Of a DNA stretch of 59,478 nucleotides, positions 1 through 59,478 are shown piece after piece (position 1 is the first letter of the stretch; each line of letters begins with the position of its first letter). The stretch covers positions 1 to 59,478 of the forward strand of contig CAJOCQ010000010.1 of NCBI GenBank assembly GCA_905233135.1, read 5' to 3'. Position numbers and translations under genes: made by a program. The notes under the pieces are model-generated. The model did no database searches and was not told the origin of the DNA. It saw only the letters and a program-made list of their open reading frames with translations. This DNA comes from an uncultured Selenomonadaceae bacterium (lineage in GTDB: Bacteria > Bacillota > Negativicutes > Selenomonadales > Selenomonadaceae).

Positions 1-1185
1 TTTGCGGTATTTCGGATGGGCACGCACATACCCGTACCGGGCGTAGATCCGACGGCGATAGAAAGATTGTTTGAAAACGGCAGCTTATTCGGGCTGCTGG
101 ATTTATTTAGCGGCGGCGCGTTCAGCAAATTTAGTATCTTCGCAATGAGTATCACGCCGTATATCAACGCGGCGATAATAATGCAGTTGCTGACGGTAGT
201 ATTGCCGACGCTGGAACAATGGAGCAAGGAAGGCGCGGAAGGGCACAAAAAAACCACGAAGGTAACGCGGCAATTAACGGTAGTACTTGCGTTCTTCCAA
301 GCGTTGGGAATGTCGATAGGCTTAAAAGCGGCGATACTGAATCCGAATCCCGTCAATATCTTAATCATAGCGATAACATTGACGGCAGGGACAACGCTTT
401 TAATGTGGATAGGCGAACAAATCACGGCGCAGGGCGTAGGCAATGGAATTTCATTAATAATCTTCGCGGGAATAGTGGCGGCGTTGCCAAAAAATATTGG
501 TATCATTTACGAATACCTGCGCGCGGGGACAATAAATTATTTTAGCGTGGTATTCTTCGCAATAATAGCGGTATCAATGATCGTGTTTGTAATATACGTG
601 GAGGCGGGCTATCGTCGAGTGCCGATAACGTATGCAAAGCGCGTAGTAGGCAGCAGAGCATACGGCGGGCATACATCGCACATACCGCTGAAAGTGAATC
701 AAGCGGGCGTCATACCAATAATTTTTGCGTCGAGCGTGTTAATGTTCCCGCTTACAGTTGCGCAATTTGTGGAAAATACAACGATAAAAGAAATAGCGGC
801 GTACCTGCAATGGGGGACGCCTTTGCAAACTACAATTTACGTTGTGCTGATAGTATTTTTTACATACTTTTATACGGCGGTAACGGTAAAAATTCCCGAT
901 ATGGCGGAAAATCTGAAAAAGTTCGGCGGCTTTGTACCGGGCATAAGACCCGGACAACCGACGGCGGATTATATTGACTACGTTTTGACGAGATTAACTT
1001 TAGCGGGCTCAATCTTTTTATCGTTTATAGCGGTATTGCCGAATTTAATAGCGGGCGCGACGAACATTCAAGGCGTATACTTCGGCGGCACGGCGTTATT
1101 AATCGTGGTAAGTGTAGCGTTGCATACAATGAAACAAATTGAGGCAATGGTCGTTATGCGGCACTATGAAGGCTTTATGAAGTAG
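1..1185 (+). CDS. secY: Protein translocase subunit SecY, 5'-partial
   Basis: Pore subunit of the SecYEG channel in the cytoplasmic membrane; it moves unfolded preproteins outward and membrane proteins sideways. The frame is open from base 1, and the residues before the first visible Met (FAVFR) fit the family, so the gene starts upstream and roughly 25-30 N-terminal residues are missing. Visible family features are the plug-region motif RMGTHIPVPGVD, the segment ITPYINAAIIMQLL, GEQITAQGVGNGIS, and the C-terminal loop RPGQPTADYID before the last helices. About ten hydrophobic segments can be traced. It is followed by adk, the usual spc-operon order. Very secure identification. Confidence 0.97.
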   Translation, partial: FAVFRMGTHIPVPGVDPTAIERLFENGSLFGLLDLFSGGAFSKFSIFAMSITPYINAAIIMQLLTVVLPTLEQWSKEGAEGHKKTTKVTRQLTVVLAFFQALGMSIGLKAAILNPNPVNILIIAITLTAGTTLLMWIGEQITAQGVGNGISLIIFAGIVAALPKNIGIIYEYLRAGTINYFSVVFFAIIAVSMIVFVIYVEAGYRRVPITYAKRVVGSRAYGGHTSHIPLKVNQAGVIPIIFASSVLMFPLTVAQFVENTTIKEIAAYLQWGTPLQTTIYVVLIVFFTYFYTAVTVKIPDMAENLKKFGGFVPGIRPGQPTADYIDYVLTRLTLAGSIFLSFIAVLPNLIAGATNIQGVYFGGTALLIVVSVALHTMKQIEAMVVMRHYEGFMK

Positions 1186-1239
1186 GTTTTAGGCGTTAGG
1201 ACTTTTTCCTAAAACCTAGCACCTAGCACCTAGCACCTA
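1185..1239. repeat. Heptad palindromic intergenic repeat (secY-adk)
   Basis: The gap holds TTTTAGG-type words on the left and three successive CCTAGCA heptads on the right, so the two halves can fold into a hairpin. It belongs to a dispersed family seen in many gaps here. It is followed directly by the leader GCGACTGAAAGGAGC, which supplies the adk ribosome binding site. Confidence 0.7.
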
Positions 1240-1266
1240 AAAAAGCGACTGAAAGGAGCTTTTTCA

Positions 1267-1920
1267 ATGCAACTGATATTAATGGGACCGCCCGGAGCCG
1301 GAAAAGGTACGCAGGCGGCGGAATTGGTAAAAAAATTTTCAATCCCGCAAATATCAACGGGCGATATGTTTCGCGCGGCAGTCAAAGAAGGTACAGAACT
1401 CGGCAAAAAGGCTGAAGCTTGTATGAAGAGCGGCGCGTTGGTACCTGATGAAGTTACCATTGGAATTGTTAAGGAGCGTTTAAGTAAGGAAGACTGCGCG
1501 AAGGGCTTTATACTGGACGGGTTCCCGCGCACTGTCGAACAAGCGGACGCGCTTGAAAAAATTTTAAGTGATTTAGGAAAAAATTTAAGTTGCGTGTTAA
1601 ATATTCACGTACCATTTGAAGATTTAATTGAGCGTGCAACAGGGCGCAGAATTTGCAAAAAGTGCGGCGCAACCTACCACGTTAAATTTAATCCGACAAA
1701 GACTGAAAATATTTGCGATAATTGCGGCGGCGAACTTTACCAACGCGCGGACGATACAGCCGAAACTATGAAAAATCGTTTGAGCGTGTATGAAGCGTCA
1801 ACGCGCCCTTTGATTGAATACTATAAAAAAGCAGGAAAATACACCGAGATAGACGGCAGGCAACCAATCGACAAAGTAACTGCAGACTTGGTGAAAGTTT
1901 TGTCATCGGTGCAAGATTGA
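1267..1920 (+). CDS. adk: Adenylate kinase (zinc LID type)
   Basis: Converts AMP + ATP to two ADP in the cytosol. The P-loop [10 protein letters not shown] lies at residues 7-16, followed by the AMP-site motif STGDMFR and DGFPRT near 84-89. The LID carries four cysteines at 130, 133, 150 and 153, the zinc-finger form typical of Gram-positive-type enzymes; 217 residues is the normal length. AAAGGAG stands eight bases before the ATG. The usual next genes of this operon, map (methionine aminopeptidase) and a KOW-domain gene, are absent: infA starts only ten bases after the adk stop. Confidence 0.97.
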
Positions 1921-1930
1921 GGTTTTAGCG

Positions 1931-2149
1931 ATGTCAAAACAAGATGTTATTGAAGTTGAAGGCAAAGTCTTAGAAGCTTTGCCAAATGCAATGTTCCAAG
2001 TGCAGCTCGAAAACGGGCATACAGTTTTAGCGCACGTTTCAGGCAAAATCAGAATGAACTTTATCAGAATTTTGCCCGGCGACAAAGTTACTATCGAATT
2101 AACGCCGTATGACTTGACGCGCGGCAGAATCACTTATCGTTTTAAATAA
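1931..2149 (+). CDS. infA: Translation initiation factor IF-1
   Basis: Small S1/OB-fold protein that binds the ribosomal A site during initiation. The 72-residue length and the sequence [35 protein letters not shown] and [11 protein letters not shown] are the canonical bacterial IF-1 signature. It follows adk by ten bases and precedes the PhlG-like gene by 15, so all three are probably cotranscribed. Confidence 0.97.
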
Positions 2150-2164
2150 TTTGGAGAAATTTAA

Positions 2165-2965
2165 ATGCAGTTATTCACAGGAAAAAAAGTTGGCGTAAGC
2201 AAGGAAGAAAAATCCCTTCCCTACTACAAATATTTTGAACGTGAATTGGCAAAAATCCCCGAAGAAAAAATAAAAATTCTCGAAAAACCGTCGGCAATAC
2301 CGGCGGTTTCTTTTGCGGAAAAAAATTTATTTTTGGCGGGCGAAGATAAAAATTTTTGCCAAACAGGTTACGGCGTCGCGCAGGACGGCAGCGGCTTTGT
2401 CTGCAATGAAACTTATATGCCGAGCGTTACAAGTGAAATGCTTGATTGGTGGTTTGCGTGGCACAGCGTCGGCGCAGATTTGCGCTATAAAATTTGGGAT
2501 AACGAGGATCATTATTTTGCACGCGCGGATAACGCCGCTTATGTTTGCAACCCCGAAATTCCCGTAAATCAGAAAACTTGGGGCGTTAATCACTACATTT
2601 TGGAAGATATTGGCAACGGCGCGGAATTTGTAAAACTTTGTTTTAAACGTCCAAAAGATTTCGGCTACGATGAAAAAATTATCGGCAGTGCAACTTGTCA
2701 ATCTTTAGTTTGTGCAATAGGCGCGGGGAATTGCGCGGCGGCAATGACGCATAAATGGTACGCTTACAAGGACGGCGTTAATTTCTGTTCAAGATTTTGG
2801 ATAGGTTACGCGGAAGTTGACGGCAAAATTATTTGTACGTTGCCTGAAGGCGTAAAAATTCCCGTTGAAGTTGCAAAAGGCTTGTTCGCTCATAATATCA
2901 AAGAATTTTCAAACTTGGCGGCAATATTGCCTGAAGTTTACGCTGAAAATAAAGATAATTTTTAA
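2165..2965 (+). CDS. PhlG/phloretin-hydrolase-like metal-dependent C-C hydrolase
   Basis: Resembles the DAPG hydrolase (PhlG) family, zinc enzymes that cleave the carbon-carbon bond between an acyl group and a phloroglucinol ring, as in diacetylphloroglucinol or phloretin breakdown. The sequence shows MPSVTSEMLDWWFAWH (residues 85-100), DLRYKIWDNEDHYFAR and GVNHYILEDIG. Candidate metal ligands H116, E147, H243 and E247 keep two of the spacings I recall for PhlG (31 and 4 residues). At 266 residues it is near family length. Its place is odd: between infA and rpmJ, 15 bases after infA and ahead of a hairpin and a repeat. The substrate is unknown; a plant polyphenol or acylphloroglucinol would suit a gut or rumen bacterium, but that is inference. 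Confidence 0.8.
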   Translation: MQLFTGKKVGVSKEEKSLPYYKYFERELAKIPEEKIKILEKPSAIPAVSFAEKNLFLAGEDKNFCQTGYGVAQDGSGFVCNETYMPSVTSEMLDWWFAWHSVGADLRYKIWDNEDHYFARADNAAYVCNPEIPVNQKTWGVNHYILEDIGNGAEFVKLCFKRPKDFGYDEKIIGSATCQSLVCAIGAGNCAAAMTHKWYAYKDGVNFCSRFWIGYAEVDGKIICTLPEGVKIPVEVAKGLFAHNIKEFSNLAAILPEVYAENKDNF

Positions 2966-3000
2966 GACACAAGGTACAAGTCACTAGGTACTAGACATTA

Positions 3001-3025
3001 GGGGGGCGCACAGGACGTGCGCCCC
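3001..3025 (+). terminator. GC-rich hairpin after the PhlG-like gene
   Basis: GGGGCGCACAGGACGTGCGCCCC forms an eight-to-nine-pair stem 36 bases after the stop. No strong T tract follows, so termination is possible but not certain. Almost the same stem (GGGCGCAC/GTGCGCCC) is used after codY near 52.0 kb, where it does have a T-rich tail. Confidence 0.5.
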
Positions 3026-3095
3026 GTAAAAACTCGCGCAGGATGCGCGGCAAATTTTTATTGCTACGCTTATAATTGCAACTCGTCAATGCTGG

Positions 3096-3278
3096 TAATA
3101 CGCCCGTCACTAAAGCCGCAGCTTGACCTTTTTTAGAAGCGTAGGAAAAAGTTGGAGCCCCAAAGGGGGCATCCAGTTACTAAGTGCGTATCAGACCTTA
3201 GCGGCCCTGACGGGCGAAAAAAAGCACTTTTTCTTTGGTTCTTTCTTTTTTTGCTTTGGAAAAAAAAAAGAACATTTT
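3096..3278 (+). repeat. 183-bp dispersed intergenic repeat, copy 1
   Basis: Starts TAATACGCCCGTCACTAAAG and ends in a T-rich/A-rich hairpin built on the loop GCTTTGG. Inside, CGCCCGTCA near the left end is exactly complementary to TGACGGGCG about 110 bases on, so the transcript can fold into one long closed structure followed by a terminator-like hairpin. Copies of the same length lie at 8860-9042 (+) and 36068-36250 (-). No open frame is conserved. It sits between the PhlG-like gene and the rpmJ promoter, splitting the ribosomal operon. Confidence 0.85.
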
Positions 3279-3330
3279 AAATAAAAAAAACTTAAAACTA
3301 AAAAATTAAAATTAAAAAATAAAAAAATTG

Positions 3331-3359
3331 TAGACAAAATCAAAAAAATATGTTACATT
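3331..3359 (+). promoter_or_regulatory. Predicted sigma-70 promoter for rpmJ-rplQ
   Basis: TAGACA (-35), a 17-base spacer and an extended -10 TGTTACATT lie just ahead of the rpmJ leader, behind a very A/T-rich stretch that could act as an UP element. It would restart transcription of the ribosomal genes after the inserted PhlG-like gene and repeat. Matches are four of six at the -10, so moderate confidence. Confidence 0.5.
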
Positions 3360-3385
3360 ACTGATTCGTTAAGGAGGCGGTAAAT

Positions 3386-3499
3386 TTGAAAGTAAAACCG
3401 TCAGTAAAACGCCTTTGCGACAAATGCAAAATTATTAAACGCAAAGGGCGTGTAATGGTTATTTGTGAAAATCCCAAGCACAAACAGCGTCAGGGATAA
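3386..3499 (+). CDS. rpmJ: 50S ribosomal protein L36
   Basis: A 37-residue protein with TTG start, reading [20 protein letters not shown] and ending NPKHKQRQG. It has the zinc-binding C-x2-C...C...H pattern of the C+ form of L36. AAGGAGG lies five bases ahead of the TTG. L36 sits in the large subunit near the base of the L7/L12 stalk region. It is 24 bases upstream of rpsM, as in most Firmicutes spc/alpha operons. Confidence 0.95.
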
Positions 3500-3523
3500 T
3501 TTTTTTGAGGAGGTGAAAATTTT

Positions 3524-3895
3524 ATGGCACGTATAGCCGGTGTAGATTTGCCACGTGATAAGAGAATTGAATACGCATTGACGTATATTTTTGGAATTGG
3601 GCTTCCCACTTCACAAAAAATTTTGGAAATGACGGGGGTCAATCCCAATACCCGCACAAAAGACCTCACGGATGATGAAGTTGTAAAACTTCGTGATGCC
3701 ATCGACCATAATTTCGTTGTCGAAGGTGACCTTCGCCGCGATATTCAGATGGACATTAAGCGACTCATTGATATTGGCTGCTATCGCGGACGCCGCCACC
3801 GTCTTGGTCTTCCGGTTCGTGGACAAAACACCAAAAATAATGCTCGTACTCGTAAAGGTCCCAAAAAGCTTGTACAAGGCAAAAAGAAGGACTAA
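3524..3895 (+). CDS. rpsM: 30S ribosomal protein S13
   Basis: Head protein of the small subunit that contacts the P-site tRNA and the B1 bridges. The sequence [20 protein letters not shown], the helix-turn-helix-like YIFGIG, and the basic tail [17 protein letters not shown] are canonical; 123 residues is the normal length. A GAGGAGGTGA ribosome binding site precedes the ATG. Part of the alpha operon rpsM-rpsK-rpsD-rpoA-rplQ. Confidence 0.98.
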
Positions 3896-3963
3896 GGATT
3901 AAGGGCTAAGGGTTAAAGGGTAAGAAATTTACCTTAAACACGAATTAAGGAGGCAAAAAAACT

Positions 3964-4356
3964 GTGGCAACTAAAAGAACAGTTCGCAAACAGAAAAAAG
4001 TTCGCAAGAATATTGAATACGGCGTGGCGCATATCAGCTCCACGTTTAATAATACAATCGTAACTATTACCGATAAAAGCGGCAACGCCCTTTCTTGGGC
4101 AAGTGCAGGCGGCTTGGGTTTTCGCGGCTCCCGTAAAAGTACACCTTTTGCGGCTCAACAAGCAGCGGAAGTTGCAGCAAAGGCGGCTATGGAACACGGC
4201 TTGAAACAAGTTGAAGTTTATGTTAAAGGTCCCGGCGCAGGGCGTGAAGCGGCTATCCGTTCATTGCAGGCAACAGGGCTTGAAGTCAATATGATTAAAG
4301 ATGTTACGCCAATTCCGCACAACGGCTGCCGCCCGCCTAAACGCAGAAGAGTTTAA
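3964..4356 (+). CDS. rpsK: 30S ribosomal protein S11
   Basis: Platform protein of the small subunit at the E site. It begins at GTG after AAGGAGG. Diagnostic stretches are [38 protein letters not shown] and the C-terminal [17 protein letters not shown]; length 130 is usual. The gap before it (3896-3925) carries half of a heptad-type repeat (GGGCTAA/GGGTTAA words). Confidence 0.98.
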
Positions 4357-4371
4357 TGGAGGTATTTTTTT

Positions 4372-4965
4372 ATGGCAATAGATAGAGTACCTGATTTAAA
4401 ACGCTGCCGCTCTCTCGGTATTGAACCCGCCGTTATCGGGCGTGCGCGTCAATCCAAGCGTAAAGCGCAACGCATTCAGCGTAAAGTCAGTGAATACGGT
4501 TTACAGCTTAAAGAAAAGCAAAAAGCTAAATTTATTTACGGTGTCCTTGAACGTCAATTCAGAAATTACTACGAAAAAGCTAAAACAATGCAAGGCGTTA
4601 CAGGCGAAAATCTTTTAATACTTTTGGAACGCCGCATTGACAATGTTATTTTCCGTCTCGGCTTCGCAAATACACGCCGTCAAGCGCGTCAAATTGTTCG
4701 TCACGGTCATATTACCGTCAACGGTAAACGCCTCGATATTCCTTCAGCTCTCGTTAAAGTCGGCGACGTTGTCGAAGTTTGCGAAAAAAGCCAATCCAAC
4801 GAACTTTTTAAAGCTATGAAGGAAACTAACAACGCACTTAGCGCACCCGCGTGGCTTGAATCAGATCAAACTGCTTTAAAAGGTAATGTTGTAAGATTCC
4901 CGAGCCGCGATGAAATTGACGTTCCGATTAATGAACAATCTATCATTGAATTGTACTCCAGATAA
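4372..4965 (+). CDS. rpsD: 30S ribosomal protein S4
   Basis: Primary 16S rRNA-binding assembly protein and, in many bacteria, translational repressor of the alpha operon. The S4 RNA-binding domain is clear at about residues 90-155 ([34 protein letters not shown]). The N terminus [16 protein letters not shown] lacks the four-cysteine zinc site of the C+ form, and its wording matches the S4 of Negativicutes as I remember it. 197 residues; ATG after GGAGG. Confidence 0.97.
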
Positions 4966-4997
4966 TATCTGCCCGTTTGTAAATTTTTTTGTCAGCA

Positions 4998-5066
4998 AGT
5001 TAGAAGTTAGGATTTAGGCGCAGGGAAAATTTCCCTAATCCCTAACCCCTAGCCCCTAACCCCTGA
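4998..5066. repeat. Heptad palindromic intergenic repeat (rpsD-rpoA)
   Basis: The clearest heptad example: left-arm units such as TTAGAAG, TTAGGAT, TTAGGCG, a turn at CAGGGAAAATTTCCCT, then right-arm units TAATCCC, TAACCCC, TAGCCCC, TAACCCC. Left and right arms are imperfect complements, giving one long hairpin with seven-base periodicity. It sits inside an operon, so it probably modulates rather than ends transcription. Confidence 0.75.
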
Positions 5067-5094
5067 ATCAAACAGGCAGGAGGTTTATTGTTAG

Positions 5095-6117
5095 ATGACG
5101 GACATCGAAACGAAAATCGAAATAGAAGAACTTAGCCCCGACGGGCGTTACGGGCGTTTTGTCTGCGAGCCGTTAAATCCCGGCTACGGGCATACAATCG
5201 GCAACGGGTTGCGCCGAATGCTTTTATCTTCGCTTGAAGGCGCGGCGGTTACTTCAATAAAAATTGACGGCATACTCCACGAATTTTCAACAATTACGGG
5301 CGTTGTCGAAGACGTTACAAATATTGTGCTGAATATCAAACAACTTTGCTTGCGTATGGAAGGCGACGAGCCGCATACTGTCAGAATTGACATTGACGGC
5401 GAAAAAGACGTTATTAAAGACGTTACAGGCGCGGATGTTATCTGCGATGCCGACGTTGAAGTTGTCAATAAAGATTTGCATATTGCAACCGTAAACGAAA
5501 AAGGACAGTTGCATATGGAAATGAGAGTTGAGCACGGTTACGGCTATGTTTCAGCCGATAAAAATAAACGCGATGACGACGTTATTGGCACAATTCCGAT
5601 TGACTCAATTTTTTCGCCAATTCTGCGCGTAAGCTACGCCGTACAAGATACGCGCGTTGGCAACGTAATGGACTATGATAAATTAATTTTGGAAGTTTGG
5701 ACTAACGGCACAATCAGCCCCGATGCGGCAATTTCTAAGGCGGCTGAAATTTTTATAGCGAATTTGAAACTTTTCCAAAATATTGAAGAAGTTCACCCCG
5801 AAGAAGTTGCCAAAGTTGAAGAAGAAAATACCGATTTGTTGCCGCAACAAAACGTTGTTGTACAAGATTCGCCCGAAGATGAATCCAAAAAAATTCTCAA
5901 TACTACTATTGAAGATTTAGATTTATCAGTAAGATCTTTCAACTGCTTAAAGCGCGCAGGTATCAGCGTTGTCGGCGATTTGGTTGCAAGGTCTGAAGAA
6001 GATATGATGAAAGTTCGCAATTTGGGGCGGAAATCTTTGGAAGAAGTCAAAAAGAAATTGGAGGAAATGTGCTTATCATTTAAACCCGAAGATGATACTT
6101 TTCCGCCAGAAGAATAA
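5095..6117 (+). CDS. rpoA: DNA-directed RNA polymerase subunit alpha
   Basis: The dimeric alpha subunit scaffolds beta and beta prime through its N-terminal domain and contacts UP elements and activators through its C-terminal domain. N-terminal motifs are EPLNPGYGHTIGNGLRRMLL and the dimerisation strands; the C-terminal helix-hairpin-helix reads SVRSFNCLKRAG...RNLGRKSLEEVKKKL. It has 340 residues against about 315 usually; the excess is an acidic inter-domain linker (about residues 232-265, rich in E and D) and an acidic tail ending TFPPEE. ATG after AGGAGG. Confidence 0.97.
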   Translation: MTDIETKIEIEELSPDGRYGRFVCEPLNPGYGHTIGNGLRRMLLSSLEGAAVTSIKIDGILHEFSTITGVVEDVTNIVLNIKQLCLRMEGDEPHTVRIDIDGEKDVIKDVTGADVICDADVEVVNKDLHIATVNEKGQLHMEMRVEHGYGYVSADKNKRDDDVIGTIPIDSIFSPILRVSYAVQDTRVGNVMDYDKLILEVWTNGTISPDAAISKAAEIFIANLKLFQNIEEVHPEEVAKVEEENTDLLPQQNVVVQDSPEDESKKILNTTIEDLDLSVRSFNCLKRAGISVVGDLVARSEEDMMKVRNLGRKSLEEVKKKLEEMCLSFKPEDDTFPPEE

Positions 6118-6139
6118 ATTTTGAAGAGAGGATAACGTT

Positions 6140-6478
6140 ATGAGTTATAGAAAACTCGGCAAGAATACCGGCGCAAGAAAAGCGTTGTTTAAAAGTCTTC
6201 TCGCCGCACTTTTTACTCACGGGCGAATTGAAACAACCGAAGCACGCGCCAAAGAACTTCGCAAATTCGCCGAAAAAGTCATAACACTTGCAAAACGCGG
6301 CGACCTTGCAGCGCGCCGTTTGGCTATTCAAGCCGTTGCAAATGTTGAAGTCGTTCACAAAGTTTTTGAAGAAGTTCCCGAAAAATACGGCGACAGAACC
6401 GGCGGCTATACGCGCATTTTGAAACTTGGTCCGCGTCGCGGAGACGCCGCGCCAATGGTTTTAATGGAACTCGTTTAA
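6140..6478 (+). CDS. rplQ: 50S ribosomal protein L17
   Basis: Large-subunit protein near the peptide exit tunnel. [20 protein letters not shown], the motif [20 protein letters not shown] and the C-terminal [19 protein letters not shown] are canonical; 112 residues. Last gene of the alpha operon. The ecfA/truA/rplM genes that often follow in Firmicutes are not here; a separately promoted fatty-acid cluster begins instead. Confidence 0.98.
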
Positions 6479-6559
6479 TTTACGAAAAAATTTTTAAGCC
6501 GTTGCAGATTTTGAAACTATTTGAAAAGTTTTTGAAGAAATTAAAAAAATACGGCGGCT

Positions 6560-6575
6560 TTTAAACTAGTTTAAA
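6560..6575. promoter_or_regulatory. Perfect 16-bp palindrome upstream of fabG (candidate operator)
   Basis: TTTAAACTAGTTTAAA is a perfect inverted repeat ending five bases before the -35 of the predicted fabG promoter. Size and position suit a dimeric regulator such as a MarR-type FabT or DeoR-type FapR, but the sequence does not exactly match the consensus I recall for either. No other copy was noticed in the window. Confidence 0.45.
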
Positions 6576-6580
6576 TTAGC

Positions 6581-6609
6581 TGGACAATGATTATTGTTTG
6601 TGGTATATT
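6581..6609 (+). promoter_or_regulatory. Predicted sigma-70 promoter for the fab cluster
   Basis: TGGACA (-35, five of six), 17-base spacer, TATATT (-10, five of six). The implied transcription start (about 6616) would fall inside the GGGAGG preceding fabG, giving an extremely short leader. Either the leader is nearly absent or the true promoter is slightly upstream. Confidence 0.5.
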
Positions 6610-6632
6610 TCGGCGGGAGGTTTTTTTCGTTA

Positions 6633-7385
6633 ATGGTAGAAAAATTTTTAACCGAAAAAGTTGCACTGGTAACGGGAGCATCACGCGGAATAGGGCGTGC
6701 AGTTGCATTGAAACTTGCTGACGCGGGCGCAAAAGTCGCTATTAATTTTGCGGGAAATATTGAAAAAGCCGAAGAGGTTAAAGCCGAAATTGAATCACGC
6801 GGCGGCGAAGCTATCCTCGTTCAAGGCAAAGTTGATAATTTTGAAGTCGTCAACGCCATTGTAAAAAAAATCGTCGAAACGTGGGGAACAGTCGATATTC
6901 TGATTAACAACGCCGGTATTAATCGTGATAACCTTCTTTTGAGAATGACCGAAACGGAATTTGACGAAGTTATTGCAACAAATTTAAAGGGCGTTTTTAA
7001 CTGCACAAAGGCTGTAACGCGGATTATGATGAAACAACGCAGCGGCAAAATTGTTAATATGACTTCGGTTGTCGGCTTGACGGGCAACGCAGGGCAGGCT
7101 AATTACGCGGCGGCAAAATCGGGCATTATCGGTTTTACAAAATCTGTTGCAAAAGAATTGGCGGCGCGCGGCGTTACTGTTAATGCCATTGCGCCCGGCT
7201 TCATTACCACCGACATGACAGCTAAACTTCCCGAAAAAATTAAGGAAGAAACTTTAAATCAAATTCCAATTGGAAAATTCGGAACGCCCGAAGATGTTGC
7301 AAATTTGGCGGCGTTTTTAGTATCAGATCAAGCGGCTTACATTACCGGGCAAGTTATCAATGTTGACGGCGGAATGGCAATGTAA
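6633..7385 (+). CDS. fabG: 3-oxoacyl-[acyl-carrier-protein] reductase
   Basis: NADPH-dependent reduction of 3-ketoacyl-ACP in the type II fatty-acid elongation cycle. It is a short-chain dehydrogenase of 250 residues with nucleotide motif TGASRGIG (14-21), NNAG (92-95), catalytic S145, Y158 and K162 (NYAAAKSG), and the C-terminal VINVDGGMAM typical of FabG. The open frame extends 13 codons further upstream, but those codons overlap the promoter; the ATG at 6633 follows GGGAGG and gives the normal FabG length. First gene of fabG-acpP-fabK-fabF. Confidence 0.95.
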   Translation: MVEKFLTEKVALVTGASRGIGRAVALKLADAGAKVAINFAGNIEKAEEVKAEIESRGGEAILVQGKVDNFEVVNAIVKKIVETWGTVDILINNAGINRDNLLLRMTETEFDEVIATNLKGVFNCTKAVTRIMMKQRSGKIVNMTSVVGLTGNAGQANYAAAKSGIIGFTKSVAKELAARGVTVNAIAPGFITTDMTAKLPEKIKEETLNQIPIGKFGTPEDVANLAAFLVSDQAAYITGQVINVDGGMAM

Positions 7386-7436
7386 GGGCTGAAAACTAAG
7401 AACTAGGGGCTAAAGATTTGCAGGGGAGGTGTAATT

Positions 7437-7664
7437 GTGTCAACTTTTGAAAGAGTCAAAAAGATTGTTGTAGAACAACTCGGCGTTGAAGCCGACGAAG
7501 TTCAAATGTCTTCAACATTCGTTGACGATTTGGGCGCAGATTCGCTTGATATTGTCGAATTAATTATGGCATTTGAGGAAGAATTTAATATCGAAATTCC
7601 CGACGAAAAAGCCGAAAAAATTAAAACGGTTGAAGATGTTGTAAAATACATTGACGAAGTTTAA
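7437..7664 (+). CDS. acpP: Acyl carrier protein
   Basis: Small acidic helical protein carrying growing acyl chains on a 4'-phosphopantetheine arm. The attachment serine is S36 in the motif [10 protein letters not shown]. 75 residues, GTG start six bases after GGGGAGGTG. It ends [11 protein letters not shown], as usual. Placed between fabG and the FabK-like reductase, with a terminator directly after it. The short gap before it carries heptad-type words (ACTAAGA, ACTAGGG). Confidence 0.96.
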
Positions 7665-7687
7665 TAAAATACATTGCAAAAAAAATT

Positions 7688-7720
7688 AAATCCCGTGAAA
7701 GAACTTCGCGGGATTTTTTT
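7688..7720 (+). terminator. Intrinsic terminator after acpP
   Basis: AAATCCCGTGAA and TTCGCGGGATTT form a stem with a short AGAAC-type loop, followed by seven T. It lies between acpP and fabK, so acpP, needed in excess, may be more abundant than the downstream enzymes. Confidence 0.85.
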
Positions 7721-7747
7721 AAAATTACAAGAATTGGAGGTCTGCCT

Positions 7748-8692
7748 GTGAAACTTCCTGAACTGAAAATAGGAAACAAAGTAGCAAAAATCCCAATCGT
7801 ACAGGGCGGAATGGCAATTCGCCTGTCAACGGCGCGGCTTGCTGCGGCAGTTGCCAACGAAGGCGGAATAGGATTAATTGCGGCGTCGGGAATGACGCAC
7901 CCCGAATTACGCTACGAAATAAATTTGGCGCGTTCGCTGACCAACGGGATAATCGGAATAAATATAATGGTGGCGGCGTCAGATTTTGCGGGAATAGTGC
8001 GGACGGCGATTGACGCGGGAATAGATTTAATTGTTGCGGGCGCGGGATTTTCACGCGATATTTTCGGACTCGGCAAAGAATCAAATACTCCGATTGTCCC
8101 AATAGTTTCTTCAGTCAAGCTTGCGAAAATTTCAGAAAAACTCGGCGCGGCGGCGATTGTTGTAGAAGGCAAAGAAGCGGGCGGACATTTGGGCACGGAT
8201 ATTTCTGCGCGAGAATTAATTCCGCCGATTCGCGCAGCGGTAAAAATTCCCGTAATTGCGGCGGGCGGCGTTTTGAGCGGCAAAGATATTGCTGATATGC
8301 TGAATATGGGCGCAAACGGTGTACAGATGGGCTCCAGATTTGCGGCTAGTCTTGAATCAAACGGCGCGCCGAGTCTCAAAGAATATTATTTAAAATCTCA
8401 ACCTGAAGACGTTGTAGTTATCAACAGTCCTGTCGGCTTGCCGGGTCGAGCAGTACGTACGCCCTTTTCAAAAAAAGTTATGGAGGGCAGGGTTCCGCCG
8501 AAAACTTGCGATAATTGCTTAAAAGCTTGCAAACATAATTTTTGCATTGTACGCGCGTTGACGCGGGCGCAGCAAGGCGACCTTGAAACAGGCTTGGTTT
8601 TTACGGGCGAATATATGCCGCGTATTAAAGAAATTTTGCCCGTCAAAGAAATTATCAGCCAACTAGTTACAGAGGCAGAATTAGCGGGCTGA
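7748..8692 (+). CDS. fabK: FabK-like FMN-dependent enoyl-ACP reductase / nitronate monooxygenase family
   Basis: TIM-barrel flavoprotein of the 2-nitropropane dioxygenase family; with the fab neighbours the likely role is reduction of enoyl-ACP, the last step of elongation, in place of FabI. Motifs seen: IVQGGMAIRLS (FMN loop), GVNIM-like GINIMVAASDF, VEGKEAGGHLG, IPVIAAGGVLSG and GVQMGSRFAAS. A C-terminal cysteine cluster (CDNCLKACKHNFC, about residue 257 on) could bind metal or a cluster and is not in the best-known FabK enzymes, so a different oxidoreductase role remains possible. 314 residues, GTG start after TTGGAGG. Confidence 0.75.
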   Translation: MKLPELKIGNKVAKIPIVQGGMAIRLSTARLAAAVANEGGIGLIAASGMTHPELRYEINLARSLTNGIIGINIMVAASDFAGIVRTAIDAGIDLIVAGAGFSRDIFGLGKESNTPIVPIVSSVKLAKISEKLGAAAIVVEGKEAGGHLGTDISARELIPPIRAAVKIPVIAAGGVLSGKDIADMLNMGANGVQMGSRFAASLESNGAPSLKEYYLKSQPEDVVVINSPVGLPGRAVRTPFSKKVMEGRVPPKTCDNCLKACKHNFCIVRALTRAQQGDLETGLVFTGEYMPRIKEILPVKEIISQLVTEAELAG

Positions 8693-8721
8693 AATCGAAA
8701 ATTAGGGCGGTTAAAATTTTT

Positions 8722-8793
8722 TTAATATAATTGCCTTAAAACAGTTTAACCACTGCGCTACGGGCAAATATGACGCTTTTAACGCTATATTTG
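8722..8793 (+). repeat. 72-bp dispersed intergenic repeat, copy A
   Basis: TTAATATAATTGCCTTAAAA through CTACGGGCAAATATGACGC to GCTATATTTG. A second copy of the same length is at 17630-17701, with differences scattered over it. CAAATAT and ATATTTG at the right end can pair. It lies in the 400-bp fabK-fabF gap, 66 bases ahead of 183-bp repeat copy 2. No gene is seen in that gap. Confidence 0.75.
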
Positions 8794-8859
8794 AAAAAAG
8801 CGGAGAACTTTTTTAAGATTTCAGGGTTCAAACGATTAGAGAATTTAAATAAGTGTTTG

Positions 8860-9042
8860 TAATACGCCCGTCACTAAAGCCGCAGCTTGACCTTTTTTAG
8901 AAGCGTGGGAAAAAGTTTGCGCCCCAAAGTGGGCATCCTGTTACTACGTGCGTACAGAAACCGAGCGGCCCTGACGGGCGATAAAAAGCACTTTTTCTTT
9001 GGTTCTTTCTTTTTTTGCTTTGGAAAAAAGAAAGAACATTTT
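8860..9042 (+). repeat. 183-bp dispersed intergenic repeat, copy 2
   Basis: Same length and ends as the copy at 3096-3278, with about a dozen or more substitutions, mainly in the middle. The closing pair CGCCCGTCA/TGACGGGCG is intact, and the terminal hairpin is perfect: GTTCTTTCTTTTTT, loop GCTTTGG, then AAAAAAGAAAGAAC. The substitutions avoid the two paired regions, which suggests selection on RNA or DNA structure. Confidence 0.85.
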
Positions 9043-9095
9043 AAAATAGAAATTTAAAAATAGAATAAAAAATTCTTACGAAGGGAGCGTTCTAA

Positions 9096-10343
9096 TTGAA
9101 AAACAGGGTAGTCATTACCGGAATTGGTCCCGTAACGCCTATTGGAATTGGTAAGGAAAAATTTTTTGAAAGTTTAAAAGCCGGCAAAAACGGCATCGAC
9201 AGAATTACAAATTTTGACCCGACAGAATACACTTGCCAAATTGCGGGCGAAGTTACAGATTTTAACGCTGAAGATTTCATTGACAAAAAAGAAATTAAAC
9301 GAATGGATAAATACGCGCAGTTTGCATTTGCCGCCGCTAAACTTGCTCTGGAAGATTCAAAATTGGATTTGAGCACGATTGACAGGGAACGCGCGGGCGT
9401 TTTTGTCGGCAACGGAATTGGCGGAATGCAAACTCTTCATAATCAGTACGAAAAACTTTTTTTAAAGGGAATTTCCAAAGTCAGCCCGTTTTTTATTCCA
9501 ATGGTAATTGCGAATATGGCGGCGGGACATATTGCTATTGCGTTTGGTATTCACGGACCAACAGAAAGCATAGTTACAGCCTGCGCGAGCGGCACAAATG
9601 CTATTGGCGACGCTTTTTTGGCGATACAAAACGGCGAAGTTGATTATATGTTTGTAGGCGGCACGGAGGCGGCAGTTTCGCCCGCAGGTATTGCAGGTTT
9701 TGCCGTAATGAAGGCACTTTGCACGGATCATAACGACGACCCCGCGCACGCTTCAAGACCTTTCGACAAAAACCGCAGCGGCTTTATTATGGGTGAAGGT
9801 GCAGGATTTTTATTGCTTGAAAAGCTGGAAATGGCGAAGGCGCGTAACGCGCATATTTACGCGGAAGTTATCGGCTACAGCAGAAACAATGACGCCTACC
9901 ACATTACAACGCCTGCGCCCGACGGCGAATATGAGGCGAAATGTATGCAGCTTGCACTTGAGAACGCCGGAATTAAGCCCGAAGATATAGACTACATTAA
10001 CGCGCACGGCACTTCGACGCACTTTAACGACGCGGGCGAAACTAAAGCTATTAAAGCAGTTTTCGGCGAACACGCCTATAAATTAGCTGTATCGTCAACA
10101 AAATCTATGATGGGGCATATGCTCGGCGCGGCGGGAGCTGTTGAAGCCATTGCAACTGCTTTTGCGATTGACGAGGGAATTATTCCGCCAACGATTAACT
10201 ACGAAACGCCCGATGAAGGCCTGGACCTTGACTACGTGCCGAATAAATCCCGCGCTGCAAATGTCAATGTTGCTATGTCAAATTCTTTCGGATTCGGCGG
10301 GCATAATGCCTGCATTGTTCTCAAAAAATATAACGGTGATTAA
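9096..10343 (+). CDS. fabF: 3-oxoacyl-[acyl-carrier-protein] synthase II
   Basis: Condenses malonyl-ACP with an acyl-ACP in fatty-acid elongation. Thiolase fold, 415 residues. The Cys-His-His triad is visible as C163 (TACASGTN), H304 (NAHGTSTHFND) and H341 (MMGHMLGAAG), with K336 conserved and the C-terminal SNSFGFGGHNACIV. TTG start after GGGAGCG. The initiating KAS III (fabH) and malonyl transferase (fabD) are not in this cluster and must lie elsewhere. Confidence 0.96.
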   Translation: MKNRVVITGIGPVTPIGIGKEKFFESLKAGKNGIDRITNFDPTEYTCQIAGEVTDFNAEDFIDKKEIKRMDKYAQFAFAAAKLALEDSKLDLSTIDRERAGVFVGNGIGGMQTLHNQYEKLFLKGISKVSPFFIPMVIANMAAGHIAIAFGIHGPTESIVTACASGTNAIGDAFLAIQNGEVDYMFVGGTEAAVSPAGIAGFAVMKALCTDHNDDPAHASRPFDKNRSGFIMGEGAGFLLLEKLEMAKARNAHIYAEVIGYSRNNDAYHITTPAPDGEYEAKCMQLALENAGIKPEDIDYINAHGTSTHFNDAGETKAIKAVFGEHAYKLAVSSTKSMMGHMLGAAGAVEAIATAFAIDEGIIPPTINYETPDEGLDLDYVPNKSRAANVNVAMSNSFGFGGHNACIVLKKYNGD

Positions 10344-10952
10344 ATGGATTTAAAAAATTTCAAGTGGACGCGGCAACCTTTAAATTTCACTGTCTCAAAT
10401 GACAAAGTTGAAATTATTACCGCGCCCAATACTGATTTATGGCAACGCACATATTATAATTTCCGTAACGATAACGCGCCCGTTTTCCAAATGGAAACTG
10501 ACGAAAAATTTTTCAGCTTCATTGTCAAAACAGATTTTGCGGAAAGTAATCAAAGATTTGACCAATGCGGCGTTGTAATGTACCTCGACAGCGAAAATTG
10601 GTTAAAAGCGTCAATCGAATATGAAAACGAAAATTTTCAACATTTGGGCAGCGTCGTTACAAATAACGGCTATTCGGATTGGGCAACTGTTGAAATTCCC
10701 GCAAATATAAAATCTATGTGGTACAGATTCAGCCGCCGCGAAAGTGATTATTGCATTGAATGTTCAGCTGACGGCAAAAAATTTTCTCAAATGCGAATTT
10801 GTCATATGCAAAAGGGCGCAGGCAAAATTCAATTCGGAATTTACGCCTGTTCGCCCGAAAATTCTTCGTTTAAAGCGGTTTTTACAAATTTTGAAATTAC
10901 GGATTGTCAATGGCAGACGCACAACGGACAACCGCCTGACAGTGAGGCTTAA
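10344..10952 (+). CDS. DUF1349 (YesU-like) concanavalin-fold protein
   Basis: A 202-residue protein matching the DUF1349 pattern: the N-terminal strand with WQRTYYNF, FFSFIVKTDF, the RFDQCGVVMYLD core, WLKASIEYEN, SVVTNNGYSDWA and the C-terminal GIYACSPENSSFKAVFTNFE. The family has a beta-sandwich fold like concanavalin and is thought to bind carbohydrate; no enzyme activity is firmly established. The ATG directly abuts the fabF stop (TAAATG), so the two are translationally coupled, though a functional link is not evident. No signal peptide. Confidence 0.75.
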   Translation: MDLKNFKWTRQPLNFTVSNDKVEIITAPNTDLWQRTYYNFRNDNAPVFQMETDEKFFSFIVKTDFAESNQRFDQCGVVMYLDSENWLKASIEYENENFQHLGSVVTNNGYSDWATVEIPANIKSMWYRFSRRESDYCIECSADGKKFSQMRICHMQKGAGKIQFGIYACSPENSSFKAVFTNFEITDCQWQTHNGQPPDSEA

Positions 10953-10955
10953 TTT

Positions 10956-11723
10956 ATGGCAAAAGAAAAAATCGAACTTGCACCATTGCCCGCTGCGCGC
11001 CGCCGTAAACTTCAACAACTTGCAAAAAAATTGGGCGTTGAATTCAGCGATATAAATTTTTTGCACGTTGCACTAACTCATAAATCTTACTCAAAAAAAG
11101 TTGAAGAAGAAACTGCAACCGAAACTAAACCCGGTAAAAAAATTGCGCACAATGAACGGCTTGAATTTTTGGGCGACGCGGTTTTGGAATTGGCGTCAAG
11201 CACTTACCTTTTTAAAAAATTCGACAGCCTTTCAGAAGGCGACCTTACAAAAACCCGCGCCGCTATAGTTTGCGGTCCCACGCTTACCAAGCTTGCAAAA
11301 AATTTGGGATTCGGCGAAGTTTTGCTCTTAAGTTACGGCGAAAATTCAACGGGCGGGCGTAAACGTGATTCTAATTTGGAAGATGCCTTTGAAGCGGTTA
11401 TCGGTGCAATTTACCTCGATAAAGGTTGGGAAGTTGCAAAGGATTATGTTTGGCGGCAACTTGCAGACGAATTTAACAACGTCAAACTCGGCAAAGTTTT
11501 GATAGATTATAAATCTGTTCTGCAGGAATATATTCAGCAGAAAAACGGCAATGTTCCAGAATACATTGAACTTAATATGAGCGGACCGCCGCACGACAGA
11601 ACTTTTGAATATGAAGTAAGACTTGACGGCGTTTTCTACGGCGCGGGCGTTGGAAGAAGTAAACAAGCCGCCGAAAAAGCCGCCGCCGAAGAGGCTTTAA
11701 AAAAATTAAAACTGATTGACTAA
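10956..11723 (+). CDS. rnc: Ribonuclease III
   Basis: Double-stranded RNA endonuclease for rRNA maturation and mRNA turnover. The signature NERLEFLGDAVLEL lies at residues 66-79, the second acidic cluster at LEDAFEAVIGAIYLDKG, and the double-stranded-RNA-binding domain from about 180 to 253, ending SKQAAEKAAAEEAL. 255 residues, with a short basic N-terminal extension (APLPAARRRKLQQLAKKLG). It follows the DUF1349 gene by three bases and ends at a good terminator. Confidence 0.96.
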   Translation: MAKEKIELAPLPAARRRKLQQLAKKLGVEFSDINFLHVALTHKSYSKKVEEETATETKPGKKIAHNERLEFLGDAVLELASSTYLFKKFDSLSEGDLTKTRAAIVCGPTLTKLAKNLGFGEVLLLSYGENSTGGRKRDSNLEDAFEAVIGAIYLDKGWEVAKDYVWRQLADEFNNVKLGKVLIDYKSVLQEYIQQKNGNVPEYIELNMSGPPHDRTFEYEVRLDGVFYGAGVGRSKQAAEKAAAEEALKKLKLID

Positions 11724-11730
11724 AAAAATT

Positions 11731-11760
11731 AAGACTCGGAAAATTTTTCGAGTCTTTTTT
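11731..11760 (+). terminator. Intrinsic terminator after rnc
   Basis: AAGACTCGGAAAA and TTTTTCGAGTCTT form a stem, followed by a T run. It starts seven bases after the rnc stop and ends the fabF-DUF1349-rnc transcript. Confidence 0.9.
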
Positions 11761-11847
11761 ATTATTTACTTCGGAAGTTTGCTAAAAATTTTCTTGCCGA
11801 AATTGCCGCGCAGTTTTATAATTTACGCACGAAAGAGAGTGATAAAA

Positions 11848-12303
11848 ATGCCGGTAAAAATAGGCTCAATGCCAACGCCGAATTCGCCTTTTGAAATTGT
11901 ACACGAAACGGGCGGGCGCGTTCAAGAAAAAGATACAACATTTGCAGAAGAACTTTTCGACCAACAAAACGACGGCGTAACGCACGAAGAAATGGAAGCG
12001 TTGCTGAAAAAAATCGACGAACAAGCAGGCAAGTTAAGCCGCACGCCGACTTATGAAGAACTGCGCGAATATCGCACAATGATAAAAAATTTTATAGGCG
12101 CGGCAGTCAGCAATATGTACGAACTGAACGCGCAAGCGGGCTGGGACAGAATGGGGCGGCAACGAGTTTATACTACAGTTAGAAAGATTGACCGCAAATT
12201 GGAAGAAATGGCGGAAAAAATTCGGCTCGGACAATCCGACAAACTCGACATTATCGCAAGTCATGACGCTATACGCGGTATGCTTGTTGACCTGTATATG
12301 TAA
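11848..12303 (+). CDS. yaaR: YaaR family protein (DUF327)
   Basis: 151-residue, mostly helical, cytosolic protein of the DUF327/YaaR family, whose molecular role is not established. Family hallmarks are EELFDQQNDGVTHEEMEALL, LSRTPTYEELREYRTMIKNF and the C-terminal RKIDRKLEEMAEKI...DAIRGMLVDLYM. The frame is open 44 codons further upstream, but that stretch covers the rnc terminator; ATG 11848 follows GAAAGAGAGTG. Its stop overlaps the first base of holB, the same yaaR-holB order as in Bacillus. Confidence 0.88.
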   Translation: MPVKIGSMPTPNSPFEIVHETGGRVQEKDTTFAEELFDQQNDGVTHEEMEALLKKIDEQAGKLSRTPTYEELREYRTMIKNFIGAAVSNMYELNAQAGWDRMGRQRVYTTVRKIDRKLEEMAEKIRLGQSDKLDIIASHDAIRGMLVDLYM

Positions 12304-13301
12304 TGGAAAATTTAAATTGGAAAAATATTTTCGGCAACGCGCCGCGTATCGCACATTTGAAAAAAATTTTGGCAGAAAATAAATTTCCGCACGCAGTAAT
12401 TTTTGCAGGCGTTGAAGGAATCGGCAAAAGAAAAATCGCCGAAATGTGCGCGGCGGTTTTATTGTGCGAAAATCCCAAAGACGGCGAAGCTTGCGGCATC
12501 TGTCACAGCTGCAAAATTTTGGCGGCGGGCAATCACCCTGATTTTTACATTGTCGAGCCGGAAAAATCTAAATCTGCGCCAACTATTAAAATTGGGCAAA
12601 TTCGCACTCTTCAAAATGAAGTTGCACTGCAGCCGAATTATTCAGCTTGCCGCGTTGTAATTATTGACGGCGCGGAACTTATGAATACACCTGCGGCGAA
12701 TTGCCTTTTGAAAACGCTTGAAGAGCCGACGGGACAAACTATTTTTATTTTGACGACAGCCAATCGCGCAGGGCTTTTAATGACAATTCGCTCAAGGTGC
12801 GGTACTGTCAACTTTGAAAAAATTTCTGCCGATGAAATTGCAAACGCTTTAAATTTGCGCGGCGTTGAATCTGAACGCGCAAAAATTATTTCGGTGCTTG
12901 CCGACGGAAGTTTTGGGCGCGCGTTGAAGTTGGAAGAATCGGGCGGCTACGAATTACGCACGGACGCACTAAATTTTTTGGAAAATCTTTTGAATAAAAA
13001 AATTACCGTCGAAAATATTTTTGACAAGGGCAAAAGTTTTTCTGACGGCTCCAAAGAAAATTTTTCGGATTTTGTAACGTATATGCAAAAAATCCTGCGC
13101 GATGTTTTTTTATTGGACAAGGCGGAACTGTACAACCCCGATTTAAAGGCGCACCTTGCCAATCTTAAAATTCCCGAAAAAATCATTTATGAACTTTTCG
13201 ATGAAGGCAAAAATATTCAGCGCAAAATTAATTCAAATGCAAATTTGCGACTGCTTGCCGAATCGTACTTTTTGAAATTGCGGCAGATTGTAGAAACTTA
13301 G
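12303..13301 (+). CDS. holB: DNA polymerase III subunit delta prime
   Basis: Clamp-loader subunit that helps open and load the sliding clamp. 332 residues, AAA+ fold: P-loop-like GVEGIGKRK (36-44), a zinc site from C55, C64, C67 and C70 (EACGICHSC), Walker B-like VVIIDGAELM, LLKTLEEP, and the SRC motif as IRSRCGTV. The start ATG overlaps the yaaR stop by one base. The ricT (yaaT) gene that follows in Bacillus is replaced here by a secreted protein gene. Confidence 0.93.
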   Translation: MENLNWKNIFGNAPRIAHLKKILAENKFPHAVIFAGVEGIGKRKIAEMCAAVLLCENPKDGEACGICHSCKILAAGNHPDFYIVEPEKSKSAPTIKIGQIRTLQNEVALQPNYSACRVVIIDGAELMNTPAANCLLKTLEEPTGQTIFILTTANRAGLLMTIRSRCGTVNFEKISADEIANALNLRGVESERAKIISVLADGSFGRALKLEESGGYELRTDALNFLENLLNKKITVENIFDKGKSFSDGSKENFSDFVTYMQKILRDVFLLDKAELYNPDLKAHLANLKIPEKIIYELFDEGKNIQRKINSNANLRLLAESYFLKLRQIVET

Positions 13302-13316
13302 AAAGGACTGTTAATT

Positions 13317-13847
13317 TTGAAAAGCTTGTTAAAAATTTTTATGTTTGCAATATTTTTAATCTTTTCAAGCAACGCCGCGCTTGCAAAGGATATGTACCCT
13401 TTGACATTGGAAGGCGGCAATTTAATTTTGGTTGACGGGGGTATGGGCGTCGGGCGTTACGCGGACAAAACTTCTGTTGACGTTGCCGAATACGCGCCGC
13501 CTTTCTACCAACTTTTAATCAATGTAATTTCTGTAAGTTTTTCTGACGAATATTTTAAACAGAATGGAAATTATATCGGCAGCCCTTATAATATGATTGG
13601 TACTAACACGATGAAATTTCGCTATAACTGGGATACAAAAACTGTTTTTACCAAAAACGAAAAGGGTGTTTGGAAGAATTGGGATATAAATCACAATTAC
13701 AGCCACGCGGAGGGCAATCCGTTAATCCCCAACGCCGCCGAAGTTGCATTTTATTCTGCGTACAGACTGAAATTTTTCGGCAATATGAGAAATTCTGAAG
13801 GCTATTATGTTGTCAGCGATAATCTTTATTCCGCGCTCGGAAATTAG
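13317..13847 (+). CDS. Secreted protein of unknown function
   Basis: 176 residues from a TTG start preceded by GAAAGGAC. The first 24 residues form a clear signal peptide (MKSLLKIFMFAIFLIFSSNA, cleavage near ALA-K). The mature part is rich in aromatic residues (SVSFSDEYFKQNGNYIGSPY, KFRYNWDTKTVF) and has no cysteine. I do not recognise the family. It is 15 bases after holB on the same strand and is followed by heptad-type words, so it may be cotranscribed with holB or separate. Confidence 0.7.
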   Translation: MKSLLKIFMFAIFLIFSSNAALAKDMYPLTLEGGNLILVDGGMGVGRYADKTSVDVAEYAPPFYQLLINVISVSFSDEYFKQNGNYIGSPYNMIGTNTMKFRYNWDTKTVFTKNEKGVWKNWDINHNYSHAEGNPLIPNAAEVAFYSAYRLKFFGNMRNSEGYYVVSDNLYSALGN

Positions 13848-13876
13848 GTTTTAGGCGTCAGGCGTCAGGGATTAAA
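13848..13876. repeat. Heptad repeat fragment between convergent genes
   Basis: GGTTTTAGGCGTCAGGCGTCAGGG shows two GGCGTCA units and belongs to the heptad family, here only one arm. It lies between the ends of the secreted-protein gene (+) and the ABC transporter ATPase gene (-). Confidence 0.5.
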
Positions 13877-13889
13877 AAAATTTTTTTGC

Positions 13890-14843
13890 TTAAACTTCAA
13901 GCGGATAATGACACGCTATAAAATGATTTTGCTCGAGTTCTCGAAATTCGGGCTTTTTTTGTTTGCAAAGTTCTTGGCAGTGCAAGCAACGATTTTGGAA
14001 AGGACAACCTGCAGGAATATCAAGCGGGCTGGGAATATCGCCCGGCAAAATTTCTATGTACTGATTCTTTTCCTGTTCGGTAGAAAAAACCGCTTTCAAA
14101 AGTGCCCGCGTGTAGGGGTGGCGTGCGCCGTCCAATTTATCGCCGTCAATCTGCTCCATCATATTCCCCAAATACATTACGCAAATTCGATGCGCGAACA
14201 AATTTACCAATGCCATATCGTGGCAAATAAAAATGTACGTGATACCTTTTTCTTTCTGCAGTTTAACCAAAAGTTTAATAATCGTATCTTGAACTGAAAC
14301 ATCAAGCGCACTTGTAGCCTCGTCGCAAGCAATAATTTCAGGTTGCAACGCCAACGCCCGCGCAATAGCTACGCGCTGTCTTTGCCCGCCGCTCATATTG
14401 TGCGGATAACGGCTGACAAAATCAGGCGGCAAGTCAACCTGTTTCAAAAGTTCGGCGGCTTTATCTTCGACTTCGGAATTTTTTATTAAGTCGAAATTTA
14501 AAAGCGGTTCGCAGATAATATCTTTAATACGCATTTTCGGATTAAACGCGGCTGTCGGGTCTTGAAAAACCATTTGAATATTTCTGTAATTTTGGCGTTT
14601 TTCTTCGCCTTCAAGTTGCGTAATATCGACGCCGTGAAAAATAATTTTGCCGCTTGTAGGTTTTTGCATATTCATAATAGCTTTTAACAAAGTAGTTTTG
14701 CCGCAACCGCTCTCTCCGACAATCGCTACAGTTTCGCCGCGCCGCACGCTGAATGAAATATTATCGCACGCCGTTAAAAATTTTCCGCCTGCAACGGGGA
14801 ATTTTTTTGTAACGTTTTGAACTTGCAAAATTATTTCAGACAT
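13890..14843 (-). CDS. ABC transporter ATP-binding protein, DppF/NikE type
   Basis: Second ATPase of a peptide/nickel-type ABC importer. 317 residues from ATG 14843, which follows GGAGGG; the open frame reaches five codons further but those overlap the ribosome binding site. Walker A GESGCGKTT at 43-51, Q-loop in MVFQDPTAAFNP, signature MSGGQRQRVAIARAL, Walker B IIACDEATSALD, then the C-terminal oligopeptide/nickel domain with GCPFQNRC...ELC cysteines. Last gene of the cobalamin-riboswitch operon, separated from the DppD-type gene by a 250-base spacer flanked by 29-bp direct repeats. The ligand cannot be read from this subunit. Confidence 0.88.
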   Translation of the reverse strand: MSEIILQVQNVTKKFPVAGGKFLTACDNISFSVRRGETVAIVGESGCGKTTLLKAIMNMQKPTSGKIIFHGVDITQLEGEEKRQNYRNIQMVFQDPTAAFNPKMRIKDIICEPLLNFDLIKNSEVEDKAAELLKQVDLPPDFVSRYPHNMSGGQRQRVAIARALALQPEIIACDEATSALDVSVQDTIIKLLVKLQKEKGITYIFICHDMALVNLFAHRICVMYLGNMMEQIDGDKLDGARHPYTRALLKAVFSTEQEKNQYIEILPGDIPSPLDIPAGCPFQNRCLHCQELCKQKKPEFRELEQNHFIACHYPLEV

Positions 14844-15121
14844 AGCGACGCCCTCCAATTTCGCAGGTCATTAAATTTTTTCTGTTTATATTATGCAATT
14901 TATGTATTTTTTTATTGTAAATGTACTTTTCTTTTCCGAAGCAAAAAGAAAAGTACCAAAAGAAAGTGCTTTTAACCGCGTGCTTATTACGCGCGTCCGC
15001 TGAAATCACATCACGTGATTTGCGCGGACAGGCCGCCCATCCTTGGGCGGCGGTCTTTTTTATTTTTAAAAACAAATCCGTCAAAAAAATTTTTTCAGAC
15101 ATAGCGACGCCCTCCAATTTC
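14834..15121. repeat. 29-bp direct repeats (14834-14862 and 15093-15121) bracketing a 230-bp insertion
   Basis: The two 29-bp copies are identical and contain the end of the DppD-type gene, the GGAGGG ribosome binding site and the first codons of the DppF-type gene. The 230 bp between holds, on the minus strand, a GC-rich hairpin around GGGCGGC and a hairpin with arms GTACTTTTCTTTT/AAAAGAAAAGTAC and loop GCTTCGG, a cousin of the hairpin ending the 183-bp repeats. The simplest reading is an overlap junction (TATGTCTGA) duplicated when the element inserted. A 99-residue frame crossing it is an artefact of the duplication. Confidence 0.8.
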
Positions 15122-15886
15122 AGGAACTGCGGCAAGCAAAGACTTTGTGTACGCGGCTTGCGGATTTTTTAAAACATCGGCGGTTTTGCCGTATTCAACA
15201 ACGCGCCCTTGAGACATAACCATTAAATTATCAGAAAGGTAACTTGCAACGCCGAGATTGTGAGTAACCATAATCATTGCCGCGCCCGTGCCGCGCGTTA
15301 TAAACATCAATTCGCCGACAATTTGCGCCTGCGTTGTTACGTCAAGTGCGCTTGTCGGTTCATCCGCCAATAAAAGTTTCGGTTGAAAAGTTATAGCCAT
15401 TGCAATTCCTACACGCTGCCGCATTCCGCCCGAAAGTTCAAACGTGTATGAATTTAAAATATTTTCGGGATTCGGCAAATTCATTAACACCAATTTTTCA
15501 ATCGCCATATCGTACGCGGCTTTTTTATCTAAATCGCTGTGCACTTGAATATATTCGACAAACTGTTTGCCGATTGTATGGACGGGATTCAGCATATTTC
15601 CGCTATCCTGAAAAATCATAGAAATATCTTTGCCGCGTAATTTTCGCCAGCCGTTATTATCCAACTCGCGCAGGTTTTTACCGTCAAAAATCATTTCGCC
15701 TTTTGTAACTTTGCCGCCGCCCGGAAGTACATTTAAAATTGCACGAATGACTGTAGTTTTGCCGCTGCCGCTTTCTCCTACGATTGTTAAAATTTCGCCT
15801 TCGTTAAGTTGAAAGTTGACGCCCTGCACTGTCGGCACTTTACTTTTGGCGTAGGAAATTTCTAAATCTGAAATTTTTAGTAACAA
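15095..15886 (-). CDS. ABC transporter ATP-binding protein, DppD/NikD type
   Basis: First ATPase of the importer, 263 residues from a TTG start behind GAAGGTGAT. Walker A GESGSGKTT near 38-46, QDSGNMLNPVHT (Q-loop), signature LSGGMRQRVGIAMAI, Walker B LLADEPTSALDVTT. It stops soon after the ATPase core (ending AVPEIGGRRYV) and lacks the cysteine-rich C-terminal domain present in its partner, a short form like NikD. Its stop codon lies within the 29-bp direct repeat that also contains an extra copy of the downstream gene's start. Confidence 0.88.
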   Translation of the reverse strand: MLLKISDLEISYAKSKVPTVQGVNFQLNEGEILTIVGESGSGKTTVIRAILNVLPGGGKVTKGEMIFDGKNLRELDNNGWRKLRGKDISMIFQDSGNMLNPVHTIGKQFVEYIQVHSDLDKKAAYDMAIEKLVLMNLPNPENILNSYTFELSGGMRQRVGIAMAITFQPKLLLADEPTSALDVTTQAQIVGELMFITRGTGAAMIMVTHNLGVASYLSDNLMVMSQGRVVEYGKTADVLKNPQAAYTKSLLAAVPEIGGRRYV

Positions 15887-15907
15887 ATTTTATCACCTTC
15901 AATAAAA

Positions 15908-15950
15908 AAGGGCAGGGAACATTTTCCCTAGCCCCTGACACCTGAAACCT
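15908..15950. repeat. Heptad palindromic repeat (dppA-type/dppD-type gap)
   Basis: GGCAGGGAACATTTTCCCT then GCCCCTGACACCTGAAACCT: a turn with an imperfect GGGAA/TTCCC stem followed by right-arm heptads only. Fills the 62-base gap between the binding-protein gene and the first ATPase gene, where a partial terminator could favour the binding protein. Confidence 0.55.
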
Positions 15951-17529
15951 ATTTTGCAGGTTTAATTAAATTGGTAATCCAATAATAATCCGAAGGGTAC
16001 ATTTTCACGCCGTCAACATATTTTGCATTAATGATATTGGTTTGAGGGTAGCCGAAGAATAAAGCCGCGCCGTCATTCAACAAAATTTGTTGCAGTTCGA
16101 TAATCAAATTGCGGCGGGCGTCCTTGTCAAATTCCATTGAAAGTTGTTCCAATTTTGCGTCGTATTCGGGATTAGAATAACCGCTGCCGTTTTGAGGGTT
16201 GTTGCCGTCAACATTCGTTTTCCAGTACCAACTCAAGAAAATTTCGGGGTCGCCCGTGTTCGCCGTCGTAATGTTTGAAATTAACAAGTCGTATTCGCCC
16301 TTAATTCCCATATTGTCAATCAAATTATAATCGACAGTGTTAATTTTAATGTCAAAGCCGAGTTTCTTTAAATCGGCTTGCACTGCTTCAGCATACAGCG
16401 GCAATTCTGCGCGAGAGTTATAAACTACAAAATCAAGCGTCAAATTTCTGCCGTCTTTGTCCAAAATTCCGTCGTTGTTTGAATCAGTCCAGCCCGCTTC
16501 AGTCAAAAGTTGTTTGGCGCGTTCGGGATTGTAAGCGTTGGGGTCTGTAAGTTGTGCAAAGCCGTAATCGAGCGAAGGCGGCACCGGAGCTTTACCGGGT
16601 ATAAAAGTTCCCTTTAATAAAACGTCGTTGTAAGTTTCTCTGTCACAACCTGCAATTAACGCCGCCCTAACTTTTGCATCGCTCAAAATGTGGTCGGGAT
16701 TTTGATTGAGCCGCGCAAGTACAACGCGCAATGAGGAAATTTCGTCAATGTGGAATTTGTCATTGTTCTTGAAAATGTCAATATCGCCCGCCGCAATATT
16801 CACTGCAACGTCAACATCGCCCGCTTGCAGAGCCATTGCGCGAGTATTCGGGTCGTCAATCGAAGGAATTTCAACAGTTTGGTAGGGAACTTCGCCTGCC
16901 CAATAATTTTCATTGCGTTTCATAACGGCGCGTTCTTTGACGAAAGATTCAACAGTATAAGGTCCCGTGCAAATCGGACCTTCCTTTGAAAAATCTCTGC
17001 CGTTTTCGGCGGCAACGTCAACAATTATAAAAAGCGGATCCGCCAAATAGCCCGGCATACCCGGCAAAGGTTTTTTCGTTTGAATAATTAAATTTTGCCC
17101 ATCGGCGGTAATTGAACTATATTCAAAGAAAGTTGCCGCGCGGGTATTTTTTGCAAAGGCGCGTTCGATTGATTGTTTAACCGCGTCAGCAGTCAAGGCG
17201 TCGCCGTTGGAAAATTTCACGTTGTCACGAATTTTAAAAGTCCAAGTTAATCTGTCGTCGCTTACGCTCCAATTTTCGGCAAGCCACGGCTGAATATTCA
17301 TTTTTTCGTCAAACTTAGTTAAACATTCGCCGAGCCCGTAGCGCATAACTACCCAACCGAAATAATTTTGTGTAGGTTCAAGCGTATCTGCAAAATTTGT
17401 TACACCAACTTTTAAAACGTTGGGGTCGCCGCCTTTAGAAGTTCCGCCGCCCGCGTTATCGCCGCCGCAACCTGTAAATAAAATCCCCGCCGACAACATT
17501 GCCGCCAAAAGTTTTTTCCTGAGTTTCAT
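15949..17529 (-). CDS. ABC transporter substrate-binding lipoprotein, family 5 (peptide/nickel type)
   Basis: 526 residues from ATG 17529 behind AAAGGAGCG; the 19 upstream in-frame codons are dismissed. Lipoprotein signal with lipobox LFTGC (lipidated Cys about residue 22), then a Gly/Asn-rich linker. SBP-family-5 features: LVVGV-like VLKVGVTNFADTLEPTQNYF, WLAENWSVSDDRLTWTFKIR, KFSNGDALTADAVKQSIERA, CTGPYTVESF, YNPERAKQLLTEAGW. It should be anchored outside the cytoplasmic membrane and deliver ligand to the two permeases. The family binds peptides, nickel/cobalt chelates, haem or opines; the cobalamin riboswitch upstream favours a cobalt- or corrinoid-linked ligand. That is inference. Confidence 0.9.
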   Translation of the reverse strand: MKLRKKLLAAMLSAGILFTGCGGDNAGGGTSKGGDPNVLKVGVTNFADTLEPTQNYFGWVVMRYGLGECLTKFDEKMNIQPWLAENWSVSDDRLTWTFKIRDNVKFSNGDALTADAVKQSIERAFAKNTRAATFFEYSSITADGQNLIIQTKKPLPGMPGYLADPLFIIVDVAAENGRDFSKEGPICTGPYTVESFVKERAVMKRNENYWAGEVPYQTVEIPSIDDPNTRAMALQAGDVDVAVNIAAGDIDIFKNNDKFHIDEISSLRVVLARLNQNPDHILSDAKVRAALIAGCDRETYNDVLLKGTFIPGKAPVPPSLDYGFAQLTDPNAYNPERAKQLLTEAGWTDSNNDGILDKDGRNLTLDFVVYNSRAELPLYAEAVQADLKKLGFDIKINTVDYNLIDNMGIKGEYDLLISNITTANTGDPEIFLSWYWKTNVDGNNPQNGSGYSNPEYDAKLEQLSMEFDKDARRNLIIELQQILLNDGAALFFGYPQTNIINAKYVDGVKMYPSDYYWITNLIKPAK

Positions 17530-17629
17530 TTTGTACGCTCCTTTTTGTTTTTTTGAATATATTTTGAAAAATTTTTCATATCGCACGAATTTAGCCTTAA
17601 ATTAAAAATTTAGGGGGTTTAATTTTACG

Positions 17630-17701
17630 TTAATATATTTGTCTTAAAAAAGTTTCAACACCACGCTACGGGCAAATTTGACGCTTTTAAAGCTATATTT
17701 G
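17630..17701 (+). repeat. 72-bp dispersed intergenic repeat, copy B
   Basis: Same length as copy A (8722-8793); the shared core CTACGGGCAAAT...TGACGCTTTTAA is well kept. It lies in the 245-bp gap between the permease and binding-protein genes of the minus-strand operon. Words such as TAGTCTTTAGTCTTTA (17745-17780) in the same gap are a weak heptad-type repeat. No gene was seen in the gap. Confidence 0.75.
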
Positions 17702-17774
17702 CAGTTGCAAGAGAAAAATTTTCTTCGCGCAGATTTTATTTTTTCCCTAGTCTTTAGTCTTTAACTCTTAGTCT

Positions 17775-18590
17775 TTATTCTTGACGCGGGTCAAGTACAT
17801 CGCGCAGGGCATCTCCCCACAAATTGAAAATCGCTACAACTATAAAAATTGCCGCGCCGGGATAAATCATAAGCCAAGGCGCAGTTTGAATATATTGCCG
17901 CCCTTCGTTCAGCATTAAGCCCCATTCGGGCGTCGGCGGCTGCGCACCAAATCCCAAAAACGATAAGCCCGCAATTTCCATCATCATTGTACCGATATCC
18001 ATTGCGCCCGTTATTACTATCATTGGTAAAACATTCGGCAAAATGTGCCGCCGCAAAATATTTATAGTTTTCGTACCGTTGACTTGTGCCGCAATTATAA
18101 AATCATTGTTGCGAAGTTTTATAACTAAACTGCGAACAAGCCGCGCGTACTTCGCCCAGCCGACAATTAAAAGCGCAATGATTGTATTTGCAATGGAGCC
18201 GCCCAAAATCCCCGCTATTGCTATTGCCAAAACTACGCCGGGAAATGATAACATCATATCTGCAAGCCGCATTAAAACCATTTCGACTTTGCCGCCGAAA
18301 TATCCCGACGCAATTCCTACAACAATTCCAACTATAGCCAACAAAATTACAAGGCAAATCGTCATAAAAAGTGAAACTTGCGTGCCTGCAATTATTCTTG
18401 AAAGTGTATCGCGCCCTAATTTGTCAGTTCCCAATAAATGTTCGGCGGACGGCGTTTGCAATACATTTCTCATATTGCTTTCATACGGGTCTTGCGGTGC
18501 AAGGTACGGCGCAAATATCGCCACGAACAATATTAAAATTACAAGCAATGTATAGAACGAAAATAATTTGTGCGTCTTTATAAATTCCAA
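17775..18590 (-). CDS. ABC transporter permease, DppC/NikC type
   Basis: Inner-membrane permease, 271 residues, TTG start behind AAAGGAGC. It has one N-terminal helix, the loop LAPQDPYESNMRNVLQ with HLLGTDKLGRDTLSRI (the OppC N-terminal signature), then five further helices, the EAA-type cytoplasmic loop around AAQVNGTKTINILRRHILPN, and the C-terminal GLMLNEGRQYIQTAPWLMIYPG. Pairs with the DppB-type subunit just upstream. Its ribosome binding site is part of a leader (GCGACTGAAAGGAGC) shared with adk. Confidence 0.9.
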   Translation of the reverse strand: MEFIKTHKLFSFYTLLVILILFVAIFAPYLAPQDPYESNMRNVLQTPSAEHLLGTDKLGRDTLSRIIAGTQVSLFMTICLVILLAIVGIVVGIASGYFGGKVEMVLMRLADMMLSFPGVVLAIAIAGILGGSIANTIIALLIVGWAKYARLVRSLVIKLRNNDFIIAAQVNGTKTINILRRHILPNVLPMIVITGAMDIGTMMMEIAGLSFLGFGAQPPTPEWGLMLNEGRQYIQTAPWLMIYPGAAIFIVVAIFNLWGDALRDVLDPRQE

Positions 18591-18614
18591 TGTAAAAGCT
18601 CCTTTCAGTCGCTT

Positions 18615-18694
18615 TTAAGGGTTCCAAGGTTCCAGGGCAAAGGGAATAGGGATTTTCACTATTTCCCTATTCCTTGGAACCCTGGCTCCCTAAA
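18615..18694. repeat. Heptad palindromic intergenic repeat (between permease genes)
   Basis: GGGTTCCAAGGTTCCAGGG on the left mirrors CCTTGGAACCCTGGCTCCC on the right across a turn at AATAGGGATTTTCACT. The same pattern with small changes is at 23967-24040. It overlaps the last codons of the DppB-type gene and is followed, in the direction of transcription, by the CGACTGAAAGGAG leader. Confidence 0.75.
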
Positions 18695-19622
18695 TTCCTT
18701 TCCTTAATTTCGGGTCAAGGTACGAATATGATAAATCAACCAAAAAATTTATGAACATATAAGCAACCGCTATCCAAAGTACGAATCCTTCAATCAGCGG
18801 ATAATCTCTCATCATAATTGCGCGCACTGCCATATTTCCAATTCCCGGCCACGAAAAAACTATTTCGATAACTGCAACGCCGCCGAGCAACCAGCCTATT
18901 GACATTCCGAGCAAAGTTATCAGCGGCAAAACTGCATTCGGCAAAATGTGTTTCCAAAGAATTGCACTTTCACTCAAGCCGCGCGCCCGCGCTCCAATGA
19001 CGTAATCTTGGTGCAGTTCGTCCAAAATTACCGTGCGAACTTGCCGAACATATTTTGTTGATTGATAAATTGCCAAAGTTATTGCAGGTAAAATTATTCC
19101 CTGCAAAGTTACCGTCGAACTTGCAATAGGGAACCAGCCGAGCTTTAAGCCGAATATGTATAATAAAATTAATCCCAGCCAAAAATTCGGCATTGATACG
19201 CCGATAAATGAAAGTACCCTGACTAAATAATCTTGCCACTTGTTTTGATTGACTGCCGACCAAATTCCAAGCGGCAACGAAATTATCAGCACAAAAATTA
19301 TTGTTACAAGTGCCAAAAGTACAGTGCCGACAAATCCTTCTGAAAGTTTTTCAAAGACGGGCTTTTTGGCGGAATAACTCATTCCCATATCGCCGTGCAA
19401 AATTCCAACTACCCAATTTCCATATTGCACCAAAAACGGTTTATCGAGCCCCAATTCTGCGCGAGTTTTTTCTAAAACTTCTTCAGAAACGATTGTATCT
19501 GCAGATTCTAAAAGCATTGCAACGGGGTCGCCCGGTGCAAGGTACGCAAGGCAAAATGTTAAAAAACTTACGCCAATTAATGTTATCAGCATTTGTAATA
19601 ATCTGTTTGCCAAACGGTTCAA
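18690..19622 (-). CDS. ABC transporter permease, DppB/NikB type
   Basis: First structural gene of the operon; inner-membrane permease of about 310 residues with six helices. Family marks: LIGVSFLTFCLAYLAPGDPV in the first helix and loop, FLVQYGNWVVGILHGDMGMS, SFIGVSMPNFWLGLIL, RQVRTVILDELHQDYVIGAR and KHILPNAVLPLITLLG. The frame is open from a TTG at 19640, but that codon is in the T tract of the riboswitch terminator; the TTG at 19622 (MNRLANRLLQ) has GGGGGA ten bases upstream and is preferred. Confidence 0.9.
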   Translation of the reverse strand: MNRLANRLLQMLITLIGVSFLTFCLAYLAPGDPVAMLLESADTIVSEEVLEKTRAELGLDKPFLVQYGNWVVGILHGDMGMSYSAKKPVFEKLSEGFVGTVLLALVTIIFVLIISLPLGIWSAVNQNKWQDYLVRVLSFIGVSMPNFWLGLILLYIFGLKLGWFPIASSTVTLQGIILPAITLAIYQSTKYVRQVRTVILDELHQDYVIGARARGLSESAILWKHILPNAVLPLITLLGMSIGWLLGGVAVIEIVFSWPGIGNMAVRAIMMRDYPLIEGFVLWIAVAYMFINFLVDLSYSYLDPKLRKGI

Positions 19623-19638
19623 CTTTTCCACTTCCCCC

Positions 19639-19668
19639 AAAAAAAAATTCCGGTCAGCCGCCGGAAAT
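19639..19668 (-). terminator. Riboswitch-controlled intrinsic terminator
   Basis: On the minus strand TTCCGG, loop CGGCTGA, CCGGAA is followed by nine T, right before the DppB-type start. A small hairpin ACACGC/GCGTGT precedes it. This is the expected expression platform for ligand-induced termination; GCGGC in the terminator could pair instead with GCCGC just after the aptamer. Confidence 0.85.
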
Positions 19669-19732
19669 TTACACGCAAAAAAAGCGTGTCAAATCTCCTC
19701 CCCATCACTCGCAGGTCAAGCGGCGATTGTCA

Positions 19733-19882
19733 GTTAGGCAATTCTCCTGGCTTCAGGTCATAGCTATCTGCGCCTTCTCAAGCTTTACGCCCAATGACAT
19801 TTTTGCAGAATCGCTCGCTGTTACAGTGGCGGGACCGCTTCGGCTTGTACCGAATTCCTTATTGAGTCTTTTGACACCTAAC
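19733..19882 (-). ncRNA. Cobalamin riboswitch (B12 element)
   Basis: On the minus strand the aptamer opens GTTAGGTGTC, has the core GCGGTCCCGCCACTGTAAC (B12-box region) and ends with AAGCCAGGAGAATTGCCTAAC; these are the most conserved words of cobalamin riboswitches. The outer GTTAGG and CCTAAC close the P1 stem over about 150 nt. It lies between a strong promoter and a terminator upstream of the importer operon, so high adenosylcobalamin (or a relative) should switch the operon off. This ties the Dpp/Nik-like importer to B12 or cobalt supply. Confidence 0.93.
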
Positions 19883-19912
19883 CCAATCAATATTCAATTT
19901 TCAATAAATGCA

Positions 19913-19941
19913 ATTTTATCAAGCGGTGTTTTGATTGTCAA
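19913..19941 (-). promoter_or_regulatory. Predicted strong sigma-70 promoter of the importer operon
   Basis: TTGACA (perfect -35), 17-base spacer, extended -10 TGATAAAAT on the minus strand. The start would be near 19906, about 24 bases before the riboswitch aptamer. Confidence 0.85.
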
Positions 19942-19943
19942 CG

Positions 19944-19973
19944 AAAAAAGCCCCGAACTTTTTCGAGGCTTTT
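19944..19973 (-). terminator. Intrinsic terminator of the DUF262 gene
   Basis: AAAAGCCTCGAA and TTCGGGGCTTTT form a stem on the minus strand with T on its far side, 11 bases after the DUF262 stop and immediately ahead of the importer promoter, insulating the two units. The symmetrical A/T flanks allow action on either strand. Confidence 0.85.
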
Positions 19974-19983
19974 ATTTTTTGTT

Positions 19984-21630
19984 TCAAGAAATTTTTTTGC
20001 CGCTAACCTGCGCGACTGCGCTTAATAATTTTTTTGTACGATTGGCAATAAAATTTTCAAAATCATCGTTATACAAATTTTCGGCTGAAATAAAATGCGA
20101 ATTTAAATATTCTTCCAAATCGGCGGGCGCAACAAAATTTTCGGCGGTAATTTTCCGCAATTTTTTCTTTTTACTTTTGCTTGAAACTTCGTCAAAATCA
20201 TTTACCGAAATTTTTTCAAGATAATCACTCGGGCGGCGATTGCCCATAATGTCATTTGTCTTTTTTGAAATTGGCGTTTTATTTATCACGGAGTCCCATA
20301 AAGATTCACTGTATTTTTTTTGGCAATAATCTTTTGGGAAAATGTGATGAATTTCAACCGCCGCGCCTTTATCTTGATTTTCTTCCTGAATCAAATCTTT
20401 AATCGTCTTGCCGCTGCAGAAATCTTTGCAACCGTTTTTTATAATCAGCAACATAAAAGCTTTACAAAGTGCGCCGGATTTAACTTCTTGCAACCTTTTT
20501 GCGTCAAATTCAAAATTGCTGACAACGGCGGGCAATTCGTCATTGTTTACCCAATTTATCACGCTTTTTACATCGTTTAAAAATTTTGAATGATTGGCGG
20601 CGTTGCCGTAAATTTCCTCAAAGACTCCGCACCAATACCAACGCTTAATTTTTTGCCGCACGACGTCAGAATTATTTATCGAATTATTTTCTTTAAGAAT
20701 TGCGCAAATAACCGCCAAAGGGATTAATTGCGAAGTATAGGGCAACCAATTTCTGGAAATAATTCCTTCCTCTTTCAGCAACTTCCGCGCCTCTTCAAAG
20801 CCTTCAGACAAAATATCGGCGTAATTTTTATAATCGGAAAAATTCAGGTTGATAACTTCGCCTTTTTTGGAATTGTATTCTTTGTTTTCAACGCCTTTAT
20901 TATATTCCGCCAACAATTTACAAGCCCTTAAAAAATCCAGCCGCCGAAAGTCATTTAAAATGCCCTTTGAAAAAAATTTCTTTTCGCGCTCATTCCAATC
21001 TTTGCGTAAATCGAATTTTGGCTCAGCCTTCGCAAAAATTGCGGTTATCAAATCAAAATCATCCAGCTTCATATTGTTGGAATTGACATTTCGGAAAATT
21101 TCACATATAGCCGGCAATTCGGTATTTTTTTCAAGCTCAATGACGGGAATTTGATATTGGGACAAACAGTCAATAATTTTTGTTTTAAACTTGTTGAAAA
21201 TATCTTTAGAAATTTGGTCGTCCTTGTAAAAATCTGTGTAGCCGTCTTCCCAAGCATTTCTTTTTTCTTGATTCATAATAATGGAAAGCGGAAAAAATTT
21301 TTTTGCAAATTCTTGTTGAGGCGTCGACAAATCCAATTCGGCGTTTTTGCGAGACTTTTTGATTTTCTTGTTTTCGGGAACCGCAATAATTGTATCAATT
21401 CTTTCAGCTGAATCGGCGGAGACTTTTTCTATATCGATATAGTAATAGCATTTTTCTTTTTTGTCGTTGCGCTTGTTTATAGTAACGGGCGCGTTGTTAT
21501 ACATTACGGTATAAATTGAAGTCAAACGCTGTTGCCCGTCCAAAATTAAATTTTCGGGCGAATTATTTGTCGGCGCAAATTCTATCGGACGCCACGCAAA
21601 CGGCGGATTATTCCCGCAACTCAAAAACAT
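19984..21630 (-). CDS. GmrSD-like DUF262/HNH (DUF1524) protein, 5'-truncated
   Basis: 548 residues with an N-terminal DUF262 nucleotide-binding motif LILDGQQRLTSIYTV and a C-terminal HNH-type nuclease region with EIHHIFPKDYCQ and NRRPSDYL. Such fusions are type IV-like restriction enzymes that attack modified phage DNA. The frame continues 28 codons above the first ATG, and those codons (IEKIRRLVASVTSNYPIGAV) are also DUF262-like, but an in-frame stop at 21715 and the end of the neighbouring gene cut off the QRxxVW-containing beginning. No good ribosome binding site precedes ATG 21630. Probably a remnant, though the remaining frame is intact. Confidence 0.75.
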   Translation of the reverse strand: MFLSCGNNPPFAWRPIEFAPTNNSPENLILDGQQRLTSIYTVMYNNAPVTINKRNDKKEKCYYYIDIEKVSADSAERIDTIIAVPENKKIKKSRKNAELDLSTPQQEFAKKFFPLSIIMNQEKRNAWEDGYTDFYKDDQISKDIFNKFKTKIIDCLSQYQIPVIELEKNTELPAICEIFRNVNSNNMKLDDFDLITAIFAKAEPKFDLRKDWNEREKKFFSKGILNDFRRLDFLRACKLLAEYNKGVENKEYNSKKGEVINLNFSDYKNYADILSEGFEEARKLLKEEGIISRNWLPYTSQLIPLAVICAILKENNSINNSDVVRQKIKRWYWCGVFEEIYGNAANHSKFLNDVKSVINWVNNDELPAVVSNFEFDAKRLQEVKSGALCKAFMLLIIKNGCKDFCSGKTIKDLIQEENQDKGAAVEIHHIFPKDYCQKKYSESLWDSVINKTPISKKTNDIMGNRRPSDYLEKISVNDFDEVSSKSKKKKLRKITAENFVAPADLEEYLNSHFISAENLYNDDFENFIANRTKKLLSAVAQVSGKKIS

Positions 21631-21728
21631 TACCGCGCCTATAGGATAATTTGAAGTGACGCTTGCAACAAGGCGGCGAATTTTTTCAATTTGAACACCG
21701 CCAATTAATTTTGATTACCAAAAATTTT

Positions 21729-22037
21729 TTAAGTTTCAAGAATTTGCCGCGCAAAATTTAAAATTGATTTAGCGTCGCGCAGGGCGTACGCTTTAAAGTC
21801 AATCATTGCAATTTTGGCGTTGGGGAAAAATTTTTTTATTCTGTCCAAGTGCCGATAACGCGGCGGCGCAAATAAAATTAAATCCGTATCTTTAGGCAAC
21901 AAATGCAATTCCGCCGTTGTCATCGACGCGCAGGAAATTTCAACGCCAATTTCTTCCGCCGCCTGCTGAATATCTTTTGCAACCGTGCAGGCGAAGGCGT
22001 CATAATTTTTTGCGCAAATCAGTACAATTTTTTTCAT
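21729..22037 (-). CDS. PTS EIIB-like (lactose/cellobiose family) small protein
   Basis: 102 residues. The layout resembles lactose/cellobiose EIIB: KKIVLICAKNYDAF with a cysteine at residue 8, where EIIB carries its phosphocysteine, then LILFAPPRYRHLDRIKKFF and AKIAMIDFKAYALRDAKSILNFA. The usual CAAGMST loop is altered, and no EIIA or EIIC gene is near, so it may not be a working sugar phosphotransferase. Its start overlaps the end of the DUF2156 gene by four bases. Confidence 0.55.
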   Translation of the reverse strand: MKKIVLICAKNYDAFACTVAKDIQQAAEEIGVEISCASMTTAELHLLPKDTDLILFAPPRYRHLDRIKKFFPNAKIAMIDFKAYALRDAKSILNFARQILET

Positions 22038-22954
22038 TTTACTTTAGCGAAAAATTTTTCAATCATTTTAACGGGGCGGTAGGATTCTTTAGCCTTTTGC
22101 AAGCCGTCAATTCCCATATCCTCCTCGCGGTTTATGTAAGTCATATCTTCCCAAGCATTGGCAACGAAATTTTGATTTATTGCGGTGAACGCGCCGCGAA
22201 TTTCGGGAGCCGCCTTTTCGACGTGTATAACCGCCGTATCTGAATTTAATTTTTCGCCGAATGTAAACGCCACTACATTTTTTCCGAGAAGAATTGCGCC
22301 GCCCTTTATTCTGAAATATTCAAAGTCGGAAAAAACTTCACGAATTGCCGCCTTTTCGTGCGCAAGATTTTCGCGCAGAGAAATTAATTCGGGGTCGTTT
22401 AACTGCGTTTCGTACCACGTCTCAAGCAATTCCAAACATTGCGGGATAATTTCAGCAGTAAGCGGCGAATATTCGGCAATAGGATAATCTTTATAAAATT
22501 GGTTGAAGTGATTTTTCTTGGTGTGAAATTTCCTGCCGCTCAAATTTATTAAATCTTCGGCGTTGTAAACGTAATCGCTATACGCCGCCTTAAAGCCCGT
22601 TTCAAAATTTGCGTCGGGATATTTTTCAAGCTCCTCGACAAATTTTTTTTCCAGAAAATCAAATTTAAATTCCCTGTCGCCTTTAAATTCGTTCGCGCAG
22701 GTTAAAATTTTTGAAATGGCGTCCTGCCTTTTATCAGCCGAGCCGAAGGGTTGCCACGCCGACAAAGTTTTTTCGTTTTCGGCGAAGGTGTAAAGCACGT
22801 CATTTTCAACCGCCCAACTGATATTGTACAAATTGCGCCACATAAACAAATTGGTAAAGGTGTACTTGGAACTTTCGCAGTATTGCGCGTTGTAGAATTT
22901 GTCAAAAATATTTTTGTCAGCCTTTTCAAGTTTTTTGAGGTTAATGGTGTTCAC
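22034..22954 (-). CDS. DUF2156 (acyltransferase-like) protein
   Basis: 306 residues matching DUF2156, the GNAT-like fold related to the C-terminal domain of phosphatidylglycerol lysyltransferase (MprF). Recognisable are SSKYTFTNLFMWRNLYNISW, GRKFHTKKNHFNQFYKDYP, and the C-terminal GAFTAINQNFVANAWEDMTYINREEDMGIDGLQKAKESYRP. No membrane segment, so probably cytosolic. The exact reaction is unknown; family members likely transfer aminoacyl or acyl groups. GTG start, 12 bases after the CCG-protein stop. Confidence 0.82.
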   Translation of the reverse strand: MNTINLKKLEKADKNIFDKFYNAQYCESSKYTFTNLFMWRNLYNISWAVENDVLYTFAENEKTLSAWQPFGSADKRQDAISKILTCANEFKGDREFKFDFLEKKFVEELEKYPDANFETGFKAAYSDYVYNAEDLINLSGRKFHTKKNHFNQFYKDYPIAEYSPLTAEIIPQCLELLETWYETQLNDPELISLRENLAHEKAAIREVFSDFEYFRIKGGAILLGKNVVAFTFGEKLNSDTAVIHVEKAAPEIRGAFTAINQNFVANAWEDMTYINREEDMGIDGLQKAKESYRPVKMIEKFFAKVK

Positions 22955-22966
22955 GTCCTAACAGAT

Positions 22967-23686
22967 TTAATCAAATAAAATTTGTGCCAAGTGAAAGGCG
23001 TTTTTACCGCCGAGTTTCAAGCCGCGCACGCAGTAATGACAGTAGGCAACAACTTTTTCAGTTGGAATTTTCGCGCAGTATTCGCGCATTAAATTTTCTT
23101 TTTCCTGCTGCGAATGTTCTTTGAAAAGTCCCTGCGCACCGTGCAAAAATCTTTTCGGCGCAAGTTTGGGATTGCGCGGCGGTTGCGGCTGGTACAGCGA
23201 ATAGCCGCAAAATTTAGTTCGCTCAAAATTTTCCTCAAGCTCGACAATTTCAAAATTCATTCTGCGCAAAATTTCACGCACTGCCTTTTGTTCCAAAAGA
23301 TTTTCCTTTTGCCGCCAACAATCTTGCACTGTAATTTTTTCGCCGCCGTAATTCGGATATTTAAAATTTTCGTCTTCCAAAATCAATTCCCATAAAGATT
23401 GCCGCAAAATTTCAGGGTGCCGCTCCTCAAAAATTGCCGCGCAGTTATGACAAAGTGAAACCATCGTACTGCCTGCGGGAAATTTTTCATAGTGCTTGAT
23501 ACTTTGCCAATCTGCGCGAAAATTTTCGGGCATACGGTTTTCAAAATCTTCAACCTTGTAATTTGCAACGCAACAACGAATTACAGGCAAATTAAATTTT
23601 TCTGCAACGTAATTTTTAATTTTGAAACTGAGCGCGGGATATTCTTCAGTGAAGACGCAACTTGCAATGTAAAATTTCTGCGTCAT
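22967..23686 (-). CDS. Cysteine-rich CCG-domain-like protein (HdrB-like)
   Basis: 239 residues with cysteine motifs spaced like the CCG domains of heterodisulfide-reductase B and related iron-sulfur proteins: YIASCVFTEEYPALS, VIRCCVANYK, SLCHNCAAIF, ITVQDCWRQK, KFCGYSLYQP and VAYCHYCVRGLKLGG. This suggests a metal or iron-sulfur site and a redox role, but the assignment rests on motifs alone. ATG follows the stop of the small acidic-glycine gene without a gap (TGAATG), so translation is coupled. Confidence 0.55.
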   Translation of the reverse strand: MTQKFYIASCVFTEEYPALSFKIKNYVAEKFNLPVIRCCVANYKVEDFENRMPENFRADWQSIKHYEKFPAGSTMVSLCHNCAAIFEERHPEILRQSLWELILEDENFKYPNYGGEKITVQDCWRQKENLLEQKAVREILRRMNFEIVELEENFERTKFCGYSLYQPQPPRNPKLAPKRFLHGAQGLFKEHSQQEKENLMREYCAKIPTEKVVAYCHYCVRGLKLGGKNAFHLAQILFD

Positions 23687-23938
23687 TCAATCGCCCCCGC
23701 CGCCGTCACTGCCGCCATCCGAATCTCCGCCGCTGTCACTGCCGCCGCTGTTGTAAGAATTAAAATTGCTGTAGTTGTAGCCGCTGTCATTGGAGCTTGA
23801 ATTGTTGCTTGAATTGAAATTTGAAAAATCGTAGTCATCAGATTCCCAATCGCTGCCGCCGCCTTCACCGCCGCCGTTATCTCTGCGCCGCAAATTTGAC
23901 GGCGGATTTTGATTTAAAGGTTGTGAAAAAATGCCCAT
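23687..23938 (-). CDS. Small Gly/Ser/Asp/Asn-rich protein
   Basis: 83 residues, low complexity: a short N-terminal MGIFSQPLNQNPPSNLRRRD, then runs of G, S, N and D ending GGSDGGGGD. No signal peptide or membrane segment. It looks real because AAAGGAG stands properly before the ATG and its stop touches the next start. Function unknown; the disordered, acidic tail resembles the ends of some short membrane-bound or TPM-associated proteins, but no such domain is present. Composition alone cannot identify it. Confidence 0.6.
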   Translation of the reverse strand: MGIFSQPLNQNPPSNLRRRDNGGGEGGGSDWESDDYDFSNFNSSNNSSSNDSGYNYSNFNSYNSGGSDSGGDSDGGSDGGGGD

Positions 23939-23966
23939 TGAAAATTTCTCCTTTCAGTCGAAATTT

Positions 23967-24040
23967 TAGGGTTCCAAGGTTCCAGTGAAAAGAGAATAGT
24001 ACTTTTCACTAATCCCTATTCCTTGGGACCCTGGAACCTT
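23967..24040. repeat. Heptad palindromic intergenic repeat (purL 3' side)
   Basis: GGGTTCCAAGGTTCCAGTG on the left, CCTTGGGACCCTGGAACC on the right, with ATAGTACTTTTCACTA at the turn. Nearly the same repeat is at 18615-18694. It lies downstream of purL and upstream of the small protein gene, whose leader is CGACTGAAAGGAG. Confidence 0.75.
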
Positions 24041-24042
24041 AA

Positions 24043-27000
24043 TTACGAAAAGTAGTTAACGCCCGCTTCAAACAAATGCTGATTTTTATCGCCGGGAACA
24101 TTCTTGCAAACATTTTCGCCAATGCGTTCGGAATGCCCCATTTTGCCGAAAATTCGCCCGTCCGCGCTGGTAATTCCCTCAATAGCAAAAGTCGAGCCGT
24201 TGGGATTGAAAGGCAATTCGTTTACAGGTTCATTTTCAAAATTTACATACTGCGTTGCAATTTGCCCGTTCGCAATTAATTTTTTCAAAACTTCGCCGCT
24301 TGCAACAAATCTGCCTTCGCCGTGTGAAACTGCAATAGTATGAATATCGCCGACAGAATTATTTGCAAGCCACGGGGATAAATTGCTGGCAACGCGCGTC
24401 CTTACCATTTGGCTGACGTGCCGCCCCAACGAATTATAAGTTAAGGCGGGCGAATCAGTTTCAATATCCCGAATTTCGCCGTAGGGTAAAAGTCCCAACT
24501 TTATCAACGCTTGAAAACCGTTGCAAATTCCCAAAATCAAGCCGTCACGATTTTTCAAAAGTTCCATAACTTCTGCCGCAATTTTTTTATTCCTGAACAT
24601 AGCCGCAATAAATTTACCGCTGCCGTCGGGTTCGTCGCCGCCCGAAAAGCCGCCCGGTATCATAATAATTTGCGAATTTTTAATAGCGTCAACCATTGCA
24701 TTAACGCTTTCTTCGACAGCCGCCGCCGTCAAATTTTTTATAACAAAAATATTCGGCTCCGCGCCCGCAATTTTCCAACGCTTCGCGCTGTCATATTCGC
24801 AATTTGTGCCGGGAAAAACGGGAATAAATACGCGCGGCTTAGCAATTTTAATTTTTGACTTGTGGCGAAATTCCGCCTTGTAGGATACGGGCGAAATTTT
24901 TTCTGCAACAGAATTAATTTTTGTCGGGAAAATTTTTTCAAGCGGCGCAGTCCAAACTTTTTTAATTTCGTCGAGAGAAATTTTAACGTCGCCAATTTCA
25001 ATTTGCGGCGCAGAAATTGTTTCGCCCAATTCTTGAAAATCTAATTCAACGCCCGCCGCCGCCTCCAAAATCAAACTGCCATAATTTTTTTCAAACAGCC
25101 GAAATTCTTCCTCAAATCTGAAACCAATATCATTACCGACAGCCATTTTGGAAATAGCCTCCCCAATTCCGCCGACGCCTATCGTTGCCGCCGCCAAAAT
25201 TTTCCCCGCGCTGATATGACTGTTTACCGTTGTAAATTTTTTTCTTAACGCGCGGAAATTCGGAATATCGAACTCATCGCGCGGGCATTCGACAAGATAA
25301 ACTTTATTGCCCGCCGCCTTAAATTCGGGCGAAATAATTTTATCCGCGTCAACAGTTGCAACGGCGAAACTTACCAAAGTCGGCGGCACATTCAAATTTT
25401 CAAAAGTGCCGCTCATTGAATCCTTGCCGCCAATCGCCGCTACGCCAAAATTCATTTGCGCCTTAAACGCGCCCAGCAACGCCGCAAAAGGTTTTCCCCA
25501 TTTGTCGGGATTTTTTTCAAGCCGTTCAAAATATTCTTGGAAAGTCAAATATGCCTTTGAAAAATCCGCGCCCATTGCAGTAAGTTTCGCAAGGCTTGAG
25601 GTAACGGCATCTATTGCGCCGTGATAGGGACTCCACGCAGAAATTTTCGGGTCAAAGCCGTAAGTCATAACCGTTGCAGTTTTCGTTTCGCCGTCAACGG
25701 GCAACTTCGCCGCCATTCCTTCAGTTGGTGTAAGCTGATTTTTTCCGCCGAAAGGCATTAAAACACTTCCTGCGCCAACTGTTGAATCAAAACGTTCAAC
25801 CAGGCCCTTTTGACTGCAAACATTTAATTTTTGCAAATTCTTGAGCCATGCGGTTTTAATATCTTCAGAAAGTCTTTGCCTGAAATATTTTTCAACCTGC
25901 GCGACGTTAATATTGACGTGCTGTTTAACGCCGTTTGTATCGAAAAATTTTCTGCTGACGCTTACAATTTCCTTGCCGCGCCAAGTCATAACCAATTTGT
26001 TATTGGCGGTAACTTCGGCAATTTCGTAAGCCTCAAGATTTTCTTCAGCGGCGAATTTTATAAAAGTTTCAACGTCATTTTTTGAAAGAACAACCGCCAT
26101 TCTTTCCTGCGATTCTGAAATTGCAAGCTCCGTGCCGTCAAGCCCTTCATACTTTTTGCGCACGGCGTCAAGATTAATTTTTAAACCTTCGGCAAGTTCG
26201 CCGACTGCAACTGCAACGCCGCCCGCACCAAAATCATTGCAACGCTTGATAAGTTTTGAAACTTTTGGATTTCTGAAAAGGCGTTGAATTTTTCTTTCGG
26301 TAGGGGCGTTACCTTTTTGAACTTCCGCGCCGCTTTCCGTCAAACTTTCTGAAGTATGAATTTTGCTGGAACCTGTCGCGCCGCCGATTCCATCTCTGCC
26401 TGTTCTTCCGCCGAGCAAAACTACAATATCGCCTGCAACGGGTTTATTTCTGATAACATTCGACTTTGGAGCGGCGGCAATAACCGCGCCTATTTCCATT
26501 CGCTTTGCCAAGTAGCCTTCGTGATAAAGTTCGCGCACGTAACCTGTAGCAAGCCCGATTTGGTTGCCGTAAGAGCTGTAACCTTGCGCCGCTTCACGAA
26601 CAATTTTTTTCTGCGGAAGTTTGCCGGGCAAAGTTTCTGCAAGAGATTTTCTCGGGTCAGCCGCGCCCGTAATTCTCATAGCTTGATAAACGTACGTGCG
26701 CCCGCTCAAAGGGTCACGAATTGCGCCGCCGAGACACGTTGCCGCGCCGCCGAAAGGTTCAATTTCGGTAGGGTGGTTGTGCGTTTCATTTTTAAACATA
26801 ACGATCCAATCTTCATTTTGCCCGTTGACATTCGCCGTAACTTTAATACTGCAGGCGTTAATTTCGTCTGATTCGTCAAGATTTTTCAAAGTGCCGTTCG
26901 CCTTTTGAATTTTGGCGGCGATTGTTCCCAAGTCCATTAACGAAATATCTTTTTGCGCGTTGCCGTAAAGTTTTTTTCTTTGTTCGAGATAATTTTTGAA

Positions 27001-27753
27001 AGTGTTTTCAATTTCCGCGCCGTACTTGCCGCCGTCGAAAGTTACATTATCAATAGCCGTTGTAAAAGTTGTATGGCGGCAATGGTCGCTCCAATAAGTG
27101 TCGATAACTTTCAATTCGGTAATTGTAGGCGGGCGTTTTTCTTCTTCGCCGAAATATTTTTGGCAGAATTTTAAATCGTCAAAACTCATTGCAAAGCCGC
27201 GCGTACTTAAGAAATTTTTTAATTCGTCATCGTTAAAATTATTAAAGCCTTCCAAAATTTCAACGTCTTCAACTGCGCCGAAAATATCTTTGAGAGTTTT
27301 TGGCAGTTTGAAATTTGCCTCCTGCGTCTCAATAGGATTAATGATATAATTTTTAACTTTTGAAAAATCTTCGTCGGAAATTTCGCCGCTTAACGAAATA
27401 ATTTTTGCGGTACGAATAAGCGGGCGTTCTTTGCCCGTAACAAGTTGGCAACATTGTGCGGCAGAATCTGCGCGTTGGTCAAATTGTCCCGGCAAATATT
27501 CAACCGCAAATGTGCGCTTTAAATTTAAATCCTTTGGCAACTTGTCAAAAATAATGTCAACATTCGGCGTGCAAAAAACTTCAGTGCAAGCTTTTTTTAA
27601 ATCCGCGTTGTTTAAGCCTTCAACGTCATAACGCACAAAAATTCTAACGTCTTGCAAACTTTGTAAATTTAGAGTTTCGCGCAAATCTGAAAGCATTTCT
27701 CGCGCAGGGATATTAAAGCCCGCTCGCTTTTCTACAAAAATTCTTTTTACCAT
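24043..27753 (-). CDS. purL: Phosphoribosylformylglycinamidine synthase, large single-chain type
   Basis: Fourth step of purine synthesis: FGAR + glutamine + ATP to FGAM. 1,236 residues comprising an N-terminal PurS-like part, two AIR-synthase-like halves (DTYWSDHCRHTTF; FKNETHNHPTEIEPFGGAAT; GGKDSMSGTF) and a C-terminal glutaminase with PGTNCEYDSA, GGFSGGDEPD and nucleophile Cys in GICNGFQ, plus the late His in VSHGEGRF. The fused form replaces the PurS/PurL/PurQ trio of Bacillus. It stands alone, with no other pur gene nearby. ATG after GGAGGTG. Confidence 0.96.
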   Translation of the reverse strand: MVKRIFVEKRAGFNIPAREMLSDLRETLNLQSLQDVRIFVRYDVEGLNNADLKKACTEVFCTPNVDIIFDKLPKDLNLKRTFAVEYLPGQFDQRADSAAQCCQLVTGKERPLIRTAKIISLSGEISDEDFSKVKNYIINPIETQEANFKLPKTLKDIFGAVEDVEILEGFNNFNDDELKNFLSTRGFAMSFDDLKFCQKYFGEEEKRPPTITELKVIDTYWSDHCRHTTFTTAIDNVTFDGGKYGAEIENTFKNYLEQRKKLYGNAQKDISLMDLGTIAAKIQKANGTLKNLDESDEINACSIKVTANVNGQNEDWIVMFKNETHNHPTEIEPFGGAATCLGGAIRDPLSGRTYVYQAMRITGAADPRKSLAETLPGKLPQKKIVREAAQGYSSYGNQIGLATGYVRELYHEGYLAKRMEIGAVIAAAPKSNVIRNKPVAGDIVVLLGGRTGRDGIGGATGSSKIHTSESLTESGAEVQKGNAPTERKIQRLFRNPKVSKLIKRCNDFGAGGVAVAVGELAEGLKINLDAVRKKYEGLDGTELAISESQERMAVVLSKNDVETFIKFAAEENLEAYEIAEVTANNKLVMTWRGKEIVSVSRKFFDTNGVKQHVNINVAQVEKYFRQRLSEDIKTAWLKNLQKLNVCSQKGLVERFDSTVGAGSVLMPFGGKNQLTPTEGMAAKLPVDGETKTATVMTYGFDPKISAWSPYHGAIDAVTSSLAKLTAMGADFSKAYLTFQEYFERLEKNPDKWGKPFAALLGAFKAQMNFGVAAIGGKDSMSGTFENLNVPPTLVSFAVATVDADKIISPEFKAAGNKVYLVECPRDEFDIPNFRALRKKFTTVNSHISAGKILAAATIGVGGIGEAISKMAVGNDIGFRFEEEFRLFEKNYGSLILEAAAGVELDFQELGETISAPQIEIGDVKISLDEIKKVWTAPLEKIFPTKINSVAEKISPVSYKAEFRHKSKIKIAKPRVFIPVFPGTNCEYDSAKRWKIAGAEPNIFVIKNLTAAAVEESVNAMVDAIKNSQIIMIPGGFSGGDEPDGSGKFIAAMFRNKKIAAEVMELLKNRDGLILGICNGFQALIKLGLLPYGEIRDIETDSPALTYNSLGRHVSQMVRTRVASNLSPWLANNSVGDIHTIAVSHGEGRFVASGEVLKKLIANGQIATQYVNFENEPVNELPFNPNGSTFAIEGITSADGRIFGKMGHSERIGENVCKNVPGDKNQHLFEAGVNYFS

Positions 27754-27766
27754 ATGACACCTCCGA

Positions 27767-29656
27767 TTATACTTTGAAACCTAATTTACCAAGCAAATTT
27801 TTCAACGGTCTGAAAATCCCCCAAAAACTCGGCGGTATTCTCGACTGCAAGAAAAATTTAAAAACTTGCAGCGTTGTTAAACTTAAAAAGTATTCATAGA
27901 TTAATTGATTTTGGCTTTTTGTCAATGGAGCTTCTGCGCCGGGCGCGGACAAAATTTTTTCGTCCGTCGAATAGTGAATAAAATTTTCAAGCGCGTCCCT
28001 TGCAAAATCTTCCGTCATTAACCAGCCCGTATAAAATCCTTCAGCCTGCGCGGCAAAAGGGAACATTCTTTCCAGCGCGTGGCTCAATGTGCCGTCAACA
28101 GGCATTGGCTCGGCGGGGAAATCTTCCAATTTCCAATTTGATTCAGACATTTTTTGCAAAACTTCGGTACGACACCAAAAGACAGTCCCAACTGCAAGCG
28201 GCGTTAAATTTGCGTTTAAAAATTTATCGGGAATATTCATTCTTTTAGTTAATTTCAACGCCTCCGCAAAACAAGTATTAGTCCAATAATTTGCAATAAA
28301 AATTCTGTAATTGCCGTGATGCGGCGGCGGCGGTACAAGCAAGCCCAAATATTTATCATTTTCAAAGGCGGACAAAATATTTTTTATATAATTTTCGCCC
28401 GCCAAAGTATTTTCAAAAATCATATGAAAAAAGGCGTCGCCGTTGGCAATGGACATACCTTCGCGCAGGGATTTTTTATCGTGGATAAAGCAGGCGTATT
28501 TATATTTTTTAAAAACGTCCTTGCAGCCGATAAACAACGCGGATAAATCCCGCCCGCGCTTTTCCACAATTCGCACTTCACAATTTCTGCCGGCTTTTTT
28601 GAAAATTTTTTCGACAAGAATTTTTTTCTGTTCGCCGTCAACCGTAACAATAAAATCAACGCCTTTTGGCGCGTTGCAAAGGTAGGCGATACATTCTTCA
28701 AATAAATCTTCGTAATAAAGGTGCGCAATAATTACAACTTCGCCGAAATTCAGCGGCGTATCGTCAAGGCGAACATTGGCGGGAAAAATATAATTAAGTC
28801 CGAGCGTTTCTTTAATTGCGGCAACATTTTGAGTGCGCAACAAGTTTTTAAAAATTAATGACACATCGTAATTTGTATGATTTTTAATGAAGTCGATACT
28901 TTTGCGCGGACCGTCGCCGTAATTTTCTTTCAAATATTCGGTGCGCGGCAGAAGTACAACTTTTTTCTTGAGTATAGGGCAATGATAAACTTTCAGCAAA
29001 CGTTCAACAGACATTATGTAATGATTCATACTGACAGTATATTCAGGCTCCCAATCGCGCGTATCGCAATAAACGGCGTAAGTAAAACCTTTGTCAAAAA
29101 AATTTTTTGTAAAGCAAATTTCGTGTTGGCGAATTGCCTCCTCAAAAGTTTTTGCAACGGTAGCATTTTTCCAGTATTCCAAAAATTCGGGGCTGTGCAA
29201 AAGTTTTTTCCGCACAACCAAAAAATAAGATTGAATATGCTCGGGCGTGTAGCCGTAAGGAGATAAGCCTGTCGGGTCGTGCCCTTTCCTGTGAACAGTC
29301 ATTCCCCAAAAATCCGCGTCAGGTTTTTCCTTATCCATTTTATCAAAAACTTCTGCGAAAGGGTAGAAAGGACCATAGAAAGAATCGTTGAACAAAACCA
29401 ATTCGTCATAATCAGCCAAATTTTGGCGCAAAATTCCCTGTCGCCACGCCTCCATATCGAAGCCGCTGTTATCCCTGACAAAAATATCAGCGGTAATTTC
29501 TTCGAGTTTGCGCCTGCCTTCGGGCGTCAATTTGCCGTTGCAGACAATCGCCAAATGATTTAAATTTTTAATCATATCTTGGAGCAAAAAAATAATGTAA
29601 TCGTCAACAACGCCTTCGCTGTCGTACGTACAAAATACGCCCAATCTTTTTATCAA
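27767..29656 (-). CDS. Rhamnan synthesis F (RgpF)-family glycosyltransferase-like protein
   Basis: About 630 residues. The N-terminal half carries the RgpF family layout: FCTYDSEGVVDDYIIFLLQD, VRDNSGFDMEAWRQGI, LVLFNDSFYGPFYP, and later the second half with AHLYYEDLFEECIAYL, FIVTVDGEQKKIL, EVRIVEKRGRDLSALF and YACFIHDKKS. Family members build rhamnose-containing surface polysaccharide. A GTG nine bases upstream is also in frame; the TTG at 29656 has AAGGTGAT correctly placed. It directly follows a GT2 gene in a glycan cluster. Confidence 0.85.
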   Translation of the reverse strand: MIKRLGVFCTYDSEGVVDDYIIFLLQDMIKNLNHLAIVCNGKLTPEGRRKLEEITADIFVRDNSGFDMEAWRQGILRQNLADYDELVLFNDSFYGPFYPFAEVFDKMDKEKPDADFWGMTVHRKGHDPTGLSPYGYTPEHIQSYFLVVRKKLLHSPEFLEYWKNATVAKTFEEAIRQHEICFTKNFFDKGFTYAVYCDTRDWEPEYTVSMNHYIMSVERLLKVYHCPILKKKVVLLPRTEYLKENYGDGPRKSIDFIKNHTNYDVSLIFKNLLRTQNVAAIKETLGLNYIFPANVRLDDTPLNFGEVVIIAHLYYEDLFEECIAYLCNAPKGVDFIVTVDGEQKKILVEKIFKKAGRNCEVRIVEKRGRDLSALFIGCKDVFKKYKYACFIHDKKSLREGMSIANGDAFFHMIFENTLAGENYIKNILSAFENDKYLGLLVPPPPHHGNYRIFIANYWTNTCFAEALKLTKRMNIPDKFLNANLTPLAVGTVFWCRTEVLQKMSESNWKLEDFPAEPMPVDGTLSHALERMFPFAAQAEGFYTGWLMTEDFARDALENFIHYSTDEKILSAPGAEAPLTKSQNQLIYEYFLSLTTLQVFKFFLQSRIPPSFWGIFRPLKNLLGKLGFKV

Positions 29657-29666
29657 ATTTATCACC

Positions 29667-31376
29667 TTAAATTTTTCTGAAAATGTCGCCGAGTGCGCGG
29701 AGCGGCTTTGTAATTTTCCACGAATTGGAATTTAAAATTTCTTGCTTCAAATTTTGCAATTCATTGATAATTGCAGCTTGCGAATTTAATTCTTGAATTT
29801 GCTCGACAATGGATTTTTCCAAACGCTGAACTTGAGAAACTTTTTCTTGCAAGGAATTTTCCAACTGTTGAACTTGAGAAATTTTTTCCTGCAAGGAATT
29901 TTCTAACTGTTGAACTTGAGAAATTTTTTCTTGCAAGGAATTTTCCAATTGTTGAACTTGAGAATTTTTTTCTTGCAAAGTCGCGCAGGTTTCAGAATAT
30001 TTTTTTTCAAAATTTGTAAGCGCGTCATTTTTAACCGCGCCGAAAATTTCAACGTGAATTTCGCCCGCAGAAAATTTTTTATCGATGGTAAATGCAGGGT
30101 CAACCGTCAAAAAATTAAAATACCCGTCGACAATCTGAAAATAATTTGCGGTAAAATCTTCGACAACTTCGCCGTTAATTTCGATTTTAAAAATTTTGAT
30201 TGAGAGCGCGGCTTTATCGTCGGGGTCGAAACGCAAGCGTTGAATTTCTTTGTTGGCGGGGAAATCGAAAGTTGCAAAAAATTTTTCTTCGGGCAATATC
30301 AGCGCGGGATTTTTTACGGTATCATTTTCATTAAAGCCCGCGCCGTAATCCAAATACAATTTGCAATTCAAACGCGGCAACTTTGCACCAATTCCGAACA
30401 CGTCAAAATTTCCCGTATCACGAACGAAAGATTTTTCGTCGTAGCCGTAAAGCTTTTTAATCAATTTGCGCTTGCTGTCATTATGAATTAAATCGAACAA
30501 TATTTCAATAGCCAATTTTTGAAAGGCGGGCAAATTTCTTTTCAAACAAAGTTGCGCAAATGCAAATTCGACAGAAATTTTGCCGTCAATTAAAAATTCT
30601 TCGGCTTCGGGGAAAACTTCCAAGAAAAATTTTTCGTCGCGCAGGAGCGGCAGAAATAATTTCGCCAAAAAATAAATTTCATTGGCAATGCGAATTTCTT
30701 TATTAAAGCTTGCAGAACTGACAGAATTTTGACTTTGGCGGCGCAAGCGAAAAGAAATTAATTCTTCTTGCAAAATGTAGGGCGATTTTCGCAAAAAAAG
30801 ATTTATCCACCTGCAATAATCAGGCAACTGGAAAAACGCAGAATCCATTGCAAAATTTTCGGGCGCGTTGCGAATTAACATACTGGGATGACAAAAACAA
30901 TTTGATTTCCAAAACAAAAAATTTATCCATTCTGCGCGCGTGCGATTTTCCTGCTTGAAAACATTTTTGTACGGGTGATTTTCGGGCAAATCGTAAATTT
31001 CGCCGCTCTCGTCAATGAATTTAACTTGCGTAAAGCAAACTTCGTACTGCGGATTTTTTTCAAGAAAAGCCACCTGTTTTTCAAGTTTTGTACTTTCCCA
31101 AATATCGTCCGAATGTTGCAGAGCGACATATTTACCGACGGCAACTTTGCAACATTCCAAATAGCATTGAATAGGACCAATATTTTTTTTGTGCAAGAAA
31201 AGTTTAATTCTTTTATCTTTGTAGGAGCGAATAATTTTTTGACTGCCGTCGGTGGAGCCGTCGTCGAAAATTAAAAGTTCAAAATCTGTAAAAGTTTGAT
31301 TCAGTACGCTTTCAATAGCAGCGGCAATATATTTTTCGTGGTTGTAAGAAGATAAAATAACGCTGACTTTCGGCAT
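29667..31376 (-). CDS. Family 2 glycosyltransferase with C-terminal tandem coiled coil
   Basis: 569 residues. N-terminal GT-A domain: VSVILSSYNHEKYIAAAIES, LIFDDGSTDGS, and the metal-binding region LQHSDDIW. A middle part (about 215-440) looks beta-rich. The C terminus (about 450-545) is a coiled coil with near-identical 14-residue units such as QVQQLENSLQEKIS, encoded by 42-nt DNA repeats, and ends NSWKITKPLRALGDIFRKI, an ending common in rhamnan-cluster transferases. It probably adds sugars to a surface polymer; the coil may set chain length or oligomerise the enzyme, which is inference. Confidence 0.85.
   Translation of the reverse strand: MPKVSVILSSYNHEKYIAAAIESVLNQTFTDFELLIFDDGSTDGSQKIIRSYKDKRIKLFLHKKNIGPIQCYLECCKVAVGKYVALQHSDDIWESTKLEKQVAFLEKNPQYEVCFTQVKFIDESGEIYDLPENHPYKNVFKQENRTRAEWINFLFWKSNCFCHPSMLIRNAPENFAMDSAFFQLPDYCRWINLFLRKSPYILQEELISFRLRRQSQNSVSSASFNKEIRIANEIYFLAKLFLPLLRDEKFFLEVFPEAEEFLIDGKISVEFAFAQLCLKRNLPAFQKLAIEILFDLIHNDSKRKLIKKLYGYDEKSFVRDTGNFDVFGIGAKLPRLNCKLYLDYGAGFNENDTVKNPALILPEEKFFATFDFPANKEIQRLRFDPDDKAALSIKIFKIEINGEVVEDFTANYFQIVDGYFNFLTVDPAFTIDKKFSAGEIHVEIFGAVKNDALTNFEKKYSETCATLQEKNSQVQQLENSLQEKISQVQQLENSLQEKISQVQQLENSLQEKVSQVQRLEKSIVEQIQELNSQAAIINELQNLKQEILNSNSWKITKPLRALGDIFRKI
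29823..29979. repeat. 42-nt tandem repeats coding a coiled coil
   Basis: Nearly four copies of a 42-nt unit (core TTGAACTTGAGAAA...CTTGCAAGGAATTTTCC) inside the GT2 gene, encoding 14-residue units. Differences are few and mostly silent or I/V/N, so the array is young and could change copy number by slippage. Confidence 0.85.
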
Positions 31377-31391
31377 AAAAATTCCCTCATC

Positions 31392-34300
31392 TCAATAAAA
31401 ATAATCGGCAATTTTCCAAAAAGTAACCAACGCGCTTATGCAACCCGCAACGGCAATAAATTTATTTTCAAAAGATTTATTTTCAGTGCAGGAAAAAGCC
31501 GCCAAAAACATAACCGCCAAAGGAATTACATAACGCCCTTGAAAACCCAAAATTTCAGCCGCGCCGACGGGCGTCCAAGTAATGTATTCATACAAAAATA
31601 TTACAAAAACTGTCGGGATTGTTGCAAAAATTATCAGAGCGCGTTGAGATTTTTTTAAATTCAAATTGCCCAAAACTCCGCCCGCCATAAGTACAAACGA
31701 ATACAGGAAATAAAATACATTTGGCAAGCGAACTGTAAGCCAACCCAAAACGCCTACAAATCTTTCAAAATGCTCATCAAAATGCGGCGTCGCCAAGCTG
31801 TTAAAAGTTGCTTTTAAAAAGTGCAGGGGATTATTTTTTATAAATTCCATTTGCGCGTCAAAATTTACATTTGGAGACGGCAACATATACGGGGAAACAT
31901 TTACTCCATTTTTTGAAAAATCCATCCAGCCCAACGCCGCAATTAAAAATACTGCCGCAAAAAAAATCCCGCCGCAATAAAATTTTAATTTGCCGCCGAA
32001 TCTTTCTGCAGGTATCAGCAAATATAAAGCTAAAATCGTGCCGTAAACAGATTTTGCCAAGCCCAAAGAAATTGCCGCCGCTGCCAAGAAAAATATTTCG
32101 CGCGCAGAAATTGGCGCAGTACTTTTCGCCAAAGAAAATAAATAGGCCGTCGATAAAATTGCAACAGAATAAATTACCGCGTCTGCAGAGCACGATGCAA
32201 TTTCAAATAAAAACATCGGCATAAATACAACGGCCAATATTAAAAATTTTTTTTCAGGCAAAATACGAATTGAAAGATAAATGCAAATTGCCGCAAAAAT
32301 TACCGCGCCGAGCCGTGCGCCGTAAAATACCGCGCCAACCGTATCAAAAATTATTCTTGCCAAAAATACAAATAAAGCTTGAGGCGCGTAAACCAAAGGA
32401 CTATATGAGCCTGTATTCGGAATTTCTTTTTTTTCTTTTGAATCAGCATTGAGCGGCATTGAAAAAAGTTCGCCGACACATTTTAATTTAAAATAGTTTT
32501 TGCCTTCTATAATTCCGTGTTCTTTTACCCCGATTCTTCCCAATTCCTGAAATGAAGTTGGAACTTCGGCGCAATAATAAATTTTTTCGCCATTAATATC
32601 TGCAGTTTCAGTTGAAGAGCTTATAAATTTTCCTTCAGATATTTGATAGATTCGATAAAAATGATTGGGTTCATCTGGCACTTGTACAGGCGGCGTCAGA
32701 AATGTCAATATAATCCCGAAAAATAATATCAATGTGGGCGCAAAAATTTCTGAACGAAAAATTTTAGTTTTGTCATTTTTTAAACTTGCAAAGAATTTTA
32801 AGATTTTTGTATCTTTGAAGTAGGAAAAAAATAAATACGTCCCAAAAATTTCAAACGTCATAAGCAACGGAACAAGCCCGATTCCGTACTTAAACATTTC
32901 AACGCCGAATCCCAAAAATTCGCAAAACCACGCAATAGCCAGCGCGTACATAAACGACAGACTTAAACAACTCAATAAAATAAAAATTATCAAAGTGTCC
33001 TTACTGCCGAAAGAAATTTTTCTGCGTAAAAGCAAAAATAATCCTTTGAAAAGCCCAATAATTGCCGCAATGAAAAGTACAGTTTGAATCAAGCCGTAAA
33101 TTACAAACAAAGTTGTTGCAACAATATTTGCAGCCTTCGGGTGATTATGGGGGTTATAAAGTTTTGTATGTGTCATTCTGGAAGCGAGCATAACGAGAGC
33201 ATTTTTATCGCCGGATTCAAAACGATTTTTATAACGACATTGATACATAGTGATATACATTAAATATTCATCAAAAATAGGTTTCCATAAAGAAATTATT
33301 TCGTCAAAATTTCTTCCGCCCATTGAGGATACGAGCTGAAATTTTGTATCTTTTTCCAAAGTGCCGTTGGCAAAAGCCGCGTCAATTTCGGCATTGACTT
33401 TTTTAAAAAAATTTTCCTGTTCGGCATAACTGTGAAATATTCCGGAATCTGCCATAGCACTCATAGTTACCCAAGTTAAAAAATCGCCGTGAATCGGATT
33501 TTTAAAAATATCACCGGCAAACCACTGAGTATGAAAAAAATGTTCCGCCAAAACTGCGTCACTTCGCAAAGTTTCTGAAACGTTAAAAGCTTTTTGCAAG
33601 GCGTCAGCCGGAGCCCAAATTCTCCCTGTTCGTTCGTCTGATTTTATTTTGTAGATTGACTTTATAAATTTTCCCGTTTCGCCTTCAGTTCGTATGTTAA
33701 TTTCATAGACGCCGAAATATTTATAGTTTATACTTTTATAAAAAACTGTGCCGCCGCACAAAATTATAATCGGTAAAAATAAAATTGCTAATTTAAAAAT
33801 TTTATCTTTGGCAGTCAAGGACTTTTGAATAAAAATTTTTATTGTACATAAAACGAGAACAGCCGAAAGACACGCCAAAAGCCAAATGCCGTCTTCTTTC
33901 ATGTAGAAAGTTAATAAAAAAATTAATCCGAAAATTATTTGATACAGTAAATATTTTTTTTCAGATATTTTAAAATTGTCGAAGTGATGAACAAATAAAA
34001 TTGTCATCATGTTCAGCGTTAAAAAATAAAATGGAGTAAGCGCGGCATTTCTGTATAATCTTGTTCCGCACCAAACGTCAAATGCTATTGGCGAAAATAA
34101 AATAAACGCGAAAATTGCAAGCAAAATTTTTTTATTTTCCGAACCTGTCAATTTCCAAAAAAGTATCACGGAAGTTATTGCCGCCAAGCACCACACCAAC
34201 GCCAAACAGTCGGTATAATGCAAGCCGCTTAAACGTACAAAATTTAAAAATATGGGAAATCCCATATCTTTAAATAAGGCGTGATTGAAATGTAAATCCT

Positions 34301-34460
34301 GCGCTATGAAATGCTGATACAAATCCGCATACCGAAAAAAAAGGGCATCGTCAGCATACATTATTTGCCAAAACCAAACGCCTATAAATCTTCCCAAAAC
34401 AATTCTTATAAATAAAAGTATACCGGCGGCAGCAAGAAATTTACGGTTGAAAAATGTCAT
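31392..34460 (-). CDS. Double-length polytopic membrane protein with C-terminal DUF2142
   Basis: 1,022 residues, about 20 or more hydrophobic helices. The C-terminal part from about residue 570 matches DUF2142 (LTPPVQVPDEPNHFYRIYQI, GARLGAVIFAAICIYLSI, FLFEIASCSADAVIYSVA, FQGRYVIPLAVMF). The N-terminal part is a second membrane unit with an acidic motif after helix 1 (MYADDALFFRYADLY), typical of GT-C glycosyltransferases that use lipid-linked sugars, and a 150-residue outer loop. It appears to be two membrane modules in one chain. With the GT2 that overlaps it by four bases it may transfer sugars outside the membrane. Confidence 0.8.
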   Translation of the reverse strand: MTFFNRKFLAAAGILLFIRIVLGRFIGVWFWQIMYADDALFFRYADLYQHFIAQDLHFNHALFKDMGFPIFLNFVRLSGLHYTDCLALVWCLAAITSVILFWKLTGSENKKILLAIFAFILFSPIAFDVWCGTRLYRNAALTPFYFLTLNMMTILFVHHFDNFKISEKKYLLYQIIFGLIFLLTFYMKEDGIWLLACLSAVLVLCTIKIFIQKSLTAKDKIFKLAILFLPIIILCGGTVFYKSINYKYFGVYEINIRTEGETGKFIKSIYKIKSDERTGRIWAPADALQKAFNVSETLRSDAVLAEHFFHTQWFAGDIFKNPIHGDFLTWVTMSAMADSGIFHSYAEQENFFKKVNAEIDAAFANGTLEKDTKFQLVSSMGGRNFDEIISLWKPIFDEYLMYITMYQCRYKNRFESGDKNALVMLASRMTHTKLYNPHNHPKAANIVATTLFVIYGLIQTVLFIAAIIGLFKGLFLLLRRKISFGSKDTLIIFILLSCLSLSFMYALAIAWFCEFLGFGVEMFKYGIGLVPLLMTFEIFGTYLFFSYFKDTKILKFFASLKNDKTKIFRSEIFAPTLILFFGIILTFLTPPVQVPDEPNHFYRIYQISEGKFISSSTETADINGEKIYYCAEVPTSFQELGRIGVKEHGIIEGKNYFKLKCVGELFSMPLNADSKEKKEIPNTGSYSPLVYAPQALFVFLARIIFDTVGAVFYGARLGAVIFAAICIYLSIRILPEKKFLILAVVFMPMFLFEIASCSADAVIYSVAILSTAYLFSLAKSTAPISAREIFFLAAAAISLGLAKSVYGTILALYLLIPAERFGGKLKFYCGGIFFAAVFLIAALGWMDFSKNGVNVSPYMLPSPNVNFDAQMEFIKNNPLHFLKATFNSLATPHFDEHFERFVGVLGWLTVRLPNVFYFLYSFVLMAGGVLGNLNLKKSQRALIIFATIPTVFVIFLYEYITWTPVGAAEILGFQGRYVIPLAVMFLAAFSCTENKSFENKFIAVAGCISALVTFWKIADYFY

Positions 34461-35410
34461 TCTTTCACCCCCGCGTTTTTCAGAAAAATTTTCAGCATAT
34501 TCATTTTCAGTTCAAAATCTTTTCTTGCGTTGTTTGCTATAACGTCCAAAATGACGCCGCAAGCCGCCGATAACATTGACGCAAGCCCCAAAAGTCCGCT
34601 TACAATCAGCGTTGGGATTTTCGGCACTAATCCCGTTGATAAATATTCTGCAAAAACCGGCAGGAACATTAAAAGCGCAATTAACATTAAAATTGCCGCC
34701 GCAATTCCGAAGAAACGCAGCGGGCGATAATTCCTGTACAAATTAAAAATCGTCATTAAAACTTTTGCGCCGTCAACGTAAGTATTTAATTTGCTGAAAC
34801 TGCCCGCCGGTCTGTCACGATAATTAACGGGAATACTTTGCAACAATAAATTTTTGTCCAGCGCGTGAATCGTCATTTCAGTTTCAATTTCAAAGCCTTG
34901 CGAAAGAATAGGAAAAGATTTAACAAACATTGGACTGAAGGCGCGGTAGCCCGTCATAACATCAAGAATTTTAGTTTTGTTGCTCCAAAAAGTATTAATG
35001 CAGCCGCGCACCAAAGAATTTCCAAAATTATGAAAAGGGCGTTTATTTTCCTCAAAATAAGTTGCGCTCAATCTGTCGCCAATAACCATATCAGCCTTGC
35101 CGCTCAAAACTAAATCGCACATTTGGCGGGCGTATTCGGCGGGGTAAGTGTCATCGCCGTCCGTCATTATGTAACAATCCGCGTCAATATCACGAAACAT
35201 TGAGCGAATAACATTGCCTTTGCCCTGCCGGTATTCGTGGCGAACAACCGCGCCGGCTTTTTCGGCAAGTTCGGCGGTGTTGTCTTTTGAATTGTTATCA
35301 TAAACATAAATGACGGCTTCGGGCAGTTCTTTTTTAAAATCCGTAACAACTTTTTCAACGGTTAAACTTTCGTTATAGCAGGGGATAAGCACTGCTATTT
35401 TTTTTGACAT
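34457..35410 (-). CDS. Family 2 glycosyltransferase, polyprenyl-phosphate sugar synthase type
   Basis: 317 residues from ATG 35410, which has GGAGAGA eight bases upstream; an in-frame ATG seven codons earlier coincides with that site. Dolichol-phosphate-mannose-synthase-like GT-A domain: AVLIPCYNESLTVEKVV, YVYDNNSKDNTAEL, YIMTDGDDTYPAEYA, DVMTGYRAFSP, then two C-terminal membrane helices. Likely loads a sugar onto a lipid carrier for the adjoining GT-C-like membrane protein, whose start overlaps this gene's end. Confidence 0.88.
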   Translation of the reverse strand: MSKKIAVLIPCYNESLTVEKVVTDFKKELPEAVIYVYDNNSKDNTAELAEKAGAVVRHEYRQGKGNVIRSMFRDIDADCYIMTDGDDTYPAEYARQMCDLVLSGKADMVIGDRLSATYFEENKRPFHNFGNSLVRGCINTFWSNKTKILDVMTGYRAFSPMFVKSFPILSQGFEIETEMTIHALDKNLLLQSIPVNYRDRPAGSFSKLNTYVDGAKVLMTIFNLYRNYRPLRFFGIAAAILMLIALLMFLPVFAEYLSTGLVPKIPTLIVSGLLGLASMLSAACGVILDVIANNARKDFELKMNMLKIFLKNAGVKE

Positions 35411-35436
35411 TGTTTTTATCTCTCCATTCAAAAATT

Positions 35437-36027
35437 TTAATTTCTGATATTGTGAATAGTTTTGCGAAGTTCGGTATTTTCAATGAGTTTATCGAAACAT
35501 TCGCTCGCCAAATATGATGCCGTGCCGTATTGGCTGAAGTTGTCGTTGAAACTGCGTGAAAATTTTTTATCAATCAAATCGTCCGTGCGCTTATCGTACA
35601 CAATCATTTCGGCAGAAACAAAACTTGCAAGTTTGCTTTCAAAATTAAAATTGGAATGCATAACATATTGGGAATATTGGCGCAGAATCGGCACAACAAC
35701 AATATCGGCGTTTAAATCTTTCGCCAAAGTTTTAACGGCGTCGGGCATAGATTTTTTATTTTTAGCATACATTTTCTGCCAAATATTTTGGAGTTTTTCT
35801 GCAGATTCAAGCGGCGGCAAATATTCTGCAAGTTGTAAAGTTTCATTGAGCGGGATATGTACGGCACGAGATAGTTTCACTTCCAGCGCGTTTGAAGTTT
35901 CTTCATTAGGCTTATTTTGCAAAAACATTATCGGCAGCCGCGCAATTCGTACGGGATTTTTTGCCGCCAACGCCGACGAAGTCAAACAGAGCATTATTAT
36001 CATTGTCAGCGCAAAGATTTTTTTCAC
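35437..36027 (-). CDS. Secreted protein of unknown function
   Basis: 196 residues, GTG start behind AAAGGAC. Signal peptide MKKIFALTMIIMLCLTSSA with cleavage near ALA-A. The mature part starts NPVRIARLPIMF and contains LNADIVVVPILRQYSQYVMH and VSAEMIVYDKRTDDLIDKKF. This resembles the general layout of periplasmic lipoprotein-like proteins that report on an envelope-stress-type fold, but I recognise no family. Last coding sequence before the glycan genes on this strand, 27 bases from the GT2. Confidence 0.65.
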   Translation of the reverse strand: MKKIFALTMIIMLCLTSSALAAKNPVRIARLPIMFLQNKPNEETSNALEVKLSRAVHIPLNETLQLAEYLPPLESAEKLQNIWQKMYAKNKKSMPDAVKTLAKDLNADIVVVPILRQYSQYVMHSNFNFESKLASFVSAEMIVYDKRTDDLIDKKFSRSFNDNFSQYGTASYLASECFDKLIENTELRKTIHNIRN

Positions 36028-36067
36028 GTTTAACAGTCCTTTCTTAATTTTTAATTTTTTTTAGATT

Positions 36068-36250
36068 AAATGTTCTTTCTTTTTCCAAAGCAAAAAAGAA
36101 AGAACCAAAGAAAAGTGCTTTTTATCGCCCGTCAGGGCCGCTCGGTTTCTGTACGCTCTTAGTAACAGGCGGCCCCCTTTGGGGCCTCTGCTTTTTCTGA
36201 CGCATCTGAGTTACCGCACGCTGCGGCTTTAGTGACGGGCGGAAGTACGA
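36068..36250 (-). repeat. 183-bp dispersed intergenic repeat, copy 3
   Basis: Inverted relative to the other two copies. On the minus strand it reads CGCCCGTCACTAAAGCCGCAG at its left, GGCCCCAAAGGGGGCC in the middle, GCGGCCCTGACGGGCGATAA and the GTTCTTTC...GAAAGAAC hairpin at its end. It fills the 257-bp gap between the TrmH-type gene and the secreted-protein gene, otherwise empty. The middle is the most diverged part, with a locally better hairpin than in copies 1 and 2. Confidence 0.85.
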
Positions 36251-36284
36251 TTAGCGCGCATCCTGCGCATTTTGCGGCTGCGCG

Positions 36285-37040
36285 TCACGCTTGCCGCTTT
36301 ATTTCGGAAATGATTATTGCCGCCGCCGTTGCAACGTTCAAACTCTCGGCGCACCCTGTCATTGGTATATAAATTTTTTGCGCCGCGTTTAAAATTTCGA
36401 GAGATACGCCCTGCGCTTCACTGCCGAAAACTACCGCTGATTTTTCTTTGAAGGCGTGGTTGTAATAAATTTCTGCCGTCGAATCCAACGCCGCCGCCAA
36501 TATTTCCACGTTTGCATTTTTCATTTCAGATAAAAATTCGCCGCGCGTCATTTTTATTATCGGCAAATAAAAAATTGCGCCCATTGACGCCCTTACTACT
36601 TTTGAATTGAAAATGTCCGCCGAATCTTCCAAAATTATCACACCGCAATTAAACGCCTCAGCCGTCCGCAAAATTGTTCCCAAATTGCCCGCGTCGTGTA
36701 CCGCGTCCAATGCCACGATTAAATTTTTTTGCAAGACTTCTTCAAGCGAAAAAGTTTTTTGCCGTAATATCAACATTATGCCTTGCGGAGTTTTTGTGTC
36801 ACTGATTTTTTCAAAGGTTGCCGTTGGTATTTCGTACAACGTCGCGCAGGTTTTTATTTTGTTGACGAGTTTTTCTGCGCGTTCATTTTTTAAAAATTCT
36901 GCCGTGTAAAATCCAAATTCTATTTGAAAATCTGCCGCCATTTCGCACAATCTTAAACCTTCCGCCGCGAATAATTTTAATTCGTCACGGTACTTTTTCA
37001 ACTTTAATTTTTGTACAAGTTTTAATTTAGCGGAGGACAT
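36285..37040 (-). CDS. TrmH/SpoU-family RNA 2'-O-ribose methyltransferase
   Basis: 251 residues. SPOUT methyltransferase: N-terminal substrate-binding part (LKKYRDELKLFAAEGLRLCE), then the knotted domain with motif 1 ALDAVHDAGNLGTILRTAEA, motif 2 AVVFGSEAQGVSLEI and motif 3 IPMTGCAESLNVATAAAI. It most likely methylates rRNA or tRNA (RlmB/TrmH/YsgA-like); the exact position cannot be told. ATG 37040 overlaps the end of the preceding gene and has GGAGC upstream; an in-frame TTG two codons earlier is less well placed. Confidence 0.9.
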   Translation of the reverse strand: MSSAKLKLVQKLKLKKYRDELKLFAAEGLRLCEMAADFQIEFGFYTAEFLKNERAEKLVNKIKTCATLYEIPTATFEKISDTKTPQGIMLILRQKTFSLEEVLQKNLIVALDAVHDAGNLGTILRTAEAFNCGVIILEDSADIFNSKVVRASMGAIFYLPIIKMTRGEFLSEMKNANVEILAAALDSTAEIYYNHAFKEKSAVVFGSEAQGVSLEILNAAQKIYIPMTGCAESLNVATAAAIIISEIKRQA

Positions 37041-37470
37041 TTTCAAGCTCCGCCGTCATATCGTCGAAAGTCGAATAGTAATTTGTATTCTGCGCGATTG
37101 AATTTATTTTTTGTTCAAGATTTTCTGCGGAAATATCTTTGGCGTAATTTGCAAGTCTGTTGTATTCGATGTTGTAACGATTTTCAAAAAGCAAGTGCAA
37201 AATAAATTTGTGCAAGCCGATTTCAAGCGGCGCGGCGTTTTCAAAATTTATTGACGCCTGCATTTCAATTTCATTCAGATTGTAATTCGCCCAATTTAAA
37301 ATAGCGGATTCGTTTTGAATTGGAAAATTTTTTGTGCATTCGGCAACGGCAACATTGCGCATAATTTGCACGAACGGCAAATTAAAACAGCTCGTCAAGG
37401 CGGCGTTGCAAATTTCGTTTTCCCTGCCTGTCGGCGCGCCGCAAGGATTATAATTTTTCAAAGGCAACAT
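37027..37470 (-). CDS. Conserved-looking hypothetical protein, 147 residues
   Basis: Starts at ATG 37470 behind AGGAAGTG; a longer open frame upstream overlaps rodA in another frame and is not used. Sequence begins MLPLKNYNPCGAPTGRENEI and is mixed helical, with NWANYNLNEIEMQASINFEN and IGLHKFILHLLFENRYNIEY. No signal peptide, membrane segment or known motif. Twelve bases after rodA and overlapping the methyltransferase by 14 bases, so part of that operon. Confidence 0.7.
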   Translation of the reverse strand: MLPLKNYNPCGAPTGRENEICNAALTSCFNLPFVQIMRNVAVAECTKNFPIQNESAILNWANYNLNEIEMQASINFENAAPLEIGLHKFILHLLFENRYNIEYNRLANYAKDISAENLEQKINSIAQNTNYYSTFDDMTAELENVLR

Positions 37471-37481
37471 TTTTTCACTTC

Positions 37482-38612
37482 CTAACTGAACAGAACTAAT
37501 TTTTGTTTTCGCATATTGACGTTTAGCAAAATTGCAATGGCAAAAATATTTGTAGTCAACGCGCTGACGCCGTAACTCATCAGCGGCAAAGGTATTCCCG
37601 TAACTGGCATAATTCCCGTTGTCATTCCGACGTTGACTAAAACGTGGAACGCAAGCATTGTAGTTATTCCGACTGCCAACAATCGCCCGAACATATCGCC
37701 CGCTTCCCTTGCAATTTTCATACCGCGCCAAAATACTATCAGATATAAAAGCAGTAAAATTACCGCGCCGACAAATCCGAACTCTTCGCCGACAACCGCA
37801 AATATAAAATCTGTATGATTTTCAGGCAAGAAATTTAATTGGCTTTGCGTACCTTCAAAAATTCCCTTGCCGAATAAAGTTCCCGAACCTATTGCAATTT
37901 TCGATTGAATAATATGGTAGCCGCTGCCGAGCGGGTCAACGTTCGGGTCTAAAAAAACTTTCAGGCGCATTTTCTGATAATCTTTCAAAACGAAATTCCA
38001 TAGCACAGGAAATGACGCAAGCCCCGTCAACATTATCCCGAAAAGTATTTTCCAGCGAATCCCGCACGCTATTACCATTCCGAAAAAAAAGGCCATAAAT
38101 ACTAATGACGTGCCCAAATCAGGTTGCTTTAAAACTAAAATAAAAGGTACGCCAATATAAATTGCAACGGGGATTAAATCTCTCAAACTGTTTAGCAAGC
38201 CGAATTTTGATTCCAGCACCGCTGCCATACAAATTATCATTATCAACTTTGAAAATTCTGAAGGCTGAATGCTTATTGGTCCAAGTTGTATCCAACGCTG
38301 CGCTCCCAATGCCGCGTGCCCGAAAAACATTACCGCCAACAACATTACCAAATTAAATATGTAAAATTTTTTTCCGTACTGTTGCAAGCCGCGATAATCG
38401 AAATTTAGGAAAAAGGCGGCAATTCCAATGTTCACAAGTGCAAAAAGTCCTTGCCGTTGCACGTACCAAAATCTGTCTTCGCTCGGCGTGTTTATGTGCG
38501 TTGCACTGCTGATTATTATCAGACTGTATAAAATTATCGCCAATGACGCAATTAATAATGGGAAGTCAATGCGTTTCAAAAAGCGTTTTGTATCTGAAGA
38601 AACTCTCGGCAA
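37482..38612 (-). CDS. rodA: Peptidoglycan glycosyltransferase RodA
   Basis: SEDS-family polymerase for cell-wall elongation, paired with a class B PBP. About 376 residues and ten helices. Marks: RFWYVQRQGLFALVNIG, GAQRWIQLGPISIQPSEFSK, QPDLGTSLVFMA, GSGYHIIQSKIAIGSG, FLPENHTDFIFAVVGEEFGF and the C-terminal GIPLPLMSYGVSALTTN. The upstream in-frame residues (CCYQQKNLLLCLQG) are rejected; TTG 38612 has AAGGAG seven bases ahead. Implies a rod-shaped or curved cell. Confidence 0.93.
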   Translation of the reverse strand: MPRVSSDTKRFLKRIDFPLLIASLAIILYSLIIISSATHINTPSEDRFWYVQRQGLFALVNIGIAAFFLNFDYRGLQQYGKKFYIFNLVMLLAVMFFGHAALGAQRWIQLGPISIQPSEFSKLIMIICMAAVLESKFGLLNSLRDLIPVAIYIGVPFILVLKQPDLGTSLVFMAFFFGMVIACGIRWKILFGIMLTGLASFPVLWNFVLKDYQKMRLKVFLDPNVDPLGSGYHIIQSKIAIGSGTLFGKGIFEGTQSQLNFLPENHTDFIFAVVGEEFGFVGAVILLLLYLIVFWRGMKIAREAGDMFGRLLAVGITTMLAFHVLVNVGMTTGIMPVTGIPLPLMSYGVSALTTNIFAIAILLNVNMRKQKLVLFS

Positions 38613-38684
38613 AATTATCACTCCTTGCAAACATAATAGCAGATTTTTTTGCTGATAACAACAAACAAAATTTCGCCGCAAAAT

Positions 38685-38710
38685 AAAAAATCCCCGCTTT
38701 AAGCGGAGAA
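38685..38710 (-). terminator. Intrinsic terminator after obg
   Basis: On the minus strand TCTCCGCTT pairs with AAGCGGGGA, then a T run; 26 bases after the obg stop and before rodA. Confidence 0.85.
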
Positions 38711-38735
38711 ATTTTTTTCAAATCCCTAATGCCTA

Positions 38736-40073
<1,338 letters not shown>

Positions 40074-40076
40074 TTA

Positions 40077-40787
40077 TCAAATTTTCGTACCATAAATGCC
40101 GAATAGCGGAACTGAATCATATTCCAAATTTTTATCGACGTGAACGCGCGGCGCAATATCCGAATCAAAAGTTACTTTCAAGCCTAAAGTTTCCAATAAT
40201 TCAATATCCCAACGCGGGCGATTGTGCGTACTGATTCGCAGAGAATTTTTTATTTCGTTGCACTCAATCAGCATAGCGTCTTCAACTTCGCCCTTCGCGC
40301 AGGTTTCCTTGTTGGTAAAATTTTTATCGCCGTAATCTGAATCAAAATTCATAAGCACGCCGCCGCGCTTCAAAACTCTGCACCATTCTTTATAAGCTTG
40401 CATAGCGTCAGGCAACGTCCAAGTTAAATTTCTGCTTATCACAACATCAAAATTTTCTGCGTCAAAATTTAATTCCTGCGCGTTCATTTTAAAAAAATCT
40501 GCGCGACAATTAAACGCGGCAATATTTTTTTCGGCTTCATCCAACATTTTTTTTGACATATCAACGCCCGTAACTTCGCAGCCGATTTTTGAAAATAAAA
40601 CTGCGAAAAATCCCGCGCCCGTCCCAACGTCAAGCACTTTCAAATTTTTATTAGCGGGCAAATGTTTTTTTATAATTTCATTCCACGCCGAAAAGTCCGC
40701 GCCTTCAATTTCCATTCGGCGGACGCGGCTGAAATCCGCGCTGCGCGTGTCCCAATATTTTTCAATTCGTTTGCTGATATTTTCCAA
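40077..40787 (-). CDS. Class I SAM-dependent methyltransferase
   Basis: 236 residues, TTG start behind GGGAG. Rossmann-type motifs: VLDVGTGAGFFAVLFSKIG (motif I), VTGVDMSKKMLDEAEKN, DVVISRNLTWTLPDA and VLKRGGVLMNFDSDYGD. The DxGTGxG motif and the RNLTWTLPDP-like strand resemble small-molecule methyltransferases of the UbiE/ArsM/Methyltransf_11 group. The substrate cannot be read from sequence. It sits between obg and a secreted-protein gene. Confidence 0.85.
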   Translation of the reverse strand: MENISKRIEKYWDTRSADFSRVRRMEIEGADFSAWNEIIKKHLPANKNLKVLDVGTGAGFFAVLFSKIGCEVTGVDMSKKMLDEAEKNIAAFNCRADFFKMNAQELNFDAENFDVVISRNLTWTLPDAMQAYKEWCRVLKRGGVLMNFDSDYGDKNFTNKETCAKGEVEDAMLIECNEIKNSLRISTHNRPRWDIELLETLGLKVTFDSDIAPRVHVDKNLEYDSVPLFGIYGTKI

Positions 40788-40800
40788 AAAAATTCTCCCT

Positions 40801-41205
40801 TCAATATCCGAAAGTTACAAGTTGCCAAGTACCGCCTTCAGCCCGAGCTAACCACCATTGCCAATCTTTGTAGTTGCTGTCGGGGTTGAACGTGGTATTA
40901 GTTTTTTTGCCAACATAAAAATCACTTAAAAACTCAATGCACTGTACAAAATTTTCTTGCGGGCGCAAATCATTTAGCCACTTCAAATTTTCGACGTTGT
41001 TGCAAGTGTCGCCCGCGTAGCGAATATTTTTCAGTTTGCAACCTTTCCAGTTTCCGAATTGCTTTTTGATAATTTTAACGGCATCATTCATTTCGGCTTG
41101 CGTGTAAATTTCTGACGCGCCGTAATTAATTTGAACTTTTGCCGCCGCGTGGTTGAACGTCAACAAAATTATCGCCGCCAAAAAGCTTACAAAAAATTTT
41201 TTCAT
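40801..41205 (-). CDS. Small secreted protein
   Basis: 134 residues from ATG 41205 (an in-frame start three codons upstream is also possible). Signal peptide MKKFFVSFLAAIILLTFNHA ending AAA. The mature part has two cysteines that could pair (WKGCKL, GDTCNN) plus one later (VQCIEF), and a tryptophan-rich end (YKDWQWWLARAEGGTWQL). The region DAVKIIKKQFGNWKGCKLKN resembles small immunity/lipoprotein-like folds, but I have no secure family. Probably periplasmic. Confidence 0.65.
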   Translation of the reverse strand: MKKFFVSFLAAIILLTFNHAAAKVQINYGASEIYTQAEMNDAVKIIKKQFGNWKGCKLKNIRYAGDTCNNVENLKWLNDLRPQENFVQCIEFLSDFYVGKKTNTTFNPDSNYKDWQWWLARAEGGTWQLVTFGY

Positions 41206-41243
41206 AACAATCACCGCCGCAAATTATAATTTTTATCATTTAA

Positions 41244-41269
41244 CAAAAAAAGCCCCCGAAGGGGTTTTT
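41244..41269 (-). terminator. Intrinsic terminator downstream of putP
   Basis: AAAAACCCCTTCGGGGGC followed by T7 on the minus strand. The A tract on the other side makes it bidirectional-looking. It is separated from the putP stop by the octad repeat. Confidence 0.8.
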
Positions 41270-41270
41270 G

Positions 41271-41354
41271 TAGTGTGATAGTTTGATAGTGTGTTAGTGT
41301 GTTAGTGTGTTAGTAAAAACTATTCCACTATACCACTATCCCACTATTCCACTA
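41271..41354. repeat. Octad (8-base) palindromic intergenic repeat
   Basis: Left arm: several GTGTGTTA or GTTTGATA units in strict eight-base phase. Turn: GTAAAAAC. Right arm: ACTATTCC, ACTATACC, ACTATCCC, ACTATTCC. The arms are partly complementary (TAGT/ACTA in each unit). It is the same architecture as the heptad family with an eight-base period, filling the space between the putP stop and its terminator. Confidence 0.75.
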
Positions 41355-42830
41355 AATTTTACTCTCGCCGACTTTGTCAAAAGTTTCCAAAATATCTCTG
41401 TCAGGTTCTTTGTCAAGTTTGCTTACAACAAAAATTGCAATCAGTGAAAAAATAAAGCCCGGTACAATTTCATAAAGTTCAAACGGCGCAAAATTTTTCC
41501 ACGCAATAATAGTCACGCCGCCGACAATTATCCCCGCAATTACGCCAATTCTTGTTGTACGTTTCCAAAACAAACTCATCAACAGCGCAGGACCGAACGC
41601 CGCGCCGAATCCTGCCCAAGCGTACGCTACCATATCCAAAATAAAACTGTTCGGATTGAATCCCAAATAAACCGCTATTGACGCAATGATTAAAACTGAC
41701 GCGCGGGAAATCCATACCAATTCAGTTTGTGTTGCATCCTTTCTAAGTAAAGTTTTATAAAAATCCTGCGCGAAGGCTGACGCCGCTACAAGTAATTGAG
41801 AAGAAGCAGTTGACATAATCGCCGCCAAAACTGCCGACAATACCACGCCCGCAATTATTGGCGGAAATAAATCATTCGTCATTACCAAAAAAACTTTTTC
41901 GGCGTCCGTGCCTTCAAGCGGCGTTGTCAAATAAACAGTGCCGACCATTCCTACTGCTACCGCCGCCGCCAAACTTAATATAACCCAAGTCATTGCAATT
42001 CGCGTTGCAGGCGGAATTTCTGCGGTTGACTTTACCGCCATAAATCTAACCAAAATATGCGGTTGCCCGAAATATCCTATTCCCCAAGCCATTAAAGAAA
42101 TTATTTCCAACGCCGTAATTGTTGAGCCGTCAGGTTTCAAAAACGGGTCGAACATTGACGCCTTGAAATTTGAAATTGCAGTAACAGTTTCGCCGAATCC
42201 GCCTAAACTCATCGCCGCGCAAATTGGTACAAGCAATATTGCAAAAAACATCATTACGCCTTGAATAAAATCTGTTCGACTGACCGCCAAAAAGCCGCCT
42301 ATTAATGTATAAAAAACTACCGAGCCCGCGCCCAAAATTATTGCAACAGAAAAATCTAAGCCGAAAACAGTTTCAAAAAGTTTTCCCGCTGATACAAAGC
42401 CGCTTGAAGTGTACAAAATAAAAAATATCAAAATAAAAATTGCAGGTACAATTCGCAAAAGGTTGCTTGTATCTTTGAAACGATTCTGCAAAAATTCGGG
42501 CAAAGTTAAAGCGTTGCCTGCAAGTTCGGTATATCTGCGAAGGCGCGCGGCTACAAAATACCAATTCGCCCAAGTGCCTATTGCAATTCCGACTGCTATC
42601 CAGCCCGCGTTTAAGCCGGCAAGATATGCAAATCCCGGAACGCCCATTAACATCCAGCCGCTCATATCTGACGCTTCAGCAGAAAGCGAAGTTACCCACG
42701 CGCCGAGCCGCCTGTTGCCCAAAAAGTAGTCGCTCATATTTTTTGTTTGCCGATAATAATAAACGCCGATTGCCATCATTAAGCCGATATAAAAAACAAA
42801 CGCATTAATTACCATTACTTCATTTGTCAA
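41352..42830 (-). CDS. putP: Sodium/proline symporter (SSS family)
   Basis: 492 residues, about 13 helices. PutP marks: YYYRQTKNMSDYFLGNRRLG, SAEASDMSGWMLMGVPGFAY, GTWANWYFVAARLRRYTELA, GAGSVVFYTLIGGFLAVSRTDFIQ (two parts of a family stretch) and the sodium-site region TASSQLLVAASAFAQDFYK. Imports proline with sodium for nutrition or osmoprotection. TTG start behind GGAGAGA. No putA or regulator next to it. Confidence 0.92.
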   Translation of the reverse strand: MTNEVMVINAFVFYIGLMMAIGVYYYRQTKNMSDYFLGNRRLGAWVTSLSAEASDMSGWMLMGVPGFAYLAGLNAGWIAVGIAIGTWANWYFVAARLRRYTELAGNALTLPEFLQNRFKDTSNLLRIVPAIFILIFFILYTSSGFVSAGKLFETVFGLDFSVAIILGAGSVVFYTLIGGFLAVSRTDFIQGVMMFFAILLVPICAAMSLGGFGETVTAISNFKASMFDPFLKPDGSTITALEIISLMAWGIGYFGQPHILVRFMAVKSTAEIPPATRIAMTWVILSLAAAVAVGMVGTVYLTTPLEGTDAEKVFLVMTNDLFPPIIAGVVLSAVLAAIMSTASSQLLVAASAFAQDFYKTLLRKDATQTELVWISRASVLIIASIAVYLGFNPNSFILDMVAYAWAGFGAAFGPALLMSLFWKRTTRIGVIAGIIVGGVTIIAWKNFAPFELYEIVPGFIFSLIAIFVVSKLDKEPDRDILETFDKVGESKI

Positions 42831-42847
42831 CAGTATCTCTCCTTTGT

Positions 42848-42880
42848 AAAAAAAAATACCCGATAATTATAATTATCGAG
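42848..42880 (-). terminator. Intrinsic terminator of the DUF499 gene
   Basis: CTCGATAATTATAATTATCGGG followed by TATTTTTTTTT on the minus strand. It ends the defence-like cassette before putP. Confidence 0.85.
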
Positions 42881-42955
42881 ATTTTTTTTGTAAAGTTTTA
42901 TAAGAACAGTTGCCGTATTTGCAAAACTATAATACTTGCTCTGCCGCAATTATTT

Positions 42956-45724
42956 TTAATTAAAACCCCAATTTTTTATTTCTAAATTATTGCAATTCCA
43001 TTCAACAGTTTCTTGTATTTCTTTAGAAATACCTGCAGGCGCAGAAATGTTCATTTCAATATGAACTGAAATTTTGGCGTCGGGTAAATTTTTAAAAAGA
43101 AACCATATTTCGTCAACGCAATTATTAAAATCCTTAGTAAGGCGCATTGAGTCTAAATTTTTATTCATAAAAAAATTTTGGGGCAAAGGTTCCGATTTCG
43201 GCGGCGTTGTTTCTGTTGAAGTTTCAGTTTCTGCCGCTTCAGTTTCTGCGACTTCTTCTGCAACAGATTCATCTTTCGCCAAAAGTTTTTCGGCAACTTC
43301 CGCCTTTACCAAAAATTTTTCTTCCGAAGCACTCAAGAAAATTTTTTCGCCAAATTTTAAATTGGTAAAATCTTCGTCGTCAGCCAATGCAAAACTTTTC
43401 GCCTCAATGCCTTTTGTAACGCATTCAATCAAAACTTTTTTATCGTTAAGGCGCGGCAAATAATAATACGTTGCAAAATATTCCCAAAGTTTGTTCAACG
43501 ACACGCAGTCATTTTTTTGCCAAATATATTCATCCAACAAACTTTTTAAATAAATATTGCCGAGCTCTTTAAGGCACATTTCACATTTCAAAATTTTTTG
43601 CGCGGCAACTTCAATGTTATCGTCGTTCGTGCAAACAATTTTTTCAACTTGCCAATCAAAATTATTTAAATTGGTGCCGCTTTTCGGCGCAAATATTCTG
43701 CTGTACGCCTGCGAAAGTTTCATTTTAAAATTTTCTTCGGATTTCTTTAAATTTTCTTCTGCGTCCATAATCTTGAGAGCGTCAAGGTTTAACAACTTTG
43801 TTTCATCCAAAATTTCACTCCACGCCTTATAATCTCGTACAGTCTCTATTAAATTATCCAAATTTTTTTTGTCCGTCGCCATAAAAAGCAAAGTGTTTTT
43901 GTAAGTGCGCGGAACATTGCCGCGCGTTTCCAAAATATTTTTTGTAAATGTAAAAGCCGATTTATCTTCTTGCCCCTCGACAAAATATTCAGGCGGCAAA
44001 ATCACAAGCCGCGCCGTTTGTTCGTCGCTTACGTCATTGGAATTTTTCGGGCAAATGTGCACTGCATTAAAATATTGCCTGCCGCGCCAATTTCTTAACC
44101 ATTTTTCAATTTCAGAAAAAATTTCGTCTTCAGAAAATTTTTCCCGCTTATCCTCAACCAATTTGCGAAGTGTCGGCGTTACGCCGAACCAAAGCCGCTC
44201 ATTGCGCGAATAAAGATAATATAAATTTGACTCCAACGCCGAAAGTGCGTCATTGTATGTTGAAATATTTTTTGAATCTTCAGGTTGAATCGTGCTCAAG
44301 TGAATTTCATTTTTTTCAATCCCGCGAATACCGCCCGCCTTATCAAGCGGCGCAGTTCCCATAAAAATTGCGCGCGCAGTTTTCCGCGCCGCCAATAATT
44401 GCCCGAAACGCGGTTTACTGCCGTCAATTTCTCCTGCCTTCGACTTTTCGCCGTCAATTTCCGAATTTATTATTGAATCCCAGTTGCCCTTCAAATATTT
44501 TGTCATTTCGTCACGCACCGGCGCAAAATTTAAAGGTATATCGCCCGGCATTATCAGCGCACTTTGCGAATTTTCACGCCAAAGATAATAAATGACATTC
44601 GCCATTAACCGCAATACGCCGCGCGTTTTTTGGAAGCCGTCAAGCTGCGTCCAAGCATTGTAAAGATAATCAAACAATTTCGGATGAATAGGATAACACG
44701 ACAGCAATTTTTCTTTGTAGCTTGACTGATGACTTTCATTCGGGAAATCGTCTTTTTCATTGCTGTACATATTGAAAAAAGCGTTGCAAGTATTTTTGCG
44801 CGCGGCTTCGTCGTTGCAAGTTTTAAAAAGCCTGCGCCGCACAATTTCATAACCTTCCGTAACAGTTACGGGCGACCATACAAATTCCATTCGCCCGAAA
44901 ACTTTTTTAACCTGCGCCAAAATTTTTTTGCCGTTTTCGTCAACCGTTTCAGTTTCAGATTCGGGAATTGAAACTACAACCGCGCAATTTTTGCTTGCCT
45001 TCGCCGCCTCCGTCAATTCCTGTATAAAACTTATAAAGTTGCCCGAAGTCCCGCCGTCCAATTCTTTATCGCCGAGCTTGCGCCCGTACGCCACAATTTC
45101 GTCAATCAAAATTAAACACGGGCTCGCCGCGTCAAAAATTTGTTTCAGCAATTCCACGCCGGGCGAAATTTTTTGCACGTCATTTTCTTTAACCATTTCG
45201 TAAAGTTCAGGCTTGCCCGCCGCCGCTGAAAGGCGCGCCGCTATTTCGCCCCAAAATGTCGTCTTCAAAGGATTTTCCCAAGTGCCGACTATCGCCGCAA
45301 CATTTACTTTGGGCAAAAATTCAACGCCCGCCGCGTTCAAAACTTCACGCACTGCCGAAGATTGCTCGGGGCGAATTTTCCCGCCGAACAAATGATATAA
45401 CGCCAAAAGGCTATGAGTTTTCCCGCCGCCGAATGATGTTTGCAACTGAATAATCGGCGCACCGTTGCCGCTCGTCAATCGTTTCAATGTTTCGCTCAAA
45501 AGATTTTTCAAGCCGCCCGTTAAATATGTTCGTGCAAAAAATTCTACAGGGTCGGAGTATTCTGTTCCGCCTTCGCCTTTGCCGCTTACTACCTGCGCCA
45601 AATCTGCCGCAAATTGCGCTTGCTGATAATTGCCGCGCGTTACGTCGAGGTGCGGCTCTATTACATTTCGCCACGCTTCCAAATGCCCGTAAATTTTATT
45701 TTTGTTGCCGCTTTTTTTGCCCAT
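42956..45724 (-). CDS. DUF499 AAA-type ATPase
   Basis: 922 residues, ATG start 15 bases after the DUF1156 stop. Walker A QTSFGGGKTHSLLALYH (95-111) and Walker B CLILIDEIVAYGRK near 205 define the COG1483/DUF499 ATPase family; further marks are GTWENPLKTTFWGEIAARL and KTRGVLRLMANVIYYLWR. A Glu/Ala/Thr-rich acidic insert (EEVAETEAAETETSTETTPP) near 835-865 precedes a C-terminal domain with MRLTKDFNNCVDEIWFLF. DUF499 proteins regularly accompany DUF1156 methylases and are predicted to work in modification or defence systems. Third gene of the cassette. Confidence 0.9.
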   Translation of the reverse strand: MGKKSGNKNKIYGHLEAWRNVIEPHLDVTRGNYQQAQFAADLAQVVSGKGEGGTEYSDPVEFFARTYLTGGLKNLLSETLKRLTSGNGAPIIQLQTSFGGGKTHSLLALYHLFGGKIRPEQSSAVREVLNAAGVEFLPKVNVAAIVGTWENPLKTTFWGEIAARLSAAAGKPELYEMVKENDVQKISPGVELLKQIFDAASPCLILIDEIVAYGRKLGDKELDGGTSGNFISFIQELTEAAKASKNCAVVVSIPESETETVDENGKKILAQVKKVFGRMEFVWSPVTVTEGYEIVRRRLFKTCNDEAARKNTCNAFFNMYSNEKDDFPNESHQSSYKEKLLSCYPIHPKLFDYLYNAWTQLDGFQKTRGVLRLMANVIYYLWRENSQSALIMPGDIPLNFAPVRDEMTKYLKGNWDSIINSEIDGEKSKAGEIDGSKPRFGQLLAARKTARAIFMGTAPLDKAGGIRGIEKNEIHLSTIQPEDSKNISTYNDALSALESNLYYLYSRNERLWFGVTPTLRKLVEDKREKFSEDEIFSEIEKWLRNWRGRQYFNAVHICPKNSNDVSDEQTARLVILPPEYFVEGQEDKSAFTFTKNILETRGNVPRTYKNTLLFMATDKKNLDNLIETVRDYKAWSEILDETKLLNLDALKIMDAEENLKKSEENFKMKLSQAYSRIFAPKSGTNLNNFDWQVEKIVCTNDDNIEVAAQKILKCEMCLKELGNIYLKSLLDEYIWQKNDCVSLNKLWEYFATYYYLPRLNDKKVLIECVTKGIEAKSFALADDEDFTNLKFGEKIFLSASEEKFLVKAEVAEKLLAKDESVAEEVAETEAAETETSTETTPPKSEPLPQNFFMNKNLDSMRLTKDFNNCVDEIWFLFKNLPDAKISVHIEMNISAPAGISKEIQETVEWNCNNLEIKNWGFN

Positions 45725-45739
45725 AATATCACCGCCTCT

Positions 45740-48460
45740 TTAAGAAAAATTATTTAAACTCGTCTGCTCTTCCTTCGCCCTGTTACGATATTCTTGTGAC
45801 TTATCCGAAATTTTTTCCCAATCAACTACAAATTGGTTATAAAAATTTCCTTCCCGCGCCCAATGTTTTCTTTCGCAAATATCGTACAGCCTGTACGCCA
45901 AATTTTTTAAAGAGTCTTGTTCGCAGTCAAACTTTGACAAAAGTTCAGCCGCGCCTTCATTGCCCGCAACGCCGAATACTTCAACCAACGCCTGCACTCT
46001 CAACCACGCGCAATTTGTTTTTGCAAGCTTTTCTGTCCAATCTTTGAGGAGATTTCGGTTGTCGTCCAAAATTTCTATTTCGTCCCTGTCACGCAAGCGC
46101 ACTTCGCCGAGTTTTGAAATTACCGCGCCCATTTCTTCCAACGTGGCAACAGAAATATTTTTTGCGCGTGCCAACACGTCAGCCACGCCAAATTTTACTT
46201 CGTTGAAGCCGTTCTGCGTGAATAAGTCTACGCAAAATTGGCTTGCCGCGTCAAGTTCGCCCGTTTGCGTGCCGAAAAATTCTGCAAGCTCCGCGTTTAT
46301 CATTTTCAGCGCGTCGCGTACCGTTATTTCAGTGTCGCTCATATCTGCAACTCTTGCGTAGCGCGAATAAATTGCTATTCCGGGTCCTATTGCCGCCTGC
46401 GCCATATCTGCCGGCGCAACGTTTGTATTCTGCCACGTTGCAAGCGCGGGTTTTAATTCTGTTTTCAGCGCGTTGAGAAAATTATTTTTGCTGCAGAATT
46501 TATTTTCGGGCGGGCGTTTCCTGCAAGCAAAAACTATTGACGACGCAAGCGCGTTTACACTATTTTTTAACGCCGTTGTTAATTCTGTTCGCATCGGTAA
46601 AGTTGCCGTTATCTGAAAACCTGCGCGAATTATCGAAGTAAGCATTGTCTCCCAGCCCGTCGACGCCTCGCCGTCAATTTCTGTTTCCTTTTGCTTGAAA
46701 GCGTAGTAAATCGTAATTGGGAAATCTGCGCGCGCCGCGTCATAAATATTTTTTAAAACTTGAAACATTCCCGCTTCAAAAAAATCTTTCGCCGCCGCCT
46801 TACTGCCGCCGTGACGGTAGGAACTTGCAATTAGTTCTTGGTCTTTTGCAAAAGTCATTCGCCCGAAAATTTGCGGGTAAATATTTTTCAAATTGCGCCG
46901 CAACCATATATAAAAAAAGTCTGACAAATCCGCGTAGTTGATATTGTCATAATACGGCGGGTCTGTCGAAATAATAACGTTGCTTATTGGAATTTTTTCA
47001 AGCGCGTTATGTTGAAAAACTTCGCCTTCAACTTTTGCGGGCAATTCTTTAACGCTTTTATAAATCCAATTCAGCATATTATCAAAACAACCGCTGGAAT
47101 TTGAAAAAAAATTTGTCTCTGTAAAATCCCAAACCATTGGGATTGCTTGACGCCCAAAAATATGAGCTAATTTTTCGGCTGAAGTATGCCATAAGCAAAA
47201 AGAATTTCCGTACATTGCCAATTTATCAATCAAAAAAGCAAAGTACACTGCAAGGGCGTCAGCATAATTTTCTGCACCGCCGTCTTCAATAATCTGTTGC
47301 CGAATTTCGGGAATTAAATCACCAAAAGTTGTAAGCGCGGTTAATTGCCTGTTTGTAAAAAGTTGATGCCAATAATTAAAACCATAGCCGCGCCCGCTTA
47401 TAAGGTCGGGGCATTTTTGATTCATTTCCTGTTCAGGATAATCAGGCGGCAAATCGACTTTAGAAATATTTTCGTGTTCGGCGTTGGGCGGGAGGTAAAT
47501 TCTGCCGTGTTCGCCTTCAGCAACAACCGCCATAAGTTGAGCAGATAATCTGCCGTCTTTACCTTCGTTGCGAATGTGTTCGAGCGGGATATTTGCGCCG
47601 CAAAAAAGACAGCGTGCGCCGTTGCGGCTGACAGTGCCTTCAGGAATATTTTTTTCGTCTTTGCAAATTTCAAAAGAAATTTTATCGCCGTCAACAATCG
47701 GCTTGACAGAAATTTTTTGTTTAGTGGAAAGTTGGAAAGAATGAACAAGCGGGGTATGATGTTGGCAAGCGGGATTGGAACAGGCAACGGTACGCGCCCA
47801 AAGCCACGCAATAACAGTTTGCCCGTCGATTTTAGGATAAAGATTTTTCAGCTTGTCGAAGGCGCGCGCCTTCAAAATTTTTCCGTAGTAAAGAATATCG
47901 TTGGCGAGCCCTTCCGCGCCGTGATAACCGCCGACAAGTTTTTTTTCAGCTTCGGGATTGACAGGCGGTTTATTTTTAAACTTGGCGGGAATTTCAATCA
48001 TAGCCTTGTTAATCATAACTGCGACGGGATTTAAATCAGCGGCGTAAGCTTTCAAGCCGAGCCTTTGCGCCTCAAGCGGTATGGTTCCGCCGCCGCCGAA
48101 GATGTCAAGTACAGCAGGTAAATCTTCACCGACAGATTTTTTAATTTCTGCCAATGCTTCAGCAAAAATATTTTCGTTGTTGGAATTTTCCCACTGCACA
48201 ATTTTTTCTATAATTGCAAATAAGCGTTTGCGTTCTTTGTCTTGGTCTTCGGGGGTAGGAAATTTTTCGGGGTGTTCGGAAGGGTCATCAACTATCGAGC
48301 CGAAAAGTACCGCGCGCGCAGTTGCCAAAGGACGCCGCGCCCACCACAAATGCAGCGTTGACGGGTGCCCGTGCCGTATCGATTTTTCTTTTGCAGAGGC
48401 TTTGTTAATTGCGTCGAGCGGCATTGACTCTTCAATTAATTTTTTCTTCCATTGCGTCAA
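45740..48460 (-). CDS. DUF1156-type DNA methyltransferase (COG1743)
   Basis: 906 residues, TTG start. N-terminal DUF1156 signature HPSTLHLWWARRPLATARA (about 34-52), SAM-binding motif DIFGGGGTIPLEAQRLG near 118, zinc-ribbon cysteines CSNPACQH and CLFCGANIP near 225 and 285, and catalytic STDPPYYDNINYADLSDF near 503: DPPY marks an N6-adenine or N4-cytosine methylase with the motif order SAM then DPPY. It probably modifies host DNA, or DNA handled by its ATPase and helicase partners. Middle gene of the cassette; preceded by a terminator with a duplicated arm. Confidence 0.9.
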   Translation of the reverse strand: MTQWKKKLIEESMPLDAINKASAKEKSIRHGHPSTLHLWWARRPLATARAVLFGSIVDDPSEHPEKFPTPEDQDKERKRLFAIIEKIVQWENSNNENIFAEALAEIKKSVGEDLPAVLDIFGGGGTIPLEAQRLGLKAYAADLNPVAVMINKAMIEIPAKFKNKPPVNPEAEKKLVGGYHGAEGLANDILYYGKILKARAFDKLKNLYPKIDGQTVIAWLWARTVACSNPACQHHTPLVHSFQLSTKQKISVKPIVDGDKISFEICKDEKNIPEGTVSRNGARCLFCGANIPLEHIRNEGKDGRLSAQLMAVVAEGEHGRIYLPPNAEHENISKVDLPPDYPEQEMNQKCPDLISGRGYGFNYWHQLFTNRQLTALTTFGDLIPEIRQQIIEDGGAENYADALAVYFAFLIDKLAMYGNSFCLWHTSAEKLAHIFGRQAIPMVWDFTETNFFSNSSGCFDNMLNWIYKSVKELPAKVEGEVFQHNALEKIPISNVIISTDPPYYDNINYADLSDFFYIWLRRNLKNIYPQIFGRMTFAKDQELIASSYRHGGSKAAAKDFFEAGMFQVLKNIYDAARADFPITIYYAFKQKETEIDGEASTGWETMLTSIIRAGFQITATLPMRTELTTALKNSVNALASSIVFACRKRPPENKFCSKNNFLNALKTELKPALATWQNTNVAPADMAQAAIGPGIAIYSRYARVADMSDTEITVRDALKMINAELAEFFGTQTGELDAASQFCVDLFTQNGFNEVKFGVADVLARAKNISVATLEEMGAVISKLGEVRLRDRDEIEILDDNRNLLKDWTEKLAKTNCAWLRVQALVEVFGVAGNEGAAELLSKFDCEQDSLKNLAYRLYDICERKHWAREGNFYNQFVVDWEKISDKSQEYRNRAKEEQTSLNNFS

Positions 48461-48523
48461 CTTGAATCACTCCCAAAAAAATTGTTTCAAAAAATTTTCG
48501 CTACATAAAAAAAAATCCCTGCA

Positions 48524-48551
48524 TAAAAAAAAATCCCTGCATTCGCGCAGG
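48524..48551 (-). terminator. Intrinsic terminator after the helicase gene, with a duplicated 3' arm
   Basis: On the minus strand CCTGC, loop GCGAAT, GCAGG, then nine T, starting six bases after the helicase stop. A second GCAGGGATTTTTTTTTAT copy follows directly (48505-48523), so the upstream arm has two possible partners. It lies between helicase and methylase genes, suggesting less expression of the latter two. It also includes one copy of TCGCGCAGG. Confidence 0.8.
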
Positions 48552-48556
48552 TTTAA

Positions 48557-51500
48557 TTAATCTTGCAATGTAAAATTTTTTTCCAATATAATTTCCGAAA
48601 TTCGGCGCAGAGTAGAAATTTGGTAATTGGAACTTTCAGAAGCAAGGTCGGGCTGCCAAGAAAAAGTTTTTTTAAGATAAACAACATTAACGCTGTTGCC
48701 GTCAACTTTGACAACGGCAAGAATAAAATTTTCGGGCGCGTTCAAGGCAGTAACAATTTCATTTGTTGTAACGGTAACAGTATCGGCGTCGGCGGTTCTG
48801 CCCTTGACTTCGATAAAGCGCACAAAATTTTTGTCGGGTGCAACAGATTCAATATCGTAGCCGCATTTTTTTGCGCTGCAGTCAACGGGGAAATTGCCGA
48901 GCGATTTTTCAATTTTCATTACGGCTTGCATAGCAATTTTTTCGATTTTGGAGCGGGCGTCAACGTTGAATGAAAAAGTATTTTCGCCGGTATAACCGCG
49001 CGGCACAATCAGCGCGTCGCCGACAATTACAGGAGCCGCCGCAAAAATTTCTCTTTCCAATTTAATTTCGTTAAGGCGTTGCCTTAATCTGTTTTCCAAT
49101 TCGTCAGCGCGTTGGGTAAATTTTTCGGATTTGATTTTATCTTTGTCTTTAAATTTGTGCGCTTCTCTGTCGCAATAAGTAATTTCGGTAAGGAGGCGAC
49201 TTTTAACCGCCGTTTCGAGTTTGTCGAGGTAAGCTTTTTTATCTGCGAAAATTTCTTTTAAGTGCGCGGGGATAATATTTTTAACGGCGAAACTGACGGC
49301 GATACTTTCAACGTCTTTAAGCCAAAGTGAATTTTGAACAGCCGCCAAAATTTTTTTAAGTTCATTTTCAGCGGGCGGGCGGTAATCGAAATAAGGCGCG
49401 TGATTCAATAAAACAGCGTTGCCGTCGTCGAAAATTTCTACGAATTGAAGACGCTTGGAAATAAATTCGTTGCGCCCGTCTTGAATTGCGGTTTCAATGA
49501 AAAAAAGCAGGCGTAAATTTTGCGCTTGTGCGTTATCGTCAATAAAAATTGTACCTTGCCGTAAAGATTCGCCAAATTTTTTCAAAATTGCATTGGTAAG
49601 ATTTTTTAAGAGCGGGTGATCCAAAGAAATCAGCGTTGCAGGCGGCAAGCCTTTGATATTGCATTTATCTTTTGAAAAACAAATTCTTTCGTAACTTTCG
49701 GGAAGAGTATCGGTGCGCAGATTAGGCGGAATGTTGGAAATTTCATAGCGTCCGTTTGGAATTTTATCTATTTGCCCGCCAAATTTTCTAAAAGCATTAA
49801 TAAAAAAATCTTCGATAAAATAAGGTTGCAGTTTAAAAATTTCGTTGCGTTCCATATCCAAATTTATATCAGCAACTTTTGCCGCGTTTAAAATATCTTG
49901 AGTCAACGCGCGTTCGCGCAGAAGTTCGCGCAGTTTATCAGGGTTAAAACTTTTATCAATGACATTATCCATACGCCGAATAACGGCGGCGTCGTTACCG
50001 TATTTAACCGCCTCAATCAGCAAATCTTTCAAAGGTTTATTGTCGAAAGAAATTTTGCCGAGAATGTCAAAAACTTTGCCGCCGAGCGCGGCGCGTTCAT
50101 TTTCTAATTTTTGTAAAAGGCGGTTGAAAACTTGCCCTTCGCGGGTTTCATTGGCAACCAAATTCCAAAGGTAACAAATTTTTTTCTGCCCGATTCTGTG
50201 AATGCGCCCGAAACGTTGTTCAAGGCGGTTGGGGTTCCAAGGCAAATCGTAATTAATCATAAGGTGCGCATTTTGCAAATTAATTCCTTCGCCGGCGGCG
50301 TCCGTCGCAACAAGAATTAAAATATTTTTATCCTGCTTGAATTGTTCTTCGATATTGCGGCGCGTTTTGAAATTTAAGCCGCCGTGAATTGCAACAACAA
50401 TATTTGCGCGCCCGAAAAGTTGAGAAATTTTTTGTTGAAGATATTCGAGAGTGTCTTTGTGCTCGGTGAAAATAATTAATTTTTCGCGTTCATTGGAATT
50501 GTCGGAAAAAATTTTATCGTGCAGGAGTTGGGAAAGTTCAAGCCATTTTCTGTCTTCGCCGCTGTAAAAAACTTTATTTGCTTTTTCTGTAAGTTTTTCG
50601 AGAGTTTGAATTTCAATTTGAAGTTCGGCAACAGTACGCGCAGGCGTTACTTTTTCTGCTACAGCGTCTTCAAATTCGGCGTCAAAAAAATCTTCCGCGT
50701 CTTCAAAATCTTCCGCGTCAAAAATTTTTTCGTTTGGATGAAATTTTTTATCGTACAGAATTTTTTTCAAGCGTTCGGTTCTGCGTTGCAAAGATTTAAA
50801 AATTGCGCAGGGTGAAGAGGCAAGCCGCCTTTGCAAAATCGTCATTGCAAAACCGACGGAAGTTCTTTTATCGCCGGATAATTTTTCGGCGCGGTTAAAG
50901 CCGTCAACAACGTAAGCGGTAACACTTTCATACAAATCAATTTCCTGCAATGACAAAGAATAATTCACGGTGTAAGCGATTCTTTCGGGGAAAAGCGGCT
51001 TGCCTTTGAAAGTCAATAAATCTTCTTTGACAAGGCGGCGCAAAATATCGGAAACATCGAGCTTGCCGCTGATTCTGCTTACGCCTTCAAATCTGTCGGG
51101 GTCAATCAGCGACATAAATAAATAAAAATCTTTTTCTTTGCCGTTATGCGGCGTTGCCGTCAAAAGCAAAAAATGACGCGCAATTTTGCCAAGTACTTTT
51201 CCCAATTTGAAACGCTTGGTATATTTTATTTTTTTCCCTGAAAATGTTGCCGCCATTTTATGCGCTTCGTCGCAAATAATTAAATCCCATTCCTTAGCCT
51301 TCAATTTTTTTTGAAAATCCTCATGACGCGCCAAAGTGTCAATGCTTGCAATGCAAAAATTTATTTTGGCAAAAACATTTTCGCCCGCAGAAGTTATTCT
51401 TTCGCCGCTTAAAATTTCAAATTCCAGCTGAAATTTCTGCTGCAATTCGTCTTGCCACTGTTCGCTTAGAACTTTGGGACAAACTATCAAACATCGCTTA

Positions 51501-51967
51501 ACATCACTGCGCAAAATTAATTCTTTGATAAGCAAGCCCGCCATTATAGTTTTGCCTGCGCCCGGATCGTCGGCAAGTACAAAGCGTAAAGGATTTTGCG
51601 GCAACATTCTTTCATAAACTGCCGAAATTTGATGCGGCAACGGCTCAATGAATGAAGAATACACCGCCATATACGGCTCAAAAAGATGCGCCGAATTTAT
51701 CCTGTAAGCTTCCATTGTCAATTTAAAAATTTTACTGTCTGCAGTAAATTTCCACGTTGATAAAATTTCAACCAAATTTAAATCGCTCAATTCTTCGGCG
51801 TAAATTATGCGCGTTCCAAATTTTCCCTGTTCAGTTTTGTAGGTAATTTCTACAGCGTCATTGTTATAAAATTTTGTAGCTACAATTTCAACAATTTGAT
51901 TGAAAACCAAGCCTTGAAATTTTTTGCCTGTTTCTAAATCTTTCAGTTCCAGATACAAAGCCTCCAT
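48557..51967 (-). CDS. SNF2/DEAD-type helicase with C-terminal DUF3883
   Basis: 1,136 residues. Superfamily 2 motor: Walker A DDPGAGKTIMAGLL (133-146), DEAH in ICDEAHKMA near 233, motif III LLLTATPHNG, and C-terminal helicase half with FTEHKDTLEYL, ATDAAGEGINLQ and QRFGRIHRIGQ. An Asp/Glu-rich insert (FDAEDFEDAEDFFDAEFEDA) splits the two halves near 430. The end carries a DUF3883-like domain with FIEVKGRT (E-x-K, nuclease-like). ATG 51967 has no clear ribosome binding site. First gene of the cassette, 69 bases after codY and just behind the codY terminator. Confidence 0.9.
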   Translation of the reverse strand: MEALYLELKDLETGKKFQGLVFNQIVEIVATKFYNNDAVEITYKTEQGKFGTRIIYAEELSDLNLVEILSTWKFTADSKIFKLTMEAYRINSAHLFEPYMAVYSSFIEPLPHQISAVYERMLPQNPLRFVLADDPGAGKTIMAGLLIKELILRSDVKRCLIVCPKVLSEQWQDELQQKFQLEFEILSGERITSAGENVFAKINFCIASIDTLARHEDFQKKLKAKEWDLIICDEAHKMAATFSGKKIKYTKRFKLGKVLGKIARHFLLLTATPHNGKEKDFYLFMSLIDPDRFEGVSRISGKLDVSDILRRLVKEDLLTFKGKPLFPERIAYTVNYSLSLQEIDLYESVTAYVVDGFNRAEKLSGDKRTSVGFAMTILQRRLASSPCAIFKSLQRRTERLKKILYDKKFHPNEKIFDAEDFEDAEDFFDAEFEDAVAEKVTPARTVAELQIEIQTLEKLTEKANKVFYSGEDRKWLELSQLLHDKIFSDNSNEREKLIIFTEHKDTLEYLQQKISQLFGRANIVVAIHGGLNFKTRRNIEEQFKQDKNILILVATDAAGEGINLQNAHLMINYDLPWNPNRLEQRFGRIHRIGQKKICYLWNLVANETREGQVFNRLLQKLENERAALGGKVFDILGKISFDNKPLKDLLIEAVKYGNDAAVIRRMDNVIDKSFNPDKLRELLRERALTQDILNAAKVADINLDMERNEIFKLQPYFIEDFFINAFRKFGGQIDKIPNGRYEISNIPPNLRTDTLPESYERICFSKDKCNIKGLPPATLISLDHPLLKNLTNAILKKFGESLRQGTIFIDDNAQAQNLRLLFFIETAIQDGRNEFISKRLQFVEIFDDGNAVLLNHAPYFDYRPPAENELKKILAAVQNSLWLKDVESIAVSFAVKNIIPAHLKEIFADKKAYLDKLETAVKSRLLTEITYCDREAHKFKDKDKIKSEKFTQRADELENRLRQRLNEIKLEREIFAAAPVIVGDALIVPRGYTGENTFSFNVDARSKIEKIAMQAVMKIEKSLGNFPVDCSAKKCGYDIESVAPDKNFVRFIEVKGRTADADTVTVTTNEIVTALNAPENFILAVVKVDGNSVNVVYLKKTFSWQPDLASESSNYQISTLRRISEIILEKNFTLQD

Positions 51968-51986
51968 TTTTAATTTTTATCAAGCT

Positions 51987-52016
51987 TAAAAAGAGGGCGC
52001 ACATAACGTGCGCCCT
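51987..52016 (-). terminator. Intrinsic terminator after codY
   Basis: AGGGCGCAC, loop GTTAT, GTGCGCCCT followed by CTTTTT on the minus strand. The same stem recurs after the PhlG-like gene (3001-3025). Only 20 bases separate it from the helicase ATG, leaving little room for a separate promoter. Confidence 0.85.
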
Positions 52017-52035
52017 TCAACAATCGGAAAATATT

Positions 52036-52812
52036 TTAACGGCGAAGTTTTTGTACTTCTTCCATTAAGTATTCGTTTAAAATTTTTATGTAAGTACCTT
52101 TCATACCGAGCGATTTAGATTCAATGACGCCGGCGGATTCAAATTTTCTTAAAGCATTGACGATAACGGAGCGGGTAATTCCTACCCTGTCAGCGATTTT
52201 TGAGGCAACCAAAAGCCCTTCGTTGCCGTCGAGTTCGCCCAAAATATTTATAGCGGCTTCAGTTTCGGAATAGCTTAGCGTTGCAAGGGCAATTTGAACA
52301 TTGGCTTTTTTGCGCGCCTCAATTTCGATTTTGCCTGTATGATCGCGTAGCATTTCCATTCCTACAACGGTTGCGCCGTATTCCGCCAATAATAAATCGT
52401 CGTCAGTAAAATCATCGTCATAGCGGGCAATAATCAAAGTGCCGATTCTTCGCCCTACGCCGTAAATTGGTACGACTGTAGTATTTTTGCCGTCGAAGTT
52501 GCAACGCTTTTTTTCTTCATAGGCGCACATTCCACTTTTAGTGCGCATATTAGCTTGCGTTTCTTCGAGGTGGTTAAGCCAGCGCACGTATTGTTTTGGA
52601 AATTTTCCCTTGCGAATAACCTTGTCAATCATGAGTTCGCATTCAAAATTGTCCGTGAACGCGTAGCCGCAAATATCGCCCTTTTTGTCCATAATGTAAA
52701 CATTCGCATCAAGAATATTGCTGAGTACTTTTGAAATACCGTCGTACTCAACATTTTCCGAGCGTTGCAGCAACTTGTTAATTTTTCGTGTTTTCTCTAA
52801 CAATGTCGCCAT
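52036..52812 (-). CDS. codY: GTP- and branched-chain-amino-acid-sensing pleiotropic repressor CodY
   Basis: 258 residues. N-terminal GAF domain binds isoleucine-type ligands; C-terminal winged helix binds DNA with the almost invariant ASKIADRVGITRSVIVNALR and ESAGVIESKSLGMKGTYIKI. MATLLEKTRKINKLLQ at the start is also canonical. In nutrient-rich cells it represses amino-acid biosynthesis, transport and competence genes. ATG behind AAGGAAG. Unlike in Bacillus it is not behind xerC-hslV-hslU; it stands between the RTX gene and the DUF499/DUF1156 cassette. Confidence 0.97.
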   Translation of the reverse strand: MATLLEKTRKINKLLQRSENVEYDGISKVLSNILDANVYIMDKKGDICGYAFTDNFECELMIDKVIRKGKFPKQYVRWLNHLEETQANMRTKSGMCAYEEKKRCNFDGKNTTVVPIYGVGRRIGTLIIARYDDDFTDDDLLLAEYGATVVGMEMLRDHTGKIEIEARKKANVQIALATLSYSETEAAINILGELDGNEGLLVASKIADRVGITRSVIVNALRKFESAGVIESKSLGMKGTYIKILNEYLMEEVQKLRR

Positions 52813-52860
52813 TCAAAAACTTCCTTTCCAAAAAATTTTTCGTGTTTTGGTAGTGCGCCT

Positions 52861-52866
52861 ATAGTA
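52861..52866 (-). promoter_or_regulatory. Predicted codY promoter (extended -10)
   Basis: TGATACTAT on the minus strand gives an extended -10 (TG-n-TACTAT), start near 52853; no good -35 is visible, which is common with an extended -10. The CodY-like box lies about 25-40 bases upstream. Confidence 0.4.
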
Positions 52867-52890
52867 TCATAAATTTTTACAAAGTGAAAG

Positions 52891-52905
52891 TATTTTCTGA
52901 ATTTT
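52891..52905. promoter_or_regulatory. CodY-box-like site upstream of codY
   Basis: TATTTTCTGAATTTT matches the CodY box AATTTTCWGAAAATT at 12 of 15 positions and sits just upstream of the predicted codY promoter, near -45. It suggests autoregulation by CodY. A/T-rich DNA gives partial matches by chance, so moderate confidence. Confidence 0.45.
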
Positions 52906-52923
52906 TTAGTTAAAATTTTTTTG

Positions 52924-52976
52924 CAAAAAAAAGCCCCGCATTTCTGCAGGGCTGAAGCCGTCATTTTGGCGGCTTT
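52924..52976 (-). terminator. Double-hairpin terminator of the RTX gene
   Basis: Two successive stems on the minus strand: AAGCCGCC/GACGGCTT and AGCCCTGC/GCGGGGCT, the second followed by eight T. They start about 18 bases after the RTX-gene stop. Confidence 0.85.
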
Positions 52977-52993
52977 TTATTTTTGTTTAAAAA

Positions 52994-55900
52994 TTACTTT
53001 TTGTCGCTGAAAGTAAGCAAGTCTTGTGCTTTGGACAGTTCGTCCTTGCTGTCTGTTTCAATTTGCGTTACCGAATATTTCGCCTCTGTAATATCATCCA
53101 AGCTTGAATCGTCTGTCATAAAGTTGTTGTCGTACAGCAAGTCGAGCGTACGAGAGTTGCTTGTAGCTTCGCCGTAAACTTGCGTTGTTGTTCTGCCGCT
53201 TGAATCAATTACAGTAATTGCGGAGCCTTTAGCTTTTTCAACAGTAACTCTGCCTGTGCCAATTTCAAAGATAACATTTTCGCCGCTGTAGGAAATGTTG
53301 GAAATTGCGGCGTTGTTAATCAGTTTAATCTTGTCTTCGCCTGCGGTGTAGTCAGTGATTGTATCGTTGCCTTCATTTTCGCCGAATACGAATATATCTT
53401 TGCCTGCGTCGCCTTTCAAAATATCGTCGCCTGCGCCGCCGTAAAGCGAATCGTTACCTGCGCCGCCATTGAGCGTATCTGCACCCGCGCCGCCGTTCAT
53501 CGTGTCAGCTTTCTTGCCGCCGTAAATTACGTTGGCTTTGTCATTGCCTGCAATATTCATTGCGCCGTTAGCAACCGATCCGTCGACAGTTATAATATCG
53601 CTTGCCGCCTCGTACGCGCCCTTGAACGCGCTGTACATTGAAACAGATTTACCGTCGGCTGTAGAAATTTGGTTCTTATAGAACTTGTACGCCGCGCCGT
53701 TGATTGTAATTTCTTGACCAACCAAGCTTGTGCCGTCTTTATCTGTAATCTTCAACGTTTGCTTGTTAATTGTCAAAATAAGCGTGTCGCTTGCAGTGCC
53801 GCTGAATGTTGCATTTGTTATTGATTCGACACTTAAGCTGCCGCCAAGCGAAATCTTGTCTACTCCAACTTCAAAGTCTTTAACAACGTCTTTTCCTGCG
53901 CTGTAAATGAAAGTATCAGAACCTGCATTGCCCGTCAAAGTGTCGTTGCCTGCGCCGCCCCAAAGTGTATCGTTGCCGCTGCCGCCGTAAATCTTGTTGG
54001 CTTTGCTGTTGCCTGTCAAGGATACATTTCCTGTTACTGCCGAGCCGTCCAACGTTATCAACGAACTGTAGCTTGAGCCGTCAAATGCTGTTTCTGTATA
54101 ATCTGCGCCGAGTGTTACGGCGGTTTTCTTCTTGTTGAAAATTTGATTGTCGCCGTAAATCTGCGCGATAACTTCATCGCCGCTCTTAATTGAAACGGTC
54201 TTGCCGTTGGCGTTATTGAGCGTCAAGGTGTTATCGCTGTCGAATGTCAAAATAACGTTGCCGTCTTTGTCAACAGAAGAATCTGCAACAACGTTTGCGC
54301 CGCTGATACTGATAATATCGTTGCCCGTGCCGTAATCCGTGATAACGTCATGACCGCCGCTGTAAATGAAGACATCGTTGCCCTTATCGCCCGTCAAGGT
54401 GTCATTGCCCGCGCCGCCGTTCAAGGTATCGTCGCCCTTGCCGCCGTCGAGAGAATCTGCACCGCTGCTGCCGGTTATTGAATCCGCGCCCTTGCCGCCG
54501 TAAATTGTGCTTCCTGCTACGCTTGCTGCTATATTTAAGGCCGCTGATACGTTCGAGGCGTCTACAAATTTTGTTGAAGTTGTTATATCGCCTGGTACAA
54601 TCGCAGTTGCATTCTTGTTCAGCGTTAATTCAGATTTCTTGTAAATCTTGTCGCCGACTGCTACTTCAACGCCGGCTACATCTTTGAAAGTAAGTTTGCC
54701 GCTGTTGAGTTTAACAATTAAATCTGTGCCGTCAAAGCTTGCCTCTCTTACTGTCTTGCCGTCGGCGAGCGTTACAGTATCGCTTGCCGTGTAGCCAATG
54801 ATAACATCGTTGCCGCCGCTGTAGTAGACAGAATCCGCGCCTGCTCCGAGCGAAACTGAATCGTTGCCGACGCCCGCCGAAATTGTATCGCCGCTTGCGC
54901 CTGCAACAATATAATCGTTACCTTTGCCGCCGTCAAGCACTGACGCGCCGCCCGCGTTAATCAAGCTGTCATTTGAAGTCGAGCCTGTCAACGTTACGCC
55001 GCTTGCAGAAATACTTGAAATGAGCGCACCTTTGCCGCCGAGTTCGTAATTGTAGCCCGTGCCTGTTGAAATAGTTGCGCCCGCCGTGTCAATTATCGTC
55101 TTTGCTATTGTTACGCTACTTGTATTGCTGTCAAGGCTAATTCCTGCGATTGAGTTATTGCTTGCAGAAATGTTTTTCAAGCCGCTTATTACTATTGTTG
55201 ACGTGCTGTCAGCTTGCTGCGTGTACACGATTGATTTTCCGTCGTCTGATACATCGTGACCTGCAACCGTGCCTGTTCCCGCGTAGAATGTCGCTATTGA
55301 AGCCTCAGCAAGCCAATAAGCCGTCCTTGTATCCGAGCCGCTGACATCTGCGCCTACTGTCAATTTGTAACCTGCGTCCGTATTAAGCGTTACATTTGTT
55401 TTGCCGAGTGCCGCCGCCGATATTGTGAACACGTTATCGCCAAATTTAATTGCGCTCAAGTCAGCTGCTCCAAGCCCTGTGATTGTCGCTTCACTGCTTG
55501 CATTATCTATATAATTTATCGTGTCAGAAGTGGAACCGGCCGTTCTCTCGACAACGTCGTAACCTGCTATTGTATGCGCTGATTTATATGCAACTTCAGT
55601 TGCTGTAAGCGTTGTGTAGCTTTCGGGCGCGTAAACTACTTTTGAATCGTCATCGAGTGCCGCGTGGTAAATCGAGCTTGTCAATGTTATCGGCGCTTTT
55701 TGTCCTTGAAGAACCTTGTCGTCAAATGTTACAAATGTGCCGTTAATATATTCGCCCTCGTTGAGCGTTGCAACTTGTGAAGTTAAACTTGCCAAGCCTG
55801 AAATTACGATTGTTGCACTGTTAACACCCGCTGATCTGCCGTAGGTTGCAGTGCCGTCATCTCTTTCGTACCATTCGATGTCATGACCAAGTAAATCGCC

Positions 55901-58900
55901 AACTGAAGTTAAGCTGGTGCCGTTTCTGACTGCCACGTTGTACAAATTTGCCCAGCCCATTGAGTCGCTAATGCTGTTTGCAGTAATTGTAATATCTCCG
56001 AGCATAAGTGCGCCGGTTTCATTATTGACGCTTACATTATCACTTGAAACAGTATTAGCCAGCGAAATTATATCGGTAGTATCTAAGCCGCTGATTGAAA
56101 CTGAAATGCCGCTTGCAAGTGCGAATGTATCTTTGTCCTTGTCGTCTGAAACAATTGAAACGCCGCTTATATTGATATTGAAAATATCTGCGTCCGCGCC
56201 GCCGTTGACAGTAATATTGGAGCCGTCGCCGATAGTAAATGTATCTACGCCGTCGCCGCCGCTGACTGAAATATTTTTGCCGCCGCCGATAGTAAATACA
56301 TCGTTGTCTGCGCCGCCGCTGACTGAAATATTTTCGCCGCCGCCGATAGTAAATACATCATTGCCTGCGTCGCCGTTAACTGAAATATTTTTGCCGCCGC
56401 CGATAGTGAATGTGTCTGCTTCTGCGCCGCCGTTAACTGTAATATTTTCGCCGCCGCCGATAGTAAATGTATCTACGCCTTCACCGCCGCTGACTGTAAT
56501 ATTTTTGCCGCCGCCGATAGTAAATACATCGTTGCCTGCGTCTCCGAATACGCTGATATTTGAGCCGCCACCGATAGTGAATGTGTCTGCTTCTGCGCCG
56601 CTGTTAACTGTAATATTTTCGCCGCCGCTGATAGTAAATGTATCTATGCCTGAGCCGCCGCTGACTGAAATATTTTTGCCGTTGGTAATGTTGAAAATAT
56701 TTGCGCCTGCGCTGTCAATGACAGTAATATCTGTGCCGGCTGTAATGTTGAATGTATCTACGCCTTCGCCGCCATTAGCAAGAATAGTTGAGCCGCCGTT
56801 GATATTGAAAATATTTGCGCCTGCGTCGCCGTTAACTGTAATATTTTCGCCGCCGCCGATAATAAATGTATCTGCGTCGTCGCCGCCGCTTGCTTGAATT
56901 GTGCCTGCGTTTTCGCCGCCGATGTTAATTGTATCTGCGCCGCCCGCGCCAAACAAGCTGATATGTGTAAGACCTTCGCCGACTGTAAGCGAATCTGCGC
57001 CGTTGCCGCCAAGAATCGTTATGCTGCTGCTGCCTGCTGCAACATTCGCCATCTTTGTTGCCGCGCTGAAGTCGAACGTATAATTTACAGTATCTGCTGC
57101 ACCGAATACTGAAATTTGTCCGCCGGCAGTATTAAACGCCGCCGCGCCCAATGACGCTACGTTAGTTTGTGAATTGAAATCAAAGTTACCAATTGAAACA
57201 TTGCTTGCCAAGCCCGCTCCTGAAATTGTTACAAGCGTTGCGCGTTGGTCTATTGCTTTGATTGTGCTTACACCGCCTGTTGCTGCAGCGGCAGTGATTG
57301 AATATGCAAAGTTGCCTTTATCCTTGTAAATAACTTCTTGGGCGGCAAGCGTTGCCCATTCTGCATCTTGTGCGCGTAAACTTGCATCACCAGTGCCTAT
57401 TGTAACTTTGCCCGTGCCGCTTTCTGTAAAGAGAATATCATTTGCGCCGAGCCAAGCAGCATTTACTGTTAATGTATCGCCGCTCATTGCGCCGGTTAAA
57501 GTTTGTGCAAATGTATCTGAATCAACGCTGGAGTTCCAGCCGCCGCTGATTGAAATTAAGTTGTGGTCAGTGCCGTAATCTCTGCCCCAAGTGAATGTGC
57601 CTGCTGAAACTGTATTCCATTCTTTCGGGTCAATCAAATCGCCCAAAATCGAAGATTTTCCTTCGCCTTGTACTACAACGTTATAAAGCGGATGGTAAGC
57701 ACTGATACTGTTAAAGCCATTGACGCCAAGTGAAACATTGTTTGTACCGTTGCCAATTATGAGATTGTTACCACTTACCGCCGCTTTAGAAATATCGCCA
57801 ACAATCGAAATTGTTTCGCCGTCTGTCAAACCTTGAATTGACGCAGCTGCTTTATTTGCGAAAATAAACAAATCGTTGTCGTCGCCGCCGTTGACAGTAA
57901 TACTGCCGCTTGTTGACGCAATGTTAATTGTATCTGCGCCCGCGCCGCCGAATACGCTGATATTGCTTAAGCCACTGCCGACATAAAGTGAATCTGCGTC
58001 GCTGCCGCCAAGAATCGTTATGCTGCCGCTGCCTGCCGCAACATTTGCCGCCGCCGCTTGAAAGTCAAATGTATAACCGGCACCATAAACTGACATTGCA
58101 GAAGTTGTTGCAGCAAATGCCCCCGCGCCGATTGAAACTAAGTTGTTTGCAACATTTGCAAAGTAAGGAGCAAGCGAAGCGTCAGTTAATTCTTTCAAGC
58201 CCGAAACTGTTACAACTGCTTCGCGTCCGTCTGTTACTGAAAGTATGGTTGATACGTTGCCGCTGCCTGCCTTCAAGGTGAAATCAGTTGAACCTTCGGT
58301 TTTCCAACTTGCTGAATTGCCGCTTAAAGTTACCCAACTTGCCGCCGCTGTTTCTGATTCTGCTGAAAGTGTTACAGAATAATCGTTATTGACTTTAATT
58401 GAAACTTCGCCGAAACCGTTGCCAATCCAATTTGTGTTGAATGTGAAAACTGAACCGCTTACAGCGCTGGCGTTGTTCAAAGTTGTAGCGTTTACAGTGT
58501 TAGCCAAGAGCCCGCCGCTGATTGTAATTGCGTCTTTATCGCTGCCGTATTGTCTGCCGTAAGTAAAGCCGCCTGTAATGGTATCCCATTTTTTCGCGTC
58601 AATTAAATCTCCCAAATTGGTTTCAGTGCCGCCGTTGGAAACTGCAACATTGTAAATGCTTGAAAGACTTTCAACGCCGCTAATATCGAGCGTAACAGTT
58701 TTATTATCAGCCGCAGTAAATTTAATTGTGTCGCTGTCAACAATTTCGCCTGTAACTGCCGCTCTGAAAGAAAGACTGTCGCCAACATTTAAGCCGCTGA
58801 TACCTGCGCTGATACTGTTTGTAACATCAAAAACGAATGTATCAGAATCTGCACTGCCTGAAATAATTGAAATGCCCGTAACATTTGCAATGTTAAATAA

Positions 58901-59478
58901 ATCAGAATCCTGTGCAGCTGTGTCGCCGTTGCCGTAAACATTGAACGCGCCGCTTGTAACTGTAATATTGGAAAGGTTAATTGTATCTGCGCCTTCGCCT
59001 GTGTTGACAGTGAAATTGGCACTGCCGCCATTAACAGATACATTGCTAATGGAAATAATATCGTCGCCTAATCCTGCGCTGACTGTAACAGCTCCGCCGC
59101 TGACAGTTGCATTTTGTATAGAAATTGTATCTGCGCCTTCGCCGCCGTCAACATCGAAAGTGCCGCCGCTTACTGTAATACTTTCAAGCGAAATAGAATC
59201 ATTACCGCCCTTGCCGTTAATTCGAGTGTTTTCGGTAATATTTAAATCTTTTACGGCGATAGTATCTGCGCCTGCACTGCCTGAAATTGTAGTGCCCGTG
59301 CTTGTAAGTAAAATGCTTGCGTCAGTTTCAAAGTTGAAAGTATAACCTGCGCCGCTAACTGTAATTTGTTTGCTTGAATCAATATCGCTGCTGTCAAGTG
59401 TAACTGTTTTATTATCGCCAATAGCTCCCAAGCTCCAGTCGTCTTTCAAGCCGTCCAACAAAATTGCATTGGTGCGCG
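52994..59478 (-). CDS. Giant RTX/beta-strand-repeat secreted protein, N-terminus outside the window
   Basis: About 2,160 residues visible and open to the window edge, so the start is missing. The N-terminal part has three copies of a large module (YNVAVSNGG...LGDLID...WDTITGGFTYGRQYG...ISISGG-type, near residues 275-330, 595-640 and 1180-1230). About 860-1100 is an array of 19-residue units. The C-terminal third has four clusters of calcium-binding nonapeptides (GGKGADSITGSSGADSLDGG, GGAGNDTLWGG, GGAGADTLNGGAGNDSLYGG), then a 110-residue tail ending LSKAQDLLTFSDKK that may hold a type I secretion signal. It is almost free of Cys. Probably an exported adhesin or S-layer-like protein; no transporter genes are in the window. 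Confidence 0.88.
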   Translation of the reverse strand, partial: RTNAILLDGLKDDWSLGAIGDNKTVTLDSSDIDSSKQITVSGAGYTFNFETDASILLTSTGTTISGSAGADTIAVKDLNITENTRINGKGGNDSISLESITVSGGTFDVDGGEGADTISIQNATVSGGAVTVSAGLGDDIISISNVSVNGGSANFTVNTGEGADTINLSNITVTSGAFNVYGNGDTAAQDSDLFNIANVTGISIISGSADSDTFVFDVTNSISAGISGLNVGDSLSFRAAVTGEIVDSDTIKFTAADNKTVTLDISGVESLSSIYNVAVSNGGTETNLGDLIDAKKWDTITGGFTYGRQYGSDKDAITISGGLLANTVNATTLNNASAVSGSVFTFNTNWIGNGFGEVSIKVNNDYSVTLSAESETAAASWVTLSGNSASWKTEGSTDFTLKAGSGNVSTILSVTDGREAVVTVSGLKELTDASLAPYFANVANNLVSIGAGAFAATTSAMSVYGAGYTFDFQAAAANVAAGSGSITILGGSDADSLYVGSGLSNISVFGGAGADTINIASTSGSITVNGGDDNDLFIFANKAAASIQGLTDGETISIVGDISKAAVSGNNLIIGNGTNNVSLGVNGFNSISAYHPLYNVVVQGEGKSSILGDLIDPKEWNTVSAGTFTWGRDYGTDHNLISISGGWNSSVDSDTFAQTLTGAMSGDTLTVNAAWLGANDILFTESGTGKVTIGTGDASLRAQDAEWATLAAQEVIYKDKGNFAYSITAAAATGGVSTIKAIDQRATLVTISGAGLASNVSIGNFDFNSQTNVASLGAAAFNTAGGQISVFGAADTVNYTFDFSAATKMANVAAGSSSITILGGNGADSLTVGEGLTHISLFGAGGADTINIGGENAGTIQASGGDDADTFIIGGGENITVNGDAGANIFNINGGSTILANGGEGVDTFNITAGTDITVIDSAGANIFNITNGKNISVSGGSGIDTFTISGGENITVNSGAEADTFTIGGGSNISVFGDAGNDVFTIGGGKNITVSGGEGVDTFTIGGGENITVNGGAEADTFTIGGGKNISVNGDAGNDVFTIGGGENISVSGGADNDVFTIGGGKNISVSGGDGVDTFTIGDGSNITVNGGADADIFNINISGVSIVSDDKDKDTFALASGISVSISGLDTTDIISLANTVSSDNVSVNNETGALMLGDITITANSISDSMGWANLYNVAVRNGTSLTSVGDLLGHDIEWYERDDGTATYGRSAGVNSATIVISGLASLTSQVATLNEGEYINGTFVTFDDKVLQGQKAPITLTSSIYHAALDDDSKVVYAPESYTTLTATEVAYKSAHTIAGYDVVERTAGSTSDTINYIDNASSEATITGLGAADLSAIKFGDNVFTISAAALGKTNVTLNTDAGYKLTVGADVSGSDTRTAYWLAEASIATFYAGTGTVAGHDVSDDGKSIVYTQQADSTSTIVISGLKNISASNNSIAGISLDSNTSSVTIAKTIIDTAGATISTGTGYNYELGGKGALISSISASGVTLTGSTSNDSLINAGGASVLDGGKGNDYIVAGASGDTISAGVGNDSVSLGAGADSVYYSGGNDVIIGYTASDTVTLADGKTVREASFDGTDLIVKLNSGKLTFKDVAGVEVAVGDKIYKKSELTLNKNATAIVPGDITTSTKFVDASNVSAALNIAASVAGSTIYGGKGADSITGSSGADSLDGGKGDDTLNGGAGNDTLTGDKGNDVFIYSGGHDVITDYGTGNDIISISGANVVADSSVDKDGNVILTFDSDNTLTLNNANGKTVSIKSGDEVIAQIYGDNQIFNKKKTAVTLGADYTETAFDGSSYSSLITLDGSAVTGNVSLTGNSKANKIYGGSGNDTLWGGAGNDTLTGNAGSDTFIYSAGKDVVKDFEVGVDKISLGGSLSVESITNATFSGTASDTLILTINKQTLKITDKDGTSLVGQEITINGAAYKFYKNQISTADGKSVSMYSAFKGAYEAASDIITVDGSVANGAMNIAGNDKANVIYGGKKADTMNGGAGADTLNGGAGNDSLYGGAGDDILKGDAGKDIFVFGENEGNDTITDYTAGEDKIKLINNAAISNISYSGENVIFEIGTGRVTVEKAKGSAITVIDSSGRTTTQVYGEATSNSRTLDLLYDNNFMTDDSSLDDITEAKYSVTQIETDSKDELSKAQDLLTFSDKK
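56172..56902. repeat. 57-nt tandem repeat array inside the RTX gene
   Basis: About 13 successive 57-nt units coding 19-residue repeats of the form ISVSGGDGVDTFTIGGGKN. Units vary between ITVNGGAEADTFTIGGGEN, ISVNGDAGNDVFTIGGGEN and similar, with outer units more diverged and the middle ones nearly identical. One turn per unit of a calcium-binding beta solenoid is the likely structure. Confidence 0.9.

Follow-up and report, generated by a model that had tools for sequence, protein, structure and literature searches.

Among the closest described systems, the DNA-uptake sequences (DUS) of the Neisseriaceae are read by the minor pilin ComP and occur as dialects, the inner core of the word remaining constant while its variants track phylogeny; the genome of Simonsiella harbors two DUS dialects (PMC3630211, in its passages on DUS). 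For the USS of the Pasteurellaceae the receptor has also been proposed to be a minor pilin (PMC12616744). FimT, a minor pilin with C-terminal GRxR arginines contributing to DNA binding, has been described from gamma-proteobacteria and some Hydrophilales, and no sequence preference is stated in the passages on FimT in that source (PMC8897410). In Veillonella parvula, which possesses a competence locus of the type IV pilus type, own genomic DNA was preferred over PCR product; the authors of that report detected no word of at least 10 bases present at least 100 times and left shorter words open (PMC5397411).

The word described here stems from an uncultured Selenomonadaceae genus of the rumen (Negativicutes, diderm Firmicutes). 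Within the window, i.e. the whole analysed stretch of 59,478 nucleotides, the 9-mer TCGCGCAGG is found 22 times (14 copies on the plus and 8 on the minus strand), whereas 100 dinucleotide shuffles contained 0.71 copies on average and at most 4. An earlier inspection of the letters alone, the sequence-only reading, had reported at least 19 copies and named 19 positions, all of which are correct. Copies at 9580 (-), 15666 (+) and 39615 (-) were overlooked and, since the first of these falls between 3.05 and 12.76 kb, the claimed absence of the word from this interval is wrong. In the whole genome of 2.45 Mb there are 751 copies (373 + 378 by strand), versus 39 (20 + 19) of the reversed word.

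The unit proper is an 8-mer, TCGCGCAG, followed on its 3' side by R-W-T-T; it has 37 sites in the window (Table 1) and 1532 in the genome. Against the Markov background that the sequence-only reading had proposed, here a third-order model, 290 sites in a 459-kb sample face 17.6 expected ones, a 16-fold excess; the ninth base at these sites is G in 144, A in 101, T in 38 and C in 7 cases. Beyond 48.6 kb, a region said to be devoid of copies, the 9-mer is indeed absent, but three 8-mers are located there (49914, 49926 and 54161). The word density in G006 amounts to about 1.2 per kb, and a similar density is quoted for known uptake sequences in the relevant passage of PMC5397411. Among 300 genomes of the class surveyed, outside the genus for this motif only, strong enrichment of the motif is confined to this genus. 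Other GC-rich words, e.g. CGGCGGC, are also frequent in the genome.

Table 1. Selected sites of the 8-mer in the window, with strand and gene context.
Feature	Position	Strand	Context
All 37 TCGCGCAG sites, span	1494..54168	20 on +, 17 on -	
TCGCGCAG, 9th base G	2376..2383	+	within ORF 2165-2965
TCGCGCAG	3034..3041	+	outside called ORFs
Inverted pair of TCGCGCAG	8205..8237	8205 -, 8230 +	within ORF 7748-8692
TCGCGCAG	9581..9588	-	within fabF (9096-10343); overlooked by the sequence-only reading
TCGCGCAG	12764..12771	+	within holB (12303-13301)
TCGCGCAG with 3' T tract (TCGCGCAGGTTTTT)	15666..15673	+	overlooked by the sequence-only reading
TCGCGCAG, 9th base A, full 3' tract (TCGCGCAGATTTT)	17725..17732	+	outside called ORFs; not among the 9-mers of the sequence-only reading
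TCGCGCAG	39117..39124	-	within obg (38736-40022)
Second TCGCGCAG in obg	39616..39623	-	overlooked by the sequence-only reading
TCGCGCAG	48543..48550	+	outside called ORFs
Tandem pair of TCGCGCAG	49914..49933	+	within DrmD-like helicase gene (match below family cut-off)

Comparison of orthologous sites revealed that the word is kept at 32-96% of them, versus 10-48% for words of equal GC content; related species were compared in 17 directed pairs, and retention exceeded the control in every one of them. From G006 to G004, 29 of 35 sites are kept (29% for equal-GC words), from G004 to G069 41 of 47 (39-40%), from G061 to G019 27 of 32 (46%) and from G000 to G006 9 of 13 (19%). Between the most distant genomes, sites are only weakly retained (6 of 19 from G000 to G019, 17 of 41 from G061 to G000). 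The conserved footprint spans 8 bp, with values of 0.94-0.98 at the bases of the word versus 0.82-0.91 at most flank positions. The word is preferentially maintained at individual orthologous sites, and its conservation relative to diverging flanks, a check suggested beforehand, is strong.

Enrichment was also found in congeners, where it takes the form of dialects. With thresholds (ratio 2, 200 copies) chosen after the counts were known, 32 of the 66 genomes of the genus favor CCGCGCAG, 8 favor TCGCGCAG, 1 favors CTGCGCAG, 3 carry two words and 22, including basal congeners, show none. The three dialect words have GCGCAG in common, and the 3' R-W-T-T flank of CCGCGCAG and CTGCGCAG is similar to that of TCGCGCAG. 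In T genomes, 68 CCGCGCAG sites read TCGCGCAG and 8 are unchanged, compared to 229 versus 1510 for control words; in the reverse direction, 60 sites are translated and 30 unchanged (control 212 versus 1340). The corresponding odds ratios against control words are 56 and 13. In a 32-row ComEC tree, for which the first labels had been set by hand before the thresholds (e.g. G057 and G073 as C) and were later redone, the T dialect forms one clade of 8 (support 86/84, not starred). G070 and G049 may be two-dialect genomes, a situation resembling Simonsiella, and G013 perhaps displays a fourth dialect, YCGTGCAG. A frequent word of G003, GGATCTTTTT, is part of a stereotyped hairpin and lies outside ORFs in 34 of 38 cases; it looks like a terminator rather than an uptake word. 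A second frequent word, GGCAACGATAC, occurs in some named loci and presumably corresponds to RTX repeat codons (Gly-Asn-Asp-Thr).

The search for competence genes, suggested together with the word, identified several. Of the 66 genomes, 62 contain ComEC and 64 the T2SSF family, to which PilC and Tad relatives belong; PilT, PilC, a PilB-like ATPase and pilins are also found. In the 531 kb scanned, no dprA, comEA, type IV pilus secretin or prepilin peptidase could be located; the motif scans yielded only the Tad secretin and one doubtful peptidase-motif match. A minor pilin ending in GRxR is encoded near pilC in several congeners and within a minor-pilin cluster in G000. The C-terminal GRxR occurs in 22 of 25 correctly extracted rows, a count that excludes rows G049, G022, G002 and G011, for which the ORF extracted was not the right one, as well as L219, L220 and L230, loci that yielded no ORF; G057, G058 and G023 deviate, the last of these, rich in CCGCGCAG, displaying GRWS in place of GRxR. 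PF07963 yielded no G000 pilin at E <= 0.1; TIGR02532 at E <= 10 matched one G000 pilin (E 0.2, under cut-off) and gave similar matches, some over cut-off, in eight other genomes searched. The GspH model TIGR01708 matches residues 5-56 only, far under cut-off, and no Pfam domain was matched in the candidate pilin beyond the N-terminal motif; the family libraries recognise only the N-terminal helix and no FimT or GspH domain. Among genomes at least 80% complete, 32 of the 40 in which a pilin is strongly matched are word-rich, versus 2 of the 13 lacking such a match; among all 66, the figures are 39 of 49 versus 5 of 17. This association is confounded with phylogeny and constitutes weak evidence, since the phylogeny-corrected comparison comprises 4 independent pairs only and is uninformative. 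The minor pilin with the C-terminal SVGRxRG tail is the most likely candidate for the receptor of the word.

The word resembles the Neisseriaceae DUS in being short, in its common intragenic copies and in its phylogeny-following dialects with a constant core. However, the phylum is another, the candidate receptor possesses a FimT-like tail, and GCCGTCTGAA is found only once in 531 kb of G000 and not at all in samples of G006, G066 and G062. With the USS, for which an AT-rich side is also known, it shares a GC-rich core, a host that possesses an outer membrane, and a minor pilin as proposed receptor. Again the phylum differs, three words occur within one genus, and AAGTGCGGT and ACAAGCGGT, which occur 9 times and twice over 531 kb of G000, are not enriched. 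The C-terminal GRxR on a minor pilin is reminiscent of FimT, although the pilins here match family models only over their N-terminal part. Competence genes of the type IV pilus type are shared with Veillonella parvula, a member of the same class as the host.

Codon usage, a protein motif or mutation bias might enrich a word of this kind, and CGGCGGC, among other GC-rich words, is likewise frequent in the genome; the reversed word GACGCGCT itself exceeds codon expectation, by as much as 8-fold in one frame, and 42 of its 60 genic copies lie in a single frame. TCGCGCAG, in contrast, surpasses the number predicted from amino acids and codon usage 5.7- to 50-fold in all six frames (G000), an excess not attributable to some codon pairs confined to one frame. 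As the sequence-only reading had noted, copies occur in different frames and both gene orientations, with 134 sites sense and 135 antisense to genes. A codon or protein-motif origin was rejected on this balance and the six-frame excess, and the sharp 8-bp footprint and the dialect translation also argue against this group of explanations, the probability of which is negligible. A regulator's site, one of three options originally offered, fits badly because 93% of the sites are intragenic (269 of 290 in the 459-kb sample, about as expected from 90% ORF coverage); the copies at 3034 and 48543, described as non-coding, do lie outside ORFs by simple ORF calling. No enrichment in inverted, terminator-like pairs was seen. 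Inverted pairs, which are frequent for Neisseria DUS, are rare here (2 of 349 sites), and a regulator or terminator role was rejected.

Chi words are 5-8 bases long, non-palindromic, over-represented and intragenic, which would suit a recombination hotspot read by AddAB/RecBCD with a word that changed between clades. However, Chi is oriented with replication, whereas TCGCGCAG is distributed about equally over the strands in stretches of three contigs (101/93, 26/33 and 20/17; 5:13 in the most uneven 20-kb bin) and over sense and antisense. No strand bias is seen along these stretches, a test that is indirect because the origin is not mapped, and the Chi/KOPS-type option accordingly fits badly and was rejected. 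Moreover, the degree of enrichment (16-fold) and the extent to which individual sites are retained exceed what is known for Chi, and a Chi-type hotspot appears unlikely. The even spread and a spacing slightly more regular than random (24 gaps below 200 bp versus 35 expected) would be compatible with a genome-wide chromosome-organising or nucleoid-protein site. Known chromosome-organising sites, however, are far fewer or regional or palindromic, and dialect change within the genus together with unenriched basal congeners better fits an optional than a housekeeping trait, making this explanation improbable, too. A restriction-modification or methylation motif could account for dialect-like changes, which occur in the recognition sequences of methyltransferases. 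Restriction sites, however, tend to be avoided rather than enriched and maintained, and methylation motifs do not usually continue past their core into a T-rich tract; this origin is very improbable.

Of the options originally offered, the uptake sequence fits best, and TCGCGCAG(R)(W)TTT very probably represents a DNA-uptake sequence. We infer that the process is DNA uptake and that the organism is competent, as well as which pilin reads the word. Extracellular double-stranded DNA would be bound via a sequence-specific pilin of the type IV pilus, with fragments bearing the word being preferred by the cell. PilT-driven retraction would pull the bound fragments in, and one strand would pass through ComEC and undergo recombination. 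Because word-bearing fragments would be taken up more often, recombination would spread the word and keep it genome-wide, mostly within genes and on either strand; a shift in receptor preference would slowly rewrite the genome into a new dialect. Against uptake stand the 22 of 66 genomes without enrichment, though 62 have ComEC, the G000 pilins falling below family cut-offs, the rarity of inverted pairs, the low retention between the most distant genomes and the competence genes not located in the 531 kb scanned. A literature search found no uptake or transformation experiment for this genus.

The best reading of the sequence data is a third DNA-uptake-sequence system, which would have evolved independently outside Neisseriaceae and Pasteurellaceae. 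The fuller proposition, which we regard as reasonably likely, is a third independent self-DNA recognition system, the first in Firmicutes, with a FimT-type minor pilin as reader, at least three dialects (T, C and CT) in one rumen genus and stages of dialect switching visible in living species. So far, reports of uptake words have come from two families, which consist of quite different bacteria. If true, an origin among diderm Firmicutes, the third, would suggest that such systems arise repeatedly in cells combining an outer membrane with a type IV pilus. With 66 genomes and at least three dialects, the genus provides a natural series for the co-change of receptor and word. If true, the finding would predict natural competence in an uncultured rumen group and offer a practical tag for its transformation.

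The window contains the 9-mer TCGCGCAGG 22 times, with 14 copies on the plus and eight on the minus strand, as against a mean of 0.71 and a maximum of 4 in 100 shuffles of the window. An exact recount confirmed all 19 positions listed in the sequence-only reading and added three copies that had been overlooked. The genome-wide count in the window's own genome (G000; 35 contigs, 86% complete) is likewise far above that of the reversed word, with 373 + 378 versus 20 + 19 copies. In a 459-kb sample, consisting of the window and 400 kb from contigs C1 and C2, the excess is greatest for a unit based on the 8-mer TCGCGCAG, the core of this word, with 290 copies versus 17.6 expected under a third-order Markov model. 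The next base 3' is G at 144, A at 101 and T at 38 sites and rarely C (7 sites), followed by a T-rich stretch; TCGCGCAGATTT is found 39 times in the same sample versus 0.3 expected. The 8-mer has 37 sites in the window and 756 + 776 in G000, compared to 134 + 144 for the reversed 8-mer.

Within the sample, 269 of the 290 TCGCGCAG sites lie in ORFs, at an ORF coverage of 90%, and the genic sites are divided into 134 sense and 135 antisense copies, which bears out the earlier remark that both gene orientations are used. In stretches of three contigs the two strands carry 101/93, 26/33 and 20/17 sites. All six reading frames are represented. Relative to the expectation from amino acids and codon usage, the per-frame excess is 5.7- to 50-fold in G000, 7.5- to 29-fold in G006 and 3.5- to 15-fold in G061, compared to 0- to 1.9-fold in G003, a genome without the trait. 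Codon-pair bias exists but does not account for an excess in six frames, because the control words in G000 show 0 to 8 times per frame for the reversed word, with 42 of 60 copies in a single frame, and 0.9 to 14 times for CCGCGCAG, the word of another dialect. The repeats are thus, as had been proposed, not one codon preference. Unlike the Neisseriaceae uptake sequence (DUS), for which terminator-associated inverted pairs are reported in an excerpt of PMC3630211, the word forms inverted pairs at most 40 bp apart at only 2 of 349 TCGCGCAG sites in G000; an enrichment in terminator-like inverted pairs was thus not seen. From 42.9 kb onwards the window contains 5 sites in 16.6 kb versus 12.4 expected from the remaining window (Poisson 0.016, for a region chosen post hoc); this part includes a probable defence island and a long ORF.

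Location of features in the window and in other contigs of G000
Feature	Position	Remarks
Three minor-pilin-like genes, cluster	C6:4143-6153	by eye
Tad/Flp pilus locus, seemingly complete	L018:4761-13882 (contig C2)	by eye; apart from the type IV pilus genes
Probable anti-phage island	window 42956-51967, minus strand	DUF499 protein, DUF1156/methyltransferase-like protein, DrmD-like helicase
2155-codon ORF	window 52994-59461	after the probable anti-phage island

In alignments of orthologous DNA, TCGCGCAG is kept above 8-mers with the same GC count in 17 of 17 directed comparisons, with Fisher p values of 1e-10 to 0.007 for four of the pairs. Since sites were pooled across related genomes, the counts represent non-independent events. 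Conservation of the word while its flanks diverge, proposed earlier as a check, is evident at 310 sites from ten directed comparisons of more closely related genomes: the eight word bases show an identity of 0.94-0.98 and most flanking positions 0.82-0.91, while individual flanking positions reach 0.96. No TCGCGCAG site was retained in nine other congeners (0/105), which include G062 with a dialect of its own and G073 with a modest excess of two dialect words, nor in seven genomes scored wordless (0/161). Retention was 6/31 in G058 (control 13%) and 6/10 in G023.

Retention of TCGCGCAG and of control 8-mers at orthologous sites
Comparison	Word	Control	Remarks
G006>G004	29/35	688/2342	
G004>G069	41/47	997/2523	
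G061>G019	27/32	2208/4754	
G000>G050	6/7	191/581	
G000>G006	9/13	244/1307	
G000>G061	17/34	605/3173	
G000>G019	6/19	305/1878	among weakest
G061>G000	17/41	605/5741	among weakest

Word searches without a preset motif, run on 100-215 kb of each sampled congener, revealed related words: CCGCGCAG(A/G) in G066, G024 and G023 (CCGCGCAGA 68 times in G066 versus 1.9 expected) and CTGCGCAG(A/G) in G062 (CTGCGCAGA 43 versus 1.5 expected); the samples of G058 and G003 yielded no relative of the word. In a whole-genome census of 66 genomes of the genus, G000 included, with thresholds set post hoc, TCGCGCAG (T dialect) dominates in eight genomes (versus reversed, 2335 to 278 in G006 and 2206 to 165 in G004), CCGCGCAG (C dialect) in 32 (2007 to 278 in G066, 1508 to 194 in G023), and CTGCGCAG (CT dialect) is prominent in G062 alone (477 sites versus 44). 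Three genomes pass for both words or for neither of them clearly, and 22 are enriched in none. The three dialect words share GCGCAG and a tendency to a 3' flank R-W-T-T. A fourth dialect may exist in the AT-rich genome G013, where 143 kb (loci L072-L074, L101, L146-L152, L202) contain TCGTGCAG 21 times and CCGTGCAG 13 times, 34 in total versus 3 for the single reversed control word GACGTGCT. G003, without the uptake word, contains 38 copies in 215 kb of a stereotyped, GATC-rich hairpin ending in GGATCTTTTT, 34 of them outside ORFs and several as back-to-back pairs (loci L059-L061, L100, L133, L159-L165), which looks like a terminator family. GGCAACGATA, very frequent in several named congeners (L023, L037, L038, L042), probably represents codons of RTX-type Gly-Asn-Asp-Thr repeats.

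A tree built from the ComEC of 32 genomes places the eight T-dialect genomes in a single clade (support 86/84, not starred) and most C genomes in its sister group; CT is nested among C, and the basal branch G003/G052/G053 shows no dialect. The dialects therefore follow descent, as those of Neisseriaceae do according to an excerpt of PMC3630211. Both words are frequent in G070 (T 772, C 1244) and G049 (625 and 1058), sisters in this tree with fragmented assemblies, where a dialect switch is perhaps under way.

In a class-wide survey of 300 genomes for the single motif YCGCGCAGR, strong enrichment was confined to members of this genus (1861 versus 149 in G006), some of which, among them G013, G054, G067 and G075, do not show it. 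The top counts outside the genus are 902 versus 290 and 899 versus 304, ratios near 3, and ratios above 5 occur only at low counts, such as 183 versus 31. The closest Obg relatives in a search of named genomes, which may omit records very close to G000, are two uncultured ruminant Selenomonadaceae (93 and 94% identity); the labels of the more distant matches among 38 loci include Gastranaerophilales and Melainabacteria besides a few others. Since the nearest relatives are Selenomonadaceae, the window is assigned by this protein to a Negativicutes bacterium, a class characterized by an outer membrane. An excerpt of PMC9585023 describes Negativicutes as Firmicutes with an outer membrane and Quinella as a genus of rumen Selenomonadaceae whose wall is Gram-negative. 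Membership in the DUS family or that of the Pasteurellaceae uptake sequence (USS) was rejected, as their words are not enriched in G000. In the titles and abstract openings listed from the open-access literature (uptake sequences with Negativicutes and genera, Firmicutes, ComP or over-representation, DUS/USS families and metagenome-assembled genomes; competence in Negativicutes), no earlier report of an uptake-sequence system of this kind was found.

The sequence-only reading had pointed to competence genes and a ComP-like pilin. Several of the former are present: ComEC occurs in 62 of 66 genomes (on contig C5 in G000), and in G000 pilT adjoins pilC on C19 and a PilB/GspE-like ATPase lies on C6. 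PilT is above its NCBIfam cut-off, and PilC and the ATPase reach the cut-offs of broad Pfam families alone (T2SSF and T2SSE). A pilin with a GspG/ComGC-like start lies on C1 and a minor-pilin-like cluster on C6; family matches of the G000 pilins stay under cut-offs. The first gene of the C6 cluster encodes a 172-aa pilin with the C-terminus SVGRWRGTYVK, for which 49 of the 66 genomes, its own included, contain relatives (E < 1e-12), several of them adjoining pilC. GRxR is found near the C-terminus in 22 of 25 correctly extracted pilin rows; both arginines of this conserved C-terminal motif contribute to DNA binding in Legionella FimT (PMC8897410, excerpt). The seven best matches to this pilin, itself included, come from seven of the eight T-dialect genomes, a similarity that would fit co-evolution and equally common descent. 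Word-rich genomes account for 32 of 40 with a strong pilin match and 2 of 13 without (at least 80% complete), an association confounded with descent. G008 (82% complete) lacks any match to the T2SSF/PilC family and carries hardly any dialect words (five T and five C copies), a pattern that would fit word decay after pilus loss.

CCGCGCAG sites from eight C genomes were compared with the aligned DNA of seven T genomes in 260 cases, of which 68 read TCGCGCAG, 8 CCGCGCAG and 184 other sequences, while control 8-mers starting with C show the same change 229 times versus 1510 unchanged (odds ratio 56). Taken singly and compared with three T genomes, G066 has 4 sites translated and 0 unchanged of 28, and G023 12 and 2 of 45. 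Conversely, 352 aligned TCGCGCAG sites give 60 CCGCGCAG, 30 unchanged and 262 other (control 212 changed versus 1340 unchanged; odds ratio 13). The CTGCGCAG sites of G062 are less clear: C genomes have CCGCGCAG at 6 of 30 such sites, and T genomes have TCGCGCAG at none of 42. A first base that changes to suit the host's reader, with the other seven kept, is what a co-evolving recogniser predicts. The step from a recognised word to uptake is suggested by analogy, by the competence genes and by the fact that oriented or regulatory signals fit poorly. Judged by the genomic tests that could be run (counts, strands, frames, retention and dialects), the word behaves like a DNA-uptake sequence, one of the options raised in the sequence-only reading.
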